Shown here: positions 1 to 64,000 of the stretch, in pieces | Layout: every line of letters begins with the position of its first letter | Position numbering within the stretch: position 1 is the first letter of the stretch | From: Raphanus sativus | Taxonomy: Eukaryota; Streptophyta; Magnoliopsida; Brassicales; Brassicaceae | Length of the DNA: 64,000 nt | Direction of reading: 5' to 3' | Assembly (NCBI RefSeq): GCF_000801105.2 | Contig: NC_079518.1 | Span: 18,952,800 to 19,016,799 of the forward strand | Position numbers and translations under genes: made by a program | Notes under the pieces: model-generated | Seen by the model: the letters and a program-made list of their open reading frames with translations, nothing else | What the model was told of the DNA's origin: nothing | Databases searched by the model: none

Positions 1-488
1 AAGCGTCCATTCTCTTTGATAGTGCAGCCATGTCATCGCTCATTGGGTAGTAGGAATGACCAAGTGTGTCTTCAAAAGAATACAGCTTGTCCTCCAATCT
101 TATAAAGCGTCTGTCGATCGATTTAAAATGGTTACTATCGATCGATCCCAATGTTTTCTACTTGTGTCGTAGCAATTCCAACTCCTTTTGCATAAGCTCT
201 CCTCTCTTGCTTATCCAATCCATGTTGCCATTAATGCTGCAGTAGAATATATCTAGTTGCTTTTGTAGGCTTTCTTCTTCCCATTGGTTGCCTGATCCCA
301 ATAATTTCTTGATCTCCTTTTTCAAAGCTCGGAACATTTCTGGTTGTCTTTCGTCGATCGGTACATCAGTGATGCTATCGATCGATTGGCTGTACGGTTT
401 GGCGAATTCTTGCGGAAAAGGGATCAATAGTCGAGTGGGCGTATCGGTCGATGGAGGTGTCCACTTTTGAGGATCAAGTTGCGGGAAG
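1..488 (-). pseudogene. Fragment of an Ath-A-type accessory gene
   Basis: Read on the minus strand, 427-158 gives 89 codons ending in a Lys/Glu-rich helical segment (W-I-S-K-R then Q-K-E-L) that matches the segment encoded near 12735-12800 of Ath-A. Beyond the stop, in another frame, 157-1 encodes S-I-D, R-F-x-x-L-E-D and a second helical stretch resembling Ath-A at 25032-25110. The order of the two segments is the same as in Ath-A, so this is an inverted, truncated relative whose rest lies left of the window. TCGATCGA-type cores lie at 114, 138, 354 and 378, each pair 24 nt apart. Function unknown; the frame is broken. Confidence 0.7.
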
Positions 489-753
489 TTGTAAGACCCG
501 AACCCGGACGCCTAGGCCGCGGTCGACGTCTCACGTCGCTCGGTCCATACACTGACCGAACCTCTCAATTTTTCGCGCTTTATCTGTACTTTCGCCTAAG
601 GACAAAGTCTATCTTAGACCTTAGCTTAAGACTACCTTAGTCACTCCCTAGCTTAGATCCTTTCAACTTATGCACAGCGGTATATTATCTATCAACCATT
701 GGTCGAAAACCAATCTAACACTTGTCAGGTCGAATCACCTTAGCCATGGTCAG
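489..753. other. Unassigned spacer, possible LTR fragment
   Basis: No coding frame is evident. The stretch begins TGTAAGACCCG, which resembles the 5' start of some plant Ty3/gypsy LTRs, and stops where Tat-1 LTR homology begins at 754. It could be the left part of another LTR that replaced the first 26 or so bases of the Tat-1 5' LTR. I found no second copy in the window, so this stays a guess. Confidence 0.3.
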
Positions 754-1171
754 TAAGTTTTCTCCAGCTTCCGGATAGGTCCTCGACTTCCGGACCCTTG
801 CTCAAGAAGAAACCAGGGACCGACCCCTGCCATATGTCCGATCCCCTAGATCGGACCGACCCCTTGGAGCAAAATAGAAGTTTTCCACCTAAGGAGAAAC
901 TTCCATTTTTCCGATTATGGAAGAGTTCTATTACTTGAAGCTGACATCTACAACTATTAAAGGGGAGCCCAAACCCTAGAATAAGGGATCGACTTTCGGA
1001 GACTAGAAGATTAGAGTTTAGGCGACAAAGACTAGGGTTTATACACCTAAACATTGTAGTCCCGATTCAAACACTCAATAACATCTTCTAGTTTACGATT
1101 TCTCTTGCTTTCATACAAATCCTCTAGTACTTTGTAGTACTAAAACGATCCTACACAAAAATACCCTAACA
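754..1171 (+). repeat. Tat-1 5' LTR, left end missing
   Basis: Aligns with the LTR copies at 60915-61354 and 62436-62875 and ends in ACCCTAACA like them. The first 26 or so bases (TGTTGGGGAAA and on) are absent. The TATA box of the other copies (CTATAAAAGG) reads CTATTAAAGG here, so this copy has probably lost its promoter as well. Confidence 0.85.
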
Positions 1172-1172
1172 G

Positions 1173-1192
1173 TTTGGCGCTAGAAGGAGGGG
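1173..1192 (+). promoter_or_regulatory. Tat-1 primer-binding site
   Basis: TTTGGCGCTAGAAGGAGG directly follows the LTR end. The same block follows the LTRs of Tat-2 (27835), Tat-3 (31453) and the second Tat-1 copy (62876), as expected of a minus-strand primer site. I could not match it confidently to one tRNA. Confidence 0.7.
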
Positions 1193-1212
1193 AGTGATTC
1201 AACTATGTGACG

Positions 1213-3036
1213 ATGACACTAGAGGACGATACTAACCAAACAGAGATGACTCCGAGAGAGATCGAGCTCCTCAACAAGTTCGAGTTCCTTCAGAGTCAGG
1301 TTACCGATCTTCACAAAGCTCGGGAGACAACACCCGGAGGTCCCGAACTTCTCCTCGAAGTTCAAACCCTGAAAGACCAACTTGGAGAACACTCCAAGCA
1401 ACTACAACAAAGCGCCGAGAAGCTAGACGCCATGGAAGCGGAGAATCTTGTCCTCTGACAAGAGAACCATAACCTCGGCGAAACTGGCAACAAACGGAAG
1501 CGATTCCGAACCAGGGTTCGACCCATGGCATCGCTCTACACTCCACGCGATAGTGAAGAAGCACCTCGTCGACCCGTCTCCGCCGATAACGAACCCGAAG
1601 GCCGAGAAGCTGCAAACGATGGGACCCGAGTACAAGTGGATAGCGATTCCGATACGGAGGACGAAGAGTACTCACCTGATGATCCGGGGATCTCAGATCC
1701 GGCTCTAGCAGCCTACTTAGAAAAGGTGGTCTCCGAAAGGTTCGGCACCATTCATTCTATGATAGAAAGGCTCTCAGGGGTAGCTCCTCCTATTCGAAGG
1801 AGTAAGCAAGGCTCCTATTCTGTTACACCTTTCGTGGAAGAGATTGCTTCGGTGGAGATGCCACGAAAGTTCTCTTTCCCGAGCATAAAGATGTAGGAAG
1901 GTACCGAGGATCCCGACAATCATATCGCCCAGTACAAGCAACGCATGCTAGCAGTAGCAATCCCTCGGGATGCACGGGAAGCTACCATGTGCAAGGGATT
2001 CAGATCAACCTTGACCGGCCCTGCTCTCCAGTGGTATATCAACCTGCCTACCAAGTCCATCAAATCCTTTGCAGCCCTTAGCAATAAGTTCACAGAGCAG
2101 TTCACCAGCAGTCGAGACCTAGAGAAAAACTCGGATGATCTCTATGAAATCCTCCAGCATAGGAACGAGTCCCTTCGCTCCTACATAGCGTGCTTCAACC
2201 AAGCGAAGGTGGCTATCCCTGAGTGAAACGCTGATACAGCTATCTCAGCCTTTAAGCGGGGTCTACTTCCGGAGGGAGATCTCTACAAGGAGCTGATCAA
2301 ATACAAGTGCAGGATTATGGAAGACGTACTGTCTCGTGCTTGGGCCCAAGTAAGGTGGGAGGAAGACGTTGCTAGTAGGGCCAAAGCCGGTCCGAAGTAC
2401 GATCGGAAGTCGTCAAAGCCTACTAGGAATGACCGCGATGAGCCCTCTCACCCCAAGTCCGCTAGGGAGACTAGTAACCCGAACAAGGGCAGGTACCAAC
2501 ATCGACCTTTCCCTAGATCCGAGGGAATGATGGTATCTACTTGGCCTGATATCTCTCATCTTGCGATATCCAAACCGGAACTGATCGGTGTCCTACGACA
2601 AATGGGTCCTCAAGTCAAGTGGCCTCCTAAGATGAAGGCCGCATAGGCTAATCGAAACCCCAAGCGATGGTGCGAATTCCACAGTGACCATGGTCACACT
2701 ACGGAGGATTGCATAGCCCTGAAGATGGAAGTCGCCGAGCTCCTCAAGAAAGGCTACCTAAGGGAGTTCCTCTCGGATAAGGCCAAGAACCTCCTAAATA
2801 AGGAAGGTCCCGGTCTCCCTATCGAAGCTGCTCCCGCATTGCTACCACAGCAAGATCGGGTGATCCATGTCATCTCAGGAGGATCGGAGGTAAGCGGAAT
2901 TAGCAGTGCCGCTGCCAAGAGAAGTACTCGCAACGCCAGGAACTGCCAAGAAGCCGAGGGTCCTAAGCGCCTACTCCTCGGAACAGACGAGATCAGCTTC
3001 ACTGCAAGGGAGCAGGAGAAGGTCCTTGCTCTCATC
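1213..3036 (+). pseudogene. gag: Tat-1 gag, decayed
   Basis: One reading frame (phase of 1213) runs through the region with in-frame stops at 1456, 1894, 2224 and 2644. It encodes an N-terminal coiled-coil-like part, an acidic linker, a gag core around 1905-2330 (motifs W-Y-I-N-L-P and F-T-x-Q-F) and a zinc-knuckle variant C-x2-H-x4-H-x4-C at about 2671-2712. Gag would form the particle and bind the RNA. A frameshift near 3037 separates it from the protease. The stops make it non-functional. The knuckle has the same His-for-Cys spacing as Tat-2 gag. Confidence 0.85.
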
Positions 3037-3475
3037 ACGATGCTCTTGTCATTTCACTTATCATAGCAAACTGCTTGGTCAAGCGAACACTAGTAGACAA
3101 TGGAAGCTCCAGCAACATAATCTTCCATTCGGCCTTCGCCGACCTAGGGTTTGAACCTACAGCTCTAACCAGAAAGGCGACTCCCCTTGTAGGCTTCAGT
3201 GGAGAAGTCAAGCAAACCTTGGGAGAGGTCCTTCTCCCCGTGTACGCTGAGGGGATAAACCAAGCCACAAAGTTCCTAGTCGTCGACTGCCCTTCATCAT
3301 ACAACGTGATATTGGGAAGGCCTTGGATCCACGACATGGGAGCCGTACCTTCAACTTTACATCAGCTGGTCAAGTTCCCAACCCCCTGGGGCATTAAGAC
3401 GATCAAGGGAGATCAAGAAAATGCTAGGTCCTACTATCGGACCACCCTAAAGGGGAAGACCAAGGTCTTATAGCA
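3037..3475 (+). pseudogene. pol: Tat-1 aspartic protease, decayed
   Basis: Encodes the retropepsin of the Gag-Pol polyprotein, which would cleave it into mature parts. After a frameshift near 3037 the frame reads [10 protein letters not shown] at about 3084-3113, then the flap-like V-G-F-S-G-E and the I-L-G-R-P-W motif. The usual D-[TS]-G triad reads D-N-G, so activity is doubtful even apart from the frameshift. It ends at a TAG at 3471-3473. Confidence 0.8.
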
Positions 3476-3479
3476 ATTA

Positions 3480-4983
3480 CAGAAGAGTCTTCCGGCCCCG
3501 CACACCGAAGATCCGGAAGTGGAAGAAATTGATGTGGTCCCACTCACGGAAGGGAACTCGAGCTGAAGGAGATTGGTCGACTTCCTAAGATCCAACTCCG
3601 ATTGCTTTGCCTGGTCTCATGAGGACATGCCTGGGACTGAACCCGATGTCATCATGCATCAACTCAAAGTGGATCCAGTGCATCCTCCTGTCAGACAGAA
3701 GAGGAGGAAGTTCACTCCCAAAAGGGACGAGATAATTAACGAAGAGGTCAAAAACCTACTAGATGCCGGATTCATACGAGAGGTGCAATACCCGGAATGG
3801 CTAGCTAACGTAGTGGTCGTTAGGAAGAAGAACGGGAAGTGGAGGGTCTGTATCGACTTCACAGATCTTAATAAGTCCTGTCCTAAAGACCCCTTCCCTT
3901 TGCCTCACATCGACAAGCTAGTCGACGCAACTGCTGGTCATCAGCTGATGAGTTTCATGGATGCGTTCTCCGGATATAACCATATCTTAATGCATCCTGA
4001 CGACCAAGAGAAGACTTCATTCATGACCTCAAGGGGCATCTACTGTTACAAGGTCATGCCTTCGGATTGAAGAACGCAGGCTCGACCTATCAAAGGCTTG
4101 TCAACATGATGTTCGCCAATCAGATAGGGCAGACCATGGAGGTCTACATTGATGATATGCTGGTAAAGTCCCTGGACGCTGAGGACCATATCTCGCACCT
4201 TCAACAAGCCTTCACCACTCTCAGGAGGTACAACATGAAGCTGAACCCTTCAAAGTGCTCATTTCGGGTAAGCTCTGGGAAGTTCCTAGGGTACATAGTT
4301 ATCCACTGGGGCATCGAAGCAAACCCAGAGTAGGTGAGAGCGATCCAGGTGATACCTTCCCCTCGCAACGTCAAGGACGTGCAAAGACTGACAGGAAGGA
4401 TGGCTGCCTAAGCAGGTTAATCTCCAGGCTATCCGACAAGTCGCATGCCTTCCTCGAAACCTTGAAGGATCCCAAGGACTTCCAATAGACTGATAAATGT
4501 GAGCAAGCCCTGTCCGATCTCAAGGCCTATCTCACTACTCCACCTCTCCTCTCAAAACCCTTGGAAGGTGAGGTCCTATTGCTCTATCTGGCGGTATCAG
4601 AGAATGCAGTCAGTGCGGTCCTAGTAAGAGAAGAAGGACGGAAGCAACATCAATTCTACTACGTGAGCAAATCTCTACTCGACGCGGAGACCCGCTATAG
4701 TCACCTTGAAAAGTTAGCCCTCGCCCTAGTTAACGCTGCTCGAAAGCTATGCCCTTACTTCCAGGCTCATCAAATCGTGGTGGTCACCTCCTTCCCCATC
4801 AAGGCAGTCCTTCATAAGCCGGAAGTGTCTGGACGACTAGCAAAATGGGCTATAGAGCTGGGGGAATACGATGTGATCTTCCGGCCTGCAACAGCCATCA
4901 AATCGCAAGTCCTAGCAGATTTCGTAGCAGAAATTCTCTCCTACCTTGCTTCCAGCCTTGGAACAAGAGGTAAAGCTTCGTGA
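3480..4983 (+). pseudogene. pol: Tat-1 reverse transcriptase and first RNase H, decayed
   Basis: RT motifs in order: linker with M-P-G, R-Q-K-R-R-K-F, K-K-N-G-K-W-R-V-C-I-D-F, L-P-H-I-D, M-D-A-F-S-G-Y, then the catalytic Y-I-D-D at about 4144-4155. The RNase H connection starts near 4561 with L-Y-L-A-V-S and runs to the S-Q-V-L-A-D-F motif. A one-base loss near 4062, a stop at 4331, a frameshift near 4410 and a stop at 4486 inactivate it. At 4486 Tat-3 has Trp, so that stop fits a TGG to TAG change. Confidence 0.85.
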
Positions 4984-5004
4984 TAGCGAGAGGGAGAAAG
5001 GCGA

Positions 5005-5447
5005 ATGGACACTTACGTAGATGGGTCTAGTAACGTAAGGGGGGCAGCTGTGGGACTAGTCCTAACTTCCCCCACTGGGGAATCAGCCTCAAGGGCCGTA
5101 CGATGCAACTTCAAAGAAACGAACAACGAAGATGAATACGAAGCTCTAATAGCGGGGTTAACACTCGCCAAACAGATGGGAGTAGAAGACATCCAGGTCT
5201 TCAGCGACTCATAACTGATCATAAGCCAAGTCCAAGGAGACTATCAGGCGAAAGATCCGAGTATGATCAGGTACCTATCGGTGGCTAAGAAACTACTCGA
5301 CAGGTTCCAACACTGTAAGCTCACCCAGATCCCTAGGGAGCACAACCCCCAGGCCGACGCTCTAGCTAATCTAGGGTCCGCCCTGGAAACTACGAGTCAT
5401 ATGAGCATCCCACTACTGGTACTCCAATGGCCCGCGACCAAAAAGTA
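5005..5447 (+). pseudogene. pol: Tat-1 archaeal-type RNase H (aRH), decayed
   Basis: A second RNase H lies between the first and the integrase: Y-V-D-G-S-S near the start, then E-Y-E-A-L-I-A-G-L, V-F-S-D-S, and Q-A-D-A-L-A-N near the end. These are the D-E-D-D positions of the fold. Dual RNase H is diagnostic of Tat elements. A TAA at 5212 falls just after the third Asp where Tat-3 has Gln, consistent with CAA to TAA. A TAG at 5446 ends this part. Confidence 0.8.
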
Positions 5448-5469
5448 GACGGAGCCTGAAGAAGTATCC

Positions 5470-6725
5470 GTGATAGACGAAGGAGAGACCTGGATGACGC
5501 CCATCATTAACTATCTAAGGTACGACACCTTACCTGAAGATAGAAACGAAAGTCGGAAGATAAGGCGCCAAGCTGCAAGGTATTGCTTTTTCGAAGGGAA
5601 ACTATATCGAAGATCCTTCTCAGGACCCTATCTACGATGTCTCACCCCTAGAGAAGCCGCCAGGATACCAGAAGAGCTTCACGAAGGAGAGTGTGGTTCC
5701 CACTCTAGTGGTCGGAGCCTGGTACTCAGAGCCAGAAGGGCTGGATACTACTGGCCAACCATGGCGAGGGATTCCCTCAAACAGGCCAAGCTCTGTAGCC
5801 AATGCCAGAAGCATGCACCAGTCTCCAACCTTCCACCAGAGAACCTCAAATCGCTAAGTTCTCCTTGACCCTTCCGAAAGTGGGGCATGGACATCGTGGG
5901 GAAATTCCCTGTGGCACCGGGGCAAAATATCTTCCTCCTAGTCAGGACCGATTACTTCACGAAGTGGGTAGAAGCTGAAGCACTAGCCAAGATAACGGAT
6001 CTCCAGATCAGGAAATTGATAAGGACTAACGTGATCACACCCTTCGGAACTCCCCATTGGATTGTCACAGACAACGGACCCCAGTTCACAAGCTACAACT
6101 TCTGAAAGTTCTGCAAAGACTGGAACATCAAGTTTTTCTATTCAGCACCACGACATCCCCAATCTAACGGTCAAGCCGAATCCACTAATAAGACAGTGGT
6201 GAACATGCTCAAGAAGCGCCTAGAAGACACCCATGGGCGATGGGCAGAAGAGATACATGGAGTACTCTGGGCCTATCGGACAACCCCGAAGACGGCTACC
6301 CAGGAGACTTCCTTCTCCTTTGTCTATGGTGCTGAAGCGTTGATACCCACAAAGGTGCACGTAAGGACCACGGTCTCTGAATTCCTCTCCAGGAGGAGAA
6401 TAACGAGCTAATGTCCCTGAGTCTAGATCTACTCGATGAAAAGAGAGAGGCGGCCCGCCTTAGAAATGCGTCCTACCAGTTGAAAGTAGCCAAGAGCTAC
6501 AACAAAAAGGTCAGATACAGAACCTTCCAGAAAGGGGATTTGGTCCTAAGGTGAGTCTGTGACCACACAAGGGACAAATCAGCCGGAAAACTCGCTCCTG
6601 GATGGGAAGGTCCCTATAAGGTAATAGAGGTTCAAGGGGCAGGAGCCTATAAGCTGGAAGACAGCGACGGTAAGGTCCAACCCAACTGCTGGAATGCCTT
6701 GCACCTCAAATTCTATCACTTCTAA
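5470..6725 (+). pseudogene. pol: Tat-1 integrase, decayed
   Basis: The zinc-binding H-x-x-E-C-G-S-H...C-S-Q-C-Q part lies at about 5680-5815. The catalytic core has M-D-I-V-G (5887), T-D-N-G-P-Q-F (near 6068) and N-G-Q-A-E (near 6165). The C-terminal G-D-L-V-L-R and G-W-E-G-P-Y-K motifs follow, with the end at 6723-6725. Stops at 5866 and 6103 and a frameshift near 6385 break it. It would have inserted the cDNA into chromosomes. Confidence 0.85.
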
Positions 6726-7484
6726 AGTAAGGTCCCCGGATCAAGTTTTATATACTAGTACTATTATTATGATATATTTAAGTACACTGGTTTCCTACTC
6801 CTATGTATGCGATAACGTCTCCGGACTAAGCTTATAAAATACATTATTAGTTACGGCTAAAGGGGTTATAGGAACTCCAATGTACTTAAAGGGGCATACT
6901 AGCTAGGTCAGGTCCTAAGGGATCTTAGATCTCAGCAAACCCTATATATACTAGTGAGACCACTCACATGGGTGTACGACATATATGGAACGGGTCTGAT
7001 CAACCCTATTACATTGTCTGCACCTCGGGCCCTGCGTAAAGGCTATAATTCCAAAAGTTATGTGGGGACCACCGTACTAGTGCTACCCAAACCCTGTGTT
7101 AACGATGCTACGAGCTAAATACTTGCAGGGGGCATGACGTACACTGCAAAGTACTGTAATCAGATGCTGACGGCTGATATGCCGGGAGCAAATGTGCGAA
7201 AATACCGGTTAGCACCAAAATTTAATACTTATCCAGACGTGGAAAGTAGTGTGTCTGGTGTGAAGTCGCTCCGCGGGGCAGGCCCACGCCAGACCACAGT
7301 AAGTCTGAGCGTGACCTTTTCTGCAGAAATTTAGAGTGCAGCATTGAGATTCACGAGAGTGGCCTATACCTACGGGTGGCAGAGTCCGGTTTCTCAATAA
7401 CAGATCGGTAGTGGTTCCCCCATGGGGAGCAGAATACGATCACAAAACTCCCATAACACATACGACCTCAGTGTCTATGACGAA
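6726..7484 (+). other. Tat-1 3' non-coding region, first part
   Basis: About 760 bases after the integrase stop with no supportable reading frame on either strand. It leads into the short direct repeats that begin near 7485. No terminator or polypurine tract is evident here; the tract would lie next to the 3' LTR at 60915. Confidence 0.6.
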
Positions 7485-7796
7485 CCTTAGGGTTCAGTAC
7501 GGCCTCAGGGTCTATATAGTAAACTCCGGGTTCAGTACGGCCTCGGGGTCTATAAAAGAGCCTCAGAGTTCAATACAGCCTCCGGGTCTGTAAGGAATCT
7601 CCGGATTCTAGATTACCTAAGGGTCGATTAAGGGCCTTCGGGTCTAACTGATCTTCGGATCTAGTAAGAACCTCAGGGTTCAAGGATCTTTGAATCCAAA
7701 TACCAACCTTCGGGTTTGCCAAGAACCTCAGGGTTCAAAAGCATCAACCTCAGGGTTCAAAAGCATCAACCTCAGGGTTCAAAAGCATCAACCTCA
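7485..7796 (+). repeat. Degenerate CCTCAGGGTTCA repeats, left part
   Basis: The core CCT[CT][AC]GGGTTCA recurs every 20-30 bases. The last three copies before 7796 are near-perfect 22-bp units containing CCTCAGGGTTCAAAAG. The same repeats resume at 56992, on the far side of Ath-A, showing that Ath-A landed inside this array. Confidence 0.8.
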
Positions 7797-8209
7797 GGAT
7801 ATCGATCGACTCTTTTTCTGCGCCAACATTACGACAGTTGAGGCCAGAGATCTAGATTATTTAACCAGTGATACTTCACTTGGGTTAAGCGGCTGAGATC
7901 TATAGTATCATGCAAGCAACTTGTTAAAGCATTTATAGAAATTATAATCTCCATTCTTGAATAAAATCCCTATGTCTAGCACTCTTTATCACATTTAAAC
8001 AACCCATCATATTGTTAGTTAGAGCAACTACCTTGCTCATTTTAGGAATTGCTACTTTTATTTTCATCATATAAACCAACTTCACCTAGGATTGATTAGT
8101 AGATTTTGTTTAGTTGGTTCCGTAGCTCCTCGTGATTCGATCCCTAATTACTACAGATGTACCTCTTATTTGAGAGAGTAAGCTCTACTGGGTAATTTGA
8201 GCAATATCA
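7797..8209 (+). repeat. Ath-A 5' LTR remnant
   Basis: Matches the last 413 or so bases of the 3' LTR (56576-56988). The first 930 or so bases are missing. The junction at 7796/7797 joins a Tat-1 repeat directly to mid-LTR sequence, so the deletion removed the left LTR end and any target duplication. Confidence 0.85.
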
Positions 8210-8213
8210 AATT

Positions 8214-8231
8214 TGGCGCCGTTGCCGGGGA
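8214..8231 (+). promoter_or_regulatory. Ath-A primer site, tRNA-Asp
   Basis: TGGCGCCGTTGCCGGGGA is a perfect 18-base complement to the 3' end of plant tRNA-Asp(GUC), the primer known for Athila elements. It lies four bases after the LTR end. Confidence 0.9.
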
Positions 8232-8322
8232 GCTTTGATCGCCATTAGATTTAATCTTATTAATCTTAGGTTTTTCTTTTTGCCCCCTTTCTGATTAAAT
8301 TTTTTCTTGTCTTTTCACGTAC

Positions 8323-9957
8323 ATGCCCAACAGAACCAGAAGCAACAGGGGAAATCAACTATTATTCTCAGAGGATCTTGCACACTTGGAACGCTCAATC
8401 CGCAAAGACCTACGCTCCACATCGATCGACAGAACCGCAGTACCGTCGACTGATACTCACGTTCATCCATCAACCGACACTTAGACAGTACCGTCGACCG
8501 ATACCGTTCGCCGATCCACATCGTTCGATACTACTCACCGTATATCGATTGACACTACTCTGCGAAGCATGGTCACGATTGTAATCCTCACGCAGGGCGA
8601 GAAAGGAAACATGTATGACCAGGATGGTCATCTGCGTAATGCAACAGGTCAGAAGCAAGATGCACAGCGAAACATCATCCCTGAGCCTGAAGCTGAGGCT
8701 ACAGGAGAAGCTCAAACACCATCGTTGGCAGACTACAATCGTCCAGACGAGTACTACACCAACAGATCATCTATTTGACTTCCAGAGATTCAGAAGCCGA
8801 ACTTCGAGCTCAAGCCTCAGTACTACTCTCTCGTGTCTCATATACCTTATTCTGGGCTATCACACGAGCATCTTATGGACCATCTGGAGAGGTTCGAGGA
8901 TCTTATCCCTGCTATTCGTATGGATGGAGTCCCTGAGTACTACCTACTCTGCAAGCTCTTCAAATACTCACTGATTGGAGAAGTTTCGCACTGGCTCAAG
9001 CAGCTACCTACAGGATCACTAACATCCTGGGCCGAAATCAAAAACGCCTTCCTGCGTAATTTCTTTGATGAAGCACGCGCTGAAGACTTAAGGAGCAAAA
9101 TCGCCACTTTCGCGCAAAAGCCTAGTGTGACTTTTAAAGACCCGTGGATCAGATTTAAGTTCTTCCAGTGAGACTGTCCACACCATGGATTCAATGAAAT
9201 GCAGCTGTTAAGCACCTTTTACAGAGGTGTCGCCTTGAGGTATCAGATGGCTCTTGATACTGCTAGCGAGGGGAACTTCAACACTAGGAATCCAATAGAG
9301 GCTGTGAGACTTATTGAGAACCTAGCCAACAACAGCATCACCAAGAACACTGACTCTGACAAGAAGAAATCGAATGCAGCCATCAGAGAAGACCAGATGA
9401 ATGAAGTCAGAGCCAAGATAGATGCTTTACATGCATTTCTGGGGCAACCAGTCTGGTCAGCTGAAGAAGGAGAGGCTAGAGAAGATGATACGGAGGAAGA
9501 TGTGAACTACATTGGAGGTACTGGATTTCAGAGATATGGAAACCAGAGTAGAAACATAAACTTTTTTGGCAGTGGTCAGAAGAGTAACTACAACCAGAAT
9601 TCACAGTATCAGAAACCCTTCACCAACACAAGGAACTATGGCAACTCAGCTTACCAAAACCCACCGCCACCCACCCATGAGAGTAAGTTTGATGCCATGA
9701 TTGATAGAGTTCTAGAAGGTCAGCAGAAGCTTACAGTAGACTTCAATGGGAAGATTGACTCTGTCTTCAACAATCTTACCACGAGGATAGACACCATTTG
9801 CACTCAAGTTAAGAAACTTGAGACACAGATTGTCCAGATTGAAGACTCTATCCGGAGGATTGGAACTTCTAAGGAAGTAGGGGAAGGAAATAGGAAACAC
9901 CACGTGAATGCCACAAGAAGCTACAAGAAGGAGACTTTGAAGTGGAAAGTTCACTAA
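8323..9957 (+). pseudogene. gag: Ath-A gag, decayed
   Basis: A single frame from the ATG at 8323 to the stop ending at 9957, with in-frame stops at 8482, 8776 and 9169. The N-terminal part contains S-I-D and related residues encoded by cores at 8422, 8446, 8470, 8494 and 8545. The gag core reads W-L-K-Q-L-P-T-G-S-L-T-S-W, F-L-R-N-F-F-D and C-P-H-H-G-F, as in Ath-B gag. The C-terminal part is a Gln/Asn/Tyr-rich linker followed by a coiled-coil-like stretch. Several stops are preceded by codons that fit CGA to TGA change. Structural protein of the particle when intact. Confidence 0.85.
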
Positions 9958-11261
9958 GTCTCGGTGGATCACAATGGTGTCGATCGATACTAACTAGTCC
10001 ACATCGATCGACATCAACAATGCAATTTCCGGATACGACTGCAGATTGCAACGCGGTTAGGATATTGACACATGCTGAATTCACGGCTTCTCATCCATAC
10101 CCACCCACCCACACCTACGAAGATATCGACCGACGAGACGAGCCACTCATCGATCGACACAAAGATGAGAACCGTATCGATCGACCCTTTTCTGCACCTA
10201 TTGATCGACACGCACCTCTCACATACCGAGTGCAACTACCATCGATAGACAGCAACCGAATCAATGCACTCAGACCCACACCGAAACCACAAGCTAACCC
10301 TACAGAGATTACTGGTAACCCTTCAGACACTACACCTACATCTGAGGGAACTGAAGGAAGAAGGTTAAGGAGTAGGAGGGAGAAGATTCCTAAGAACCTT
10401 AAAAGGGAAGCTAATGAAAAAGAGATTGATGGTTTCACGAAGAGAGTTATCAGAATCCCACCAGAAAAACCTTTTAAGGAGGTTTACTTCACAAGCAGAT
10501 TGTGGATGTTCTTCAGAGAGACAAGGGAGACAGAGAATGACATTAGAAGAAGGTTTGACAATGTCAGAGAAGATATGAGGAAAATGATTACTTTGCAGAA
10601 GAAGAGTGATCCTGGGAAGTTTGCAATACCCTGTGTAGTACAAGGGATTGAATTTCCTCATGCACTATGTGACACTGGTTCATCAGTCAGCATCTTACCA
10701 AAGGTCATTGCAGACCATCTGGGCCTGCAAGTAGAGCCTTCACCAGAGATCTTTACATTCGTGGATTACACTCAGAAAAACTCTGGAGGCTTCATCAGAG
10801 ACCTGGAAGTACATATTGGTAATGCTATCGTCCCTGTGGATTTTCATGTCCTAGACATCAAGCTAAATTGGAACTCTTCCCTCTTACTTGGAAGAGCATT
10901 TATGGCTACAGTAGGAGCCATATGTGACATGAACACCAACAGGATGTGCTTGACTCGGATAGATCCGGATGTCCACTACGACCCTGTCAAGCTTGGGAAA
11001 CCACCAGCCAAATCAGTTGTAAAAGATGATGATCCTGGTATCATTGCAGTTTGTCATTGTGAAGTCGAGTACGAGACAGAGTACTCGGGATCGATCGACA
11101 GCACCTTAACATCATCGATCGACACTCGCAAGTCAGAGGAGATCGACAACATACATCGATCATCAATCCACAGAGACCCACCAGATGATGAACTCGATCT
11201 ACCAGATCATTGCTACCCAAATTTCGCCCTCCCACCCAGCCTAAAGGAAGATGATTACTAA
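9958..11261 (+). pseudogene. pol: Ath-A protease region
   Basis: Open from 9942 to 11261 in a frame shifted relative to gag. After an N-terminal spacer full of I-D-R and S-I-D residues it encodes a basic segment, then the protease with A-L-C-D-T-G-S-S-V-S-I-L-P at about 10660-10700 and S-L-L-L-G-R-A-F at about 10880-10905. The active-site D-T-G is intact. Unlike Ath-B, no RT follows: the frame runs on into the accessory region after a TAA at 11259. Probably expressed as part of a gag-protease-accessory polyprotein before decay. Confidence 0.8.
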
Positions 11262-12839
11262 GTAAGGAGTTGGGCAGATAGCGGATTTCATGAGAGTTTT
11301 GCAATAGACATAGCCACCTCTTCCCACAGTGGAGACCACAGTGAAGAAAATGATGCAGACTACTGGGAAGAAGGAGCTTAGGAAAATTACTTAGAGAATG
11401 ACAGATTTGCAAATCGATTCCCACAATCGATCGACATCAAATGCCCACCATCGATCGATTATCTACTACATCCAGCAAAACGACATCGTCCATCGATCGA
11501 CATAACCAGTATCACATCGATTGATATTGACCCGGACGACTTAAAGGACAAAATCAGAATTTCACCGATTAGGGCAACACATGGGTATAAAAGGTTTACA
11601 AGTACATACACGAAAATTCAAACCTCTACACCTTATACCCAGCAGCTTCCAGCATTCAACAACTTATCAATGGAGGACTGCAACAACATGAACAATCGAT
11701 CCAACCATGCAGCTAGACGTGCACCATCGATCGCCACCACCACATCACCATCGATCGACGCCATCAACAGAGCCCAATCTCGATTTCATGAACCTTATGA
11801 TATCAGGAACGTTTCACTAACACCTGATGAATTTGGAATTTTCAGGGACACATGCAAGAGCAATGGATGGAAGAGTTCTGCACATAACCAGGGAAGACAT
11901 AGAAGACATCCTCCAAGTTGCTAATGGACCAGAAAACCTGTTCACACAGCAACGTAGCCATCAAGACATCCTAGCTCACGTCCAGGACAACCACCACGTC
12001 ACCACAAGAGAGGATACAGTTCCTCATGCCTTCGGTCAACCCAGGAGTTCACCATCGATCGACATCATTTCAAATCGATCGACGGCGGATATCCCGGATC
12101 GATCGACATGCCAAGAGTCAGATCGCCCGACAGACGATTGGAGTTTGGACGACGTGCCTTCAATACTGATGGATCCAGGAGATTCAAATGGGAAGCAAAG
12201 GATGAATATGGTGTCTACAGAGATGAGTTTGGCCATACTAGAGGAGTTGATGGTGAAATCATCCATGTTACAAGGAAGCAAATAAGAAAAATTCTGGAGA
12301 GAGCATCCCTTTTTCACAGAGGTTGCTTATGCCTTCCAGTACACACACGCCCTTACCATGCATACAGACCACCACCAGTACCCTACAGTAGAGAGGAGAT
12401 AGATGATATGGTGACTGATGTATGGAGAGCTCATGCACACCTTGAGGCAAACATACACACATTGGTGGAAGACACTTTCCAGCCTTTGGATGTCAGTTAC
12501 AAGGACCTCCAGAGTGATATGGCTGAGATAAGAGTGGAGCTTGGAAACATATTAACAATGCTTGAGAAGGAAGCTATGCCACCAGTATCGATCGACACAG
12601 TACCTGTGCCATCGATCGACATCGGCAAGACTACATCTAAGGACCGACCAGAATGTTCATCACCTAAGAAAGATGAATGGGAGATTGCTTACATCAATAC
12701 ACGGATTGGAGACGTCTACAGCCCTCTCAGCAACAATGTCGAATGGTTAAGCAAGAGGATCGATCTTCAACAGAAAGAGCTAGCATCAATTCGCAAGAAG
12801 GATCAAGGTAAGAATGCTACTTCTCCATCGATCGACACA
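11262..12839 (+). pseudogene. Ath-A accessory reading frame, part 1
   Basis: The phase of the protease frame continues past stops at 11259 and near 11380. After frameshifts near 11850 and 12110-12160, 12108-12839 is open. Two copies of one module are seen: D-E-F-G-I-F-R-D then D-G-R-V-L-H-I-T-R-E near 11830-11910, and D-E-Y-G-V-Y-R-D then D-G-E-I-I-H-V-T-R-K near 12210-12280. Helical, Glu/Lys-rich segments follow. S-I-D spacers separate modules. I do not recognise a family of known function. Ath-B interrupts it at 12839; it resumes at 25020 in the same frame. Confidence 0.65.
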
Positions 12840-14151
12840 TGATATACCATGAATTTCACCCGTTTTTAGCCATGGTATATGAGAGTTTTCAATCATATTT
12901 ACTACGTTTTCAAAGTATTTTAGAGTATTTTCAGGCGCATGTACTTAATTGAAGAAAGCAATACTTTTGAGGCATTTTTAGAGTATTCTCACGAATGAAG
13001 AATCGACCGATAGGAAACATGCGAGATCGGACGATTAGAGTCAATTACAATCGATCGACAGAAATCGAAGAGTGTCGATCGATATTAAGCCATTCAATGG
13101 ATCACGATTAAGAAGATTTTCAAGTATCACAAGTGTGCTATTTTTACACAATTAGTCCCTGGCCGCCTGTTAGGCTTTATATACTAGGGTTTTGTATCAT
13201 TTTAGAGGCAGACTTGCCTAGAGACCTATTGGAGAAGAGAAGCAATTTGGCTACCTTAGGAGAAGAGTTAGAGTTGGAGAGATAGATCTGAGACTGCAAA
13301 ACACAGAAGATCTTGAACTCCCTTTTTATCTGACTCATTACTCTTTGTGTTCCTTATTTCATATTGAATTTTATTCAAACCATCATGATCTTGTCTCTCA
13401 TGAATATGTCTGAGTAAACCTAATTGTTAGATTTAGGTTTCTCATAAGGGTGAATCATGTGATGAGATTGTGATATTTATTAGGGTTGTTAAATTAGTTC
13501 TTTCACTTAGTTATTCTTAATACTAGATTTAGGATTGATCACCCTTAAATCTAGATCTTAGGATTGAAGAGATAACCAACTGTATACTCTCAATGCCCTA
13601 GTGATCTAACTGACTAGACTCATGCGAAAGGTGGTCTAGATCATTAGAGAACGCGTTCAACCAAATCGATAATGCTTGCTAGAATTACCATCGATCGATA
13701 CAATCATCGTTGTAGCGATCGATTGTATGGAAGGTGTATCGATCGATTAAGACGAAAGTCGTATCGATCGACTCTTTTCCGAGATCAACAAACGACAGTT
13801 GAGATCTGGGATCTAGTAAAGGAGACCCTACTGGTCGTACCAATTGATTGAGTTCAAGGACTAAAGCCCTATTGTCACTTTCAAACTGCATAAATTCATA
13901 CCTGAGAAATACCTGAATCTAGCTATCTTCCCCATTTAGAAACAACCTTCACTTCAGTTACTGAACAACTCCCTTGTTCACATTAATATTTACTGTTTTA
14001 AAACATATAAAACCTTAAGTCTATCTTAATTTCTATTTAATTAAGCCTTCAAGTAATCCTAGAGTCCTTGTGGATTCGATCCCTAAGTACTGCATCTGAA
14101 CCTCTTATTTGAGAGAGTAATTCACTTTTTAGGGTAATTTGAGTGATATCA
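12840..14151 (+). repeat. Ath-B 5' LTR
   Basis: TGATATACCATG ... GATATCA, matching 23691-25014. A TATA-like TTTATATA lies near 13177-13184. Cores at 13051/13075 and at 13691, 13715 (variant), 13739 and 13764 are spaced 24, 24, 24 and 25 nt, outside any coding frame. Confidence 0.93.
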
Positions 14152-14155
14152 AATT

Positions 14156-14173
14156 TGGCGCCGTTGCCGGAGA
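14156..14173 (+). promoter_or_regulatory. Ath-B primer site, tRNA-Asp
   Basis: TGGCGCCGTTGCCGGAGA differs at one position from the Ath-A site (GGGGA reads GGAGA), otherwise complementary to the 3' end of tRNA-Asp. Confidence 0.88.
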
Positions 14174-14269
14174 CTCTTTCTTATTACTTTTAGATTTAAT
14201 TTAGAATTTAGCGTAGACTTTGTTACTTTTGCTAATTCTCCTATTCTTTTGTTTAAAAAAAAAAGAAAG

Positions 14270-15793
14270 ATGGAGAATACATGTGTCGGCCAAGCATCGA
14301 TCGAAACGGAACATTGTCAATCGATCGACGCAGATACTGAAGAATCGATCGTTTCATCCGGAACGTTATCGATCGATACCACCCAGCCGGAAGCAGGTAA
14401 GTACCCTCTTACCGACGCTAATAATGAGAAAGTAGTCCAAACTGAACCAGTAGGTCAATCAAGCAACACTTCTAGCCAAACTAATGAAAAACAGGGGACT
14501 GAAATCCTTGTTAAGTCAAACTCTACCTTGAACATAGGTAAAGAGATTAAATTTCCCTTGCAAGACTACTTAAACCCCGATAGGACCTATTCCAATAGGT
14601 CCGCTATCAGAATACCTGACGACGTCACCTCGAAAACCAAGTTTAATGCTGACTATTATAATATGATGCGTCGAAACCCTTTTAAAAGATCTTCTCTAGA
14701 ACATCCACAAGACCACATAGAGGGTCTAGAGGAATTAATTCCAGACGAGTATATTCGTTGCAGACTTTTCCCATTTTCATTAGAAGGGGGAGCCTTGAGA
14801 TGGCTAAACTGTCTACCAAGAGGATCCCTGACTAGCTGGAAAGAGATTAGAAATGCTTTCCTTAAGCAATTCTTCGACGATACTCGTTATTGGGAAGTAA
14901 GGAGGCGAATCTCTACCTTCCGTCAAGATCCTTAGGAATCATTCAAAAATGCATGGGGAAGATTCAAGAGTTACGAACTCGAATGCCCCCACCATGGTTA
15001 TCCAGAACCACAATTTCTTAAGATCTTTTACAAAGGTGTTATTCTGAGCTATAAGACAACGCTTGATACAGTAAGCGAAGGGAATTTCGTTACTAGAAAT
15101 CCTATGAAAGCAAGACGTCTAATCGAAAACATGGCAAGAGGAAGATCCTATGAAGAAATGGATGAAGAAAAAGAAAAAGAAAAAACTATAGTCTCAATAG
15201 AAAATACTGAGTTAGCTGAAATAAAAAATTCCATAAATTCGCTTCATTCTCTTCTGACAGATCAAAATCCACCTAATCTGTGCCAGTACTTCCATAAAAG
15301 TCCTCTTATATCAGATGATGAGCTCGACTTTATAGAAAGATTAGATGATACTGATCCTCATTCTGTGTTTAACATCGACAGCTTTACACGAGACTATGAA
15401 ATCTGTATACAGTCTCGTACTGGGAGAGAGAAGTACAATCTAAAACAGGCTCTTACAGGAAACCGTAAAATGAAATCCGAATTCAACGGGAAAATAAATA
15501 GTGTTTACGGTGAGCTAAATCAGAAGATGGATTCTCTAATCGAACACCTACGGGGAATGGAAGACAAAATTGCTAACCTTGCAACTACTCTAAAAAGAGA
15601 GGCAGGTCGTCTTCCTGGAAGGACCGATGCTAATCCTGGAGCAAAACGCCAGGCATATGCCGTAATGTTACGAAGCGGAAAACACCTTGAAACAAATCCC
15701 AGAAAAGATGCCAGCAATAAAAAATTCATCGATAATGCGGGAAAAAGCAATTCTAACCCCATAGAACTTCTCGACAATGACTCCGATACATGA
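14270..15793 (+). pseudogene. gag: Ath-B gag, decayed
   Basis: ATG at 14270 follows an A-rich leader. The first 35 or so residues hold four octapeptides starting S-I, encoded by cores at 14297, 14321, 14345 and 14369, exactly 24 nt apart. The gag core has W-L-N-C-L-P-R-G-S-L-T-S-W, F-L-K-Q-F-F-D-D and C-P-H-H-G-Y. The tail contains a coiled-coil-like region and the A-Y-A-V-M-L-R-S-G-K segment that precedes the protease spacer in Athila. Stops at 14933 (TAG) and 15791 (TGA) interrupt an otherwise continuous frame that runs on into pol. Confidence 0.88.
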
Positions 15794-16813
15794 ACATCAG
15801 AACAAAGGGAAAACTCTTCAAATAAAAAGAATCAGGGGAAGACTATAGACTTAGACCAAGAGAATCCCGATGCCGAAGTCGAGATCGACCATCTGGACGA
15901 ACCAAATGTCGATCGATCCTCTGGGAAGGAAAACGATCGACCGTCTAGCGGCACTGGCGATGGCAATACGCAATCTACCAGGACTGAAAGAGTCTATAGA
16001 ACTCCTCCCCCATTTCCTCCAAACAAACCACAAACAAAGAAAGCATTGGAACATGCAATCTGCAAAAAGGCTTTTGAAAAAATCAATCTGGAAATGTCCC
16101 TCAATGATGCTCTTAAGATAGCCCCCTCGGTGAAAAAATACGTAAAAGATATGATATCCTCGAGTGGAGAACAAAGCGTCATGCTGGTGTCAGAGGAAGT
16201 AAGTGCCATGATACAAGGGGAAACTTCAATTAAAAGGTCTGACCCTGGTAGTTTTGTCCTAGATTGTAAGATACAAAACGCACGTTTTCCTTGATCTCTT
16301 TGTGATCTTGGCTCTAGTGTGGCAATTTCACTAGGTTATGATGTATTTGTCCCAACGCCTATCACGTTAGTTCTAGCTGATCGTTCTATTAGGGTACCTG
16401 AAGGAATCCTGGTAGATGTACCAGTCAAAATTGATGATTGCTTCATACCAGCAGATTTTGTCGTACTCAAGTATAAACAAGTGCCGAAAGACCCCCTTAT
16501 ATTAGGTCGGCCCTTTTTAGCTACAGCAGGAGCAATAATAGATTGTAGAGGAGGAAAGATTGATTTAAATGTCGGAGATATATCAATGAACTTCGACATG
16601 GAAAAACTATTAAAACGCCCTCTAATAGACGATCACGCCTTTTACGCAGAAGAAGTTTATGAGCTGGAGAAAGAATACCTTACGGATATATGTGCTACCA
16701 ATTCATCAGAAGACACATTCACTCCTGATGAACAAGAAATTCTGAAAGTAGATAGCAGAACAGAAGATTACGCGAACCTTATGGACGCAAGTATCGGAGA
16801 TGCAAATGAATAA
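15794..16813 (+). pseudogene. pol: Ath-B protease region, decayed
   Basis: Same frame as gag. A polar spacer (cores at 15909 and variant 15933) leads to the protease: S-L-C-D-L-G-S-S-V at about 16295-16321, L-I-L-G-R-P-F-L-A-T-A-G-A near 16495-16540. D-L-G in place of D-T-G is usual in Athila. A TGA at 16292 falls three codons before the active-site Cys-Asp, and a TAA at 16811 closes the open part. It would mature the polyprotein. Confidence 0.82.
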
Positions 16814-18625
16814 AATGATGATTCTGAAATCATTACGGATCAATTCCTTAGGGAAACTATTGATCGTTCATTTTCTTCATCGACCAAATGGACTAAAGAA
16901 AAAGCGCCCAAAGTGGAACTGAAACCACTTCCAGCTGGCCTGAAATATGCATTCCTTTGCGATAAATAACACCCTGTCATTGTTAACGAAAATCTCACAA
17001 ATGGAGAGCTTGCGCTTCTTTTAAACAAGCTGCGTAAGTATCGGAGAGCGATCGGGTATTCTCTCGATGATATTCCCGGAATAGCTCCTGACCTTTGCAT
17101 GCACCGCATCTACCTCGAAGAAGATGCAAAAACTTCTATAGAACAGCAAAGGAGACTCAACCCAAACCTAAAAGAGGTAGTGAAAAAGGAAACAATTAAA
17201 CTTCTGGATGATGGAGTTATATATCCTATCTCAGATAGCAAATGGGTAAGCCCTGTGCATGTTGTACCAAAGAAAGCTGGGATCACAGTGGTTAAAAACG
17301 ATAAAGACGAACTTATCCCCACACGCACTGTCACTGGACATCGAATGTGTATTGATTACAGGAAACTGAATGCTGCTACTAGAAAAGACCATTTTCCCTT
17401 ACCTTTCATCGATCAAATGCTCGAAAGGCTGGCTAACCATAAATATTACTGTTTTCTTGACGGATATTCGGGATTTTTCCAGATACCGATACATCCTGAA
17501 GATCAAGAAAAGACAACTTTTACTTGTCCTTACGGAACATTTGCATATCGCAGAATGCCATTTGGACTATGTAACGCACCAGCCACTTTCCAACGCTGCA
17601 TGATGTCAATATTCACAGACATGATCGAAGATTTCATGGAAGTCTTTATGGACGATTTTTCGGTTTACGGATCAAGTTTTAAGGATTGCTTAGACAACCT
17701 GTGCAAGGTATTGGAAAGATGCGAAGAAAAGAATCTTGTCCTAAATTGGGAAAAATGCCATTTCATGGTAAACAATGGTATAGTCCTTACACATAAAGTT
17801 TCCGCAGCTAGAATAGAAGTAGACAGAGCCAAAATTGAAGTAATGACTGGTCTACCGGCACCCACAAACGTTAGAGACATACGAAGTTTCCTTAGACATG
17901 CCGGATTTTACAGACGATTCATACAAGATTTCAGTAAAATTGCTAGACCCCTGAACAATCTTTTGTGCAAAGAAGTTAAATTCGATTTTACGCCAGAATG
18001 TAAGGAAGCTTTCGAAGCGCTGAAGAAGTCTCTTAGAACTGCCCCAGTCGTACAACCACCCGATTGGAATCTCCCTTTCGAGATTATGTGCGATGCGAGT
18101 GATTTCGCAGTTGGAGCAGTTCTAGGACAACGAAAAGATAAGAAGCTACACGCTATATACTATGCAAGTCGCACACTCGACGAAGCGCAACGGAACTACT
18201 CTACCACAGAAAAAGAGTTACTAGCAGTGGTTTATGCTTTCGAAAAATTCTGCCAATACTTAGTTGGAGCACATGTTATAGTCCACACTGATCATGCTGC
18301 CATCAAATATTTAATGCAGAAGAAAGATGCTAAACCAAGACTAATAAGATGGATCTTGTTACTGCTAGAGTTTGATATCGAAATCAAAGATAAAAGAGGA
18401 GTATACAACGGTGTCGCTGATCATCTTTCCAGGATTCGAATTGAGGATAAAGTTCCTATAGACGATTTCTTTCCCACAGAGAATATAGCTCTTTTGGACA
18501 CGTCATTCATAGGTCACATATCGCTCATATCTGACGGATTGCTGGACGAATCAAATGGCAAACTGACGACCGACACTACTGATACAAGATCAATCATATC
18601 CATCAGCGACAGAACATCAACATAA
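16814..18625 (+). pseudogene. pol: Ath-B reverse transcriptase and RNase H
   Basis: After a TAA at 16967 the frame is open from 17099 to 18625 (508 codons). RT motifs: [45 protein letters not shown], and the catalytic F-M-D-D at about 17645-17656, with Phe where many relatives have Tyr. RNase H follows: [28 protein letters not shown] at 18623 separates it from integrase. No second RNase H, as expected for Athila. Confidence 0.9.
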
Positions 18626-20016
18626 CTTATTGACATACCAGTTAAGGTTGCTTGTAATGCTTTAAATCATAATATATCCGATGTCTCTCTACAAGAAGCA
18701 AACACGATTGGACGGAACATCAAAGATCGACCTTGGTGTGCCGATATAGTCAACTATTTAGCCGCTGATTTTGAACCAGAAAATTTAAAAGGTTACGAAA
18801 GAAAGAAATTCTTTCGTGAAGTTCAGAGATACAACTGGGATGAGCCATATCTCTACAAGCATTGTTCTGACGGTATATATAGAAGATGCGTCTCTGAAGT
18901 TGAAATTCCGAACATTATTTACCAATGTCATAGCTCTGATTACGCAGGACATTTCGCCACTTTTAAAACAGTTTCCAAAATTCTCCAAGCAGGATTTTGG
19001 TGGCCAACAACATTTCGCGATGTTCATGCTCATATAGCACAATGCGACAGATGTCAGCGGAGAGGAAAAATAAGCAAGAGACATGAGATGGAACAAAAAT
19101 TTATCTTAGAAGTAGAAGTTTTCGACTGTTGGGGAATAGATTTTATGGGTCCTTTCCCATCTTCTTATGGCAACAAATATATCCTAGTCGCTGTAGACTA
19201 CGTCTCAAAATGGGTTGAGGCAGTTGCTTCCCCTACAAATGATGCGTCTGTAGTTATCAAACTTTTCAAGAGCATCATCTTCCCAAGATTTGGAGTTCCA
19301 AGAATAGTCATTAGTGACGGTGGATCACATTCCATAAACAAAGTTTTCGACAGATTGCTTGAGAAGAATGGTGTCCACCATCGAGTAGCTACACCTTATC
19401 ACCCACAAACCAGTAGACAAGTGGAAGTTTCGAACCAAAAATCAAGGAAATCTTGGAGAAGACTCTCCGAATAGACAGGAAAGATTGGTCTCGCAAATTG
19501 GACAATGCCTTATGGGCATATCGGACCGCCTATAAAACACCACTGGGAACGACACCCTTTCACTTGCTGTACGGAAAATCATGCCATTTACCAGTTGAAC
19601 TGGAGCACAAGGCAGCCTTGGCAACCAAATTATTAAATTTTGATATTAAGCCAGCTGCCGAGAGACGACTAATTCAGCTCAACGAGCTCGATGAAATACG
19701 ACATTTGGCATATGAAAATTCGAAGTTATATAAGGAACGAACAAAAGCTTATCACGATAAGAAAATCCTGTCTAGACGCTTTGAACCGAATGATCAAGTT
19801 CTCCTATATAACTCCAGATTAAACCTTTTCCCTGGAAAACTAAAATCTCGTTGGTCAGGACCTTTTACAATTAAGGAAGTAAAACCTTCCGGAGCACTAA
19901 CGATCGTTAGTGAAAAGGGCGACGAGTTCACAGTAAACGGGCAGCGAGTAAAGCATTATTGGGCCAAACCACCAGATATAAAGCCCCTTTCGCTGCTACC
20001 ACCCGGTGATAACTAA
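18626..20016 (+). pseudogene. pol: Ath-B integrase, one frameshift
   Basis: Same frame as RT up to about 19440. Zinc-binding H...G-H-F...C-D-R-C at about 18930-19060. Core: [19 protein letters not shown], and Q-T-S-x-Q-V-E-V-S-N where the usual Gly reads Arg. A one-base loss near 19438 moves the remainder to 19453-20016, which holds [10 protein letters not shown], the [11 protein letters not shown] motif and the C-terminal beta-rich part. The end at 20016 precedes a conserved non-coding block. Confidence 0.88.
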
Positions 20017-20053
20017 AAGCAGTTATCCTAAGTCGAGCTAAAGACTTTAAACT

Positions 20054-20076
20054 AAGCGCTGAATGGGAGGCAACCC
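20054..20076 (+). promoter_or_regulatory. Conserved post-pol block
   Basis: AAGCGCTGA..GGGAGGCAAC lies 38 bases after the pol stop. The same block occurs at 25875-25897 in Ath-A, after its accessory frame, although the flanking DNA has diverged and no protein is shared. Conservation outside coding sequence suggests an RNA-level or cis role, such as splicing or packaging (inference). Confidence 0.55.
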
Positions 20077-20819
20077 ATTTTCCTTTTTAATTTATTTTCA
20101 TCCTTATTTTAACTTTTATTCTCAATTTTCTTTTTATTCATATTTATTTCGCTTAATTCGTTTAGTTATAAATTTTAATCACTAGTTAGTATCATTTTTA
20201 GTATTTTCAAAACATTCACTTTCCCATATGCATAAAAATCGATCGATATCAACCATGTTGTATCGATCGACACGGGGATGTCGAGGCAACTTCTCATTTA
20301 ACTCGACATCCGCCTCTTCTTTCCTTATTTCGCAAACCCTAGCTGAATCATAAAACTCTCTTTTCTCTCTCAATTCTTGACGATTTCCGTTGAATCTTTG
20401 CCCAAAACCACTCGATTTCAAGACATCCATCTGTTTTCATTCGCATTTCTCTATATATCCAAGGTATTGGTCCGAAATTCTCTTTGGATTGAATCCCAAG
20501 GGATTGGGTTTTGAATTGGGAAAATCGGGTCGGTTTGGTGCAATTCTAGGGCGTTTTAGATGTTTAAACCGGTTATCTAGGTGCTAGGATAGTTTGTTAT
20601 GCTCCAATCCTCTCTTTTGATTCGATTTTCGTATGAACTGTTGAATTGCAGGTTTCGCGAGTCGCTATCGATCGACACAGACTTTGTCCTGTCGATCGAT
20701 TCCTGACTCTCTGATGAACACTGATTTTATCTATCGATCGACATACACGAGTGTGCATCAGTCGATATTACTCTCTTTCGCGAACCAAGCTAACTTACTC
20801 ATTTTGCTTTTCTTTTCAG
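20077..20819 (+). other. Non-coding leader before the ATHILA ORF-1-type gene
   Basis: No supportable frame. Cores at 20239/20263 and 20668/20692 are 24 nt apart; another is at 20734. A pyrimidine tract ending TTTTCTTTTCAG (20808-20819) abuts the ATG at 20820 and looks like a 3' splice site, which fits expression of the downstream gene from a spliced RNA. The donor is not identified. Confidence 0.5.
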
Positions 20820-22205
20820 ATGAGCACAGATTCGGATACTGAGAGAGAGAGGAGGACGAAGAGGAGGAGTGATCCCGCTGGCCCTTCAAACCGCCGACAA
20901 CCTTGGGTCCCGAGGGACGACAAGAGGCCTCCATGGCCACATGTGGATAAGACCCCCATCGCTTACAGGGAGGGTCGCAACTTCTCGGATCCGAGGGCAG
21001 TCATCTCCAGCAGAGAGTGTACCAATAGAGAGCTCACAGAGCAGTGGGACGACTTCGACAGCCTGCACTACAACGCCTGGATCGATGTCGACATCGAGCC
21101 TACACGCTTCATTGAGCCGGAGGTCACACACAAGATGCGGATCCAGGATGATCTGTACGCGATGATCGCTCAGCTCGGGTTGGGCACCATGGCCACGCAC
21201 GCCTACGACCTCCACATTCCGTTGGTCTGCCAGTTCATGGCCTCTGTCCGTCTCACCTACCGCCATGATGGTCCTAAAGTCGCGGGCGACGGCGTGCTCT
21301 CTTTCTTTGCTCGAGGGAAGAGATACTCGATCACCATCCCCCAGCTCTGCAGCATTTTTGGTTTTGAGGAGGATGCGACATCTTGCAGGTTCTCGCCTCT
21401 CCCTGGTGTGAACGCCTTCTGGAAGATCATAGGCACCGGCAGTTGGAGCGGCTCAGCGACTCAGTCTGACGTTCGCCACCCGACTCTACGCTACTTCCTA
21501 CGGGCTATTGCCAACACTCTGTTGTGCAAGATGGAGCCCAACAAGGTGCGCCTACATGATCTCTCACTGCTCTTCCCAGCAGTTAACGGACTGGTCGATC
21601 TCTCTCACCTCGACACTGCAGGACTGGTAGTCCCCAACCTTGGAGCTCTCTTCGCCGAGCATCTGATCTCACTGAAGAAGAAACCCTTCACGGGTTCGGG
21701 TAGGAAGAAGGAGAGTGTGGGTAGTCTTCTCACACTGATCTTTGAGTTCTGTGGTGTCCGTCTGGACAGGGGTACCGCAGACCGCCGCCATCTCTTCATG
21801 GACGAGCAGCACCTGATGCACTGCGTCTGGCTCAAGGAGAGCCTTCTCTGGTTTTTCAGGATTGACCGTCGCTTCCGTATGTTTCAGCTCCCGCATGCAT
21901 CACTCACTGACTTCGACCATCAGGTCGACAGGATCCGGTTCAGGCCCGACGACGAGTTCCTTTTGGAGCTCACCACCGAGTCTCGCCAGGAACCGATGGA
22001 GCGTGGTGTTGGAGGATCGCAGGCAGCTCCCGCAGCTCCCCTTCCTGACATCCCGGACATACCAGACATCCCGATGCCAGAGGCAGACTTTCAGAGGACA
22101 GTCATGACTGCTCTACGAGCCATCTGGGCTCGAGTCACGCGACCACCATGTGCGAGCAGGAGGAGTGTCAGAGCATCAGACCCAGGACCATCTCACCAGT
22201 ACTAG
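20820..22205 (+). CDS. ATHILA ORF-1-type protein in envelope-like position
   Basis: Intact 461-codon frame from the ATG just after a splice-acceptor-like CAG. The N-terminus is basic and polar. The middle (residues about 90-370) has the features of the ATHILA ORF-1 family: W-D-D-F, L-G-L-G-T-M, C-Q-F-M-A-S-V, F-F-A-R-G, S-I-F-G-F-E and L-R-Y-F-L-R-A-I-A-N. The C-terminal part has a P-D-I-P repeat and a basic end. No clear signal peptide or strong membrane segment is seen, so an envelope role is only positional. The gene is GC-rich for this element and has no stop, in contrast to the broken gag-pol. Function unknown. Confidence 0.85.
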   Translation: MSTDSDTERERRTKRRSDPAGPSNRRQPWVPRDDKRPPWPHVDKTPIAYREGRNFSDPRAVISSRECTNRELTEQWDDFDSLHYNAWIDVDIEPTRFIEPEVTHKMRIQDDLYAMIAQLGLGTMATHAYDLHIPLVCQFMASVRLTYRHDGPKVAGDGVLSFFARGKRYSITIPQLCSIFGFEEDATSCRFSPLPGVNAFWKIIGTGSWSGSATQSDVRHPTLRYFLRAIANTLLCKMEPNKVRLHDLSLLFPAVNGLVDLSHLDTAGLVVPNLGALFAEHLISLKKKPFTGSGRKKESVGSLLTLIFEFCGVRLDRGTADRRHLFMDEQHLMHCVWLKESLLWFFRIDRRFRMFQLPHASLTDFDHQVDRIRFRPDDEFLLELTTESRQEPMERGVGGSQAAPAAPLPDIPDIPDIPMPEADFQRTVMTALRAIWARVTRPPCASRRSVRASDPGPSHQY

Positions 22206-23205
22206 CAGGAGGAGGACGAGGAGGCCACTGACTAGCCTTCTTACCTCTTCTCTTTATCTTTCAGACTTTTTATTTTTCTTTTTATGTTTGTGTTTCGTAT
22301 TTGCAGGATTTATGTTTTTAGACTTATCTATGTTTTATGCTTTTGCACTAGTTCGTATCTTTAATTTTCTTTGTTTTTGGACTGACAACAAAGCTAACTT
22401 GAGAGTCAAGCTAGACGAGTGAGTGAGTCCCGTGCTAACACATTATCACACATTCTGTCTGATACTGTCGCTCGATACCCTCTATGGTACATCGATCGAT
22501 AGTAGAGACAGAAAGGTACGACACTTTGCTTCATTATCACAAATTCTTATTATTCCACCAAGACGGTGTAATTTAAGTCTGGGGGAGAGTGTTACTAACA
22601 TTTATCAATTATCATCTATTTCTATTATATAAACCAACCTATTTTCATTTCTGTTTTTCAAAAATTAAAAACCAAAAATATATAAATATTTATTAATGAT
22701 TTTTTTTTAAACCACTCTTTGGCGTTACTCTAGACTTATTTACCACAGATTGCACTAGAGATACCAAAGTGGATCAACCTGTCAGTTATCCACACTTGCC
22801 CAGACTGTTTAAAGGAACCGAAGCTAACCTCTAACCTAATACTGACTTGTTTAGCTTGTCTTGGGGCTTGGTATACATCAGATCGGAATCCTCCTTCAAG
22901 ACTGAAAAGGTACAAGTCAATGCAATTCTGGTTTCCTTTCTTCTCTCTCCAGCATCTCAAGATCTAAGTTTATAACGAAAAGATTGATATGATTTCTTGA
23001 GAGGCAGAGGGGTAGGAGTGTCTCCTGCGACCCCATTATTCTAAATCTCAAGAATGATCACACATTGTGGAAACGAGGGGTAGGAGCGATTCCTGCGACC
23101 CCATTATTCGCTACACTTTGCCGAAAATGTATAAGTTACAATGCAAATGTCAATTAGTTGGACTAGATGCCTATGTGGCATCGAAACCTGTTGAAGTTGA
23201 AACTA

Positions 23206-23305
23206 NNNNNNNNNNNNNNNNNNNNNNNNNNNNNNNNNNNNNNNNNNNNNNNNNNNNNNNNNNNNNNNNNNNNNNNNNNNNNNNNNNNNNNNNNNNNNNN
23301 NNNNN
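23206..23305. other. Assembly gap (100 N)
   Basis: A run of exactly 100 undetermined bases. A round number is usually a placeholder for a gap of unknown size. The flanks match the Ath-A 3' region near 55280-55290, so little may be missing. Confidence 0.95.
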
Positions 23306-23650
23306 TTAGAGATTCAGAGAAGAGAGATGAGAGGAGAAAAGAATTAGAAAAGACTACCTGCTCAGGAAACTTGTTTGAGCTGAATCCATGTGTCTTTTGA
23401 TCGATACCCCAAGGTAAAGCACGCACTTTTATTTTATGCTAAGAAATGAGGTTAGTAAAGGAGAATTTTAGACAAGATCTGCTAACTTGTTGGATAGATG
23501 AATTTGGTTGCTAGACTAGGATAAGGTATAAATGTGCATTTGTGGTTGAAATTTTTTAGATTCTTATGACAAGGAAGTGAGGATTTTTTTTAGTTTTCAA
23601 AAATAAGAGTCATATTGTTTTCAAACCTCCTTCGGAGAGACTACTGATTG

Positions 23651-23690
23651 TTTTGCTTGAGGACAAGCAAAAGAGTAAGTCTAGGGGAGT
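23651..23690 (+). promoter_or_regulatory. Ath-B hairpin and polypurine tract
   Basis: TTTTGCTTG-AGGA-CAAGCAAAA forms a perfect 9-bp stem with a four-base loop. It is followed by AGTCTAGGGGAGT directly before the 3' LTR, the plus-strand primer. Ath-A has the same arrangement at 55603-55641 with an 8-bp stem. Confidence 0.75.
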
Positions 23691-25014
23691 TGATATACCA
23701 TGAATTTAACCCGTTTTTAGCCATGGCATATGAGAGTTTTCAATCATATTTACTACGTTTTCAAAGTATTTTAGAGTATTTTCAGGCGCAGGTACTTAAT
23801 TGAAGAAAGCAATACTTTTGAGGTATTTTTAGAGTATTCTCACGAATGAAGAATCGACCGATAGGAAACATGCGAGATCGGACGATTCGAGTCAATTACA
23901 ATCGATCGACAGAAATCGAAGAGTGTCGATCGACATTAAGCCATTCGATGGATCACGATTAAGAAGATTTTCAAGTATCACAAGTGTGCTATTTTTACAC
24001 AATTAGTCCCTGGCCGCCTGTTAGGCTTTATATACTAGGGTTTTGTATCATTTTTAAGGCAGACTTGCCTAGAGACCTATTGGAGAAGAGAAGCAATTTG
24101 GCTACCTTAGGAAAAGAGTTAGAGTTGGAGAGATAGATCTGAGACTGCAAAACAGAGAAGATCTTGAACTCCCTTTTTATCTTACTCATTACTCTTTATG
24201 TTCCTTATTTCATATTGAGTTTTATTCATACCATCATGATCTTGTCTCTCATGAATATGTCTGAGTAAATCTAATTGTTAGATTTAGGTTTCTCATAAGA
24301 GTGAATCATGTGATGAGATTGTGATATTTATTAGGGTTGTTAAATTAGTTCTTTCACTTAGTTATTCTTAATACTAGATTTAGGATTGATCACCCTTAAA
24401 TCTAGATCTTAGGATTGAAGAGATAACCAACTGTATACTCTCAATGCCCTGAAACAAACTATAGTGATCTAACTGACTAGACTCATGCGAAAGGTGGTCT
24501 AGATCATTAGAGAACGCGTTCAACCAAATCGATAATGCTTGCTAGAATTACCATCGATCGATACAACCATCGTTGTAGGGATCAATTGTATGAAAGGTGT
24601 ATCGATCGATAAAGACAAAAGTCGTATCGATCGACTCTTTTCCGAGATCAACAAACGACAGTTGAGATCCGGGATCTAGTAAAGGAGACCCTACTGGTCG
24701 TACCAATTGATTGAGTTCAAGGACTAAAGCCCTATTGTCACTTTCAAACTGCATAAATTCATACCTGAGAAATACCTGAATCTAGCTATCTTCCCCATTT
24801 AGAAACAACCTTCACTTCAATTACTGAACAACTCCCTTGTTCACATTAATATTTACTGCTTTAAAACATATAAAACCTTAAGTCTATCTTCATTTCTATT
24901 TAATTAAGCCTTCAAGTAATCCTAGAGTCCTTGTGGATTCGATCCCTAAGTACTGCATCTGAACCTCTTATTTGAGAGAGTAATTCACTTTTTAGGGTAA
25001 TTTGAGTGATATCA
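23691..25014 (+). repeat. Ath-B 3' LTR
   Basis: TGATATACCATG ... GATATCA, co-linear with 12840-14151. It has a 12-base insertion near 24450 relative to the 5' copy. The ACACA target duplication follows directly. Confidence 0.93.
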
Positions 25015-25019
25015 ACACA

Positions 25020-25835
25020 CTGAATTCACTGTCGATCGACACAAGGTTCGCAGCACTGGAAGATAGGATGAGAGCATACGAAGAGATGCATGATTTTTTA
25101 AGTTCACCTATCATGCGATACCTGGATACACTCTCACGACAGCTGAACGAGCTACAAAGAGACATGAGCATAGTTCAAGATCATCCTGGTCTTCGTGACA
25201 GAAACGCAACATCGATCAATAGGCCTAGACCACCATCGATCGACATCGAGCCACTACCAGTGAAGAGTGCATGCACTACAGCAGAAGTTGATGAGATCAA
25301 ACATGAGCTGTACGAGGCTATGGAGGCCATGGAAAGGAGACTCAACGGGACCTGTGATACCATTGACGACACTGTTCACGAACGAATAAACAGCCTATGC
25401 AGAACCACTCGCCAAATGAAGGGCGCTATACGTGCTTTGCAGTACCAAGGACAACGTTCAGCATCGCTCGACCCAGGTGATACTAAGTCGACCGACATAA
25501 CTCTCAGCGAAACGACCGACGCGCATTTAGTAGCATCGATCGACACATAGTCCTTAGCAGACCGAGATCAGTTTATTCATGACAAGATCGATGCATTACA
25601 GAGTGAGCTGAAGGAATTGTCCGTATATACCTACCAGACCATCGACAGGAAGGTTGGCAACATCAAATACATTGAAAATTCGGTGAGGAAGCTTCAAGAT
25701 ACAGTCCTCAATATAGATAAGAAACAACTAAGGTCAGATGATGCCACAAGAAGCTTCGCTGCCACATGGTTCAACAGTAGGAGACACAAGATTGATGATT
25801 GCTGTCCAGTAATCAGCAGTTACTGCACCCCATGA
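25020..25835 (+). pseudogene. Ath-A accessory reading frame, part 2
   Basis: Continues the frame broken by Ath-B at 12839, in phase once one ACACA copy is removed. Open to a TAG at 25548-25550. A further segment in another frame (25617-25835) ends at TGA. The protein is rich in helical segments: R-F-A-A-L-E-D-R-M near 25043, then long Glu/Arg/Leu stretches typical of coiled coils. Cores at 25032, about 25237 and about 25536 encode S-I-D. Function unknown. A minus-strand relative lies at 1-488. Confidence 0.65.
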
Positions 25836-26284
25836 GTCACTCACCTACCACAGTCAAGCTAAATGACTATAACAAAGCGCTGAGCGGGAGGCAACCTACT
25901 ATTAGGTTTTCTTTTATTTTCCTTTATTATTTTTCATTTTTGCTTTTATTTTTCGGATTTATTTTGCAGTTTTTATTAGATCCAAGTAGAATGATGATTC
26001 CGTCGACCGACATTTACCATTCATATCGCTCGACACCACACGACCATTACTAACGATCAACGTATACCACTACGAATCGATCGACACCTTGTCGATCAGG
26101 TTTATTCATTCTAACTTGTTATAAGTATTAAATAGGAAAATTGATATAGATTTATATTTGATTGTCTGACCACTCTTCAGCACCATTCTAGATTACTGAT
26201 TGCAGATAGTACTAAAGATGCTAAAGTGGATCAACCTGTCATCTATATTCACTAGCTAAGATTGTTTGAAGGACCCAAAGCTGA
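25836..26284 (+). other. Ath-A 3' non-coding region, left part
   Basis: Contains the conserved block at 25875-25897, a T-rich stretch, a core at about 26078 and sequence related to Ath-B 22690-22840. Broken at 26284 by Tat-2; resumes at 54967. Confidence 0.75.
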
Positions 26285-27834
26285 TGTTGGGGTCAAAATC
26301 GGTCAAGACGAAATCGATGTCCGAAAATCTCGGAAAAACATGAAAAATGTTAGAGCAACCTCGAGAGACTAATTGTTAATCGAGAAACCTCGGGAAAATA
26401 TTAAGTTCGAGATTAATCATCTCGAAATCAACTGCTAGAAACATTTTCTACACAAGGAAAAACCTACGGAAACTAAAAACGCAAACAACACGCACACGCC
26501 GAAGGAACCGAGCAGCCAACTCCGGACGTGGCCGTGGCCGCCGGGTGGCTAGCCCCGTGCTGGCCGTGGCCGCCGGCGGCTAGCGCCCGTGCTGGCCGTG
26601 GCCGCCGGGCGGCTAGCCCCGTGCTGGCCGTGGCCGCCGGCGACTAGCGCCCGTGCTGGCCGTGGCCGTCGGGCAGCTAGCCCCGTGCTGGCCGTGGCCG
26701 CCGGCGGCTAGCGCCCGTGCTGGCCTTGGCCGCAGGGCGGCTAGCCCCATGCTGGCCGTGGCCGCCGGGCGGCTAGCCCCGTGCTGGCCGTGGCCGCCGG
26801 CGGCTAGCGCCCGTGCTGGCCGTGGCCGCCGGGCGGCTAGCCCCGTGCTGGCCGTGGCCGCCGGCGGCTAGCGCCCGTGCTGGCCGTGGTCGCCGGGCGG
26901 CTAGCCCCGTGCTGGCTCGGGTCATCGGACGGCTAGTCTTCGTGCGTAAGTTCTAGGCCTCCGGGTCGCCAGAAATCTGTGTTTTGCGACTTTCCGAGAT
27001 CCCGTAAACAAAACTCCTTTTCCTGCTCCAAGATTCCAAAGAACCCGTAAGACGTCAACGGACAGGAAGACTTCATATAAAACGGTGATGAATATCTTAA
27101 AACACCATGTGCCTCAGCAATGGATCAAAGATCTTCCGAAAGTCTCGACATCCAAGTAGGAGCATTCTTTCAAAGAAAATCGTAGAAAACAGCGGAAGAC
27201 CGGAAGACGGCCCGAAAGGGACCAAACCCGATCGAACAACCCGTTTACGATTTTCTAAAAGGATAGATACGACGGTTTACAATTATCTTCGCATGAGAAG
27301 ATAAATGTTAAACTTCCGAAAAGATAAATGTCAACTTTCCGAAAAGATAAATGTCAACTTTCCTGATAAACGCGAAAGCCGACGAAAATGGAAAAAGTCC
27401 AGCCCGCGGCGGACTCAGCCCATCAAGAATAGACCGTCGTATGGGAGTATATAAGCAAAGCTAGGAGCAGAGGAAGGGGGATCCGAGATCAGAAGAAAGA
27501 AACCACCCAGAGCAACTTAGAACTTAGGCTTTTATTTCCTTTTTAGCGAGCTGCGACTCAACTAGGTTAGATCTACGTTTCGAGACTAGCGACGATCGAC
27601 AGCTCTTGTGGCCGAGATCTCGACCTGCTGTCCAACGCTCTCCGCAGATTCGGAAATAAGATTCTTTCTTTTTTGCTCTCTTTGTTTTACGCATTTATTC
27701 CCAAACTAGACTCGTATTAACTTTGTCGTGCGTGGCCCAGCAGATAGCCGGGATCCTCGGGGAAAACTAGGTCAACTTAGTTTTCCTACGTTTTAACTTA
27801 ACTTAAATCGACAGTGCGAATTTCGGTTCCCACA
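26285..27834 (+). repeat. Tat-2 5' LTR
   Basis: 1550 bp, starting TGTTGGGGTCAAAATCGG and ending TTCGGTTCCCACA. TATATAAG at 27448-27455 is the likely promoter TATA box. A GC-rich minisatellite fills its left third. The 3' copy is 47906-54966, split by NA-5. Confidence 0.92.
26525..26925 (+). repeat. GC-rich 32/33-bp minisatellite in Tat-2 5' LTR
   Basis: About 12 tandem units, mostly alternating between two types, GGGCGGCTAGCCCCGTGC and GGCGGCTAGCGCCCGTGC, each linked by CTGGCCGTGGCCGCC. It contrasts with the AT-rich flanks. Open frames across it are by-products of the repeat. Confidence 0.92.
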
Positions 27835-27856
27835 GTTTGGCGCTAGAAGGAGGGGG
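27835..27856 (+). promoter_or_regulatory. Tat-2 primer-binding site
   Basis: GTTTGGCGCTAGAAGGAGG follows the LTR end, as in Tat-1 and Tat-3. Confidence 0.75.
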
Positions 27857-27901
27857 ATTCACGGATTTATCTTTCTCGCAACTACGCACGCCCAGTTAAG
27901 C

Positions 27902-29745
27902 ATGTCTGCTGACACGGAAAAAGACAAGCAAACACACGACGGACCAGCCGTCGATGTCAACGCTGAGAAGACTCCTGACGGAAACGTATCGACGGTCACT
28001 GCCGAGGCAAACACCGCGATGCTGGACCAGGTGAAAGAACTGTTCGCCACCGCCCAGAAACGGTCGGAAGAACAAGAGAAACTAATGGCTTCACTCGCTA
28101 AACAGGTCAATACCATAACAGCGAAAAGCAAACTCCCGCGCGGATCCACCAAGGTGAGGCGTGTCAGGAGACTCGACTTCGGAACTTCCGGAGACCAAGA
28201 AAAAGATGCCCCAAGAAAATCCCCAGAACTCGTCCCTAACGATACCACTCCGACGGGGCAGAAGAAAACGACGTCGAAAGAATCAATCTGGATATCAGCG
28301 ATCAATCGGACCCGTCCGACGAAGACGCCGACCTCCACCATAGAAGGACTCGAAGTCAGTCAGCTCGACTGGCGGCAGCCTTCAAAAAACCCATGACAGA
28401 AGAGGAAGAAGACCTCTACTGGTCAGAGCAAGAAAGGTTGGCTGAGGACCAGACTCGGGCCTATCGCAGCCAACATAGACAAAGGAGCACGAACGGCGCC
28501 AACGAAATCCACGATTTGCGCGAGTACATCGCCAAAACTACAGCCGAGGTGAAAGCGGTAAAATCGCAGATTCACCACGCGACCAGCACTGCCCCCGAGA
28601 TCGACCTGCTCCTCGAGGAATCGAGAAAAACTCCGTTCACCTCTCGAATCACGGACGCACGAGTCTCAGATCCTGGGAAAATAAAGCTTCCCACCTACGA
28701 TGGAACCACAGATCCAAAGGCACATCTGCAGTCTTTCCAGATTGCGATGGCAAGGTCTAAACTTCCGGAGCGGGAAAAGGACATCGGCTGCTGTCTCCTA
28801 TTCGTCGAGAACCTCAGAGGTGCTGAGCTCGAGTGGTTCTCACACTTGAAAAGAAACTCCATCGGAAGTTTCCGCCAGCTTGCTTCGGCTTTTCTGAAGC
28901 AATTCTCCATGTTCATGGACAGGGAAACTTCCGACGTAGACCTTTGGAGTCTAATTCAAAAGGAAGACGAACCGCTCCGCGACTACATAAGGAGGTTCAA
29001 ACTCGTGATGTCCAGGGTAACAGGCCTCAGCGACAGGGTCGCCATCGACGCCCTGAGGAAAAACCTCTGGTACAAATCGAAATTCCGAAAGTGGATTTCT
29101 CTGGAAAGGCCACGCACCATCCATGACACTTTCCACAAGGCAACGGATTTCATCATCATGGAAGAAGAGATGAAAATCCTAGCCCAAAAGCATGGACCGC
29201 CGAAAGCATCCGGCAAGAAGAAAACCTCGCGTAACAACAAGTACGTCCATCACGAAGGGGAAGACGTCCAAGGCGAGCATAACTACGCCGTCAATTCCGA
29301 ACAAGGAAGGACCGCCGGAAACACTTGGACGCGGAACTCGTACAAGGACAATTCCAGCTGCGAGTTCCATCAGACGAGAGGTCACTCCACCGCCAACTGC
29401 AAAGTCCTCGGCGCTAGACTCATTATGAAGCTGCTTGACGGCAAACTAGCAACGGTCAAGAGCATGAAAGACCTGATCCTAGATTCTGACCGTCCGCCAA
29501 AGACCGACGGAGCCAATCCCGAGAATAACGCTCCTGGAACTCAATCGGGCGAAAAATGCGAAAGGAGACAAGATGGCGAAGGAAACAACAACAACCGCCA
29601 AAGGATCAACATGGTCATCGGAGGATCGCATTTTTACCAGGACTCCGTTTCGTCAATCAAAGCCTACGGACAGAAGGCCGAGACAAGCCCCGGATGGTGT
29701 CCAGAGGACGACGTTCCCAATCACGCAATCACCTTCGAGGAATAG
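27902..29745 (+). pseudogene. gag: Tat-2 gag, one frameshift
   Basis: ATG at 27902. The first 120 or so codons form a polar N-terminus with a coiled-coil-like stretch. A one-base loss near 28258, in a G run, moves the rest to the frame open from 28276 to 29745. That part has the retrotransposon gag core ([15 protein letters not shown] near 28684, W-F-S-H-L, F-L-K-Q-F, R-D-Y-I-R-R-F) and a zinc-knuckle variant C-x2-H-x4-H-x4-C at about 29359-29400. A TAG at 29743 ends it in the middle of the gag-protease linker. Only light damage, in line with a fairly young element. Confidence 0.88.
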
Positions 29746-30053
29746 GATACGACCGGACTCGATAACCCCACTACGATCCTTTGGTCATCGACTTGGTGAC
29801 TCAGGATCTCGAAGTCGGCCGCATCCTCATCGACACAGGAAGCACGGTCAATATCATGAAGATACCCCTCGAAGAAGTCATTCCAGAACCAAGACCATTG
29901 ACTGGATTCTCGGGTGTCACGTCCATGACCCTCGGAAAAATCAGTCTCCCGGTCATGGCTAAAGAAGTCACAAAGATCGTCGAATTCGCGGTAGTGGATA
30001 ACCCGGCTATCTATAACGCCATAATGGGAACTCCTTGGATAAACGCCATGAAG
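29746..30053 (+). pseudogene. pol: Tat-2 protease, part 1
   Basis: Encodes the retropepsin core: [11 protein letters not shown] at about 29824-29856, then T-G-F-S-G-V and I-M-G-T-P-W. The frame differs from gag by a shift near 29768 in a C run. Tat-3 interrupts it after the codons for M-K-A-V; it resumes at 39340 in the same frame. Confidence 0.85.
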
Positions 30054-30058
30054 GCAGT

Positions 30059-31452
30059 TGTTGGGGTCAAAAACGGTTATCTCGAAATCAACGGCTAAGT
30101 CTATTTGTCATACGAAAGTATAAGGAAGAAACGGAAAGCGATCTAAGTTTGGATAGGCCGGAAGACAAAGAATCCGCCTTGAAACTTCAAAGAGCCCGTT
30201 CCCAAACCGTGAGGACCCAGAAAACGATCAACATATCAAATCGAAGCCCTCGTCGAGCCGCACGTACTGGTCGTGGCCGCCGGCGGCTAGCCCCGCGCTG
30301 GCTGTGGCCGCCGGCGGCTAGCGCCCGTGCTGGCCGTGGCCGCCGGGCGGCTAGCCCCGTGCTGGCCGTGGCCGGCGGCGGCTAGCGCTCGTGCTGGCCG
30401 TGGCCGCCGGGCGGCTTGCCCCGTGCTGGCCGTGGCCGCCGGCGGCTAGCGCCCATACTGGCCGTGGCCGCCGGGCGGCTAGCCCCGTGCTGGCCGTGGC
30501 CGCCGGCGGCTAGCGCCCGTGCTGGCCATGGCCGCCGGGCGGCTAGCCCCGTGCTGGCTCGGATCGTCGGATGACAAGATTCCGTGCATAAATTCTAGGC
30601 CCCGGCCGTCAGAAGTCTGTACTTTGCGTCTTTCCCAAGTTCTCGCGGAACGAATCGTTGAGATTCCGCGTACAAAACTCCGGTTCTTACTCCAATCTGG
30701 GACCGTCGGAAAAACTTTGGAAACTCGTAAGATATCGACAGGAAGGAAGATCTTAAATTCTTCGTACGAAACAGCGATGGTTATCTTAAGACACCACTCT
30801 TCTCAACTCTACGAACGAATGAAGAACTTCCGAAGAAATCGTAGAAAACAACGGAAGTCCTGGAAACGGCCCGAAAGGGACTAAACACGATCGGACAGTC
30901 CGTTTACGATTATCTGAGATAGATACGACGATTTACGTTTATCTTTACATAACAAGATAAATGCTAAAATTCCGGAAAGACAAAATGTCAAGTTTCCCGA
31001 TGGAAGCCGACGAAAATGGAAAGAAGCCCGCCTTGCGGCCCAGAAGGAGAATAGACCGTCATAAAGAAGGAGTATATAAAGGAGCTCGGGGAGAGGAAGA
31101 AAGGCAGAGCGAAAATCTCAGAGAGAGAGCAAATCCAAAACTTAGGGACTTAGAGAATTCCTGCTAGCTTAGGACTTAGGAGTTAGACTAGCGGAGCAAA
31201 GCTTAGAACGTTTTGTCTCCTTTGTTTCCGTCGTTTTTCGCTTCAGCGTTTCTCTACTTCCCTTTTTCGGAAGAATATTGTACCATCTATTCAATAAAAC
31301 GCCTTAGTGCAATTTTTCCGCTACGTTGCTTTATTCTATCAATTTCGTTTGGTTATCGCAGAGAATCCGAGCCTTCAGGGAAAACTAGGTTTACTTAGTT
31401 TTCCTTCGATTAAACTTAACTAAAATCGACAGTGCGAACTTCGGTTCCCACA
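30059..31452 (+). repeat. Tat-3 5' LTR
   Basis: Starts TGTTGGGGTCAAAAACGG and ends CTTCGGTTCCCACA. TATATAAA at 31074-31081 is the likely TATA box. It is 130 bp shorter than the 3' copy, nearly all from fewer minisatellite units; elsewhere few differences are seen. Confidence 0.92.
30268..30558 (+). repeat. GC-rich minisatellite in Tat-3 5' LTR
   Basis: About nine units of the same 32/33-bp repeat as in the Tat-2 LTR, counted by the GCTAGC core. Confidence 0.9.
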
Positions 31453-31475
31453 GTTTGGCGCTAGAAGGAGGGGGG
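31453..31475 (+). promoter_or_regulatory. Tat-3 primer-binding site
   Basis: GTTTGGCGCTAGAAGGAGG directly after the LTR. The next ATG in the protease frame is at 31518. Confidence 0.75.
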
Positions 31476-31517
31476 TCGGATTCTCTTACTCAAAAACCTA
31501 CGATTGATAACAACAGC

Positions 31518-33002
31518 ATGGCCACATCACCTGTCCGCAACATCGTGTCATTCGGGGATAGAGCAACGGCTGGTCAAGCCAAACCTCATGACGAACTCCT
31601 CGTTATCAGACTAACGATCCAGGACATCGACGTAGCGAGAATATTGGTCGACACCGGATGCTCGACAAATATTATATATAAAAACACCCTCGAGAGGATG
31701 GGAATCGACCTAAACGCTATCACGGACGATCCCAATCCAATAATCGGACTCTCAGGAAACATCACGATGACCCTCGGCTCGGTCGATCTCTCGGTCAGAG
31801 CCGGGAGCGTCACGAAGACGGTGGAATTTTTGGTAGTCGACGGTCCAGCAGCATATAATGCGATCGTCGGCACTCCGTGGTTAAATTCCATGCGAGCGAT
31901 CCCCTCGACTTTCCATCTGTGCCTCAAATTTCCGACCCTCTCAGGAGTGGAAACAATACAAGGAGATCGTAAAGCGCCGCAAGTCTGTTTGGCCACTGGG
32001 TTAAAACGCAAAAACTCTGAGCCCGAAATTAAACCAAAAAAGCAAGCAACCCACGAACCAGCATCGCAGGACCCTCCAGAAATCTTCTGGCAATCGCAAA
32101 GAGCTGAGGTCCTGGAAGGGAAACGTGAGCCCACTTGCGAACCGGTAATTTCGGTCTGCCTCGACGAGACTAACCCAGAGCGGCGCGTGGAAATTGGGGC
32201 CAATCTCCGCGATCCGTTGAAAGCAGAACTCATCGCGTGTCTCAAGAAGAACCTTAACACGTTCGCTTGGGCAGCGGAAGATATGCCGGGAATCGACATT
32301 AACATAACATGTCACGAACTCAACATCGATCCAACTCATAAACCCGTAAAACAAAAGAGGCGAAAGCTAGGCCCCGAACGGGCGACTGCGGTCAATGAGG
32401 AAGTCGAAAGACTCCTCAAAGTTGGGTCAATAACAGAAGTAAGATATCCCGACTGGCTCGCCAATCCCGTCGTCGTCAAGAAGAAGAACGGGAAATGGCG
32501 AGTGTGCGTCGACTTTACCGATCTCAACAAAGCGTGCCCGAAGGATTGTTTTCCGCTTCCGCACATCGACCGTCTGGTCGAGGCAACCGCAGGAAACAAA
32601 CTCCTATCGTTCATGGACGCGTTCTCCGGTTACAATCAAATCATGATGAATCCCGAAGATCGCGAGAAGACAGCATTCATTACCGACCGAGGAACCTATT
32701 GCTACAAAGTAATGCCTTTCGGTCTTAAGAACGCCGGCGCCACGTATCAGCGACTCGTCAATCGAATGTTTGCCGAGCAACTCGGAAAAACTATGGAGGT
32801 GTATATCGACGATATGTTGGTAAAATCTCTTGACGAACGCGACCACGTAGTCCACCTGGAGGAATGCTTTGAGAGATTGAACCAGCACAACATGAAACTC
32901 AATCCAGCAAAATGCAGATTCGCCGTGGCGTCGGGAGAATTTCTCGGTTACCTCGTAACATTCCGCGGAATAGAGGCCAATCCGAAAAAATCAACGCACT
33001 GA
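31518..33002 (+). pseudogene. pol: Tat-3 protease-reverse transcriptase frame
   Basis: 494 codons from the ATG at 31518. The protease active site D-T-G is at residues 45-47, followed by I-V-G-T-P-W. RT begins near residue 270: M-P-G-I-D, Q-K-R-R-K-L, K-K-N-G-K-W-R-V-C-V-D-F, M-D-A-F-S-G-Y-N-Q-I, F-G-L-K-N-A-G-A-T-Y-Q-R, and the catalytic Y-I-D-D at about residue 429. The frame is intact until a one-base shift near 32990, in a run of A, just after G-I-E-A-N-P. The frame is also open upstream through the primer site, with no gag. It is the best-preserved Tat RT here. Confidence 0.88.
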
Positions 33003-35415
33003 TAGAAATGGCCTCCCCGAGAACCAAGCGGGAAGTCCAGAGGCTGACCGGACGAGTCGCGGCCTTAAACCGATTCATCTCGCGCTCCACGGATAAGTGT
33101 CTCCCTTTCTACGAAACCTTAAAGGGGAACAAAAAGTTCGAGTGGTCAGAGGATTGCGAGAAAGCTTTCCAACAGCTGAAGCAGTATCTGGCCACCCCTC
33201 CTATCCTCGCAAAACCCGTAGTCGGAGAACCTTTGTTCCTCTACATCGCAGTATCCGCATCAGCAGTCAGTGGCGTCCTGATTCAGAAGAATTCGGAGAA
33301 CAGAAACCGGTCTTCTACATTAGTAAAACGTTACTAGATGCCGAAACTCGGTATCCGCTAATGGAAAAATTGGCACTCGCTGTCATAACTTCGGCAAGAA
33401 AGCTTAGGCCGTATTTCCAATCTCATACCATCGTGGTGCTTACCACTTTTCCGTTACGGACGATTCTACACAGTCCAAGCCAGTCTGGTAGACTCGCGAA
33501 GTGGGCGATTGAACTAAGCGAGTACGATATCGAATATCGTCCAAAAACCTGCACGAAATCGCAGGTACTCGCGGACTTCTTGGTAGAATTGCCCGCGACG
33601 GACTTAACTAACGAGGATCCTGGGTCAACATGGGATCTCCATGTCGATGGATCTTCGACCAAGCAAGGATCTGGAATCGGGATCCGACTCACTTCGCCGA
33701 CAGGAGAAATCCTCGAGCAATCATTCCGCTTGGATTTTCATGCATCGAACAACGAAGCAGAATATGAGGCACTAATTGCGGGCTTACGACTGGCCCATGG
33801 GCTGAAAATTCGAAACATTCACGCTTACTGCGACTCTCAGTTAGTCGCAAACCAGTTCAGCGGAGAATACGAAGCAAGGGATGAAAGGATGAACGCATAT
33901 CTGAAGGTCGTCCAAGACTTGGCCCACGATTTTCAGCAATTTGCGCTAACCAGGATTCCACGCTCGGAAAACGCCCAAGCTGACGCTTTAGCCGCTCTCG
34001 CCTCAAGCTCGGATTTAGGGCTTAAGAGAATAATTCCCGTCGAATTCATAGAGCATCCAAGCATCGGACCGCCGGTAATCGCCAACCTGATCAGAACACA
34101 GATCGAAGGCGCGGAAGAAAACGAAGATCAACCGGAAGACGACGCAGACCAAACAGACTATGGCTGCGACACTCCCTGGTTAGAACCTATCAAAGCCTAC
34201 ATCGTAGATGGTACCCTACCCGCGGAGAAATGGGCAGCCCGGAAAATAAAAATCCAGGCAGCACGATACGTAACCGTGGAAGGCGAAATCTACAAATGGC
34301 GATTCTCCGGACCTCTCATGACTTGCGCGGAAGGAGAAAAGGCGAGAAAAATCATGGAAGAGGTTCATTCCGGATCGTGCGGAAACCACTCCGGCGGAAG
34401 GTCTCTCGCAACAAAAATAAAACGCCACGGATTCTACTGGCCAACTATGATAAAAGATTGCGAGAAGTTCGCTCGGAAATGCGAGAAGTGTCAGCGGCAC
34501 GCCCCGACAATTCATCAGCCCGCTGAAATCCTCTCTTCCATCTCATCTCCGTACCCTTTCATGCGATGGTCGATGGACATCGTCGGACCGCTGCACAAAT
34601 CAAAACAAAAACGTTTCCTGCTGGTCCTCACAGATTTCTTTTCGAAATGGGTGGAAGCAGAATCCTACGCAAGTATCAAAGACGTGCAAGTCGAGAACTT
34701 CGTCTGGAAAAACATCATAACCAGACACGGTGTCCCATACGAAATCGTAACGGACAACGGGTCTCAGTTTATTTCCACTCGATTCGAGGCATTCTGCGAA
34801 AAATGGAAAATACGACTTAACAAGTCTACTCCCAGATACCCGCAGTGCAACGGACAGGCTGAAACCATAAACAAAACCGTCCTAGACGGATTGAAAAAAC
34901 GCTTGGAAGCCAAAAAGGGACGATGGGCAGAAGAACTCGAAGGGGTCCTTTGGTCTCATCGAACCACTCCAAGACGAGCAACGGGGGAAACTCCGTTCGC
35001 TCTCGTTTACGGAGCAGAATGCATGATTCCGGCGGAAGTAGAATTCCCCGGCGTACGGGGAAGATTTCTTCCCGAACGGGAAGACCTGAACAATGCCATG
35101 CTGCTGGATAATCTTGACCTCGTCAACGAACGTCGCGACCAAGCCCTCATCCGAATTCAAAATTACCAGCAGGCCGCCGCAAAATACTACAACGCGAACG
35201 TGCGTCATCGAAGATTCAAAGAGGGTGATCTGGTCTTGCGAAAAGTCTTCCAAAACACTGCCGAACGAAACGCAGGAAAACTGGGAGCAAACTGGGAAGG
35301 ACCATACAAAATCATAAAAGTCGTCCGACCAGGTTCGTATCAAATCGCGAACATGCAAGACGTAAAAATCCCGAGAACTTGGAATGCGATGCATCTCAAG
35401 AAATACTACCACTAG
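33003..35415 (+). pseudogene. pol: Tat-3 RNase H, aRH and integrase
   Basis: After the shift near 32990 the RT thumb and first RNase H run to a second shift near 33295; the frame is then open to 35415. Domains: RNase H to about 33600 (S-Q-V-L-A-D-F), archaeal-type RNase H at about 33630-34000 (H-V-D-G-S-S, E-Y-E-A-L-I-A-G-L, Y-C-D-S-Q, Q-A-D-A-L-A), integrase zinc site near 34362-34495, catalytic Asp near 34575 and 34753 and Glu near 34861, and the G-D-L-V-L-R and W-E-G-P-Y-K motifs. Only two one-base shifts disable an otherwise clean polyprotein. Integrase itself reads intact. Confidence 0.88.
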
Positions 35416-36491
35416 ATCGTAAACGTGGACAACAGAACTACGAGATGGCTTGATCCTCGAAAGAGGTACGTAGGCAACTCGCCAACCGGTGGGTTCAGCT
35501 ATCCCCCCGATTAAAAAGGGGGGGGGGTGGAGTGCGTACACCCGCTCGCTCCCACAATTTTCGAAAAAACTGAACTTTCGAAAACTTTCCGCAAATCAAT
35601 TCGCCTAAACGGCCTCAACAATGGATCCAGTATCCATCAAATAAATCATAAACTATCGCCCGGAAACATTCCGCGATTTCTAAAAGCCCATAATTCTTTA
35701 TGGCATAAGAAAAACAAACTTCAAAGCACTGCGAGACGTCGCTTCGTGCCTGAACATTCGTTTTTTGATTAAAACCTTCATACGCCTTCTAAACGGCATC
35801 ATATCGTTGTTGCTGATCACAACAAACGAACTCTAACGTCCTAAACAGACAAGCCACCTAAGGGTAGGCTCTTTTACATCCGACAAGGATCCCATAGCGC
35901 GCTATACAAAAAATCCAAATTTGGTTCAGCACTTCGTAAAGGAAGTAGCTCGATTCGTGCCCATACAAATCATATAAGCCGATACCACTTCGCGGATTTT
36001 AAAACGGTACGAATCAGGTTAAAATCACAAACAGGCAAAACGAAAGCCGATTTGTCATCGCACAGCCTCAGTCTGAGAGTAAACCTAGGTCTTGCCCTAA
36101 ACCCAGCCTTGCTGGTATCTTAAACATCTCATAGGCAAAGCGTCAACGACGCGAGATCCCAAAACTTGTCTCTTCACTCAAGTCTGTACGTTTCCACGAA
36201 TTTTCGCGTAAATCGTAAACCGCAGGAAAATCTCGCTTTGTACAAACTACGGATACGGTGATCGTCAGGGAGGCAGGAATGAGACGACAACTCACACCCT
36301 GCCCCTCTAACTTCGATAAACAGAAGTTCTAAACGCAAAATATTTTTTAAACGCGTACCGCGAATTCAATACAACGCCCTAAAAAGGGCAGGGATTCAAA
36401 GCCACCAACGGCCAGTCCCGAAATCATACATGATGGCCAACCAACGGCCGAAATACAATCAAAATAAAAATCCCCTCAGGGATTGATCAAC
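35416..36491 (+). other. Tat-3 3' non-coding region with conserved block
   Basis: No gene. CTACGAGATGGCTTGATCC (from 35439), AGGTACGTAGGCA and GGTTCAGCTATCCCC lie just after integrase and recur at 44892-44964 in Tat-2. The block ends in a C6 / G9-10 pair (35504-35528) able to form a hairpin. The remainder also resembles Tat-2 45290-45610 (for example GCGCTATACAAAAAATCC). Confidence 0.75.
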
Positions 36492-37593
36492 CTAGGCGTC
36501 CTCCGGGACACCGCCTTCATTCTCCGACTCACCCGAAGTAGGAACAGCCTCGCCGTCGCCCTCGCCGACCTCCTCACCGCCCTTATCCGCAACAATTCCA
36601 GCGTCCTGGACTTCTGGAATTTCCGAACTCGGGACCAGGGCACCCGAGGATGACGGGCCGGCGAGCTCCGTCGCAGTACAAGCTCCCATCTCCTCAAAAC
36701 GCTGAATCCGCCTCTTAAGACGTCGAACTTCCGAGGACTTGCTCTTCTTCTCCTCCTTCGCCTTGAGCAGCGAGCTCACAGTCTTTCCCAGATCACGCTC
36801 GAGATCGCTGATCCTAGCTTCAAGCGTCAACGTCTGGGCAGCATGAGTGCTCTCAATCGATTGAAGCACAGCCTCGGTACGCTTCAAAGTTTCCCGCGAC
36901 GAATCCAGCTCCTTGGACAAACGTGTGACCTCCAGTCCGCAATCGCCAAGCATCCCGTCGATCAACGACACAAACTGATCACACGAGAGAAGGTGAGAAT
37001 CAAGGAGTCGACAAAAGAAAAGGGTTTTCGCGAAATACCTTGGAGCGGTGTTGCGATAGTTTCACCGAAACCTCGCCTTCCTCACTCTTAGTGCCCCTTT
37101 TCCTCTTCGCTGATCCGGCAGCCCCAGTTCTTGAACGTCCCTTCGATGGTGGGACAGCGATAGACGCGGGAAGTCCCAAGACGATCTCCCTCTTCTTTTC
37201 TGGAGGAGGAGGCATGACTTCCACCGCGTCCTCCGAAACCACTATCGGAGCAAGAAGGGAGCCCTCAAGACGAGCCTGGACATCGGATGCTTGCTCCGGA
37301 ACGACGATTTCTCCAGCAGGCAAAGGGACATCGGGTCCGGAGGCTGGAATCGTCGAGCTCGGGACTGGGGTAACGTCGGGTCCAAGAGCCGGAACCGCAG
37401 GATCCGGAGCTAAAGCGACATCGGATCCAAGAGTCGGAGTCACAACAGAAGTAGCACTAGGGCCTGCCACGCTAGACTCCATATCAGCACGGCGTCGCTC
37501 CATCTTGACCTGAAAAGAACTGAACCTCTCAACAAATGCCTGCGTAAGGACAAGAGCATCCTGCGCCGGCGAGGCTTGGTTTGCTTCACTCAT
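36492..37593 (-). CDS. Tat-3 antisense gene, two exons
   Basis: Minus-strand ATG at 37593. Exon 1 (37593-37039, 185 codons) encodes a Pro/Val/Ser-rich acidic protein ending in a basic K-R-K-R-G segment. A 64-base GT-AG intron (37038-36975) with a pyrimidine-rich 3' part joins in phase to exon 2 (36974-36492), an almost continuous coiled coil with an acidic tail. Exon 2 has no ATG near its start, which supports splicing. Predicted length is about 345 residues. It lacks the N-terminal domain seen in the Tat-1 and Tat-2 antisense genes. Extra antisense ORFs are known in plant Tat elements; their function is not. Confidence 0.7.
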
Positions 37594-37687
37594 TTCGACA
37601 TCGGAATCTTTTCATTTGGAGAGGAAGCCATATTTTCTGAAATTTGAGAAGGGGAGAGTGAGTGACAAATGAGAGGGGATGGAGTGC

Positions 37688-37700
37688 TACTTATAAGAAA
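37688..37700 (-). promoter_or_regulatory. TATA box of the Tat-3 antisense gene
   Basis: On the minus strand CTTATAAGTAG lies about 100 bases upstream of the ATG at 37593 and outside the LTR. Tat-2 and Tat-1 have TATA motifs at similar places. Confidence 0.5.
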
Positions 37701-37810
37701 TCAAAGGTGGTAGAGTTTCTCGGAATAAAATATTCCTAGCCGAAAATTTCGATTTTCAAAAATCTTCCGCACATAAAATCGCTCCCGCATCTTGCATGCT
37801 GGGGGCTAAC

Positions 37811-39334
37811 TGTTGGGGTCAAAAACGGTTATCTCGAAATCAACGGCTAAGTCTATTTGTCATACGAAAGTATAAGGAAGAAACGGAAAAGCGATCTAAG
37901 TTTGGATAGGCCGGAAGACAAGGAATCCGCCTTGAAACTTCAAAGAGCCCGTTCTCCCAAACCGTGAGGACCCAGAAAACGATCAACATATCAAATCGAA
38001 GCCCTCGTCGAGACGCACGTACTGGTCGTGGCCGCCGGGCGGCTAGCCCCGCGCTGGCAGTGGCCGCCGGCGGCTAGCGCCCGTGCTGGCCGTGGCCGCC
38101 GGGCGGCTAGCCCCGTGCTGGCCGTGGCCGCCGGCGGCTAGCACCCGTTCTGGCCGTGGCCGCCGGGCGGCTAGCCCCGTGCTGGCCGTGGCCGCCGGCG
38201 GCTAGCGCCCGTGCTGGCCGTGGCCGCCGGCGGCTAGCGCCCGTGCTGGCCGTGGCCGCCGGGCGGCTAGCCCCGTGCTGGCCGTGGCCGCCAGCGGCTA
38301 GCACCCGTGCTGGCCGTGGGCCGCCGGGCGGCTAGCCCCGTGCTGGCCGTGGCCGCCGGCGGCTAGCGCCCGTGCTGGCCGTGGCCGCCGGCAGCTAGCG
38401 CCCGTGCTGGCCATGGCCGCCGGGCGGCCCCGTGCTGGCTCGGATCGTCGGATGACAAGCTTCCGTGCATAAATTCTAGGCCCTGGCCGTCAGAAGTCTG
38501 TACTTTGCGTCTTTCCCAAGTTCTCGCGGAACGAATCGTTGAGATTCCGCGTACAAAACTCCGGTTCTTACTCCAATCTGGGTCCGCCGGAAAAACTTCG
38601 GATACTCGTAAGATACCGACAGGAAGGAAGATCTTAAATTCTTCGTACGAAACAGCGATGGTTATCTTAAGACACCACTCGTCTCAACTCTACGAACGAA
38701 TGAAGAACTTCCGAAGAAATCGTAGAAAACAACGGAAGTCCTGGAAACGGCCCGAAAGGGACTAAACACGATCGGACAGTCCGTTTACGATTATCTGAGA
38801 TAGATACGACGATTTACGTTTATCTTTACATAACAAGATAAATGCTAAAATTCCGGAAAGACAAAATGTCAAGTTTCCCGATGGAAGCCGACGAAAATGG
38901 AAAGAAGCCCGCCTTGCGGCCCTGAAGGAGAATAGACCGTCATAAAGAAGGAGTATATAAAGGAGCTCGGGGAGAGGAAGAAAGGCAGAGCGAAAATCTC
39001 AGAGAGAGAGCAAATCCGAAACTTAGGGACTTAGAGAATTCCTGCTAGCTTAGGACTTAGGAGTTAGACTAGCGGAGCAAAGCTTAGAACGTTTTGTCTC
39101 TTTTGTTTCCGTTGTTTTTTCGCTTCAGCGTTTCTCTACTTCCCTTTTTCGGAAGAATATTGTACCATCTATTCAATAAAACGCCTTAGTGCAATTTTTC
39201 CGCTACGTTGCTTTATTCTATCAATTTCGTTTGGTTATCGCAGAGAATCCGAGCCTTCAGGGAAAACTAGGTTTACTTAGTTTTCCTTCGATTAAACTTA
39301 ACTAAAATCGACAGTGCGAACTTCGGTTCCCACA
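37811..39334 (+). repeat. Tat-3 3' LTR
   Basis: 1524 bp, co-linear with 30059-31452. TATATAAA at 38954-38961. It is followed by the GCAGT duplication and the resumed Tat-2 protease. The purine-rich GCTGGGGGCTAAC just before it is a possible plus-strand primer. Confidence 0.92.
38025..38440 (+). repeat. GC-rich minisatellite in Tat-3 3' LTR
   Basis: About 13 units of the 32/33-bp repeat, against about nine in the 5' LTR of the same element, so the array has changed length since or during insertion. Confidence 0.9.
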
Positions 39335-39339
39335 GCAGT

Positions 39340-39589
39340 CCCGTCCACTTACCACCTCGGCGTCAAGTGTCCAACACCAACTGGAACGGCGGTAATCTGG
39401 GGAAGCCAAAAACAATCGCGACTCTGCTTCCTAGCCGAACATAAACTTTGCAGCAATCGGAACGCCCCAGTAGCTAACCCGAAGCGAACCAAGAAGAACC
39501 TGAGTATCTCCGAGAACTCAGCAAAAAACAACTCGGATTCGTCCGAACAGGCCACGACTCAGGACAGTGGGAAAATCCTCGAGTCCATC
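39340..39589 (+). pseudogene. pol: Tat-2 protease, part 2
   Basis: Resumes V-P-S-T-Y-H-L-G, the counterpart of I-P-S-T-F-H-L in Tat-3, in the frame left at 30053. A Lys/Ser/Asn-rich linker follows until NA-4 interrupts it at 39589. The exact fit of frame and homology across the Tat-3 insertion confirms the nesting. Confidence 0.88.
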
Positions 39590-40573
39590 TGATAGAACCA
39601 AAATCGGGATCACTCTTTCGGTAAGGTTGATATGGACTCTGATCCGGAAGGATAGAGAACTGGTGGGATGAATGGTGACACAATGGGATGCGGAAAGGCC
39701 CAATGATACTACCAGACTTCAAATGTTGCCGGATGTGACGCACCGGTCCAACAAAGGAAGGATCGAGACTTGGAGATAACCTCACCAAGAAACTAGAAAT
39801 GTTCTTGACAAAGAACAGAGAGTAAAACTCATAAAAAAGAAAGGAAATTCGTTGGTTGCATTGCCATGACAAAGAGTTACATTTTATAGTGTTTCTAGTC
39901 AAAAGAAATAAAGAAAAAATGATGAAAACAATACATAGAAAATGCAAACTTGACCAGATCTGGTCAAGGAACGAAAATTGAGTTTGACTGCAAGTGAACC
40001 CTTCAAATTCTTCTGTCCAGGTTCAATGAACCTGAAGCATGAACTGCGGACTGGACCAGAACACACGCCGGACAGTCCAAAGTGGCCAGAAATGAAGTGT
40101 CGTGGTCTATCTTCAAATCCACTCGTCCAAATCCAATTCTGCCACGACCAATCTTCTTAAAATGACAAACAGTACGGGAAAGCCGAGATCCAGTTCGGGA
40201 GATTCGGTCGTCTGGTCGTGGGTTTTGGTGAAGCTCCAAACTGGTCGTACGGGCGGTACGCGCGGTACAGTACTGAAATGGGGTGCTATGAACTGGAGAA
40301 GAATTGGTGCGTTCGTTTTGGATTCTGTCTCGACCGTTCATCATGAAATGGAGATCAGTATGGGGAAGACAAAATCCAGTACGGTAAAATCGGTCATCTG
40401 GCCATGGTTCCAGCAAAAGCTCCCTTCCGGATGCATGCGGGACGGTCCAGTACAGTGTCCGGTCAGTCTGTTCAGTATGGTGAAAATCATGAACCTCGGT
40501 TGAAATGTTCAGAACGTCCTGAACTCCATGCTGAGCTGGTTCCATGTACTGATCCGTGGACCGGGGTCTATCA
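39590..40573 (-). repeat. NA-4 3' LTR (left copy)
   Basis: TGATAGAACC ... GGGTCTATCA. Contains a 180-codon minus-strand open frame, in continuity with the frame that crosses the polypurine tract. Confidence 0.93.
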
Positions 40574-40592
40574 TTCCCTCCCTCTTCAAAAG
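40574..40592 (-). promoter_or_regulatory. NA-4 polypurine tract
   Basis: On the minus strand GAAGAGGGAGGGAA abuts the LTR start. The tract itself encodes N-P-F-E-E-G in the overlapping frame. NA-5 has the same arrangement. Confidence 0.8.
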
Positions 40593-40733
40593 GATTTGTC
40601 CTCAAATCCAAAGTACCTATATCAAAAAGAGATGAATCAGATACAAAGGAATTAAAATTACTGGAAAATTCAGGGAATGAAAAATATGGACAGAAACTTC
40701 CTTGGAGTTTAGAAGTCCTTTTCATCAAGTAAG

Positions 40734-43304
40734 TCAAGTCCTTTGGCATCCATCATTGCTTGCTTTCCTTAGAAACTGATCATGCTTATCCTGTTCATCC
40801 AAAACAACTAGAGAAACCACATCAAATCTGACAAAGAAATAATCAAAGGGTTTCTCTATCCTTAAGACATCATAAACAGGATCAAAGCTCTTAGGAAAAT
40901 TATCAAGAACGTGGGCAAGCATCAAGCAAGTAAACTGAGTGCCAAAAATCGGTTTATCAAATTCAAAATCAGGCCAAGGTGTGAAACTGCTAGGAAAAGA
41001 ATGAGATAATGCCAAATTTGTAAAATTCTTATCATGAACGAAATCAAAAGAATTCTTTGGCCTAAGCAATTTCGGTTCATGCTTGTTCCTACACCAAATC
41101 TCTTTCAAAGCACAGCTCAATGAAAACAATTCATGAAAAGGTTCAAGCAAAATGTTTTTCAACCAAGTAAAGACTTGTTTTTGCTTAGAAATTCTCAGTT
41201 TCAAAACATTTTCATGAAGAGCAGAGATAATCAACTCATGATCCTTACAGTGCTTTTGGTTTGGACAGGAGGTGGACTGAGGAGACACCTTTGGTTCATG
41301 GAGGATCGGTTTTGGCTCAGGTCGTTCCCTTCTTGGGCATGAATCTCCTTTAGAAATCTTGTACTCGCGGATAGATGGGCTGGAGAACCTCCGATTTGAA
41401 AAATTCATATCTCCTTTATCCGCGAAGATTTTCAAGTAATTCCAAGCCTCAGAGAATCCTTTGTGAGTTAGCCTTCCAGGAAAATTGGTTTCATGACAAA
41501 AGACCATCTGAAAGTCGAGATACCCTTCGTGGACTGAACCTCTGTCGCTGGCATCTCCAAGATAGCCGGTTTGGACAACAATGCTTCTCCAAAACTCAGG
41601 CTGTTGGGCACGATTAATGCTTTCATTCAGAGGCTGAACCTGTCTTTCCTGGATACTCAAAACAAACACTAAAAGACCAGGATCATATGTGCAAGAGAGA
41701 TACTTGTTCAAATCAAAACTCAAGATATCTTTTCCAAGAACAAGTAGCACACATTTCAGCCTTTCAAGATGCTCATCAAAGTAGATATTACAAACCAAAA
41801 TTTTCTCAAGACATGCAACAATATTAGACATTTTCAGAATGTGCATATCCTGCTCAACATCTGAACACACAAGCTTAAGTTCAGATTGAGAAACATTTAC
41901 CAAAGAATTAAGAGACTTATCAAAGAATGTGTTGTAAACCAAAATATCATCAAGGCTCAAAACAACACATTGATCACGAGATGATCTCAAAAGATGCCAA
42001 GTTTTATCAGTTTCAAAACACACAAGATCAGGCTGCAAAACATAATCACAAGAATCAAGATCACAAAAATCATTTTCAGTTCTAAGTGATTCATGTTCCA
42101 GCAACTTCTTAACCAAAATTTCGTCCAAGGCACAAGAGGATGCAAATAAATTATCAGTGATCAGTGCATGAATATAAGAACTCAGATCAAAGTCATTTCC
42201 TTTGAAAACAAACGAATCAAAAGAGTTTCTAGCACAGAAATCGGTTTGTTGCAAACTATGATCAAATGACTTTTCAAGAGAATGAAAACCTTTGTTGTGT
42301 TCCAAGAACTGATCAAAGCTCAAAATAATTCCATAATTGATGCCATTGACATTTTGAAAACATTGTTGATCAAGAAGTTCATCAGGTTTAAAATTTTCAA
42401 AAGAATTAATTATGTTTTCAAAAACAGATTTTGAAACACAAAATTCTTTCATCTTGTCAAGACCAAAACGAGTCACATCATGAGAACTGATCTTGACAAA
42501 CATTTCAGGCAGAGAATTAAGCAAATCAGAGTTCTCACTGTGCTTTTGAAGATCAGGAGACAAAGGGAGAGGAGATGTGCCGGATTCAAAGCATAGATGA
42601 CTCTCCATAGCTATGGGTGTGATGCTTGTTGCTTCCTCATCAAAGACTGGACCAAGTTCGTCCTCCTCATCAAAGATAGGACCTAGATCATCATCCAAAG
42701 GTGTCCTAGTGCCATGAAGTCGTCCATGATGTGGATGGTTGAATGGTTCTTCCTCAAAAACCTGTGGAGACAAAACAAGACTACTCGGGAGCTCCGGTTG
42801 CAAAACAGTTAGTTCTACATTAGCTTGCTCATTTTCAAACACAAACTCAGGTTCAAGAGAGGGAAGATCACATTTATCCTCACAAGTGATCAAGCTTTCA
42901 ATTAGCTCTTCATCAGATTCATCATAAATGGGTAAAGAATCTGAAAAATCTTTAAGCTTTTCAAAATGGTTTTCAGATTCACCTTGAGTTTTCTCACTAA
43001 TGAACAAGGATGGCTCAGCTACATGTGCACGTGTGGATGTGCTCTTCTTGTGGCTCTTGCTGACGTCCTTGAGGGCTTGCATCATTCCCTTCTCAAAGTT
43101 GTCACAGATCTCTTGGACATCAAACTGAAAGGATCGCCTCTTTGGATCAGCCACATCTTTGACCTTTTCTTTGCACCTTTGGTTTGGCTTTTCCTGCACA
43201 CTAACAAACTCATCAAAATTGTTCAAAGAATATTTAAATGGAGTTTGAGAGACAGATGGTCGTGGGGAGTTCTTCTTGCTACTTTGCCTTAGAAGACCAA
43301 ACAT
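40734..43304 (-). CDS. NA-4 856-residue protein of unknown function
   Basis: One uninterrupted minus-strand frame from the ATG at 43304 to 40734. The N-terminal 120 residues are basic and polar (S-K-S-H-K-K-S-T-S-T). Residues about 170-240 hold an acidic repeat, P-L-D-D-D-L-G-P-I-F-D-E-E-D then L-G-P-V-F-D-E-E. The rest is rich in Asp, Leu, Phe and Ser with many D-Q-F-L, F-D-K and L-V-C-type segments. I see no zinc knuckle, D-T-G, Y-x-D-D or integrase motif. NA-5 encodes a clear relative, so the protein is older than either insertion. It may derive from the gag-RT spacer of a larger Ty3/gypsy polyprotein (inference). Confidence 0.75.
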   Translation of the reverse strand: MFGLLRQSSKKNSPRPSVSQTPFKYSLNNFDEFVSVQEKPNQRCKEKVKDVADPKRRSFQFDVQEICDNFEKGMMQALKDVSKSHKKSTSTRAHVAEPSLFISEKTQGESENHFEKLKDFSDSLPIYDESDEELIESLITCEDKCDLPSLEPEFVFENEQANVELTVLQPELPSSLVLSPQVFEEEPFNHPHHGRLHGTRTPLDDDLGPIFDEEDELGPVFDEEATSITPIAMESHLCFESGTSPLPLSPDLQKHSENSDLLNSLPEMFVKISSHDVTRFGLDKMKEFCVSKSVFENIINSFENFKPDELLDQQCFQNVNGINYGIILSFDQFLEHNKGFHSLEKSFDHSLQQTDFCARNSFDSFVFKGNDFDLSSYIHALITDNLFASSCALDEILVKKLLEHESLRTENDFCDLDSCDYVLQPDLVCFETDKTWHLLRSSRDQCVVLSLDDILVYNTFFDKSLNSLVNVSQSELKLVCSDVEQDMHILKMSNIVACLEKILVCNIYFDEHLERLKCVLLVLGKDILSFDLNKYLSCTYDPGLLVFVLSIQERQVQPLNESINRAQQPEFWRSIVVQTGYLGDASDRGSVHEGYLDFQMVFCHETNFPGRLTHKGFSEAWNYLKIFADKGDMNFSNRRFSSPSIREYKISKGDSCPRRERPEPKPILHEPKVSPQSTSCPNQKHCKDHELIISALHENVLKLRISKQKQVFTWLKNILLEPFHELFSLSCALKEIWCRNKHEPKLLRPKNSFDFVHDKNFTNLALSHSFPSSFTPWPDFEFDKPIFGTQFTCLMLAHVLDNFPKSFDPVYDVLRIEKPFDYFFVRFDVVSLVVLDEQDKHDQFLRKASNDGCQRT

Positions 43305-43799
43305 CTTAACCTGAAAATCTCAACACAAAAGTTAGATAAAAAATCTCACACTCTCAAGTGTTTGATCCTCACCCACACAAGTGTTTTCTCTCAGATTTTA
43401 TGGTGATCACACAGTTTCTTCTCAAGGTTCTAAGAGAACAGATCAAAGAATCCCAATGGGCAAATCCAAGCAAGATCAAAGGTTTAAGATAGAAAGGTAA
43501 GAGATTGTGATTTGGGAACTTTGAATCTTTTTTTCAAGATTCTCTTCGGCCAGCAGGCTTTCTCTTCCACCACCTCACCACAAACAATCAAACTTTGAAT
43601 CTTTTTTTTTTTTTTTTTTTATAATCTTTCTTTTTTTTTTTTTTTTTTACACAGCATAAACTTAGATCTTTTTTTTTTTTTATGGGGGTAATGAGGGGCC
43701 CGGGTTCAAGATAGATAGATGAAGAAGTGTTTAGAAGAAATGGAGAGATGAGAAAATGGATAGAAAAAGAGTTACCGGAAGAGTGGCTCTGATACCACT
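43305..43799 (-). other. NA-4 leader with two poly(T) tracts and Met primer site
   Basis: GGCTCTGATACCA at 43785-43797 is, on the minus strand, TGGTATCAGAGCC, complementary to initiator Met tRNA. Two T runs of about 20 bases lie at 43597-43618 and 43628-43647. The segment CGGCCAGCAGGCTTTCTC near 43550 recurs in NA-5. No coding. Confidence 0.8.
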
Positions 43800-44783
43800 T
43801 GATAGAACCAAAATCGGGATCACTCTTTCGGTAAGGTTGATATGGACTCTGATCCGGAAGGATAGAGAACTGGTGGGATGAATGGTGACACAATGGGATG
43901 CGGAAAGGCCCAATGATACTACCAGACTTCAAATGTTGCCGGATGTGACGCACCGGTCCAACAAAGGAAGGATCGAGACTTGGAGATAACCTCACCAAGA
44001 AACTAGAAATGTTTTTGACAAAGAACAGAGAGTAAAACTCATAAAAAAGAAAGGAAATTCGTTGGTTGCATTGCCATGACAAAGAGTTACATTTTATAGT
44101 GTTTCTAGTCAAAAGAAATAAAGAAAAAATGATGAAAACAATACATAGAAAATGCAAACTTGACCAGATCTGGTCAAGGCACGAAAATTGAGTTTGACTG
44201 CAAGTGAACCCTTCAAATTCTTCTGTCCAGGTTCAATGAACCTGAAGCATGAACTGCGGACTGGACCAGAACACACGCCGGACAGTCCAAAGTGGCCAGA
44301 AATGAAGTGTCGTGGTCTATCTTCAAATCCACTCGTCCAAATCCAATTCTGCCACGACCAATCTTCTTAAAATGACAAACAGTACGGGAAAGCCGAGATC
44401 CAGTTCGGGAGATTCGGTCGTCTGGTCGTGGGTTTTGGTGAAGCTCCAAACTGGTCGTACGGGCGGTACGCGCGGTACAGTACTGAAATGGGGTGCTATG
44501 AACTGGAGAAGAATTGGTGCGTTCGTTTTGGATTCTGTCTCGACCGTTCATCATGAAATGGAGATCAGTATGGGGAAGACAAAATCCAGTACGGTAAAAT
44601 CGGTCATCTGGCCATGGTTCCAGCAAAAGCTCCCTTCCGGATGCATGCGGGACGGTCCAGTACAGTGTCCGGTCAGTCTGTCCAGTATGGTGAAAATCAT
44701 GAACCTCGGTTGAAATGTTCAGAACGTCCTGAACTCCATGCTGAGCTGGTTCCATGTACTGATCCGTGGACCGGGGTCTATCA
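43800..44783 (-). repeat. NA-4 5' LTR (right copy)
   Basis: Near-identical to 39590-40573. Directly followed by CCATC and the resumed Tat-2 sequence. Confidence 0.93.
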
Positions 44784-44788
44784 CCATC

Positions 44789-44869
44789 GCCGAGAAAACG
44801 GATGACCTAACTCCCAACGCGACCGCCGACTTACCCGAAACAGTCAAGGCACCGGAAATCGTGGAGTAG
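44789..44869 (+). pseudogene. pol: Tat-2 protease tail and stop
   Basis: In phase with 39340-39589 once NA-4 is removed. 26 codons of acidic/polar sequence (A-E-K-T-D-D-L ... E-I-V-E) then TAG at 44867-44869. Downstream is the conserved 3' non-coding block that follows integrase in Tat-3. Hence RT, RNase H and integrase were lost between protease and this point before NA-4 arrived. Confidence 0.8.
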
Positions 44870-45951
44870 TAGCAACCGCGACAGGAACAGAACTACGAGA
44901 TGGCTTGATCCTCGCAAGAGGTACGTAGGCAGCTCGTCGCAACCCGACGAGTTCAGCTATCCCCCTCACCAAAAGGGGGGGGGGAGATGGAGACAAATAT
45001 CCTTCTACTCCCGCAAAAATACTTTTCACATGTACTCTATATTACAAATTTTTCAATTCAAATGCTTACTCAACGCATAAACATTACGGAAAACGAAAAT
45101 CATATCTTTGAGGAACGCGAGACGTCGTTAGTTCCCAAAAAGTCTTGATTCTCCATTCTCCTCCAAACAGTCCATCCGCGACTCTAAAAACTCTACCAAA
45201 CAGTCCATCCGCGACTCTAAAATTCATTTCCGTCGATTGGCCCTGACGGAAAAACATAGAAACGTTTCACTCAATCAAATTCGTAGTCTGGCTTCTAATG
45301 GAGTCCTCTTGCATCTGACAAGGATATCATAGCGCGCTATACAAAAAATCCAAATTTTGGTTAGCTCTTCGTAAAGGAAGTAGCTCGACTCGTATCCAAA
45401 CGAATCATATAAGCCGATAAGCACTTCGCAGATTCTAAAACGGTACGAGTCAGGTCGAAATCGCAAACAGGCGAAACGAAAGCCGATTTGTCATCGCACA
45501 GCTTCAGTCCGAAAGTAGACCTAGGTCTTGCCCTAAACCCGGCCTTGCTGGTATCTAAGACATCTCATAGGCATAAGTATCCAGAATACGAGATCCCAAA
45601 ATTTGCCTCTTATCGCTTACAAACCTAACGTTCGCTACAAAGTAACCTACGGATCTAGCGACAAAAAAAAAGAGATTGAATACGAAGTGACTACACGTAT
45701 TCAAACCCTCTACACTTGATGAAAGTATAAATCAAAACGCATAATTCATAAAAAGCATTTACAACAGGGATTCGAAAGCCACCAACGGCCGATCCCGGAA
45801 AACACAAAGTCACGCGACCTCCTAAGGGTCGCAACACATACATACAAACGGCCACACTTGGCCTATCACAAATTATAGTCGAATGCATAACAGTCGGTTA
45901 GAGATATTCCGAACGAGGAGTCGGGCTGGTCGACCTCTTCACCCCCGTCGC
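44870..45951 (+). other. Tat-2 3' non-coding region with conserved block
   Basis: CTACGAGATGGCTTGATCC, AGGTACGTAGGCA and GTTCAGCTATCCCC near 44892-44964, then a C5/G9 potential hairpin (44960-44985), as in Tat-3. The rest has no supportable gene and is related to Tat-3 35870-36130. Confidence 0.75.
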
Positions 45952-47686
45952 CTACGTTCGAACCTCGCCTACATCCGCTGTATCCTCCGAGACTTGAATA
46001 GGATTCCACAACTCTCGAATTCTCCCTTCGATCGGAGGAACAAAGGATTCAGCGTTAGCGCAAATTCTCATCGAGCCGTCCATCGTGGCAAGCTCGCCGG
46101 AAAGAGAGAAGTCCTCATGCTGCATCTTGTGAAGAGTACCGACCGAACCACGACACTCGCGAAAATCGCCTACAAAGTCCTGAGCCTCTTTGTACGCTTC
46201 GAACTCGGTAGAAAAAATTTCGGCCCTTCGGTTCAGCTCGGCGGCAGCTCTTCTCCGTCCGCTCCTTTCCGCGCGAACGAGGGCTCGAGCCTGGACCTTG
46301 GCTTGCCGACATTTTTGCTCCTCCACCTCCAACCGATACTTAGCGAATTCCCTTTCCGTTTCCTCCGCTTTGAAACGGGCCAGCCGGGCAGTACGGAAAC
46401 TCCCATCGATCGATGCATTCCACACCCTCACGGCCTGCAAAGAAGCCGAGGTCAAATAAAAAGAAAAGGGGGTTTACTCAAGTTTCAAAAACAAAACCTC
46501 GTTGACCAAGCGAGCACCCTACGCAGTCACCTTGTCCGTTTCCTCGTTGTCCAAAGACTCGTCACGGGATAACGCCGGAGGGAGTTCGTCAAAGAAGTCA
46601 CCCGGGGGAGGAGCATCCTGATTCCCTGAGGTAAAGCCAGGATCGTATCTCGGCGGTACACCATCTCCCGACGAGGTCTCAAAAGCGATCCCTTTGTCCT
46701 TACGAGGCCTCCGCCTCTGCCTTAAAAGGGCAAAAACGTAGGATCTATCATTGACACAGGGCCGCGTACCGCCTCGCGATCGGTGAAGCGCGACCGCCCC
46801 TCGAATCCGGTCGAGAGTGAAGGAGTTCCAGGAACAAGGCCTCGACCTAAAAATGTCCCTCTTGGTCAAGAGATCGGAAGAAACATGCGCGAGACACCTG
46901 ATCTCTAAAAAAAAAAAAACACACACACGTTCAGTACTCGCCTTTCGGATTCTAAGAAAGGGGATGCGACGATCTTACCTCGTTGGTACAACCAGTCCGT
47001 CGGGAATAGGTGGAGAAAGCCTTCCTCGACAGACTCTCCATCTATCTCACGACGAAAAAGAAACGATCAACGTGATCCTTGGCATGCGAGGTGACTCCAT
47101 GGATTACCGAAAAATTGGTCCTCGCCTTCATGGAGTATACTCCGTTGATGCTCGTCGTCTTGGAGTTCCACAACCCTTCGAAATCAGCAGGGCTAAGGTC
47201 CATCCCTAACTCGTAACTCAGAATCGCAACGCCAAGCAAACTCTCCAAAGCCGGCACGTTCAGCTGACTGATTGCGATTCTGAAACGGTCGAGGGCCTGA
47301 ACAATGATCCCAGGGATTGGGAACCACAGTCGGCATTGCGTCAGGAACGCCTCGTAACAAGTAAAGTAACCCTCCGGAGGATGCTCCGAACTCTCATTCC
47401 CACGAGGAATGTGAAACATGACTCCCTTCGGAACTTAATAAAACTCTCGAAGAATTCCGAGATATTCAGGGGATACTACGCTCGGCGAGTCAATTTCCTT
47501 GCGCATCCTCAGAGGTCGCCGGGGAATCGGGATCACGGGAAGGGGAGCATCAGAACCAAAGACAGCGTCGCAGTACGCGTTCCTGTTGATCTCTGAAACC
47601 TCGGGCTTCGGAACTTCTTCCTCGGCATGAAAACTATCCGAAGACGAGTGAGACTGCCTCCTCGAGGATTTTGATCTTGAAGTCAT
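45952..47686 (-). pseudogene. Tat-2 antisense gene, spliced, lightly decayed
   Basis: Minus-strand ATG at 47686. The N-terminal part is Ser/Arg-rich; after a TAA at 47435 the frame continues into a domain (Y-E-A-F-L-T-Q-C-R-L-W-F-P-I-P-G then Q-L-N-V-P-A-L-E-S-L-L-G) that resembles the putative gypsy-type transposon domain of plant annotations (PF04195-like, from memory). Two GT-AG introns look convincing: 46978-46898 and 46530-46435. The second joins E-E-T-D-K to A-V-R-V-W in phase. The last exon (46434 to about 45952) is a Glu/Arg-rich coiled coil. A frameshift near 47045 is likely. Role unknown. Confidence 0.65.
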
Positions 47687-47775
47687 TCTTTTCTTAAAAG
47701 TAGAGAGATAATTTGCAAGAGAGAGATTAACTTGAGATTCTTGGATGAAGTAAGAATGGTAAAAGATTCACAAGT

Positions 47776-47782
47776 CTTTATA
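47776..47782 (-). promoter_or_regulatory. TATA box of the Tat-2 antisense gene
   Basis: Minus-strand CCTATAAAGAC about 90 bases upstream of the ATG at 47686, inside the element and outside the LTR. Confidence 0.6.
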
Positions 47783-48149
47783 GGCAAAGATTTTACTATT
47801 CACCCCGACCTTCGACACGATTTCGTCTCCATACTTTCCTCACGAACCATACCGCAAGCTAGGACCTACAAACCCTACGGCTCCTAGCTAGCTGGGGGGG
47901 CTAACTGTTGGGGTCAAAATCGGTCAAGACGAAATCGATGTCCGAAAATCTCGGAAAAACATGAAAAATGTAAGAGCAACCTCGAGAGACTAATTGTTAA
48001 TCGAGAAACCTAGGGAAAATATTAAGTTCGAGATTAATCATCTCGAAATCAACTGCTAGAAACATTTTCTACACAAGGAAAAACCTACGGAAAACTAAAA
48101 ACGCAAACAACACGCACACGCCGAAGGAACCGAGCAGCCAACTCCGGAC

Positions 48150-48388
48150 GTGGCCGTGGCCGCCGGCGGCTAGCGCCCGTGCTGGCCGTGGCCGCCGTGC
48201 GGCTAGCCCCGTGCTGGCCGTGGCCGGCGGCGGCTAGCGCCCGTGCTGGCCGTGGCCGCCAGGCGGCTAGCCCCGTGCTGGCCGTGGCCGCCGGCGGCTA
48301 GCGCCCGTGCTGGCCGTGGCCGCCGCCGGATAGCGCCCGTGCTGGCCGTGGCCGCCGGGCGGCTAGCCCCGTGCTGGCCGTGGCCGCC
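48150..48388 (+). repeat. GC-rich minisatellite in Tat-2 3' LTR, left part
   Basis: About seven 32/33-bp units before NA-5. The array resumes at 53995-54050 for two units. Confidence 0.9.
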
Positions 48389-48560
48389 TGATACACCCTA
48401 AATCTGATCACTCGTCCGGTATGAAGAGATATGAACTCCGAAGAGAACTGATGGATTGTTTGACGACACAATGGGTTGCGGAAGAACCCAATGATACTGC
48501 CGGGGTGCTTGATTGTTGCCTGATATGACTCATAGGTCCAACAAGGAAGCAAACTCAATA
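48389..48560 (-). repeat. NA-5 partial LTR
   Basis: Identical to the first 172 or so bases of the full LTR copies apart from one base, then switches directly to leader sequence that matches 52680-52994. The junction shares about two bases (AT) between the two partners. Confidence 0.88.
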
Positions 48561-48875
48561 GAAAGATAAGAGATTTAGAGGGAACCCGCCTTAACCACCT
48601 CAAAGGCCGGATTTCTCTTCGGCCAGCAGGCTTTCTCTTCCACCACCACACCACAAACAAATCAAACTTTGAAATTTCTTTTTTTTTTTTTATAACTTTT
48701 TCTCTTTTTTTTTTTTTTTTTTTTTACAGCATAAACTTAGATCTTATTTTAAACTATGGTGGGTAATGAGGGGCCCGGGTTCAAGAAAGGTAGAAGAAGA
48801 AGTGTTTAGAAGAATATGGAGAGATGAGAAGATGGAATGATAAAGAGTTACCGGAAGAGTGGCTCTGATACCACT
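48561..48875 (-). other. NA-5 duplicated leader
   Basis: Second copy of 52680-52994, including the T-rich tracts and the Met primer site (GGCTCTGATACCA near 48860-48873). Non-coding. Confidence 0.88.
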
Positions 48876-49870
48876 TGATACACCCTAAATCTGATCACTC
48901 GTCCGGTATGAAGAGATATGAACTCCGAAGAGAACTGATGGATTGTTTGACGACACAATGGGTTGCGGAAGAACCCAATGATACTGCCGGGGTGCTTGAT
49001 TGTTGCCTGATATGACTCACAGGTCCAACAAGGAAGCAAACTCAATCAGTTGCCGGATATGACGCACCGGTCCAACTAGAAAGAGGCGTTCATTTGGAGC
49101 TAACCACACCAAAGAAACTAAAGTGTTCTTAACAAAGAACAGAGAGTAAAAACTCAAATAAAAAGAAGAATTTCTTTGATGTTATTGCCATGATCAAAGA
49201 TTACATTTTATAGTACTTTGAGTCAAAGAGAAATAAAAGAAAGTGCAGAAAACAATGTATAGAAAATACAAATTTGACTAGATCTAGTCAAAGTGTGGAA
49301 AACAAGGAAGACTGGTCAATGCGCGGTCTCAGATGTTGACTAGTCAAGATTCAGAAAGATGTCCAGGTTCATGCTGGTCGTACACACCATGCTGGGAAGG
49401 ATACGGATACACGCGGGACGATCCACACATGTCTGAATTCGCGAGAACTGAACATCAACTGGGTTGTATATGGCATAACTCCCTCATCTGAACTCCGTTT
49501 GATCTGATTCTTCTTCGTGGAGTTCCATAATTGAATTGAGCACATTCTCCATGTGGTTTCAAGTGAAGAAACATCATGGTTTAGAAGATATGCTTCGAAC
49601 AATGAACATATATCTGTGTTGCTTCTCGGGTGGTTTGATGGTCGATCCAGCTCAGAAGGTCGAACCAACTTGCTCAGCTCGTCCGGGTGAGTGTTATTCC
49701 AGCTCAGCTCGTCCATGATAGTGTCAGTCCAGCTCACTTGAGTATTCAGCTTATCCAAGATTGCATAATCTGATGAGAAAACCTCGGCTAGGTCTAGCTG
49801 GTCGACAAGGTCACCACCTTGGGTCGTGTCCATGAACCAAACAGGACGGTGCTCGATTTTGGGTGCATCA
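48876..49870 (-). repeat. NA-5 3' LTR
   Basis: 995 bp, TGATACACCC ... GGGTGCATCA. Followed on the right by the polypurine tract (minus-strand GAAGAGGGAGAGTA), so this is the 3' LTR of the internal region at 49871-52994. Confidence 0.93.
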
Positions 49871-50253
49871 TACTCTCCCTCTTCAAAAGGATTTGTCCTC
49901 AAATCCATTTTACCTGAATCAAAAGAGACTGAATCAGACAAAAAGAATTTTAAAAACAAGTAAAATTCAATGAAAAATAAACTTGGAGAGAAACTTCCTT
50001 GGAGTTTTGAACTTGCTCTCCTCAAGTATTTCCAGTTCCATGTTCCAATAACACAAGTGTTTGGTCGTCGTCCTCTGCTTGCTTCCATCTTTGGTTCAGT
50101 GCTGGCAGATTGCTCCAACAGTTTCAGTTCCTGTGACAAAGAAACAAAACTACTCGGCTGTACCGGTTCAAGATGGTTAACTTCATCACAAACCCGTTTA
50201 TTTTCAAGCACAATATCAGAATAAGAAGAAGAAAGTAAACACTTAGCTTCCAA
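49369..50253 (-). pseudogene. NA-5 3' frame crossing the polypurine tract into the LTR
   Basis: 294 codons from 50253 to 49369. The middle (S-K-L-Q-G-S-F then L-R-T-N-P-F-E-E-G) matches the NA-4 frame at 40749-40003 on both sides of its tract, so both elements code through the tract and well into the 3' LTR. Chromovirus-like polyproteins can end near or across the tract; here only the end is kept. Function unknown. Confidence 0.55.
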
Positions 50254-50259
50254 GATGTT

Positions 50260-51171
50260 TCAGAGAAAGGTTTGGGTCATACCTGACTGTGTAGATTGAT
50301 CTCCTGGTCGCCAAGGTCTGGTTTGAAGCTGATTGGATCGGCTAGCTTCCCATTGAAGCAAGTGTAGAATAAGTTTGGCCGGTTTTAGAGAATGGATCAT
50401 AACTTCATGATTCCGTGGCCATTTTTCCTGATATTGAGCTTCCTGGAAAGAGGAGAGATTCATCTTGTATCCTATGATCAGCTTTGGCTCAGGCTGTTTC
50501 TTCACAAGGCTTGAATCTGCTTCAAAAGCTGGGTACTCGCAGATAGATGGACTGGTAAACTGCCTGTTTGAAAATTTCATAACTCCTTCCTCCGTGAAGC
50601 TTTTCAAGTGATTCCAAGCCTCAGTGAAACCTTGGGGAGTTGGATTTCTAGGAAAATTGGAGTCAAGACGAAAGACCTTCTGGACGCCGAGATATTTGCT
50701 TTGGACTGAACCTGTGTCGCTGGCATCTCCAAGGTAGCCAGTTTGAGTGGATGTATCAATGCATCTCCAAATTTCAGGCTGACGAGAATGGTCAATGCTT
50801 TCTCTTCTCTGAGGCTGAACCTGTTTATCCTGGACACTCAAAACAAATATTAAAATACCAGGATCATATGTGCAAGACATGTACTTGTGCAAATCAGAAA
50901 TCAAGCTATATTTTCCAAGAACAAGTTGCACACATTTCAGCCTGTCAAGATGCACATCAAAGTAAACATTACAGACCTGAATGGTGTCAAGGCTCGTGAT
51001 TTCATAGTTCCTAAAGAATAATTTCACAACATGCACAAGTTTCTCAGATTTAGAACACAAAAGATCAAGCTCGAACTGAGAATTACTTTTCCAAGGCTCA
51101 ATATGTTTTTCAAAGAAGGTGTTGCAAATCAGAATGCTTTCAAGGCATGAAACACCATAGAACATATTCAA
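50260..51171 (-). pseudogene. NA-5 internal frame, C-terminal half of the NA-4-type protein
   Basis: 303 codons related to the second half of the NA-4 protein, for example C-N-[VI]-Y-F-D-x-H-L-[DE]-R-L-K-C-V, G-Y-L-G-D-A-S-D and S-P-S-I-[CR]-E-Y. Separated from the N-terminal half by a broken stretch (51172-51298). Confidence 0.7.
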
Positions 51172-51298
51172 GACGAGCCTAGGTGATCATATTCAGAACA
51201 CAAAAACTTTAGATCAAGATCGGATTCAAAATAAGAAGGGGCAGGTTTCAAATCAGAATCACAACAAGAATCGGTTTCAGTTCTAAGTGATTTCTGTT

Positions 51299-52489
51299 CT
51301 AGCAAAGTCTTAACCATAAATTGTCCAAGGCACAAGGGAATGCAAACAAATCACCAGTGATCAGTCCATGACTAGAGAAACTCAGATCAAACCAATTATC
51401 CTTGAAACAAACAAAGGAATCACAAAGTTTTCGGAAACAAAAATCTGGTTGTTGCAAAACAAGCTCAAATGATTTTTCAAGATGATCAAAACCTTTGTGA
51501 TGTTTCAGAAACTGATCAAAACTCAAAACAAGACCAGAAGAGATGTCATTGTCATTTAGAAAACATTTTTGATCAAAGAGTTTATCAGGTTCAAGTTTCT
51601 CAAAAGAATGAATCATGTTATCAAAAATGGAATTTGAAACACAAAATTCTTTCACATTGTCTAGACCAAAACTTTTGACATTATGAGAACTGATTCCAAC
51701 AAACAATTCAGGCAGAGAATAAATCAAATCAAGTTTCTCACAGTGCTCTTGAATGTCAGTGGATAAAATGGGAGGAGTTGTGCCAGGATCAAAGCAAAGA
51801 TGACTGTCCATGTTGATGCTTGGTGCTTCCTCATCAAAGACTGGACCAAGGTCGTCTTCCTCATCAAAAATGGGACCTAGATCATCATCCAAAGGTGTCC
51901 TAGTGCCAGGAAGTCGTCCATGATGTGGTTGGTTGAATGGCTCTTCCTCGAAATCCTGTGAACTAAGAATAAGACTGCTCGGAAGCTCCGGCTCAAAACA
52001 GGTTAGTTTACTATCAAGCATCAACTCAGATTCAGGAGTAGGAAAATCACAAGTATCCTCACAATTCATCAGACTTTCAGTTGGCTCATCATCATATTCA
52101 TCAAAAATTGGTAATGAATCTGAAAAATCTTTTAGATCTTCAAAGCTGCATTCAGATTTACCTTTGGGCTTTTTACTGATGAATATGGATGGCTCAGCTA
52201 CAGGTGCATGTGTGGATGTGCTCTTCTTTTGGCTCTTGCTGTCGCCATCAGGGAACTCTCTTTCTCCAAAATCGTCATTGGATCGGTTGGTCCGCCTAGG
52301 GCGTTCTCTCCTTGCTGCGGGTTTAGGACGAGTCTGTTGGACACCTTGAATTTCGTCCAGCTTTTGATGGATCTGTTCTAGACCTGCATGTATAAGGTTA
52401 GCAACAGAATCATTGATCTTCCTCATCTGCAAGTTAGATAAACCAACAAAAGAATTTCCTGGTCGGCTCCTTTCATCCTTACTAGTCAT
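51299..52489 (-). pseudogene. NA-5 internal frame, N-terminal half of the NA-4-type protein
   Basis: 396 codons from the ATG at 52489. The first 80 residues differ from NA-4 (R-R-E-R-P-R-R-T-N-R-S). From residue about 85 on, similarity to NA-4 is strong: K-K-S-T-S-T-x-A-x-V-A-E-P-S, the F-D-E-E-D acidic repeat and the D-Q-F-L segments. The exchange of N-terminal modules with a shared body is notable. Confidence 0.72.
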
Positions 52490-52994
52490 GGTTCCTGAAA
52501 ATTCTTAAACACAAAACGTTAGATAAAAATCTCACACACTCGAGTGTTTGATCCTCACCCACACACGTGTTTCTCTCAGTTTAAAGTGTGCACTCAAAGT
52601 CTTATACTCAAAGTTCTAAGAAGAACAACTCTAAGAATCCCCAATGAGTAGATCCAAACAAACGAAGGTGTTTAAAGATAGAAAGATAAGAGATTTAGAG
52701 GGAACCCGCCTTAACCACCTCAAAGGCCGGATTTCTCTTCGGCCAGCAGGCTTTCTCTTCCACCACCACACCACAAACAAATCAAACTTTGAAATTTCTT
52801 TTTTTTTTTTTATAACTTTTTCTTTTTTTTTTTTTTTTTTTTTTACAGCATAAACTTAGATCTTATTTTAAACTATGGTGGGTAATGAGGGGCCCGGGTT
52901 CAAGAAAGGTAGAAGAAGAAGTGTTTAGAAGAATATGGAGAGATGAGAAGATGGAATGATAAAGAGTTACCGGAAGAGTGGCTCTGATACCACT
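52490..52994 (-). other. NA-5 leader with poly(T) tracts and Met primer site
   Basis: GGCTCTGATACCA at 52980-52992 gives TGGTATCAGAGCC on the minus strand. Two T-rich tracts at about 52799-52844 and the CGGCCAGCAGGCTTTCTC segment near 52739 are shared with NA-4. Non-coding. Confidence 0.8.
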
Positions 52995-53989
52995 TGATAC
53001 ACCCTAAATCTGATCACTCGTCCGGTATGAAGAGATATGAACTCCGAAGAGAACTGATGGATTGTTTGACGACACAATGGGTTGCGGAAGAACCCAATGA
53101 TACTGCCGGGGTGCTTGATTGTTGCCTGATATGACTCACAGGTCCAACAAGGAAGCAAACTCAATCAGTTGCCGGATATGACGCACCGGTCCAACTAGAA
53201 AGAGGCGTTCATTTGGAGCTAACCACACCAAAGAAACTAAAGTGTTCTTAACAAAGAACAGAGAGTAAAAACTCAAATAAAAAGAAGAATTTCTTTGATG
53301 TTATTGCCATGATCAAAGATTACATTTTATAGTACTTTGAGTCAAAGAGAAATAAAAGAAAGTGCAGAAAACAATGTATAGAAAATACAAATTTGACTAG
53401 ATCTAGTCAAAGTGTGGAAAACAAGGAAGACTGGTCAATGCGCGGTCTCAGATGTTGACTAGTCAAGATTCAGAAAGATGTCCAGGTTCATGCTGGTCGT
53501 ACACACCATGCTGGGAAGGATACGGATACACGCGGGACGATCCACACATGTCTGAATTCGCGAGAACTGAACATCAACTGGGTTGTATATGGCATAACTC
53601 CCTCATCTGAACTCCGTTTGATCTGATTCTTCTTCGTGGAGTTCCATAATTGAATTGAGCACATTCTCCATGTGGTTTCAAGTGAAGAAACATCATGGTT
53701 TAGAATATATGCTTCGAACAATGAACATATATCTGTGTTGCTTCTCGGGTGGTTTGATGGTCGATCCAGCTCAGAAGGTCGAACCAACTTGCTCAGCTCG
53801 TCCGGGTGAGTGTTATTCCAGCTCAGCTCGTCCATGATAGTGTCAGTCCAGCTCACTTGAGTATTCAGCTTATCCAAGATTGCATAATCTGATGAGAAAA
53901 CCTCGGCTAGGTCTAGCTGGTCGACAAGGTCACCACCTTGGGTCGTGTCCATGAACCAAACAGGACGGTGCTCGATTTTGGGTGCATCA
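52995..53989 (-). repeat. NA-5 5' LTR
   Basis: 995 bp, matching 48876-49870 almost perfectly. Followed by the CCGCC duplication and the resumed minisatellite. Confidence 0.93.
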
Positions 53990-54966
53990 CCGCCGGCGGC
54001 TAGCGCCCGTGCTGGCCGTGGTCGCCGGGCGGCTAGCCCCGTGCTGGCTCGGGTCATCGGATGGCTAGTCTTCGTGCGTAAGTTCTAGGCCTCCGGGTCG
54101 CCAGAAATCCGTGTTTTGCGACTTTCCGAGATCCCGCAAACAAAACTCCTTTTCCTGCTCCAAGATTCCAAAGAACCCGTAAGACGTCAACGAACAGGAA
54201 GACTTCGTATAAAACGGTGATGGTTATCTTAAAACACCATGTGCCTCAGCAATGGATCGAAGATCTTCCGAAAGACTCGACATCCAAGTAGGAGCATTCT
54301 TTCAAAGAAAATCGTAGAAAACAACGGAAGACCGGAAGACAGCCCGAAAGGGACCAAACCCGATCAACAACCCGTTTACGATTTTCTAAAAGGATAGATA
54401 CGACGGTTTACAATTATCTTCGCATGACAAGATAAATGTTAAACTTCCGAAAAGATAAATGTCAACTTTCCGAAAAGATAAATGTCAACTTTCCCGATAA
54501 ACGCGAAAGCCGACGAAAATGGAAAAAGTCCAGCCCGCGGCGGACTCAGCCCATCAAGAATAGACCGTCGTATGGGAGTATATAAGCAAAGCTAGGAGCA
54601 GAGGAAGGGGGATCCGAGATCAGAAGAAAGAAACCACCCCAGAGCAACTTAGAACTTAGGCTTTTATTTCTTTTTTAGCGAGCTGCGACTCAACTAGGTT
54701 AGATCTAGGTTTCGAGACTAGCGACGATCGACAGCTCTTGTGGCCGAGATCTCGAACTGTTGTCCAACGCTCTCCGCAGATTCGGAAATAAGATTCTTTC
54801 TTTTTTGCTCTCTTTGTTTTACGCATTTATTCCCAAACTAGACTCGTATTAACTTTGTCGTGCGTGGCCCAGCAGATAGCCGGGATCCTCGGGGAAAACT
54901 AGGTCAACTTAGTTTTCCTACGTTTTAACTTAACTTAAATCGACAGTGCGAATTTCGGTTCCCACA

Positions 54967-55641
54967 GCTGACCTCCAACACTAATACTGACTTATTTGCT
55001 TGTCTTGGGGCTTGGAAATCACTGGATCGAAATCCTCTTACAAGTCTGGAAGGTAAAAAAGTCTGTGTGTTTCTGGTTCTCTTCCTTCTCTCTCTTCAGC
55101 GTCTCAAGATCTATATTTATGTTATAAAAGATTGAAATGATTTCTTGAGAAGCAGAGGAGTAGGAGTGTCTTGAAATGATTTCTTGAAATCATACTTTGT
55201 CAAAAATGTATGAGTTACAATGCAAATGTCAATGAGATGGACTAGATGACCTTTGTGGCATCGAAACCTGTTGAAATTGAAACTAATAAGAGATTCATAG
55301 AAGAGAGATGAGGGGAGAAAGGGATTAGAGAAGACTACCTGTGTGTTCAGATACTTGTTGGAGTTGAATCCATGTGTCCTTTGATCGATACTCCCAAGGT
55401 AAAGCCTGCACTTTTATTTTATTTTAAGAAATGAGGTTAGTAGAGGGGAATGTCTGATGAGATTTGCTAAGTTGTTGACTAGATGAGTTTGGTTGCTAAG
55501 CTAGGATAAGGCATAATGAACTTCTGTGATTAGGATGTTTAGACATGAATTGCAATATTTTGAGTTCCTGTTGTTTTCAAACCTTTTCCAAAGACTACTG
55601 TTTTTGCTTGAGGACAAGCAAAGGAGTAAGTCTGGGGGAGT
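54967..55641 (+). other. Ath-A 3' non-coding region, right part, with hairpin and polypurine tract
   Basis: Continues from 26284 after Tat-2. Related to Ath-B 22840-23690. TTTGCTTG-AGGA-CAAGCAAA (55603-55622) is a perfect 8-bp hairpin before the purine tract GTCTGGGGGAGT that abuts the 3' LTR. Confidence 0.8.
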
Positions 55642-56988
55642 TGATATACCATGGATTTTACCCGTTTTTAACCATGGTATACTAGTATTTTATTATATAT
55701 TTAATCTGTTTTCTAGCCTGTTAGGTATGTTTTCAGGTTCAGGAGCCTTTTGTGAGAAAGTGATGTTTTTGGAGCATTTTGGAGTAGAAGAGATGATATA
55801 CCCGAGTTGATCATTCAAGACCAAGTCGGAAGTCAACATTGCGATTATAATCGATCGATACTCATCCAGAGTTATCGCTCGATGTAGCTGAGAAGATCCG
55901 CGTACTAGAAGATTATAATCGACCGATACTCATCCAGAGTTGTCGATCGATATCGAGGACGAAATGGTTTAGCCGACTACTTCACCAAGACTTCACCAAA
56001 TTACGAGATTGCCCCTGACAAGTTTTTAACCTAATGGAAATGCTTAAATATTCCTGCTAAGTGTTTTTTGACGGCAACCTTCGAAAGAAGCAAGCTCAAG
56101 AGAAAAGCAAAGAGTGTGAGAGAGAGACTAGAGTTTATATTGTTTTGAGAGATTGGAGAGATTTCTCATCTCCTTTTGTATTTCTACTTATTTATATCTA
56201 TGCAATTCTTTCATCTATCCATTGTCATGAATTGCTTAGCTATGTCTGAGTAGTCTACTTGTTAGATCTAGAGTTTAAATAGGTTTGTGGGATTAGCCCC
56301 ACACTATAATTGCTAAGTTGTGGCACTCATCAAATGGATTGCACCCTATGCTTGTTCTAGATTAGCTAACTAGAATATAGATCACTAGGATCTTTGATTA
56401 TCTTGAATTATCCATTTGAGATAGCTTGTCTCCCGTTGAGAAGAGCGACAACTCCTCCTTGAGACCTAGTGTTCATTATCGGCTCACACCTAGGCATATC
56501 TAGAAGCCGTCGATCGATATCCCGACAGGTGAATCGATCGGCGCTGCAAAAGGTGTATCGATCGATATCTCAAAAGGATATCGATCGACTCTTTTTCTGT
56601 GCCAACATTACGACAGTTGAGGCCAGAGATCTAGATTATTTAACCAGTGATACTTCACTTGGGTTAAGCGGCTGAGATCTATAATATCATGCAAGCAACT
56701 TGTTAAAGCATTTATAGAAATTATAATCTCCATTCCTGAATAAAAGCCCTATGGCTAGCACTCTTTATCACATTTAAACAACCCATCATATTGTTAGTTA
56801 GAGCAACTACCTTGCTCATTTTAGGAATTGTTACTTTTATTTTCATCATATAAACCAACTTCACCTAGGATTGATTAGTAGATTTTGTTTAATTGGTTCC
56901 CTAGCTCCTCGTGATTCGATCCCTAAGTACTACAGCTGTACCTCTTATTTGAGAGAGTAAGCTCTACTGGATAATTTGAGCACTATCA
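55642..56988 (+). repeat. Ath-A 3' LTR
   Basis: 1347 bp, TGATATACCATGG ... CACTATCA. Cores at 55851, 55875 (variant), 55919 (variant), 55943, 56510, 56534 (variant), 56558 and 56581: spacings of 24 within each group, the last 23. The solo LTR at 59121-60478 is the same family. Confidence 0.9.
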
Positions 56989-57250
56989 AACACTCAGAAA
57001 CCTCAGGGTTCAATGAGCAAACCTCCGGGTTCAGTAAAACGGCTTTCGGGCCTAGGTAAGGGACCTCAGGGTTCAAGGCCTTAAGAACTTCCGGGTTCTA
57101 GGGCTCAAGAACCTCAGGGTTCAAACCAAGCTAGAACTCTAGGGTTCTAAGCAAGGATCTTTCACTCCAAAACTAAAACTCAGGTTTTTAATAATGGATT
57201 AGAAGGTCTAACGCTTTTCTAATCATTTCAGGGTTCAGTCAATTTACTAA
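56989..57250 (+). repeat. Degenerate CCTCAGGGTTCA repeats, right part
   Basis: The Tat-1 repeat array resumes here after Ath-A, with the same core and 20-30-base spacing as 7485-7796. Confidence 0.8.
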
Positions 57251-57697
57251 CAGGATCCATGTCCTAGACACTGATACCCGTCCAAGGGGTCAACACCTAC
57301 AAGGGTCCGACCCTCACGAGGCTCTAGCCCTTCCAAGGGTCCATCCCTTCCGGCGAATCTACAAGTCTACCTAGACGTCCTGGTATTCTGGAGATACGAC
57401 GTTTGCTCGACAAGGGCTGTACCCCTGGGCCGTTGATGCCGCAACATGATCCCAATCCTAGACCCTAAAACTCCGCCTGGAAGATTGTGCTCGAAGCCCC
57501 TACGAACCGTTCTAGTTGGAAGACAGGGCTGGAAAATTATGAAGACATAAATTTAAGAAGAGAATACAACAGAAAAAGGGGAAAACGATAAGTATTATTA
57601 TTATGCTATCAGAAGTCCTTATTCGAGTACAAGATCATCAAAAGCCCGGGGAAAGAAATCATAATATAGAATAAAACATTAACGAAAAAGAAAAACG
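57251..57697 (+). other. Tat-1 3' non-coding region
   Basis: Contains further loosely repeated AAGGGTC elements and an A-rich stretch. No sense gene. It borders the 3' end of the antisense gene, whose likely stop is near 57697. Confidence 0.6.
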
Positions 57698-59083
57698 CTT
57701 CAAGGCTTCGGGTGATGTGGTGCCGGATGAAAAGCATCCAGTCCACCTCTCCCATTCATCGAACCTTGGACAGGCCCTCCAACAGGTCCCCAGCGACTGA
57801 TATTCCTCTCCGACTACTCCTTCACAAGCTCCCAACGAGCTTGCTCGCGGCCCTCTGCATGGTCAAAGCTTGATGAGTTATCACCTCTCGAAGCTGGGTA
57901 CAAAGGAAGAGGATCTCCTCGTGCGGAGAAACACGCCGGCATGTACCAAACAATCTGTTATTTCCTGCATTTCTTAGGGTCGAGGAAGTCGCAATTGAGG
58001 AGACAAAAGAAGGTGATGCATAAGACCGTGTCCTTTGAGGATTGGCCCTACAATATTCATTATACACCGATGATATCGAAGCTCCAGGAATACCACCTAA
58101 AAATCAGCAAAGCAAAGGGTCAGAACCGATCCAGTGACTGTTTAAGGGAAAGAAAAACTATCTTACCCCAATTACGACTATGACGTAAGGACATCCGGCT
58201 CATCAGAAATAAAATCCAACGGTATCGCCTGGGAATATCCCTTGTCAGGTTCACCATAATTTCGCCAGCAGGGAATACCGGCCGAAAGATCTCTGCAAAA
58301 ACATTACGTAAGATGGAATAGCGACGCAAAAGTTATCTTAAAAAATAAAAAGGGGGCATACCGACGGATCACCAAAAGATAGGATAGCGCGGAACACCAT
58401 TAACCTTCATGAACGCATATCTCCTGTTCCAGAAGTCGTTTGAAGGGAAACTTCCCCGGACTCCCCTAGGAGGTTCGTCTACCAAAGGTTCACCGTCACG
58501 AGACCAAATCTGATAAAAATCCTTCTTGTTTGATAAGGGAAGGAAGGAGTAGGAGTACAAAATTTCAGGTAGTCCGAAGGGAATACTGTGAAATTCACCC
58601 AACACTTGAATTGCCATCAGGGTGCGCCACGTTGCTGGCATGAACTGCGAAGGAGAGACCCTAAAGTAAGACGCTACTTCCGCGACCAGGGAAGGAATGT
58701 CCCCCCCCCCTGAAGCCTGCTTCTAGGTACACCTCGAAGATGGCTATCTCGTCGGTACCTCCATCACGAGTACATTTGAATTCACCCGCACATCGTAGTT
58801 CCATCGAGTCGGGAAGAGAATACTTCCTGCGGATCCCTATCAGATCTTCCTGCCTGATGTCCGATATCGGACCATCCTCACCCTCATCACCAAAAGAACA
58901 AAAGCGACGCTGTCGCAAGGGAGCCATGGGAGCGTCTTCACTACCCACTCTTGAAGTCGCTCCTGGAGTCAGAATAGGCGAAGCGAAGGGATCACCGAAC
59001 ATGTACCGAGGCCTAGCATGACCACCGACATGGGAAGCTGGACTCGCTCCGAAGTGGGTCTGGTCGTTTGATATTCTTCTCAA
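57698..59083 (-). pseudogene. Tat-1 antisense gene, three exons, decayed
   Basis: Minus-strand ATG at 59083. A frameshift in a C10 run near 58700 splits exon 1 (59083-58362). The second half of exon 1 encodes V-Y-L-E-A-G-F-R-G, F-M-P-A-T-W-R and F-H-S-I-P-F-G-L, resembling the putative gypsy-type transposon domain (PF04195-like, from memory). Two GT-AG introns of 69 and 70 bases (58361-58293 and 58166-58097) keep the frame. A TGA lies just before the first intron. The C-terminus runs to a stop near 57697. Its leader and TATA region are separated from it by the solo LTR. Role unknown. Confidence 0.65.
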
Positions 59084-59120
59084 GCAAGGGTGATGGTTCT
59101 GACTCGGATCTATGTCATTG

Positions 59121-60478
59121 TGATAGTGCTCAAATTACCCAGTAGAGCTTACTCTCTCAAATAAGAGGTCTAGCTGTAGTACTTAGGGATCGAATCACGA
59201 GGAGCTAGGGAACCAATTAAATAAAACCTACTAATCAATCCTAGGCAAGGTTGGTTTATATGATAGAAATGAAAATAACAATTCCTAAAATGAGCAAGGT
59301 AGTTGCTCTAACTAACAATATGAAGGGTTGTTTAAATTGGATAAAGAGTGCTAGACATAGGGTTTCTATTCAGGAATGGAGATTATAATCTCTATAAATG
59401 CTTTAATAAGTTGCTTGCATGATACTATAGATCTCAGCCGCTTAACATATGTGAATGAATCACTGGTTAAAATATCTAGATCTCTGGCCACACCTTTCGC
59501 ATGATGACACAGAAAAAGAGTCGGTCGATATCCTTTTGAGATATCGAGCAATACACCTTTCGCGGCGCCGATCGATTTACCAGTAGGGTATCGATCGACG
59601 GCTTCTAGATCTGCCTAGGCGCGAACCGAATATGACCGCGAGGTCTCAAGGAGGAACTGTCGTTCTTCTCAACGGGAAACAGGCATCGCTCAAATTGATA
59701 ATTCAAGATAATCTAAGATCCTAGTGATCTATGTTCTAGTTAGCTACTCTAAACCAAGCATAGGGTACAATCCATTTGATGAGTATCACAACTTAGCAAT
59801 TATAGCTTGGGGCTAATCCCACAAACCTATTTAAACACTAGATCTAATAAGTAGACTACTCAGACATAGCTAAGCAATTCATAACAATAGATAGATGAAA
59901 GAATTGCATAGATAGAATAAAGTAGAAATACAAAAGGAGATGAGAAATCTCTCCAATCTCTCTCAAACAAATAAAACTCTAGTCTCTCTCTCACACTCTC
60001 TGCTTTAGTTGTAAAAAGCTTCAAGCTTCAAAGGGTTTCAAAACTTGCCGTCAAAAGCACTTAGCAGGAGTACATAAGCATTTCCATTAGGTTAAAAATC
60101 GTCAGGGGCAATCTCGTAATTTGGTGAAGTCTTGGTGAAGTAGTCGGCTAAACCATTTGGTCCTCGATATCGATCGACAACACTAAATGTGTATCGATCG
60201 ATTATAATCTTCTAGTACGCGGATCTTCTCTGCTACATCGATCGACAACTCAGGATGAGTATCGATCGATTGTAATCGCAATGTTGACTTCCGACTTAGT
60301 CTTGAATGGTCAACTCGGGTGTATCATCTCTTGTACTCCAAAATGCTCCAAAAACATCACTTTCTCACAAAATGCTCCTGAACCTGAAAACATACCTAAC
60401 AGGCTAGAAAACAGATTAAATATATAATAAAATACTAGTATACCATGGTTAAAAACGGGTAAAATCCATGGTATATCA
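59121..60478 (-). repeat. Solo LTR of the Ath-A family
   Basis: 1358 bp in reverse orientation, TGATAGTGCTC ... GGTATATCA, matching 55642-56988. Flanked by CATTG at 59116-59120 and 60479-60483 with no internal region, so it is a product of LTR-LTR recombination. Cores at 60170/60194 and 60238/60262 are 24 nt apart. Confidence 0.93.
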
Positions 60479-60483
60479 CATTG

Positions 60484-60914
60484 AAAGGTGCTAGAACATT
60501 CATATATATACCTGGAAGGATTTTTCATTTAACCACCAAAGGGGAAAGGAAAATCGGCAAAAAAATGTTCATCAAGAGAAAAAGGAAGGGAGGGGAAAAA
60601 TCGGAAAACCTCCTATATTCCTTTTCCGGAAAATTTCCAAAAACCGTGCCAAGGAGATCTCGCCGTCAAAGGCTATCGGCATAGCGGCTAGGGTTTCTCC
60701 TTGTTCCTTTTTTTTTACGATAGGGCATTCATTCTACAGCATGGATCGAGCCCCACTAAATTATCTCAATCCTCATCAAGGGTCTCGGCCTGACCCACTG
60801 CATGAAGATAAGGTATCTAAGAGATGCTCTGTCCCAAGAAGAAAACCATCAAGGCTCAAGACGCACATGTTATCCCTTGATTTCTACGAGCAAATCAAGG
60901 AATAAGGGGCAAAT
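60484..60914 (+). other. Tat-1 region between the antisense gene leader and the 3' LTR
   Basis: No sense gene. On the minus strand a TATATATA motif at about 60501-60510 would lie roughly 60 bases upstream of the antisense ATG if the solo LTR were absent. ATAAGGGGCAAAT just before the LTR is a possible plus-strand primer. Confidence 0.6.
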
Positions 60915-61354
60915 TGTTGGGGAAAAATATCCAGACATAAGTTTTCTCCAGCTTCCGGATAGGTACTCGACTTCCGGACCCTTGCTCAAGAATAAACCAG
61001 GGACCGACCCCTGCCTTAGGTCCGACCCCCTAGATCGGACCGACCCCTTGGAGCAAAATAGAAGTTTTCCACCTAAGGGGAAACTTCCATTTTTCGATTA
61101 TGGAAGAGTTCTATTACTTGAAGCCGACATCTACAACTATAAAAGGGGAACCCAAACCCTAGAATAAGGGATCGACTTTCGGAGACTAGAAGATTAGAGT
61201 TTAGGCGACAAAGACTAGGGTTTATACACCCAAACATTGTAGTCCTGATTCAAACACTCAATAACCTCTTCTAGTTTAGGATTTCTCTTGCTTTCATACA
61301 AATCCTCTAGTGTTCCGTAGTACTAAAACGATCCTACACAAAAATACCCTAACA
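60915..61354 (+). repeat. Tat-1 3' LTR
   Basis: 440 bp, TGTTGGGGAAAAATATCC ... TACCCTAACA, with TATAAAAG at 61138-61145. No primer site follows, so it is a 3' LTR. Confidence 0.9.
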
Positions 61355-62435
61355 TACACAACTACTAACAGCTACAAGGTTGATCCTCAACCTAATCCAA
61401 GTCATACAATAACCGAGGTTCCATTCCCCTAATCCATTCTATCTAGGTCTATACAACATTGACAGATCATACCTTTGCCACATCCACGGAGCTTGATAGC
61501 TCATTCTATCAGCTGACTTAGCTGTTTTTTTGCTAGCTCATCCAGCTAGCTGAGCTGAACCACTTCACTTGGGGTTCCAGCTGATCGAGCTGTGAGGTAG
61601 CTTTGCCCAGCTCCCCGTCCACTCGTCCAACTCCCTTATATCTGCATAAACTCTCCCCTTAGGTACTTAGTCATTCAACCAACCATCCCCACAGACCAAG
61701 TACCTTTGGGAAGTCTTCAGTTGCAAAATCAACCTCAAGCAAACATACTCCAAAATTTAATTAAAATTCATGATAATTCATGATAATTCCAAACTAAGAG
61801 AATGATCTAATCAAATTTCCCAGAAACGGCCTAGATCATACTGAATCTCGGCCAAGATCAGCCAAACCGGCCATAAGGGACCACCCCTAAATCAATTAGA
61901 TAAAACTAATTAAAAACCATGATAATTCATGATAAATACCCATTAAGAGATTTCCATAATCAGATCTGAACAATTCCTTCAGGAACTATCAGATCTCAAC
62001 TTACCAGCCCAACCAAGGCCATGGAGAGGTTCTCTGAACCGGCCAAGCCATGGTTCCATGCCTCCATGTCTAAACAACAAAGAATAGGATTAATAATGCC
62101 CACCAGGTCCTGAGTCAATCAACCAACCACCCCACATGACTCAGAACTGATGAGTCTTCACACGTACCTAACCGGCCATGGAACCATGTCTCAATGAACC
62201 TGATCAGTCTTGCTCTTCTTCATGGCTCTCAGCCAATCCTTTGCACATAGGTTACCAATCCAAGGTTGATAACTATCATACTATATGATTCCATTACCTT
62301 ATTGCCACGGCCTGAATCCATTGGTAATGCAAACCATATATCTGGTTCACTCATGAACCACCATGAATCACTAACTGTTGCATAGCATCTAATTACCATC
62401 CGACATGGATGAATTAGTTCAATTATGATCCGCCC
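61355..62435. other. Unassigned non-coding region
   Basis: About 1.1 kb without a supportable gene. ATGATAATTCATGATAA-like phrases recur near 61770-61785 and 61917-61935, and CGGCCA/CCATGG phrases recur. It may be a fragment of an unrecognised repeat; no second copy is present in the window. Confidence 0.4.
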
Positions 62436-62933
62436 TGTTTGGGAAAAATATCTAGATATAAGTTTTCTCCAGCTTCCGGATAGGTCCTCGAATTCCAGAT
62501 CCTTGCTCAAGAAGATACCGAGGATCGACCCCTGCCTTGGGTCCGACCCCTAGATCGGACCGACCCCTTGGAGCAAAATAGAAGTTTTCTACCTAAGGGG
62601 AAACTTCCATTTTTCCGATTATGGAAGAGTTCTATTACTTGAAGCCGACATCTACAACTATAAAAGGGGAGCCCAAACCCTAGAATGAGGGATCGACAAT
62701 TCGAGACTTAGAGATAAGAGTTTAGGCGACTAGAACTAGGGTTCATACACCATCAAACGTTGTAGTCCCAATCAATAAATCAATAACACCTCTTTTTCTC
62801 GATTTACAACTCTTACAAACAAATCCTCTAGTGTTCCGTAGCACTTAAACGATCCTACGAAAAAATACCCTAACAGTTTGGCGTTAGAAGGAGGGGAGTG
62901 ATCCAACTACGTGACGATGACACTAGAGAACGA
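62436..62933 (+). mobile_element. Second Tat-1-family copy: LTR, primer site and gag start
   Basis: LTR 62436-62875 (440 bp, TATAAAAG at 62659-62666), then the primer site GTTTGGCGTTAGAAGGAGG and the start of gag (GATGACACTAGAG, as at 1211). Cut at 62933 by the next element; the rest would lie beyond the window. Confidence 0.85.
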
Positions 62934-63472
62934 TGTTGGGCCCGAATATGGTCCGGTAGCTGATCTCCAAATAATAAAAGATGGTAATGGGCCGGGACAG
63001 GCCCATCGCAGGCTCAATGCCTAAAAAGAGCCGGAGGCTGAAAGCTAAGGATTCTAACTAAGGAGGTCACGACGAAGAGGAAGCTCACGTCACAACAAGA
63101 AGAAGCGCAGGAACCGGTCAAGGGGAAGCTGTTGCGGATTCCATCTCAAGTGGAGAAAATCCCGGAGGTCAGTTGGAGACAACTTAGAGAAGTCCAAGGC
63201 TATAAAAGGAGAGAGTCGAAGACTAAGAAGAGGATCCGATCCAACTCATATTTTTACTCAACATTCACCAGAACATTCTTATCACAATACTCTTGTAATC
63301 TTTATATTCATCGAGAGATACATCTTCTTGTAACCATTCTTCTATCACATTATCAATACAAATCTAATTCATTCTATAAGTTCTTACGGGATTCAGCCCA
63401 CGTTATCCTTCCCTAACCATTCTTAAACATAAAACCTGATCTAAAATCTAGGTGTGAGTTTTACCCCTCACA
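62934..63472 (+). repeat. 5' LTR of a third element
   Basis: TGTTGGGCCCG ... TTACCCCTCACA, 539 bp, with TATAAAAG at 63201-63208. If this is an insertion, AACGA (62929-62933) should be its left target duplication, which is checkable only beyond the right edge. Confidence 0.8.
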
Positions 63473-63473
63473 A

Positions 63474-63492
63474 TTGGCGCCGTCTGTGGGGA
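63474..63492 (+). promoter_or_regulatory. Primer-binding site of the third element
   Basis: TTGGCGCCGTCTGTGGGG follows the LTR. It shares TGGCGCCGT with the tRNA-Asp site but diverges after that, so the primer is not assigned. Confidence 0.7.
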
Positions 63493-63525
63493 AGAAACAA
63501 TCGAATCCCTTACTCTAACTTAAGG

Positions 63526-64000
63526 ATGAACCCTACTGATCAGACAACAAACCCGTCCGACCTTAACCTCCCGATTCAGAGCGATGGCTCACTGAACGAC
63601 GGAGGCTCTAGTCTCGTAATCACAGAGCCTCAACGTAGCGACCACCGATCTGGCCAGCAGCTTACGGCTGGCGCTCAAACGAGCCAAACTACAACTGGTG
63701 GAACTAACCCAAGATCATCGGGTGGAAACACTCCCGAGCTCCCGATCACCGAGAATCCTCAGCAGCAGGCCATCCCGAATCAAACGGAGGCTCAGCTCTC
63801 TGAGATCCGCCAGATGATGATACAATTAGTAGACAGAGCTCAGGAAAGTGAGCGCACGATGCATCAGCTGACTATACGTCAGCAACGATTCGAAGAGATA
63901 ACTAGATCTCTAAACACAACAACCCAACCACCGCAACGACAAGCTCCGGGGGTCATTTTTCATGATCGATTAACCGATCCCTCATTTCCCCGAGCACGAT
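63526..64000 (+). CDS. gag: N-terminal gag-like frame, cut by window edge
   Basis: ATG at 63526 after the primer site; open for 158 codons to the edge with no stop. Ser/Thr/Asn/Gln-rich, low-complexity start, then a Gln/Glu/Arg helical stretch (E-I-R-Q-M-M-I-Q-L) that may form a coiled coil, then Q-P-P-Q-R. Position and composition suggest gag; the conserved core is not yet reached. Intactness suggests a relatively young element. Confidence 0.6.
   Translation, partial: MNPTDQTTNPSDLNLPIQSDGSLNDGGSSLVITEPQRSDHRSGQQLTAGAQTSQTTTGGTNPRSSGGNTPELPITENPQQQAIPNQTEAQLSEIRQMMIQLVDRAQESERTMHQLTIRQQRFEEITRSLNTTTQPPQRQAPGVIFHDRLTDPSFPRAR

Follow-up and report, generated by a model that had tools for sequence, protein, structure and literature searches.

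A palindromic core repeated at a 24-nt step in Athila-type elements of the radish genome

Elements and core arrays in the window

The window is a stretch of 64,000 nt from Raphanus sativus (assembly GCF_000801105.2, contig NC_079518.1, positions 18,952,800 to 19,016,799). It contains an outer Athila-type element that is interrupted by a nested one, and two further LTR copies in inverted orientation. The carrier is assigned to the Athila lineage (Ty3-type LTR retrotransposons), having an LTR pair, a gag gene (PF03732), RVT_1/RNase H domains and a downstream PF03078 ORF. In the nested element, an integrase was not identified. The core TCGATCGA is distributed as follows (cores are exact unless the number of matching nucleotides is given):

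114..385 (no strand assigned): core array, 114, 138, 354 (7/8) and 378, with steps of 24 and 24
7802..7809 (+): core in an LTR tail (7796-8211, 97% to 56575-56990)
8422..8552 (+): exact core 8422 with in-phase near-cores 8446 and 8470 (6/8 each) and 8494 (7/8); second near-core pair 8521 and 8545 (7/8 each)
9942..11261 (+): outer-element ORF with a retroviral-type aspartyl protease domain (scores slightly below the curated cut-offs); no exact core in the protease stretch 10231-11060
9980..10208 (+): linker ORF array, 9980, 10004, 10126 (7/8), 10150, 10177, 10201 (7/8), translated as RSI/RST and then as IDR
11091..11524 (+): SID-linker arrays, 11091, 11115, 11139 (6/8); 11427, 11451; 11493, 11517 (7/8)
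11727..12130 (+): SID-linker arrays, 11727 (7/8), 11751; 12055; 12075, 12099, 12123 (6/8)
12588..12835 (+): cores 12588, 12612 and 12828, the last split by the nested insertion from its +24 partner, now at 25032
12840..14152 (+): nested element, 5' LTR, 97.1% identical to its 3' LTR; arrays 13003 (7/8), 13027 (6/8), 13051, 13075; 13691, 13715 (7/8), 13739, 13764
14249..14935 (+): gag ORF (PF03732), with a phased array at its start, 14297, 14321, 14345 (7/8), 14369
16001..20200 (+): region taken as pol, with an RT/RNase H ORF at 17099-18625 (the outer limits are our choice); no exact core across these 4.2 kb
20239..20765 (+): arrays between pol and the PF03078 ORF, 20239, 20263; 20668, 20692; 20734, 20758 (6/8)
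20751..22205 (+): ATHILA ORF-1 family protein (PF03078); no exact core within the ORF
22468..22499 (+): pair 22468 (7/8), 22492
23691..25015 (+): nested element, 3' LTR; cores 23854 (7/8), 23878 (6/8), 23902, 23926; 24554, 24602, 24627
25032..26084 (+): outer element resumed, 25032; 25212 (7/8), 25236; 25464 (7/8), 25488 (7/8), 25512 (6/8), 25536; 26053 (6/8), 26077
55642..56988 (+): LTR (90.6% to 59121-60478, inverted), arrays 55851, 55875 (7/8), 55919 (7/8), 55943; 56510, 56534 (7/8), 56558, 56581
59121..60478 (-): LTR copy in opposite orientation, 59568 (7/8), 59591; 60170, 60194; 60238, 60262

The core and its 24-nt step

The window contains 56 exact cores. Of these, 55 lie inside Athila-type DNA, where shuffled sequences have about 0.6. 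Against the means of 30 dinucleotide shuffles, there are 45 exact cores in segment 1-27000 (0.53 expected) and 10 in segment 55801-62000 (0.03 expected), while the middle of the window has a single one (1.03 expected). Exact 24-nt core pairs number 11, 2 and 0 in these three regions, respectively, and 0 in the shuffles. The initial annotation, which had counted by eye about 55 Athila sites and one elsewhere, was thus right on the numbers, except that the isolated core starts at 46406 rather than 46407. It had also listed cores as exactly 24 nt apart; the spacing holds, but six of the listed sites (354, 14345, 56534, 8494, 8446 and 8470) are in-phase near-cores and not exact ones.

The spacing is real and genome-wide. 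The 433-Mb genome has 29,483 cores in total and 7,632 core pairs at exactly 24 nt, compared to 0 for a reversed-word control. Spacings of 8-23 nt account for 491 pairs (control 179) and those of 25-54 nt for 4,268 (control 18). The peak also survives the collapse of copies, so that it does not come only from one recent element. In the collapsed window, a core-like word is found at +24 for 23 of 49 cores and at 48 for 8 (background 0.26 per distance). The corresponding figures are 46 of 95 at +24, 21 at 48 and 9 at 72 for all first-sample loci (background 0.46 per distance), and 13 of 28 at +24, then 9 and 5, for later-fetched loci (background 0.08); the loci outside the window were chosen from search listings of core pairs, so that their spectra are enriched for pairs, a choice that does not enter the genome counts. 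In viral contigs, 69 stretches have a 24-nt core pair, one pair apiece, and these were treated as background. Among the papers listed in a literature search, judged by title and by the opening of the abstract, none dealt with TCGATCGA in retrotransposons.

The complete motif is a 14-bp palindrome, RYR-TCGATCGA-YRY (89 sites). Position -1 is a purine in 89/89 sites and position +1 a pyrimidine in 88/89; near-cores keep this flank rule in 40/41 cases on each side. The information content of the spacers is near background over the same 89 sites, which agrees with the earlier statement that spacers are not conserved. Neighbours within one array are, however, slightly alike: over 47 consecutive spacer pairs, the inner 10 nt are 37% identical versus 27% when shuffled, and none of 2000 shuffles reached this value.

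Constraint acts on the nucleotide sequence

In three paralogue comparisons, which have sequences in common with one another, core positions are identical in 134/136, 182/184 and 283/288 cases (98-99%), compared to 379/419, 478/566 and 819/950 for the adjacent 16 nt (85-91%). CpGs outside the cores are kept at 78-83%. A fourth comparison, of locus M with L029, goes in the opposite direction (cores 30/32, adjacent 16 nt 126/128), and it rests on two LTR cores, each counted twice.

Within a single ORF, the core is translated in three frames, as SID, IDR and RS[T/I]; different frames had been noticed before, with two instead of three. The in-frame SID tripeptides are encoded as TCG-ATC-GAY in 75 of 81 cases (4.3% expected), while IDR codons are less uniform (ATC-GAT-CGA in 17/33). 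Since three frames are used within one ORF and SID codons are this biased, the constraint is on nucleotides. The proposal of a nucleotide-level signal is therefore strongly supported by spacer drift, frame usage, paralogues and SID codons alike. Core and spacing are held at this level, with the spacer drifting, in at least two element families of the radish genome. Brassica and Sinapis relatives share the period at the protein level: related proteins of Raphanus, Brassica and Sinapis have an 8-residue period that matches 24 nt. SID at this spacing occurs with at least 43 distinct spacers across 120 proteins listed out of the 546 related ones, and IDR and RS[T/I] have the 8-residue period too, from the other frames. 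A repeat selected in the protein, namely SIDxxxxx as a structural motif of 8 residues, would account for the many SID spacers, but it is contradicted by the period in the other frames, by the SID codons and by the arrays in LTRs, and we consider it extremely improbable.

Interpretation

The best explanation, to which we give somewhat better than an even chance, is that the cores form a lattice with a step fixed at 24 bp, to which a symmetric (dimeric) protein is predicted to bind. The lattice would probably act on the silencing or the expression of the element. We infer this protein (the reader) and its function. Paired protein-binding sites had been one of the candidates proposed initially, and they fit best in view of the nearly invariant palindromic flanks and the spacing kept in non-coding DNA. 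The cis-acting lattice would consist of the 14-bp palindrome recurring every 24 bp, mostly with 2-4 copies to an array. The arrays are located in LTRs, at the beginning of gag, in the linkers of gag and protease, and in the interval that precedes the PF03078 ORF. Each palindrome is a putative site of a symmetric, probably homodimeric protein. The step is made up of a 14-bp site and a 10-bp gap, equal to about 2.3 helical turns; at this distance, adjacent dimers may be in contact and would thus bind cooperatively. That 24 bp is a non-integer number of helical turns counts against the lattice. New units may have arisen partly by 24-bp tandem duplication and perhaps by point changes in phase, and would have been retained by selection. 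By analogy with VANC in VANDAL elements, the most likely role would be to recruit a factor, either encoded by the element or captured, that maintains expression of the element or keeps it from being silenced. Every core has two CpGs, so that CG methylation could gate binding.

The PF03078 protein is a possible reader. It stays a candidate because a sunflower relative is predicted to be nuclear, according to the passages on it (PMC11728184). The AlphaFold model of the ORF is uninformative (pLDDT 31.9), a PDB search with its profile gave nothing credible (best E 0.56), and neither DUF1985 nor DUF287 was matched at E values up to 10 (weak matches were possibly filtered).

Compared to the DNA-binding lattice, RNA hairpins are a poorer fit, and so is a pure tandem relic. 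In a 24-bp tandem-repeat relic, slippage or unequal exchange between cores would have passed on the step, and the spacing would be without function. The similarity of neighbouring spacers points this way, and it indicates that part of the regularity is inherited unit length. A few neighbouring units are near-identical (at 5457 in L101, also in a second register, and at 9683 in L030), and TRF calls a 24-bp array at 56510-56588. A pure relic would not, however, keep cores and spacing as spacers diverge. Entire units including the spacer are not alike between copies, spacers are near background over all sites, and cores outlast spacers in three of the four paralogue comparisons. Outside ORFs, a neighbour within 12-36 nt sits at exactly 24 in 31 of 44 cases, even though, as a rough estimate from 0.126 gap openings per substitution, length changes should be frequent in diverged spacers. 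We thus retain tandem duplication, also among the initial candidates, as a possible supply route and regard the pure relic as rather unlikely. Pairing of cores in the genomic RNA (hairpins, dimerisation, packaging) is unlikely as well. The cores are palindromic and able to pair, z is below -3 in three of five folded stretches, and non-ORF spacers of the first sample were hairpin-like (28 spacers, z -3.25). This effect was reversed in the later-fetched loci alone (9 non-ORF spacers, z +2.2) and is absent from ORF spacers; the pooled non-ORF set of 37 spacers still has z -2.1 (p 0.03). Of 108 mutated positions, only 4 are compensated in the partner core and 2 within the core's own palindrome, and dyad symmetry of spacers is not significant (30 spacers, p 0.08-0.69). 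Hairpin-forming spacers, which depend on a post hoc non-ORF split that did not replicate in the later-fetched loci, were set aside but not disproved.

The cores might instead be sites of a host factor or a silencing signal, e.g., for recruitment of RdDM via 24-nt siRNAs, and be kept via promoter function. This would suit the arrays in LTRs and close to gene starts, and there is a precedent in the passages on the REM-GDE1 system, where short motifs recruit Pol IV (PMC12270911). The motif given there is a tandem of TTTTGCTTAT, unrelated to TCGATCGA, and a pure silencing signal would be expected to be lost rather than CpG-conserved, judging from the paralogues. No observation ties the cores to 24-nt siRNAs, a link that the initial annotation had also proposed. 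We consider this explanation quite unlikely. Very improbable is a role as integration target or tether, with the element inserting beside cores. The nested element did insert between two cores 24 nt apart, accompanied by a 5-bp target duplication, and a core is found within 20 nt upstream of 9/280 LTR starts of one sequence (5 distinct; 5' and 3' pooled). The other 271 lack such a core, and by our own estimate a few per cent is close to the share expected if the element simply inserts into Athila DNA that is rich in cores.

Athila elements occur widely in the heterochromatin of crucifers, and a published abstract calls Arabidopsis ATHILA centromeric. One palindrome at an exact step, in coding and non-coding DNA of more than one family, is a strong and directly testable cis signal. 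It bears on how LTR retrotransposons escape silencing and is a rare instance in which a constraint on DNA can be seen to dictate protein sequence, in three frames. Building on the DNA-binding lattice, we offer a more speculative and doubtful extension: Athila-type elements of Brassiceae may have a spacing-locked DNA code, in which a putative oligomerising protein coats the element along the 24-bp lattice, over coding and non-coding DNA, and shields it from silencing, with the CpGs as a methylation switch.

Comparison with known systems

The statements on published systems refer to the passages on them. The REM/GDE1-CLSY3 system (PMC12270911) also has a strictly spaced motif that is read by DNA-binding proteins at siRNA loci. 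It consists of TTTTGCTTAT in two or three copies separated by 1 nt, at 86 sites, and differs in sequence and spacing; the siren/REM motif is thus ruled out as the identity of the radish core.

Repeated motifs of Sireviruses (PMC2829016) resemble the radish core as palindromes that are repeated in LTRs of plant retrotransposons, with a presumed regulatory role; in some elements they are also found near the env gene. They have a CGG-CCG core, belong to Ty1/copia elements and cluster upstream of the TATA box, with no 24-nt lattice described in these passages, whereas TCGATCGA is carried by a gag/RT/PF03078 element.

SIRC of A. thaliana (PMC10342631) are short direct repeats with unrelated spacers, some of them in ATHILA2 and ATHILA6A, and their authors suspect a DNA or RNA role. 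Radish spacers are likewise unrelated. SIRC repeats are 10-29 bp long and of many sequences, without a common core or period in the passages on them, while the radish core is fixed at 8 bp, or 14 with the degenerate flanks. The SIRC authors report no repetitive amino-acid pattern; the radish lattice has one.

The analogy for the proposed role is provided by the VANC motifs of Arabidopsis VANDAL DNA transposons, which are bound by an element-encoded anti-silencing protein (PMC5735166, PMC10398659). There, too, a short motif occurs many times in one transposon group, above chance, and has spread through tandem units. The sequences differ (YAGTATTAY for VANC21 and AGTTGTCC/AGTTGTAC for VANC6), and the passages on VANC give no fixed period. 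Its reader is known, a DUF1985/DUF287 protein that removes methylation, to which the radish PF03078 ORF has no match at the E-value limit given above. VANC motifs are described in non-coding regions, while radish cores lie in LTRs and, in large number, in long ORFs in three frames, which counts against the analogy. If true, a shielding lattice would represent an equivalent of VANC among LTR retrotransposons, built on a different architecture.

Abundance and spacing of the core

The analysis showed a symmetric DNA word, repeated at a fixed step and under nucleotide-level constraint. This core, the palindromic 8-mer TCGATCGA, occurs exactly 56 times in the window, and the core positions of the initial annotation match this count, small slips aside. 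There are 45 cores in 1-27000, 1 in 27001-55800 and 10 in 55801-62000; the means of 30 dinucleotide shuffles are 0.53, 1.03 and 0.03. Exact 24-nt pairs number 11, 0 and 2 in these parts and 0 in the shuffles. Among palindromic 8-mers in the element-rich parts, TCGATCGA is far ahead (55; runner-up, 7). At distance 24, it is also the top word-distance combination in the loci sampled first.

Genome-wide counts were taken over the 433-Mb assembly (6,413 contigs), with the reversed word as control. The species is very probably radish, given protein relatives at 91% and 95% in Raphanus sativus. There are 29,483 cores (control 7,524) and 7,632 pairs exactly 24 nt apart (control 0). Spacings of 8-23 sum to 491 pairs (control 179), and those of 25-54 to 4,268 (control 18). 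Among the first 100 of these 4,268 pairs, 33 are at 48 nt and 23 at 44 nt, the latter being mostly one LTR site in many copies. Cores are concentrated and unevenly distributed, since 16 of 20 spaced 10-kb stretches of contig C1 lack any core.

The 24-nt signal stems from more than copies of one element. Once similar spacers are collapsed, 29 distinct spacers remain at 24, 10 at 48 and 6 at 72; no other distance up to 150 has more than 3. When decayed cores are allowed, the 95 non-redundant cores include 46 partnered at +24, 21 at +48 and 9 at +72 (background mean 0.46 per distance, distances 100-300). Apart from the regular C1 sample and the window itself, the first-sample loci came from searching for pairs 24 nt apart. 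The window was therefore also analysed separately, and 23 of its 49 cores have a partner at +24 and 8 at +48 (background 0.26). A later-fetched 20 kb, selected from the pair listing for spacings 25-54, has 28 new cores, with partners at +24 (13), +48 (9) and +72 (5; background 0.08). In one family, represented by L029, a locus elsewhere in the genome, the internal DNA has no blastn match of at least 200 bases to the window's outer element; L029 and another such locus, M, have LTR sequence in common (81-83% identity).

Structure of the motif

All 89 aligned non-redundant cores are directly preceded by R, and 88 are directly followed by Y. The outer flanking pair is weaker, and the whole motif is a 14-bp palindrome, RYR-TCGATCGA-YRY. 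The core word recurs at exactly -24 and +24, with almost no information between neighbouring cores. The preference also holds in 30 non-coding sites with symmetrised flanks, where all 60 half-sites have R at -1. Among decayed neighbours (at least 6/8 matches), 40 of 41 retain the R flank and 40 of 41 the Y flank, with 19 changes at CpG positions vs 36 at A/T positions.

Elements and distribution of cores

12840-25015, nested Athila-type element with 1.3-kb LTRs, gag, RT/RNase H and the ORF of the ATHILA ORF-1 family (PF03078)
12835-12839 and 25016-25020, target duplication ACACA, which falls within a 24-nt pair of outer-element cores
26529-26916, 30259-30558, 38014-38428, 48151-48388 and 53993-54068, GC-rich tandem arrays (~32 bp) sharing a single CGTGCTGGCCGTGGCCGCCGG-like unit family
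39590-44783, 984-bp direct repeat (99.7% identity) flanking ORFs on the minus strand (248 and 856 aa)
48558-49870 and 52678-53989 (span 48558-53989), near-identical 1.3-kb repeats (99.7%) surrounding minus-strand ORFs
7461-7798 and 57063-57155, tandem repeats of CCTCAGGGTTCAA type close to the LTR tails, units 22-38 bp

Each LTR of the nested element holds 5 exact cores, and the gag start holds exact cores as well. With region limits set by us, the stretch preceding PF03078 has 8.9 exact cores per kb and the outer-element linkers have 3.7 to 13.8, while the 4.2 kb assigned to pol, the outer-element protease stretch and the PF03078 ORF have none. The lattice of cores therefore seems to fill the room left free by the enzymes. 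On the 5' side of the 3' LTR, a run of 100 N at 23206-23305 marks a gap in the assembly.

The nested insertion split a core pair. Its 5-bp target duplication begins on the final base of core 12828, and rejoining the outer-element flanks restores the 24-nt pair. An intact pair whose spacer is similar is present in locus M. Genome-wide, 9 of 280 LTR starts of nested-element sequence have a core at most 20 nt upstream.

The five CGTGCTGGCCGTGGCCGCCGG-like arrays contain no exact core. One CCTCAGGGTTCAA-type repeat has a 24-bp unit, yet lacks a core. The 248-aa ORF overlaps the 984-bp repeat, and no Pfam family matches the 856-aa ORF at 0.001; 39590-44783 looks like a young element.

Constraint on nucleotides

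Sequence comparisons indicate that the constraint acts on nucleotides. Across three overlapping paralogue comparisons (window outer element, M and a further locus, L030), core identity is 98.3-98.9%, that of the 16 adjoining nt 84.5-90.5% and that of the remainder 91.9-93.5%; CpGs outside cores are retained at 78-83%. Fisher tests gave 1e-3, 1e-9 and 6e-11 for core vs flank, and 0.01, 7e-5 and 2e-4 for core vs rest. M vs L029 has the opposite trend (cores 30/32, flanks 126/128), with two LTR cores each counted twice.

Within one open frame of locus M, successive cores translate as RS[T/I], IDR and SID, and the window ORF around 9942-11261 likewise has cores in all three frames. Copies included, 75 of 81 in-frame SID tripeptides are TCG-ATC-GAY (4.3% predicted by codon usage elsewhere), 17 of 33 IDR are ATC-GAT-CGA and 12 of 17 RST are CGA-TCG-ACA. 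Among 120 of 546 relatives, pooled, the commonest spacing is 8 residues for each tripeptide, with 43 (SID), 26 (IDR) and 16 (RS[T/I]) distinct spacers at this period. Raphanus, Brassica and Sinapis are named among the relatives listed, many rows having no name. A second family includes the following ORF.

L029:2385-3755, gag-like ORF (PF03732, slightly below cut-off)

Among 120 of the 122 relatives of this second family, SID and IDR have the same 8-residue period (28 and 14 distinct spacers), and RS[T/I] gives only 4 distinct spacers. The N-terminus of the gag-like L029 ORF carries an unusual run of TVHxx repeats with interspersed SIDTVH units.

Origin of the step

Of the 44 distinct neighbour pairs that lie outside long ORFs at spacings of 12-36 nt, 31 are at exactly 24. 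LTR comparisons, whose pairs are not independent, gave 847 substitutions and 107 gap openings; by a rough estimate, 5-22% of intervals are expected to be indel-free at 0.5-1 substitution per site. A purely selective origin is counted against by the likeness of neighbouring spacers: in 47 pairs of consecutive spacers, identity over the inner ten bases is 37% (27% when shuffled), and a few pairs are near-identical. We conclude that some units were supplied by 24-bp duplication, with core and step kept by selection. Hairpin explanations failed a compensation count and were not replicated in the later-fetched loci, although the pooled non-ORF spacer set still gives a z of -2.1 and RNA may form stable folds locally.

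Possible mechanism and precedents

A symmetric protein may bind each palindrome and would then touch its neighbour on the adjoining one. By analogy with VANC, the VANDAL transposon anti-silencing protein, its role might be regulation or protection from silencing. For the PF03078 ORF, a candidate for this reader protein, the predicted structural model was unusable, and no reader was found. Neither the TCGATCGA core nor a 24-nt lattice was found in titles and abstract openings, the level at which the literature was covered. Repeated cis motifs are already known from plant transposons. VANC is transposon-encoded, binds repeated motifs, its targets, and strips methylation (PMC5735166); palindromes serve as such motifs in Sirevirus (PMC2829016), and SIRC are repeated cis motifs in ATHILA (PMC10342631).
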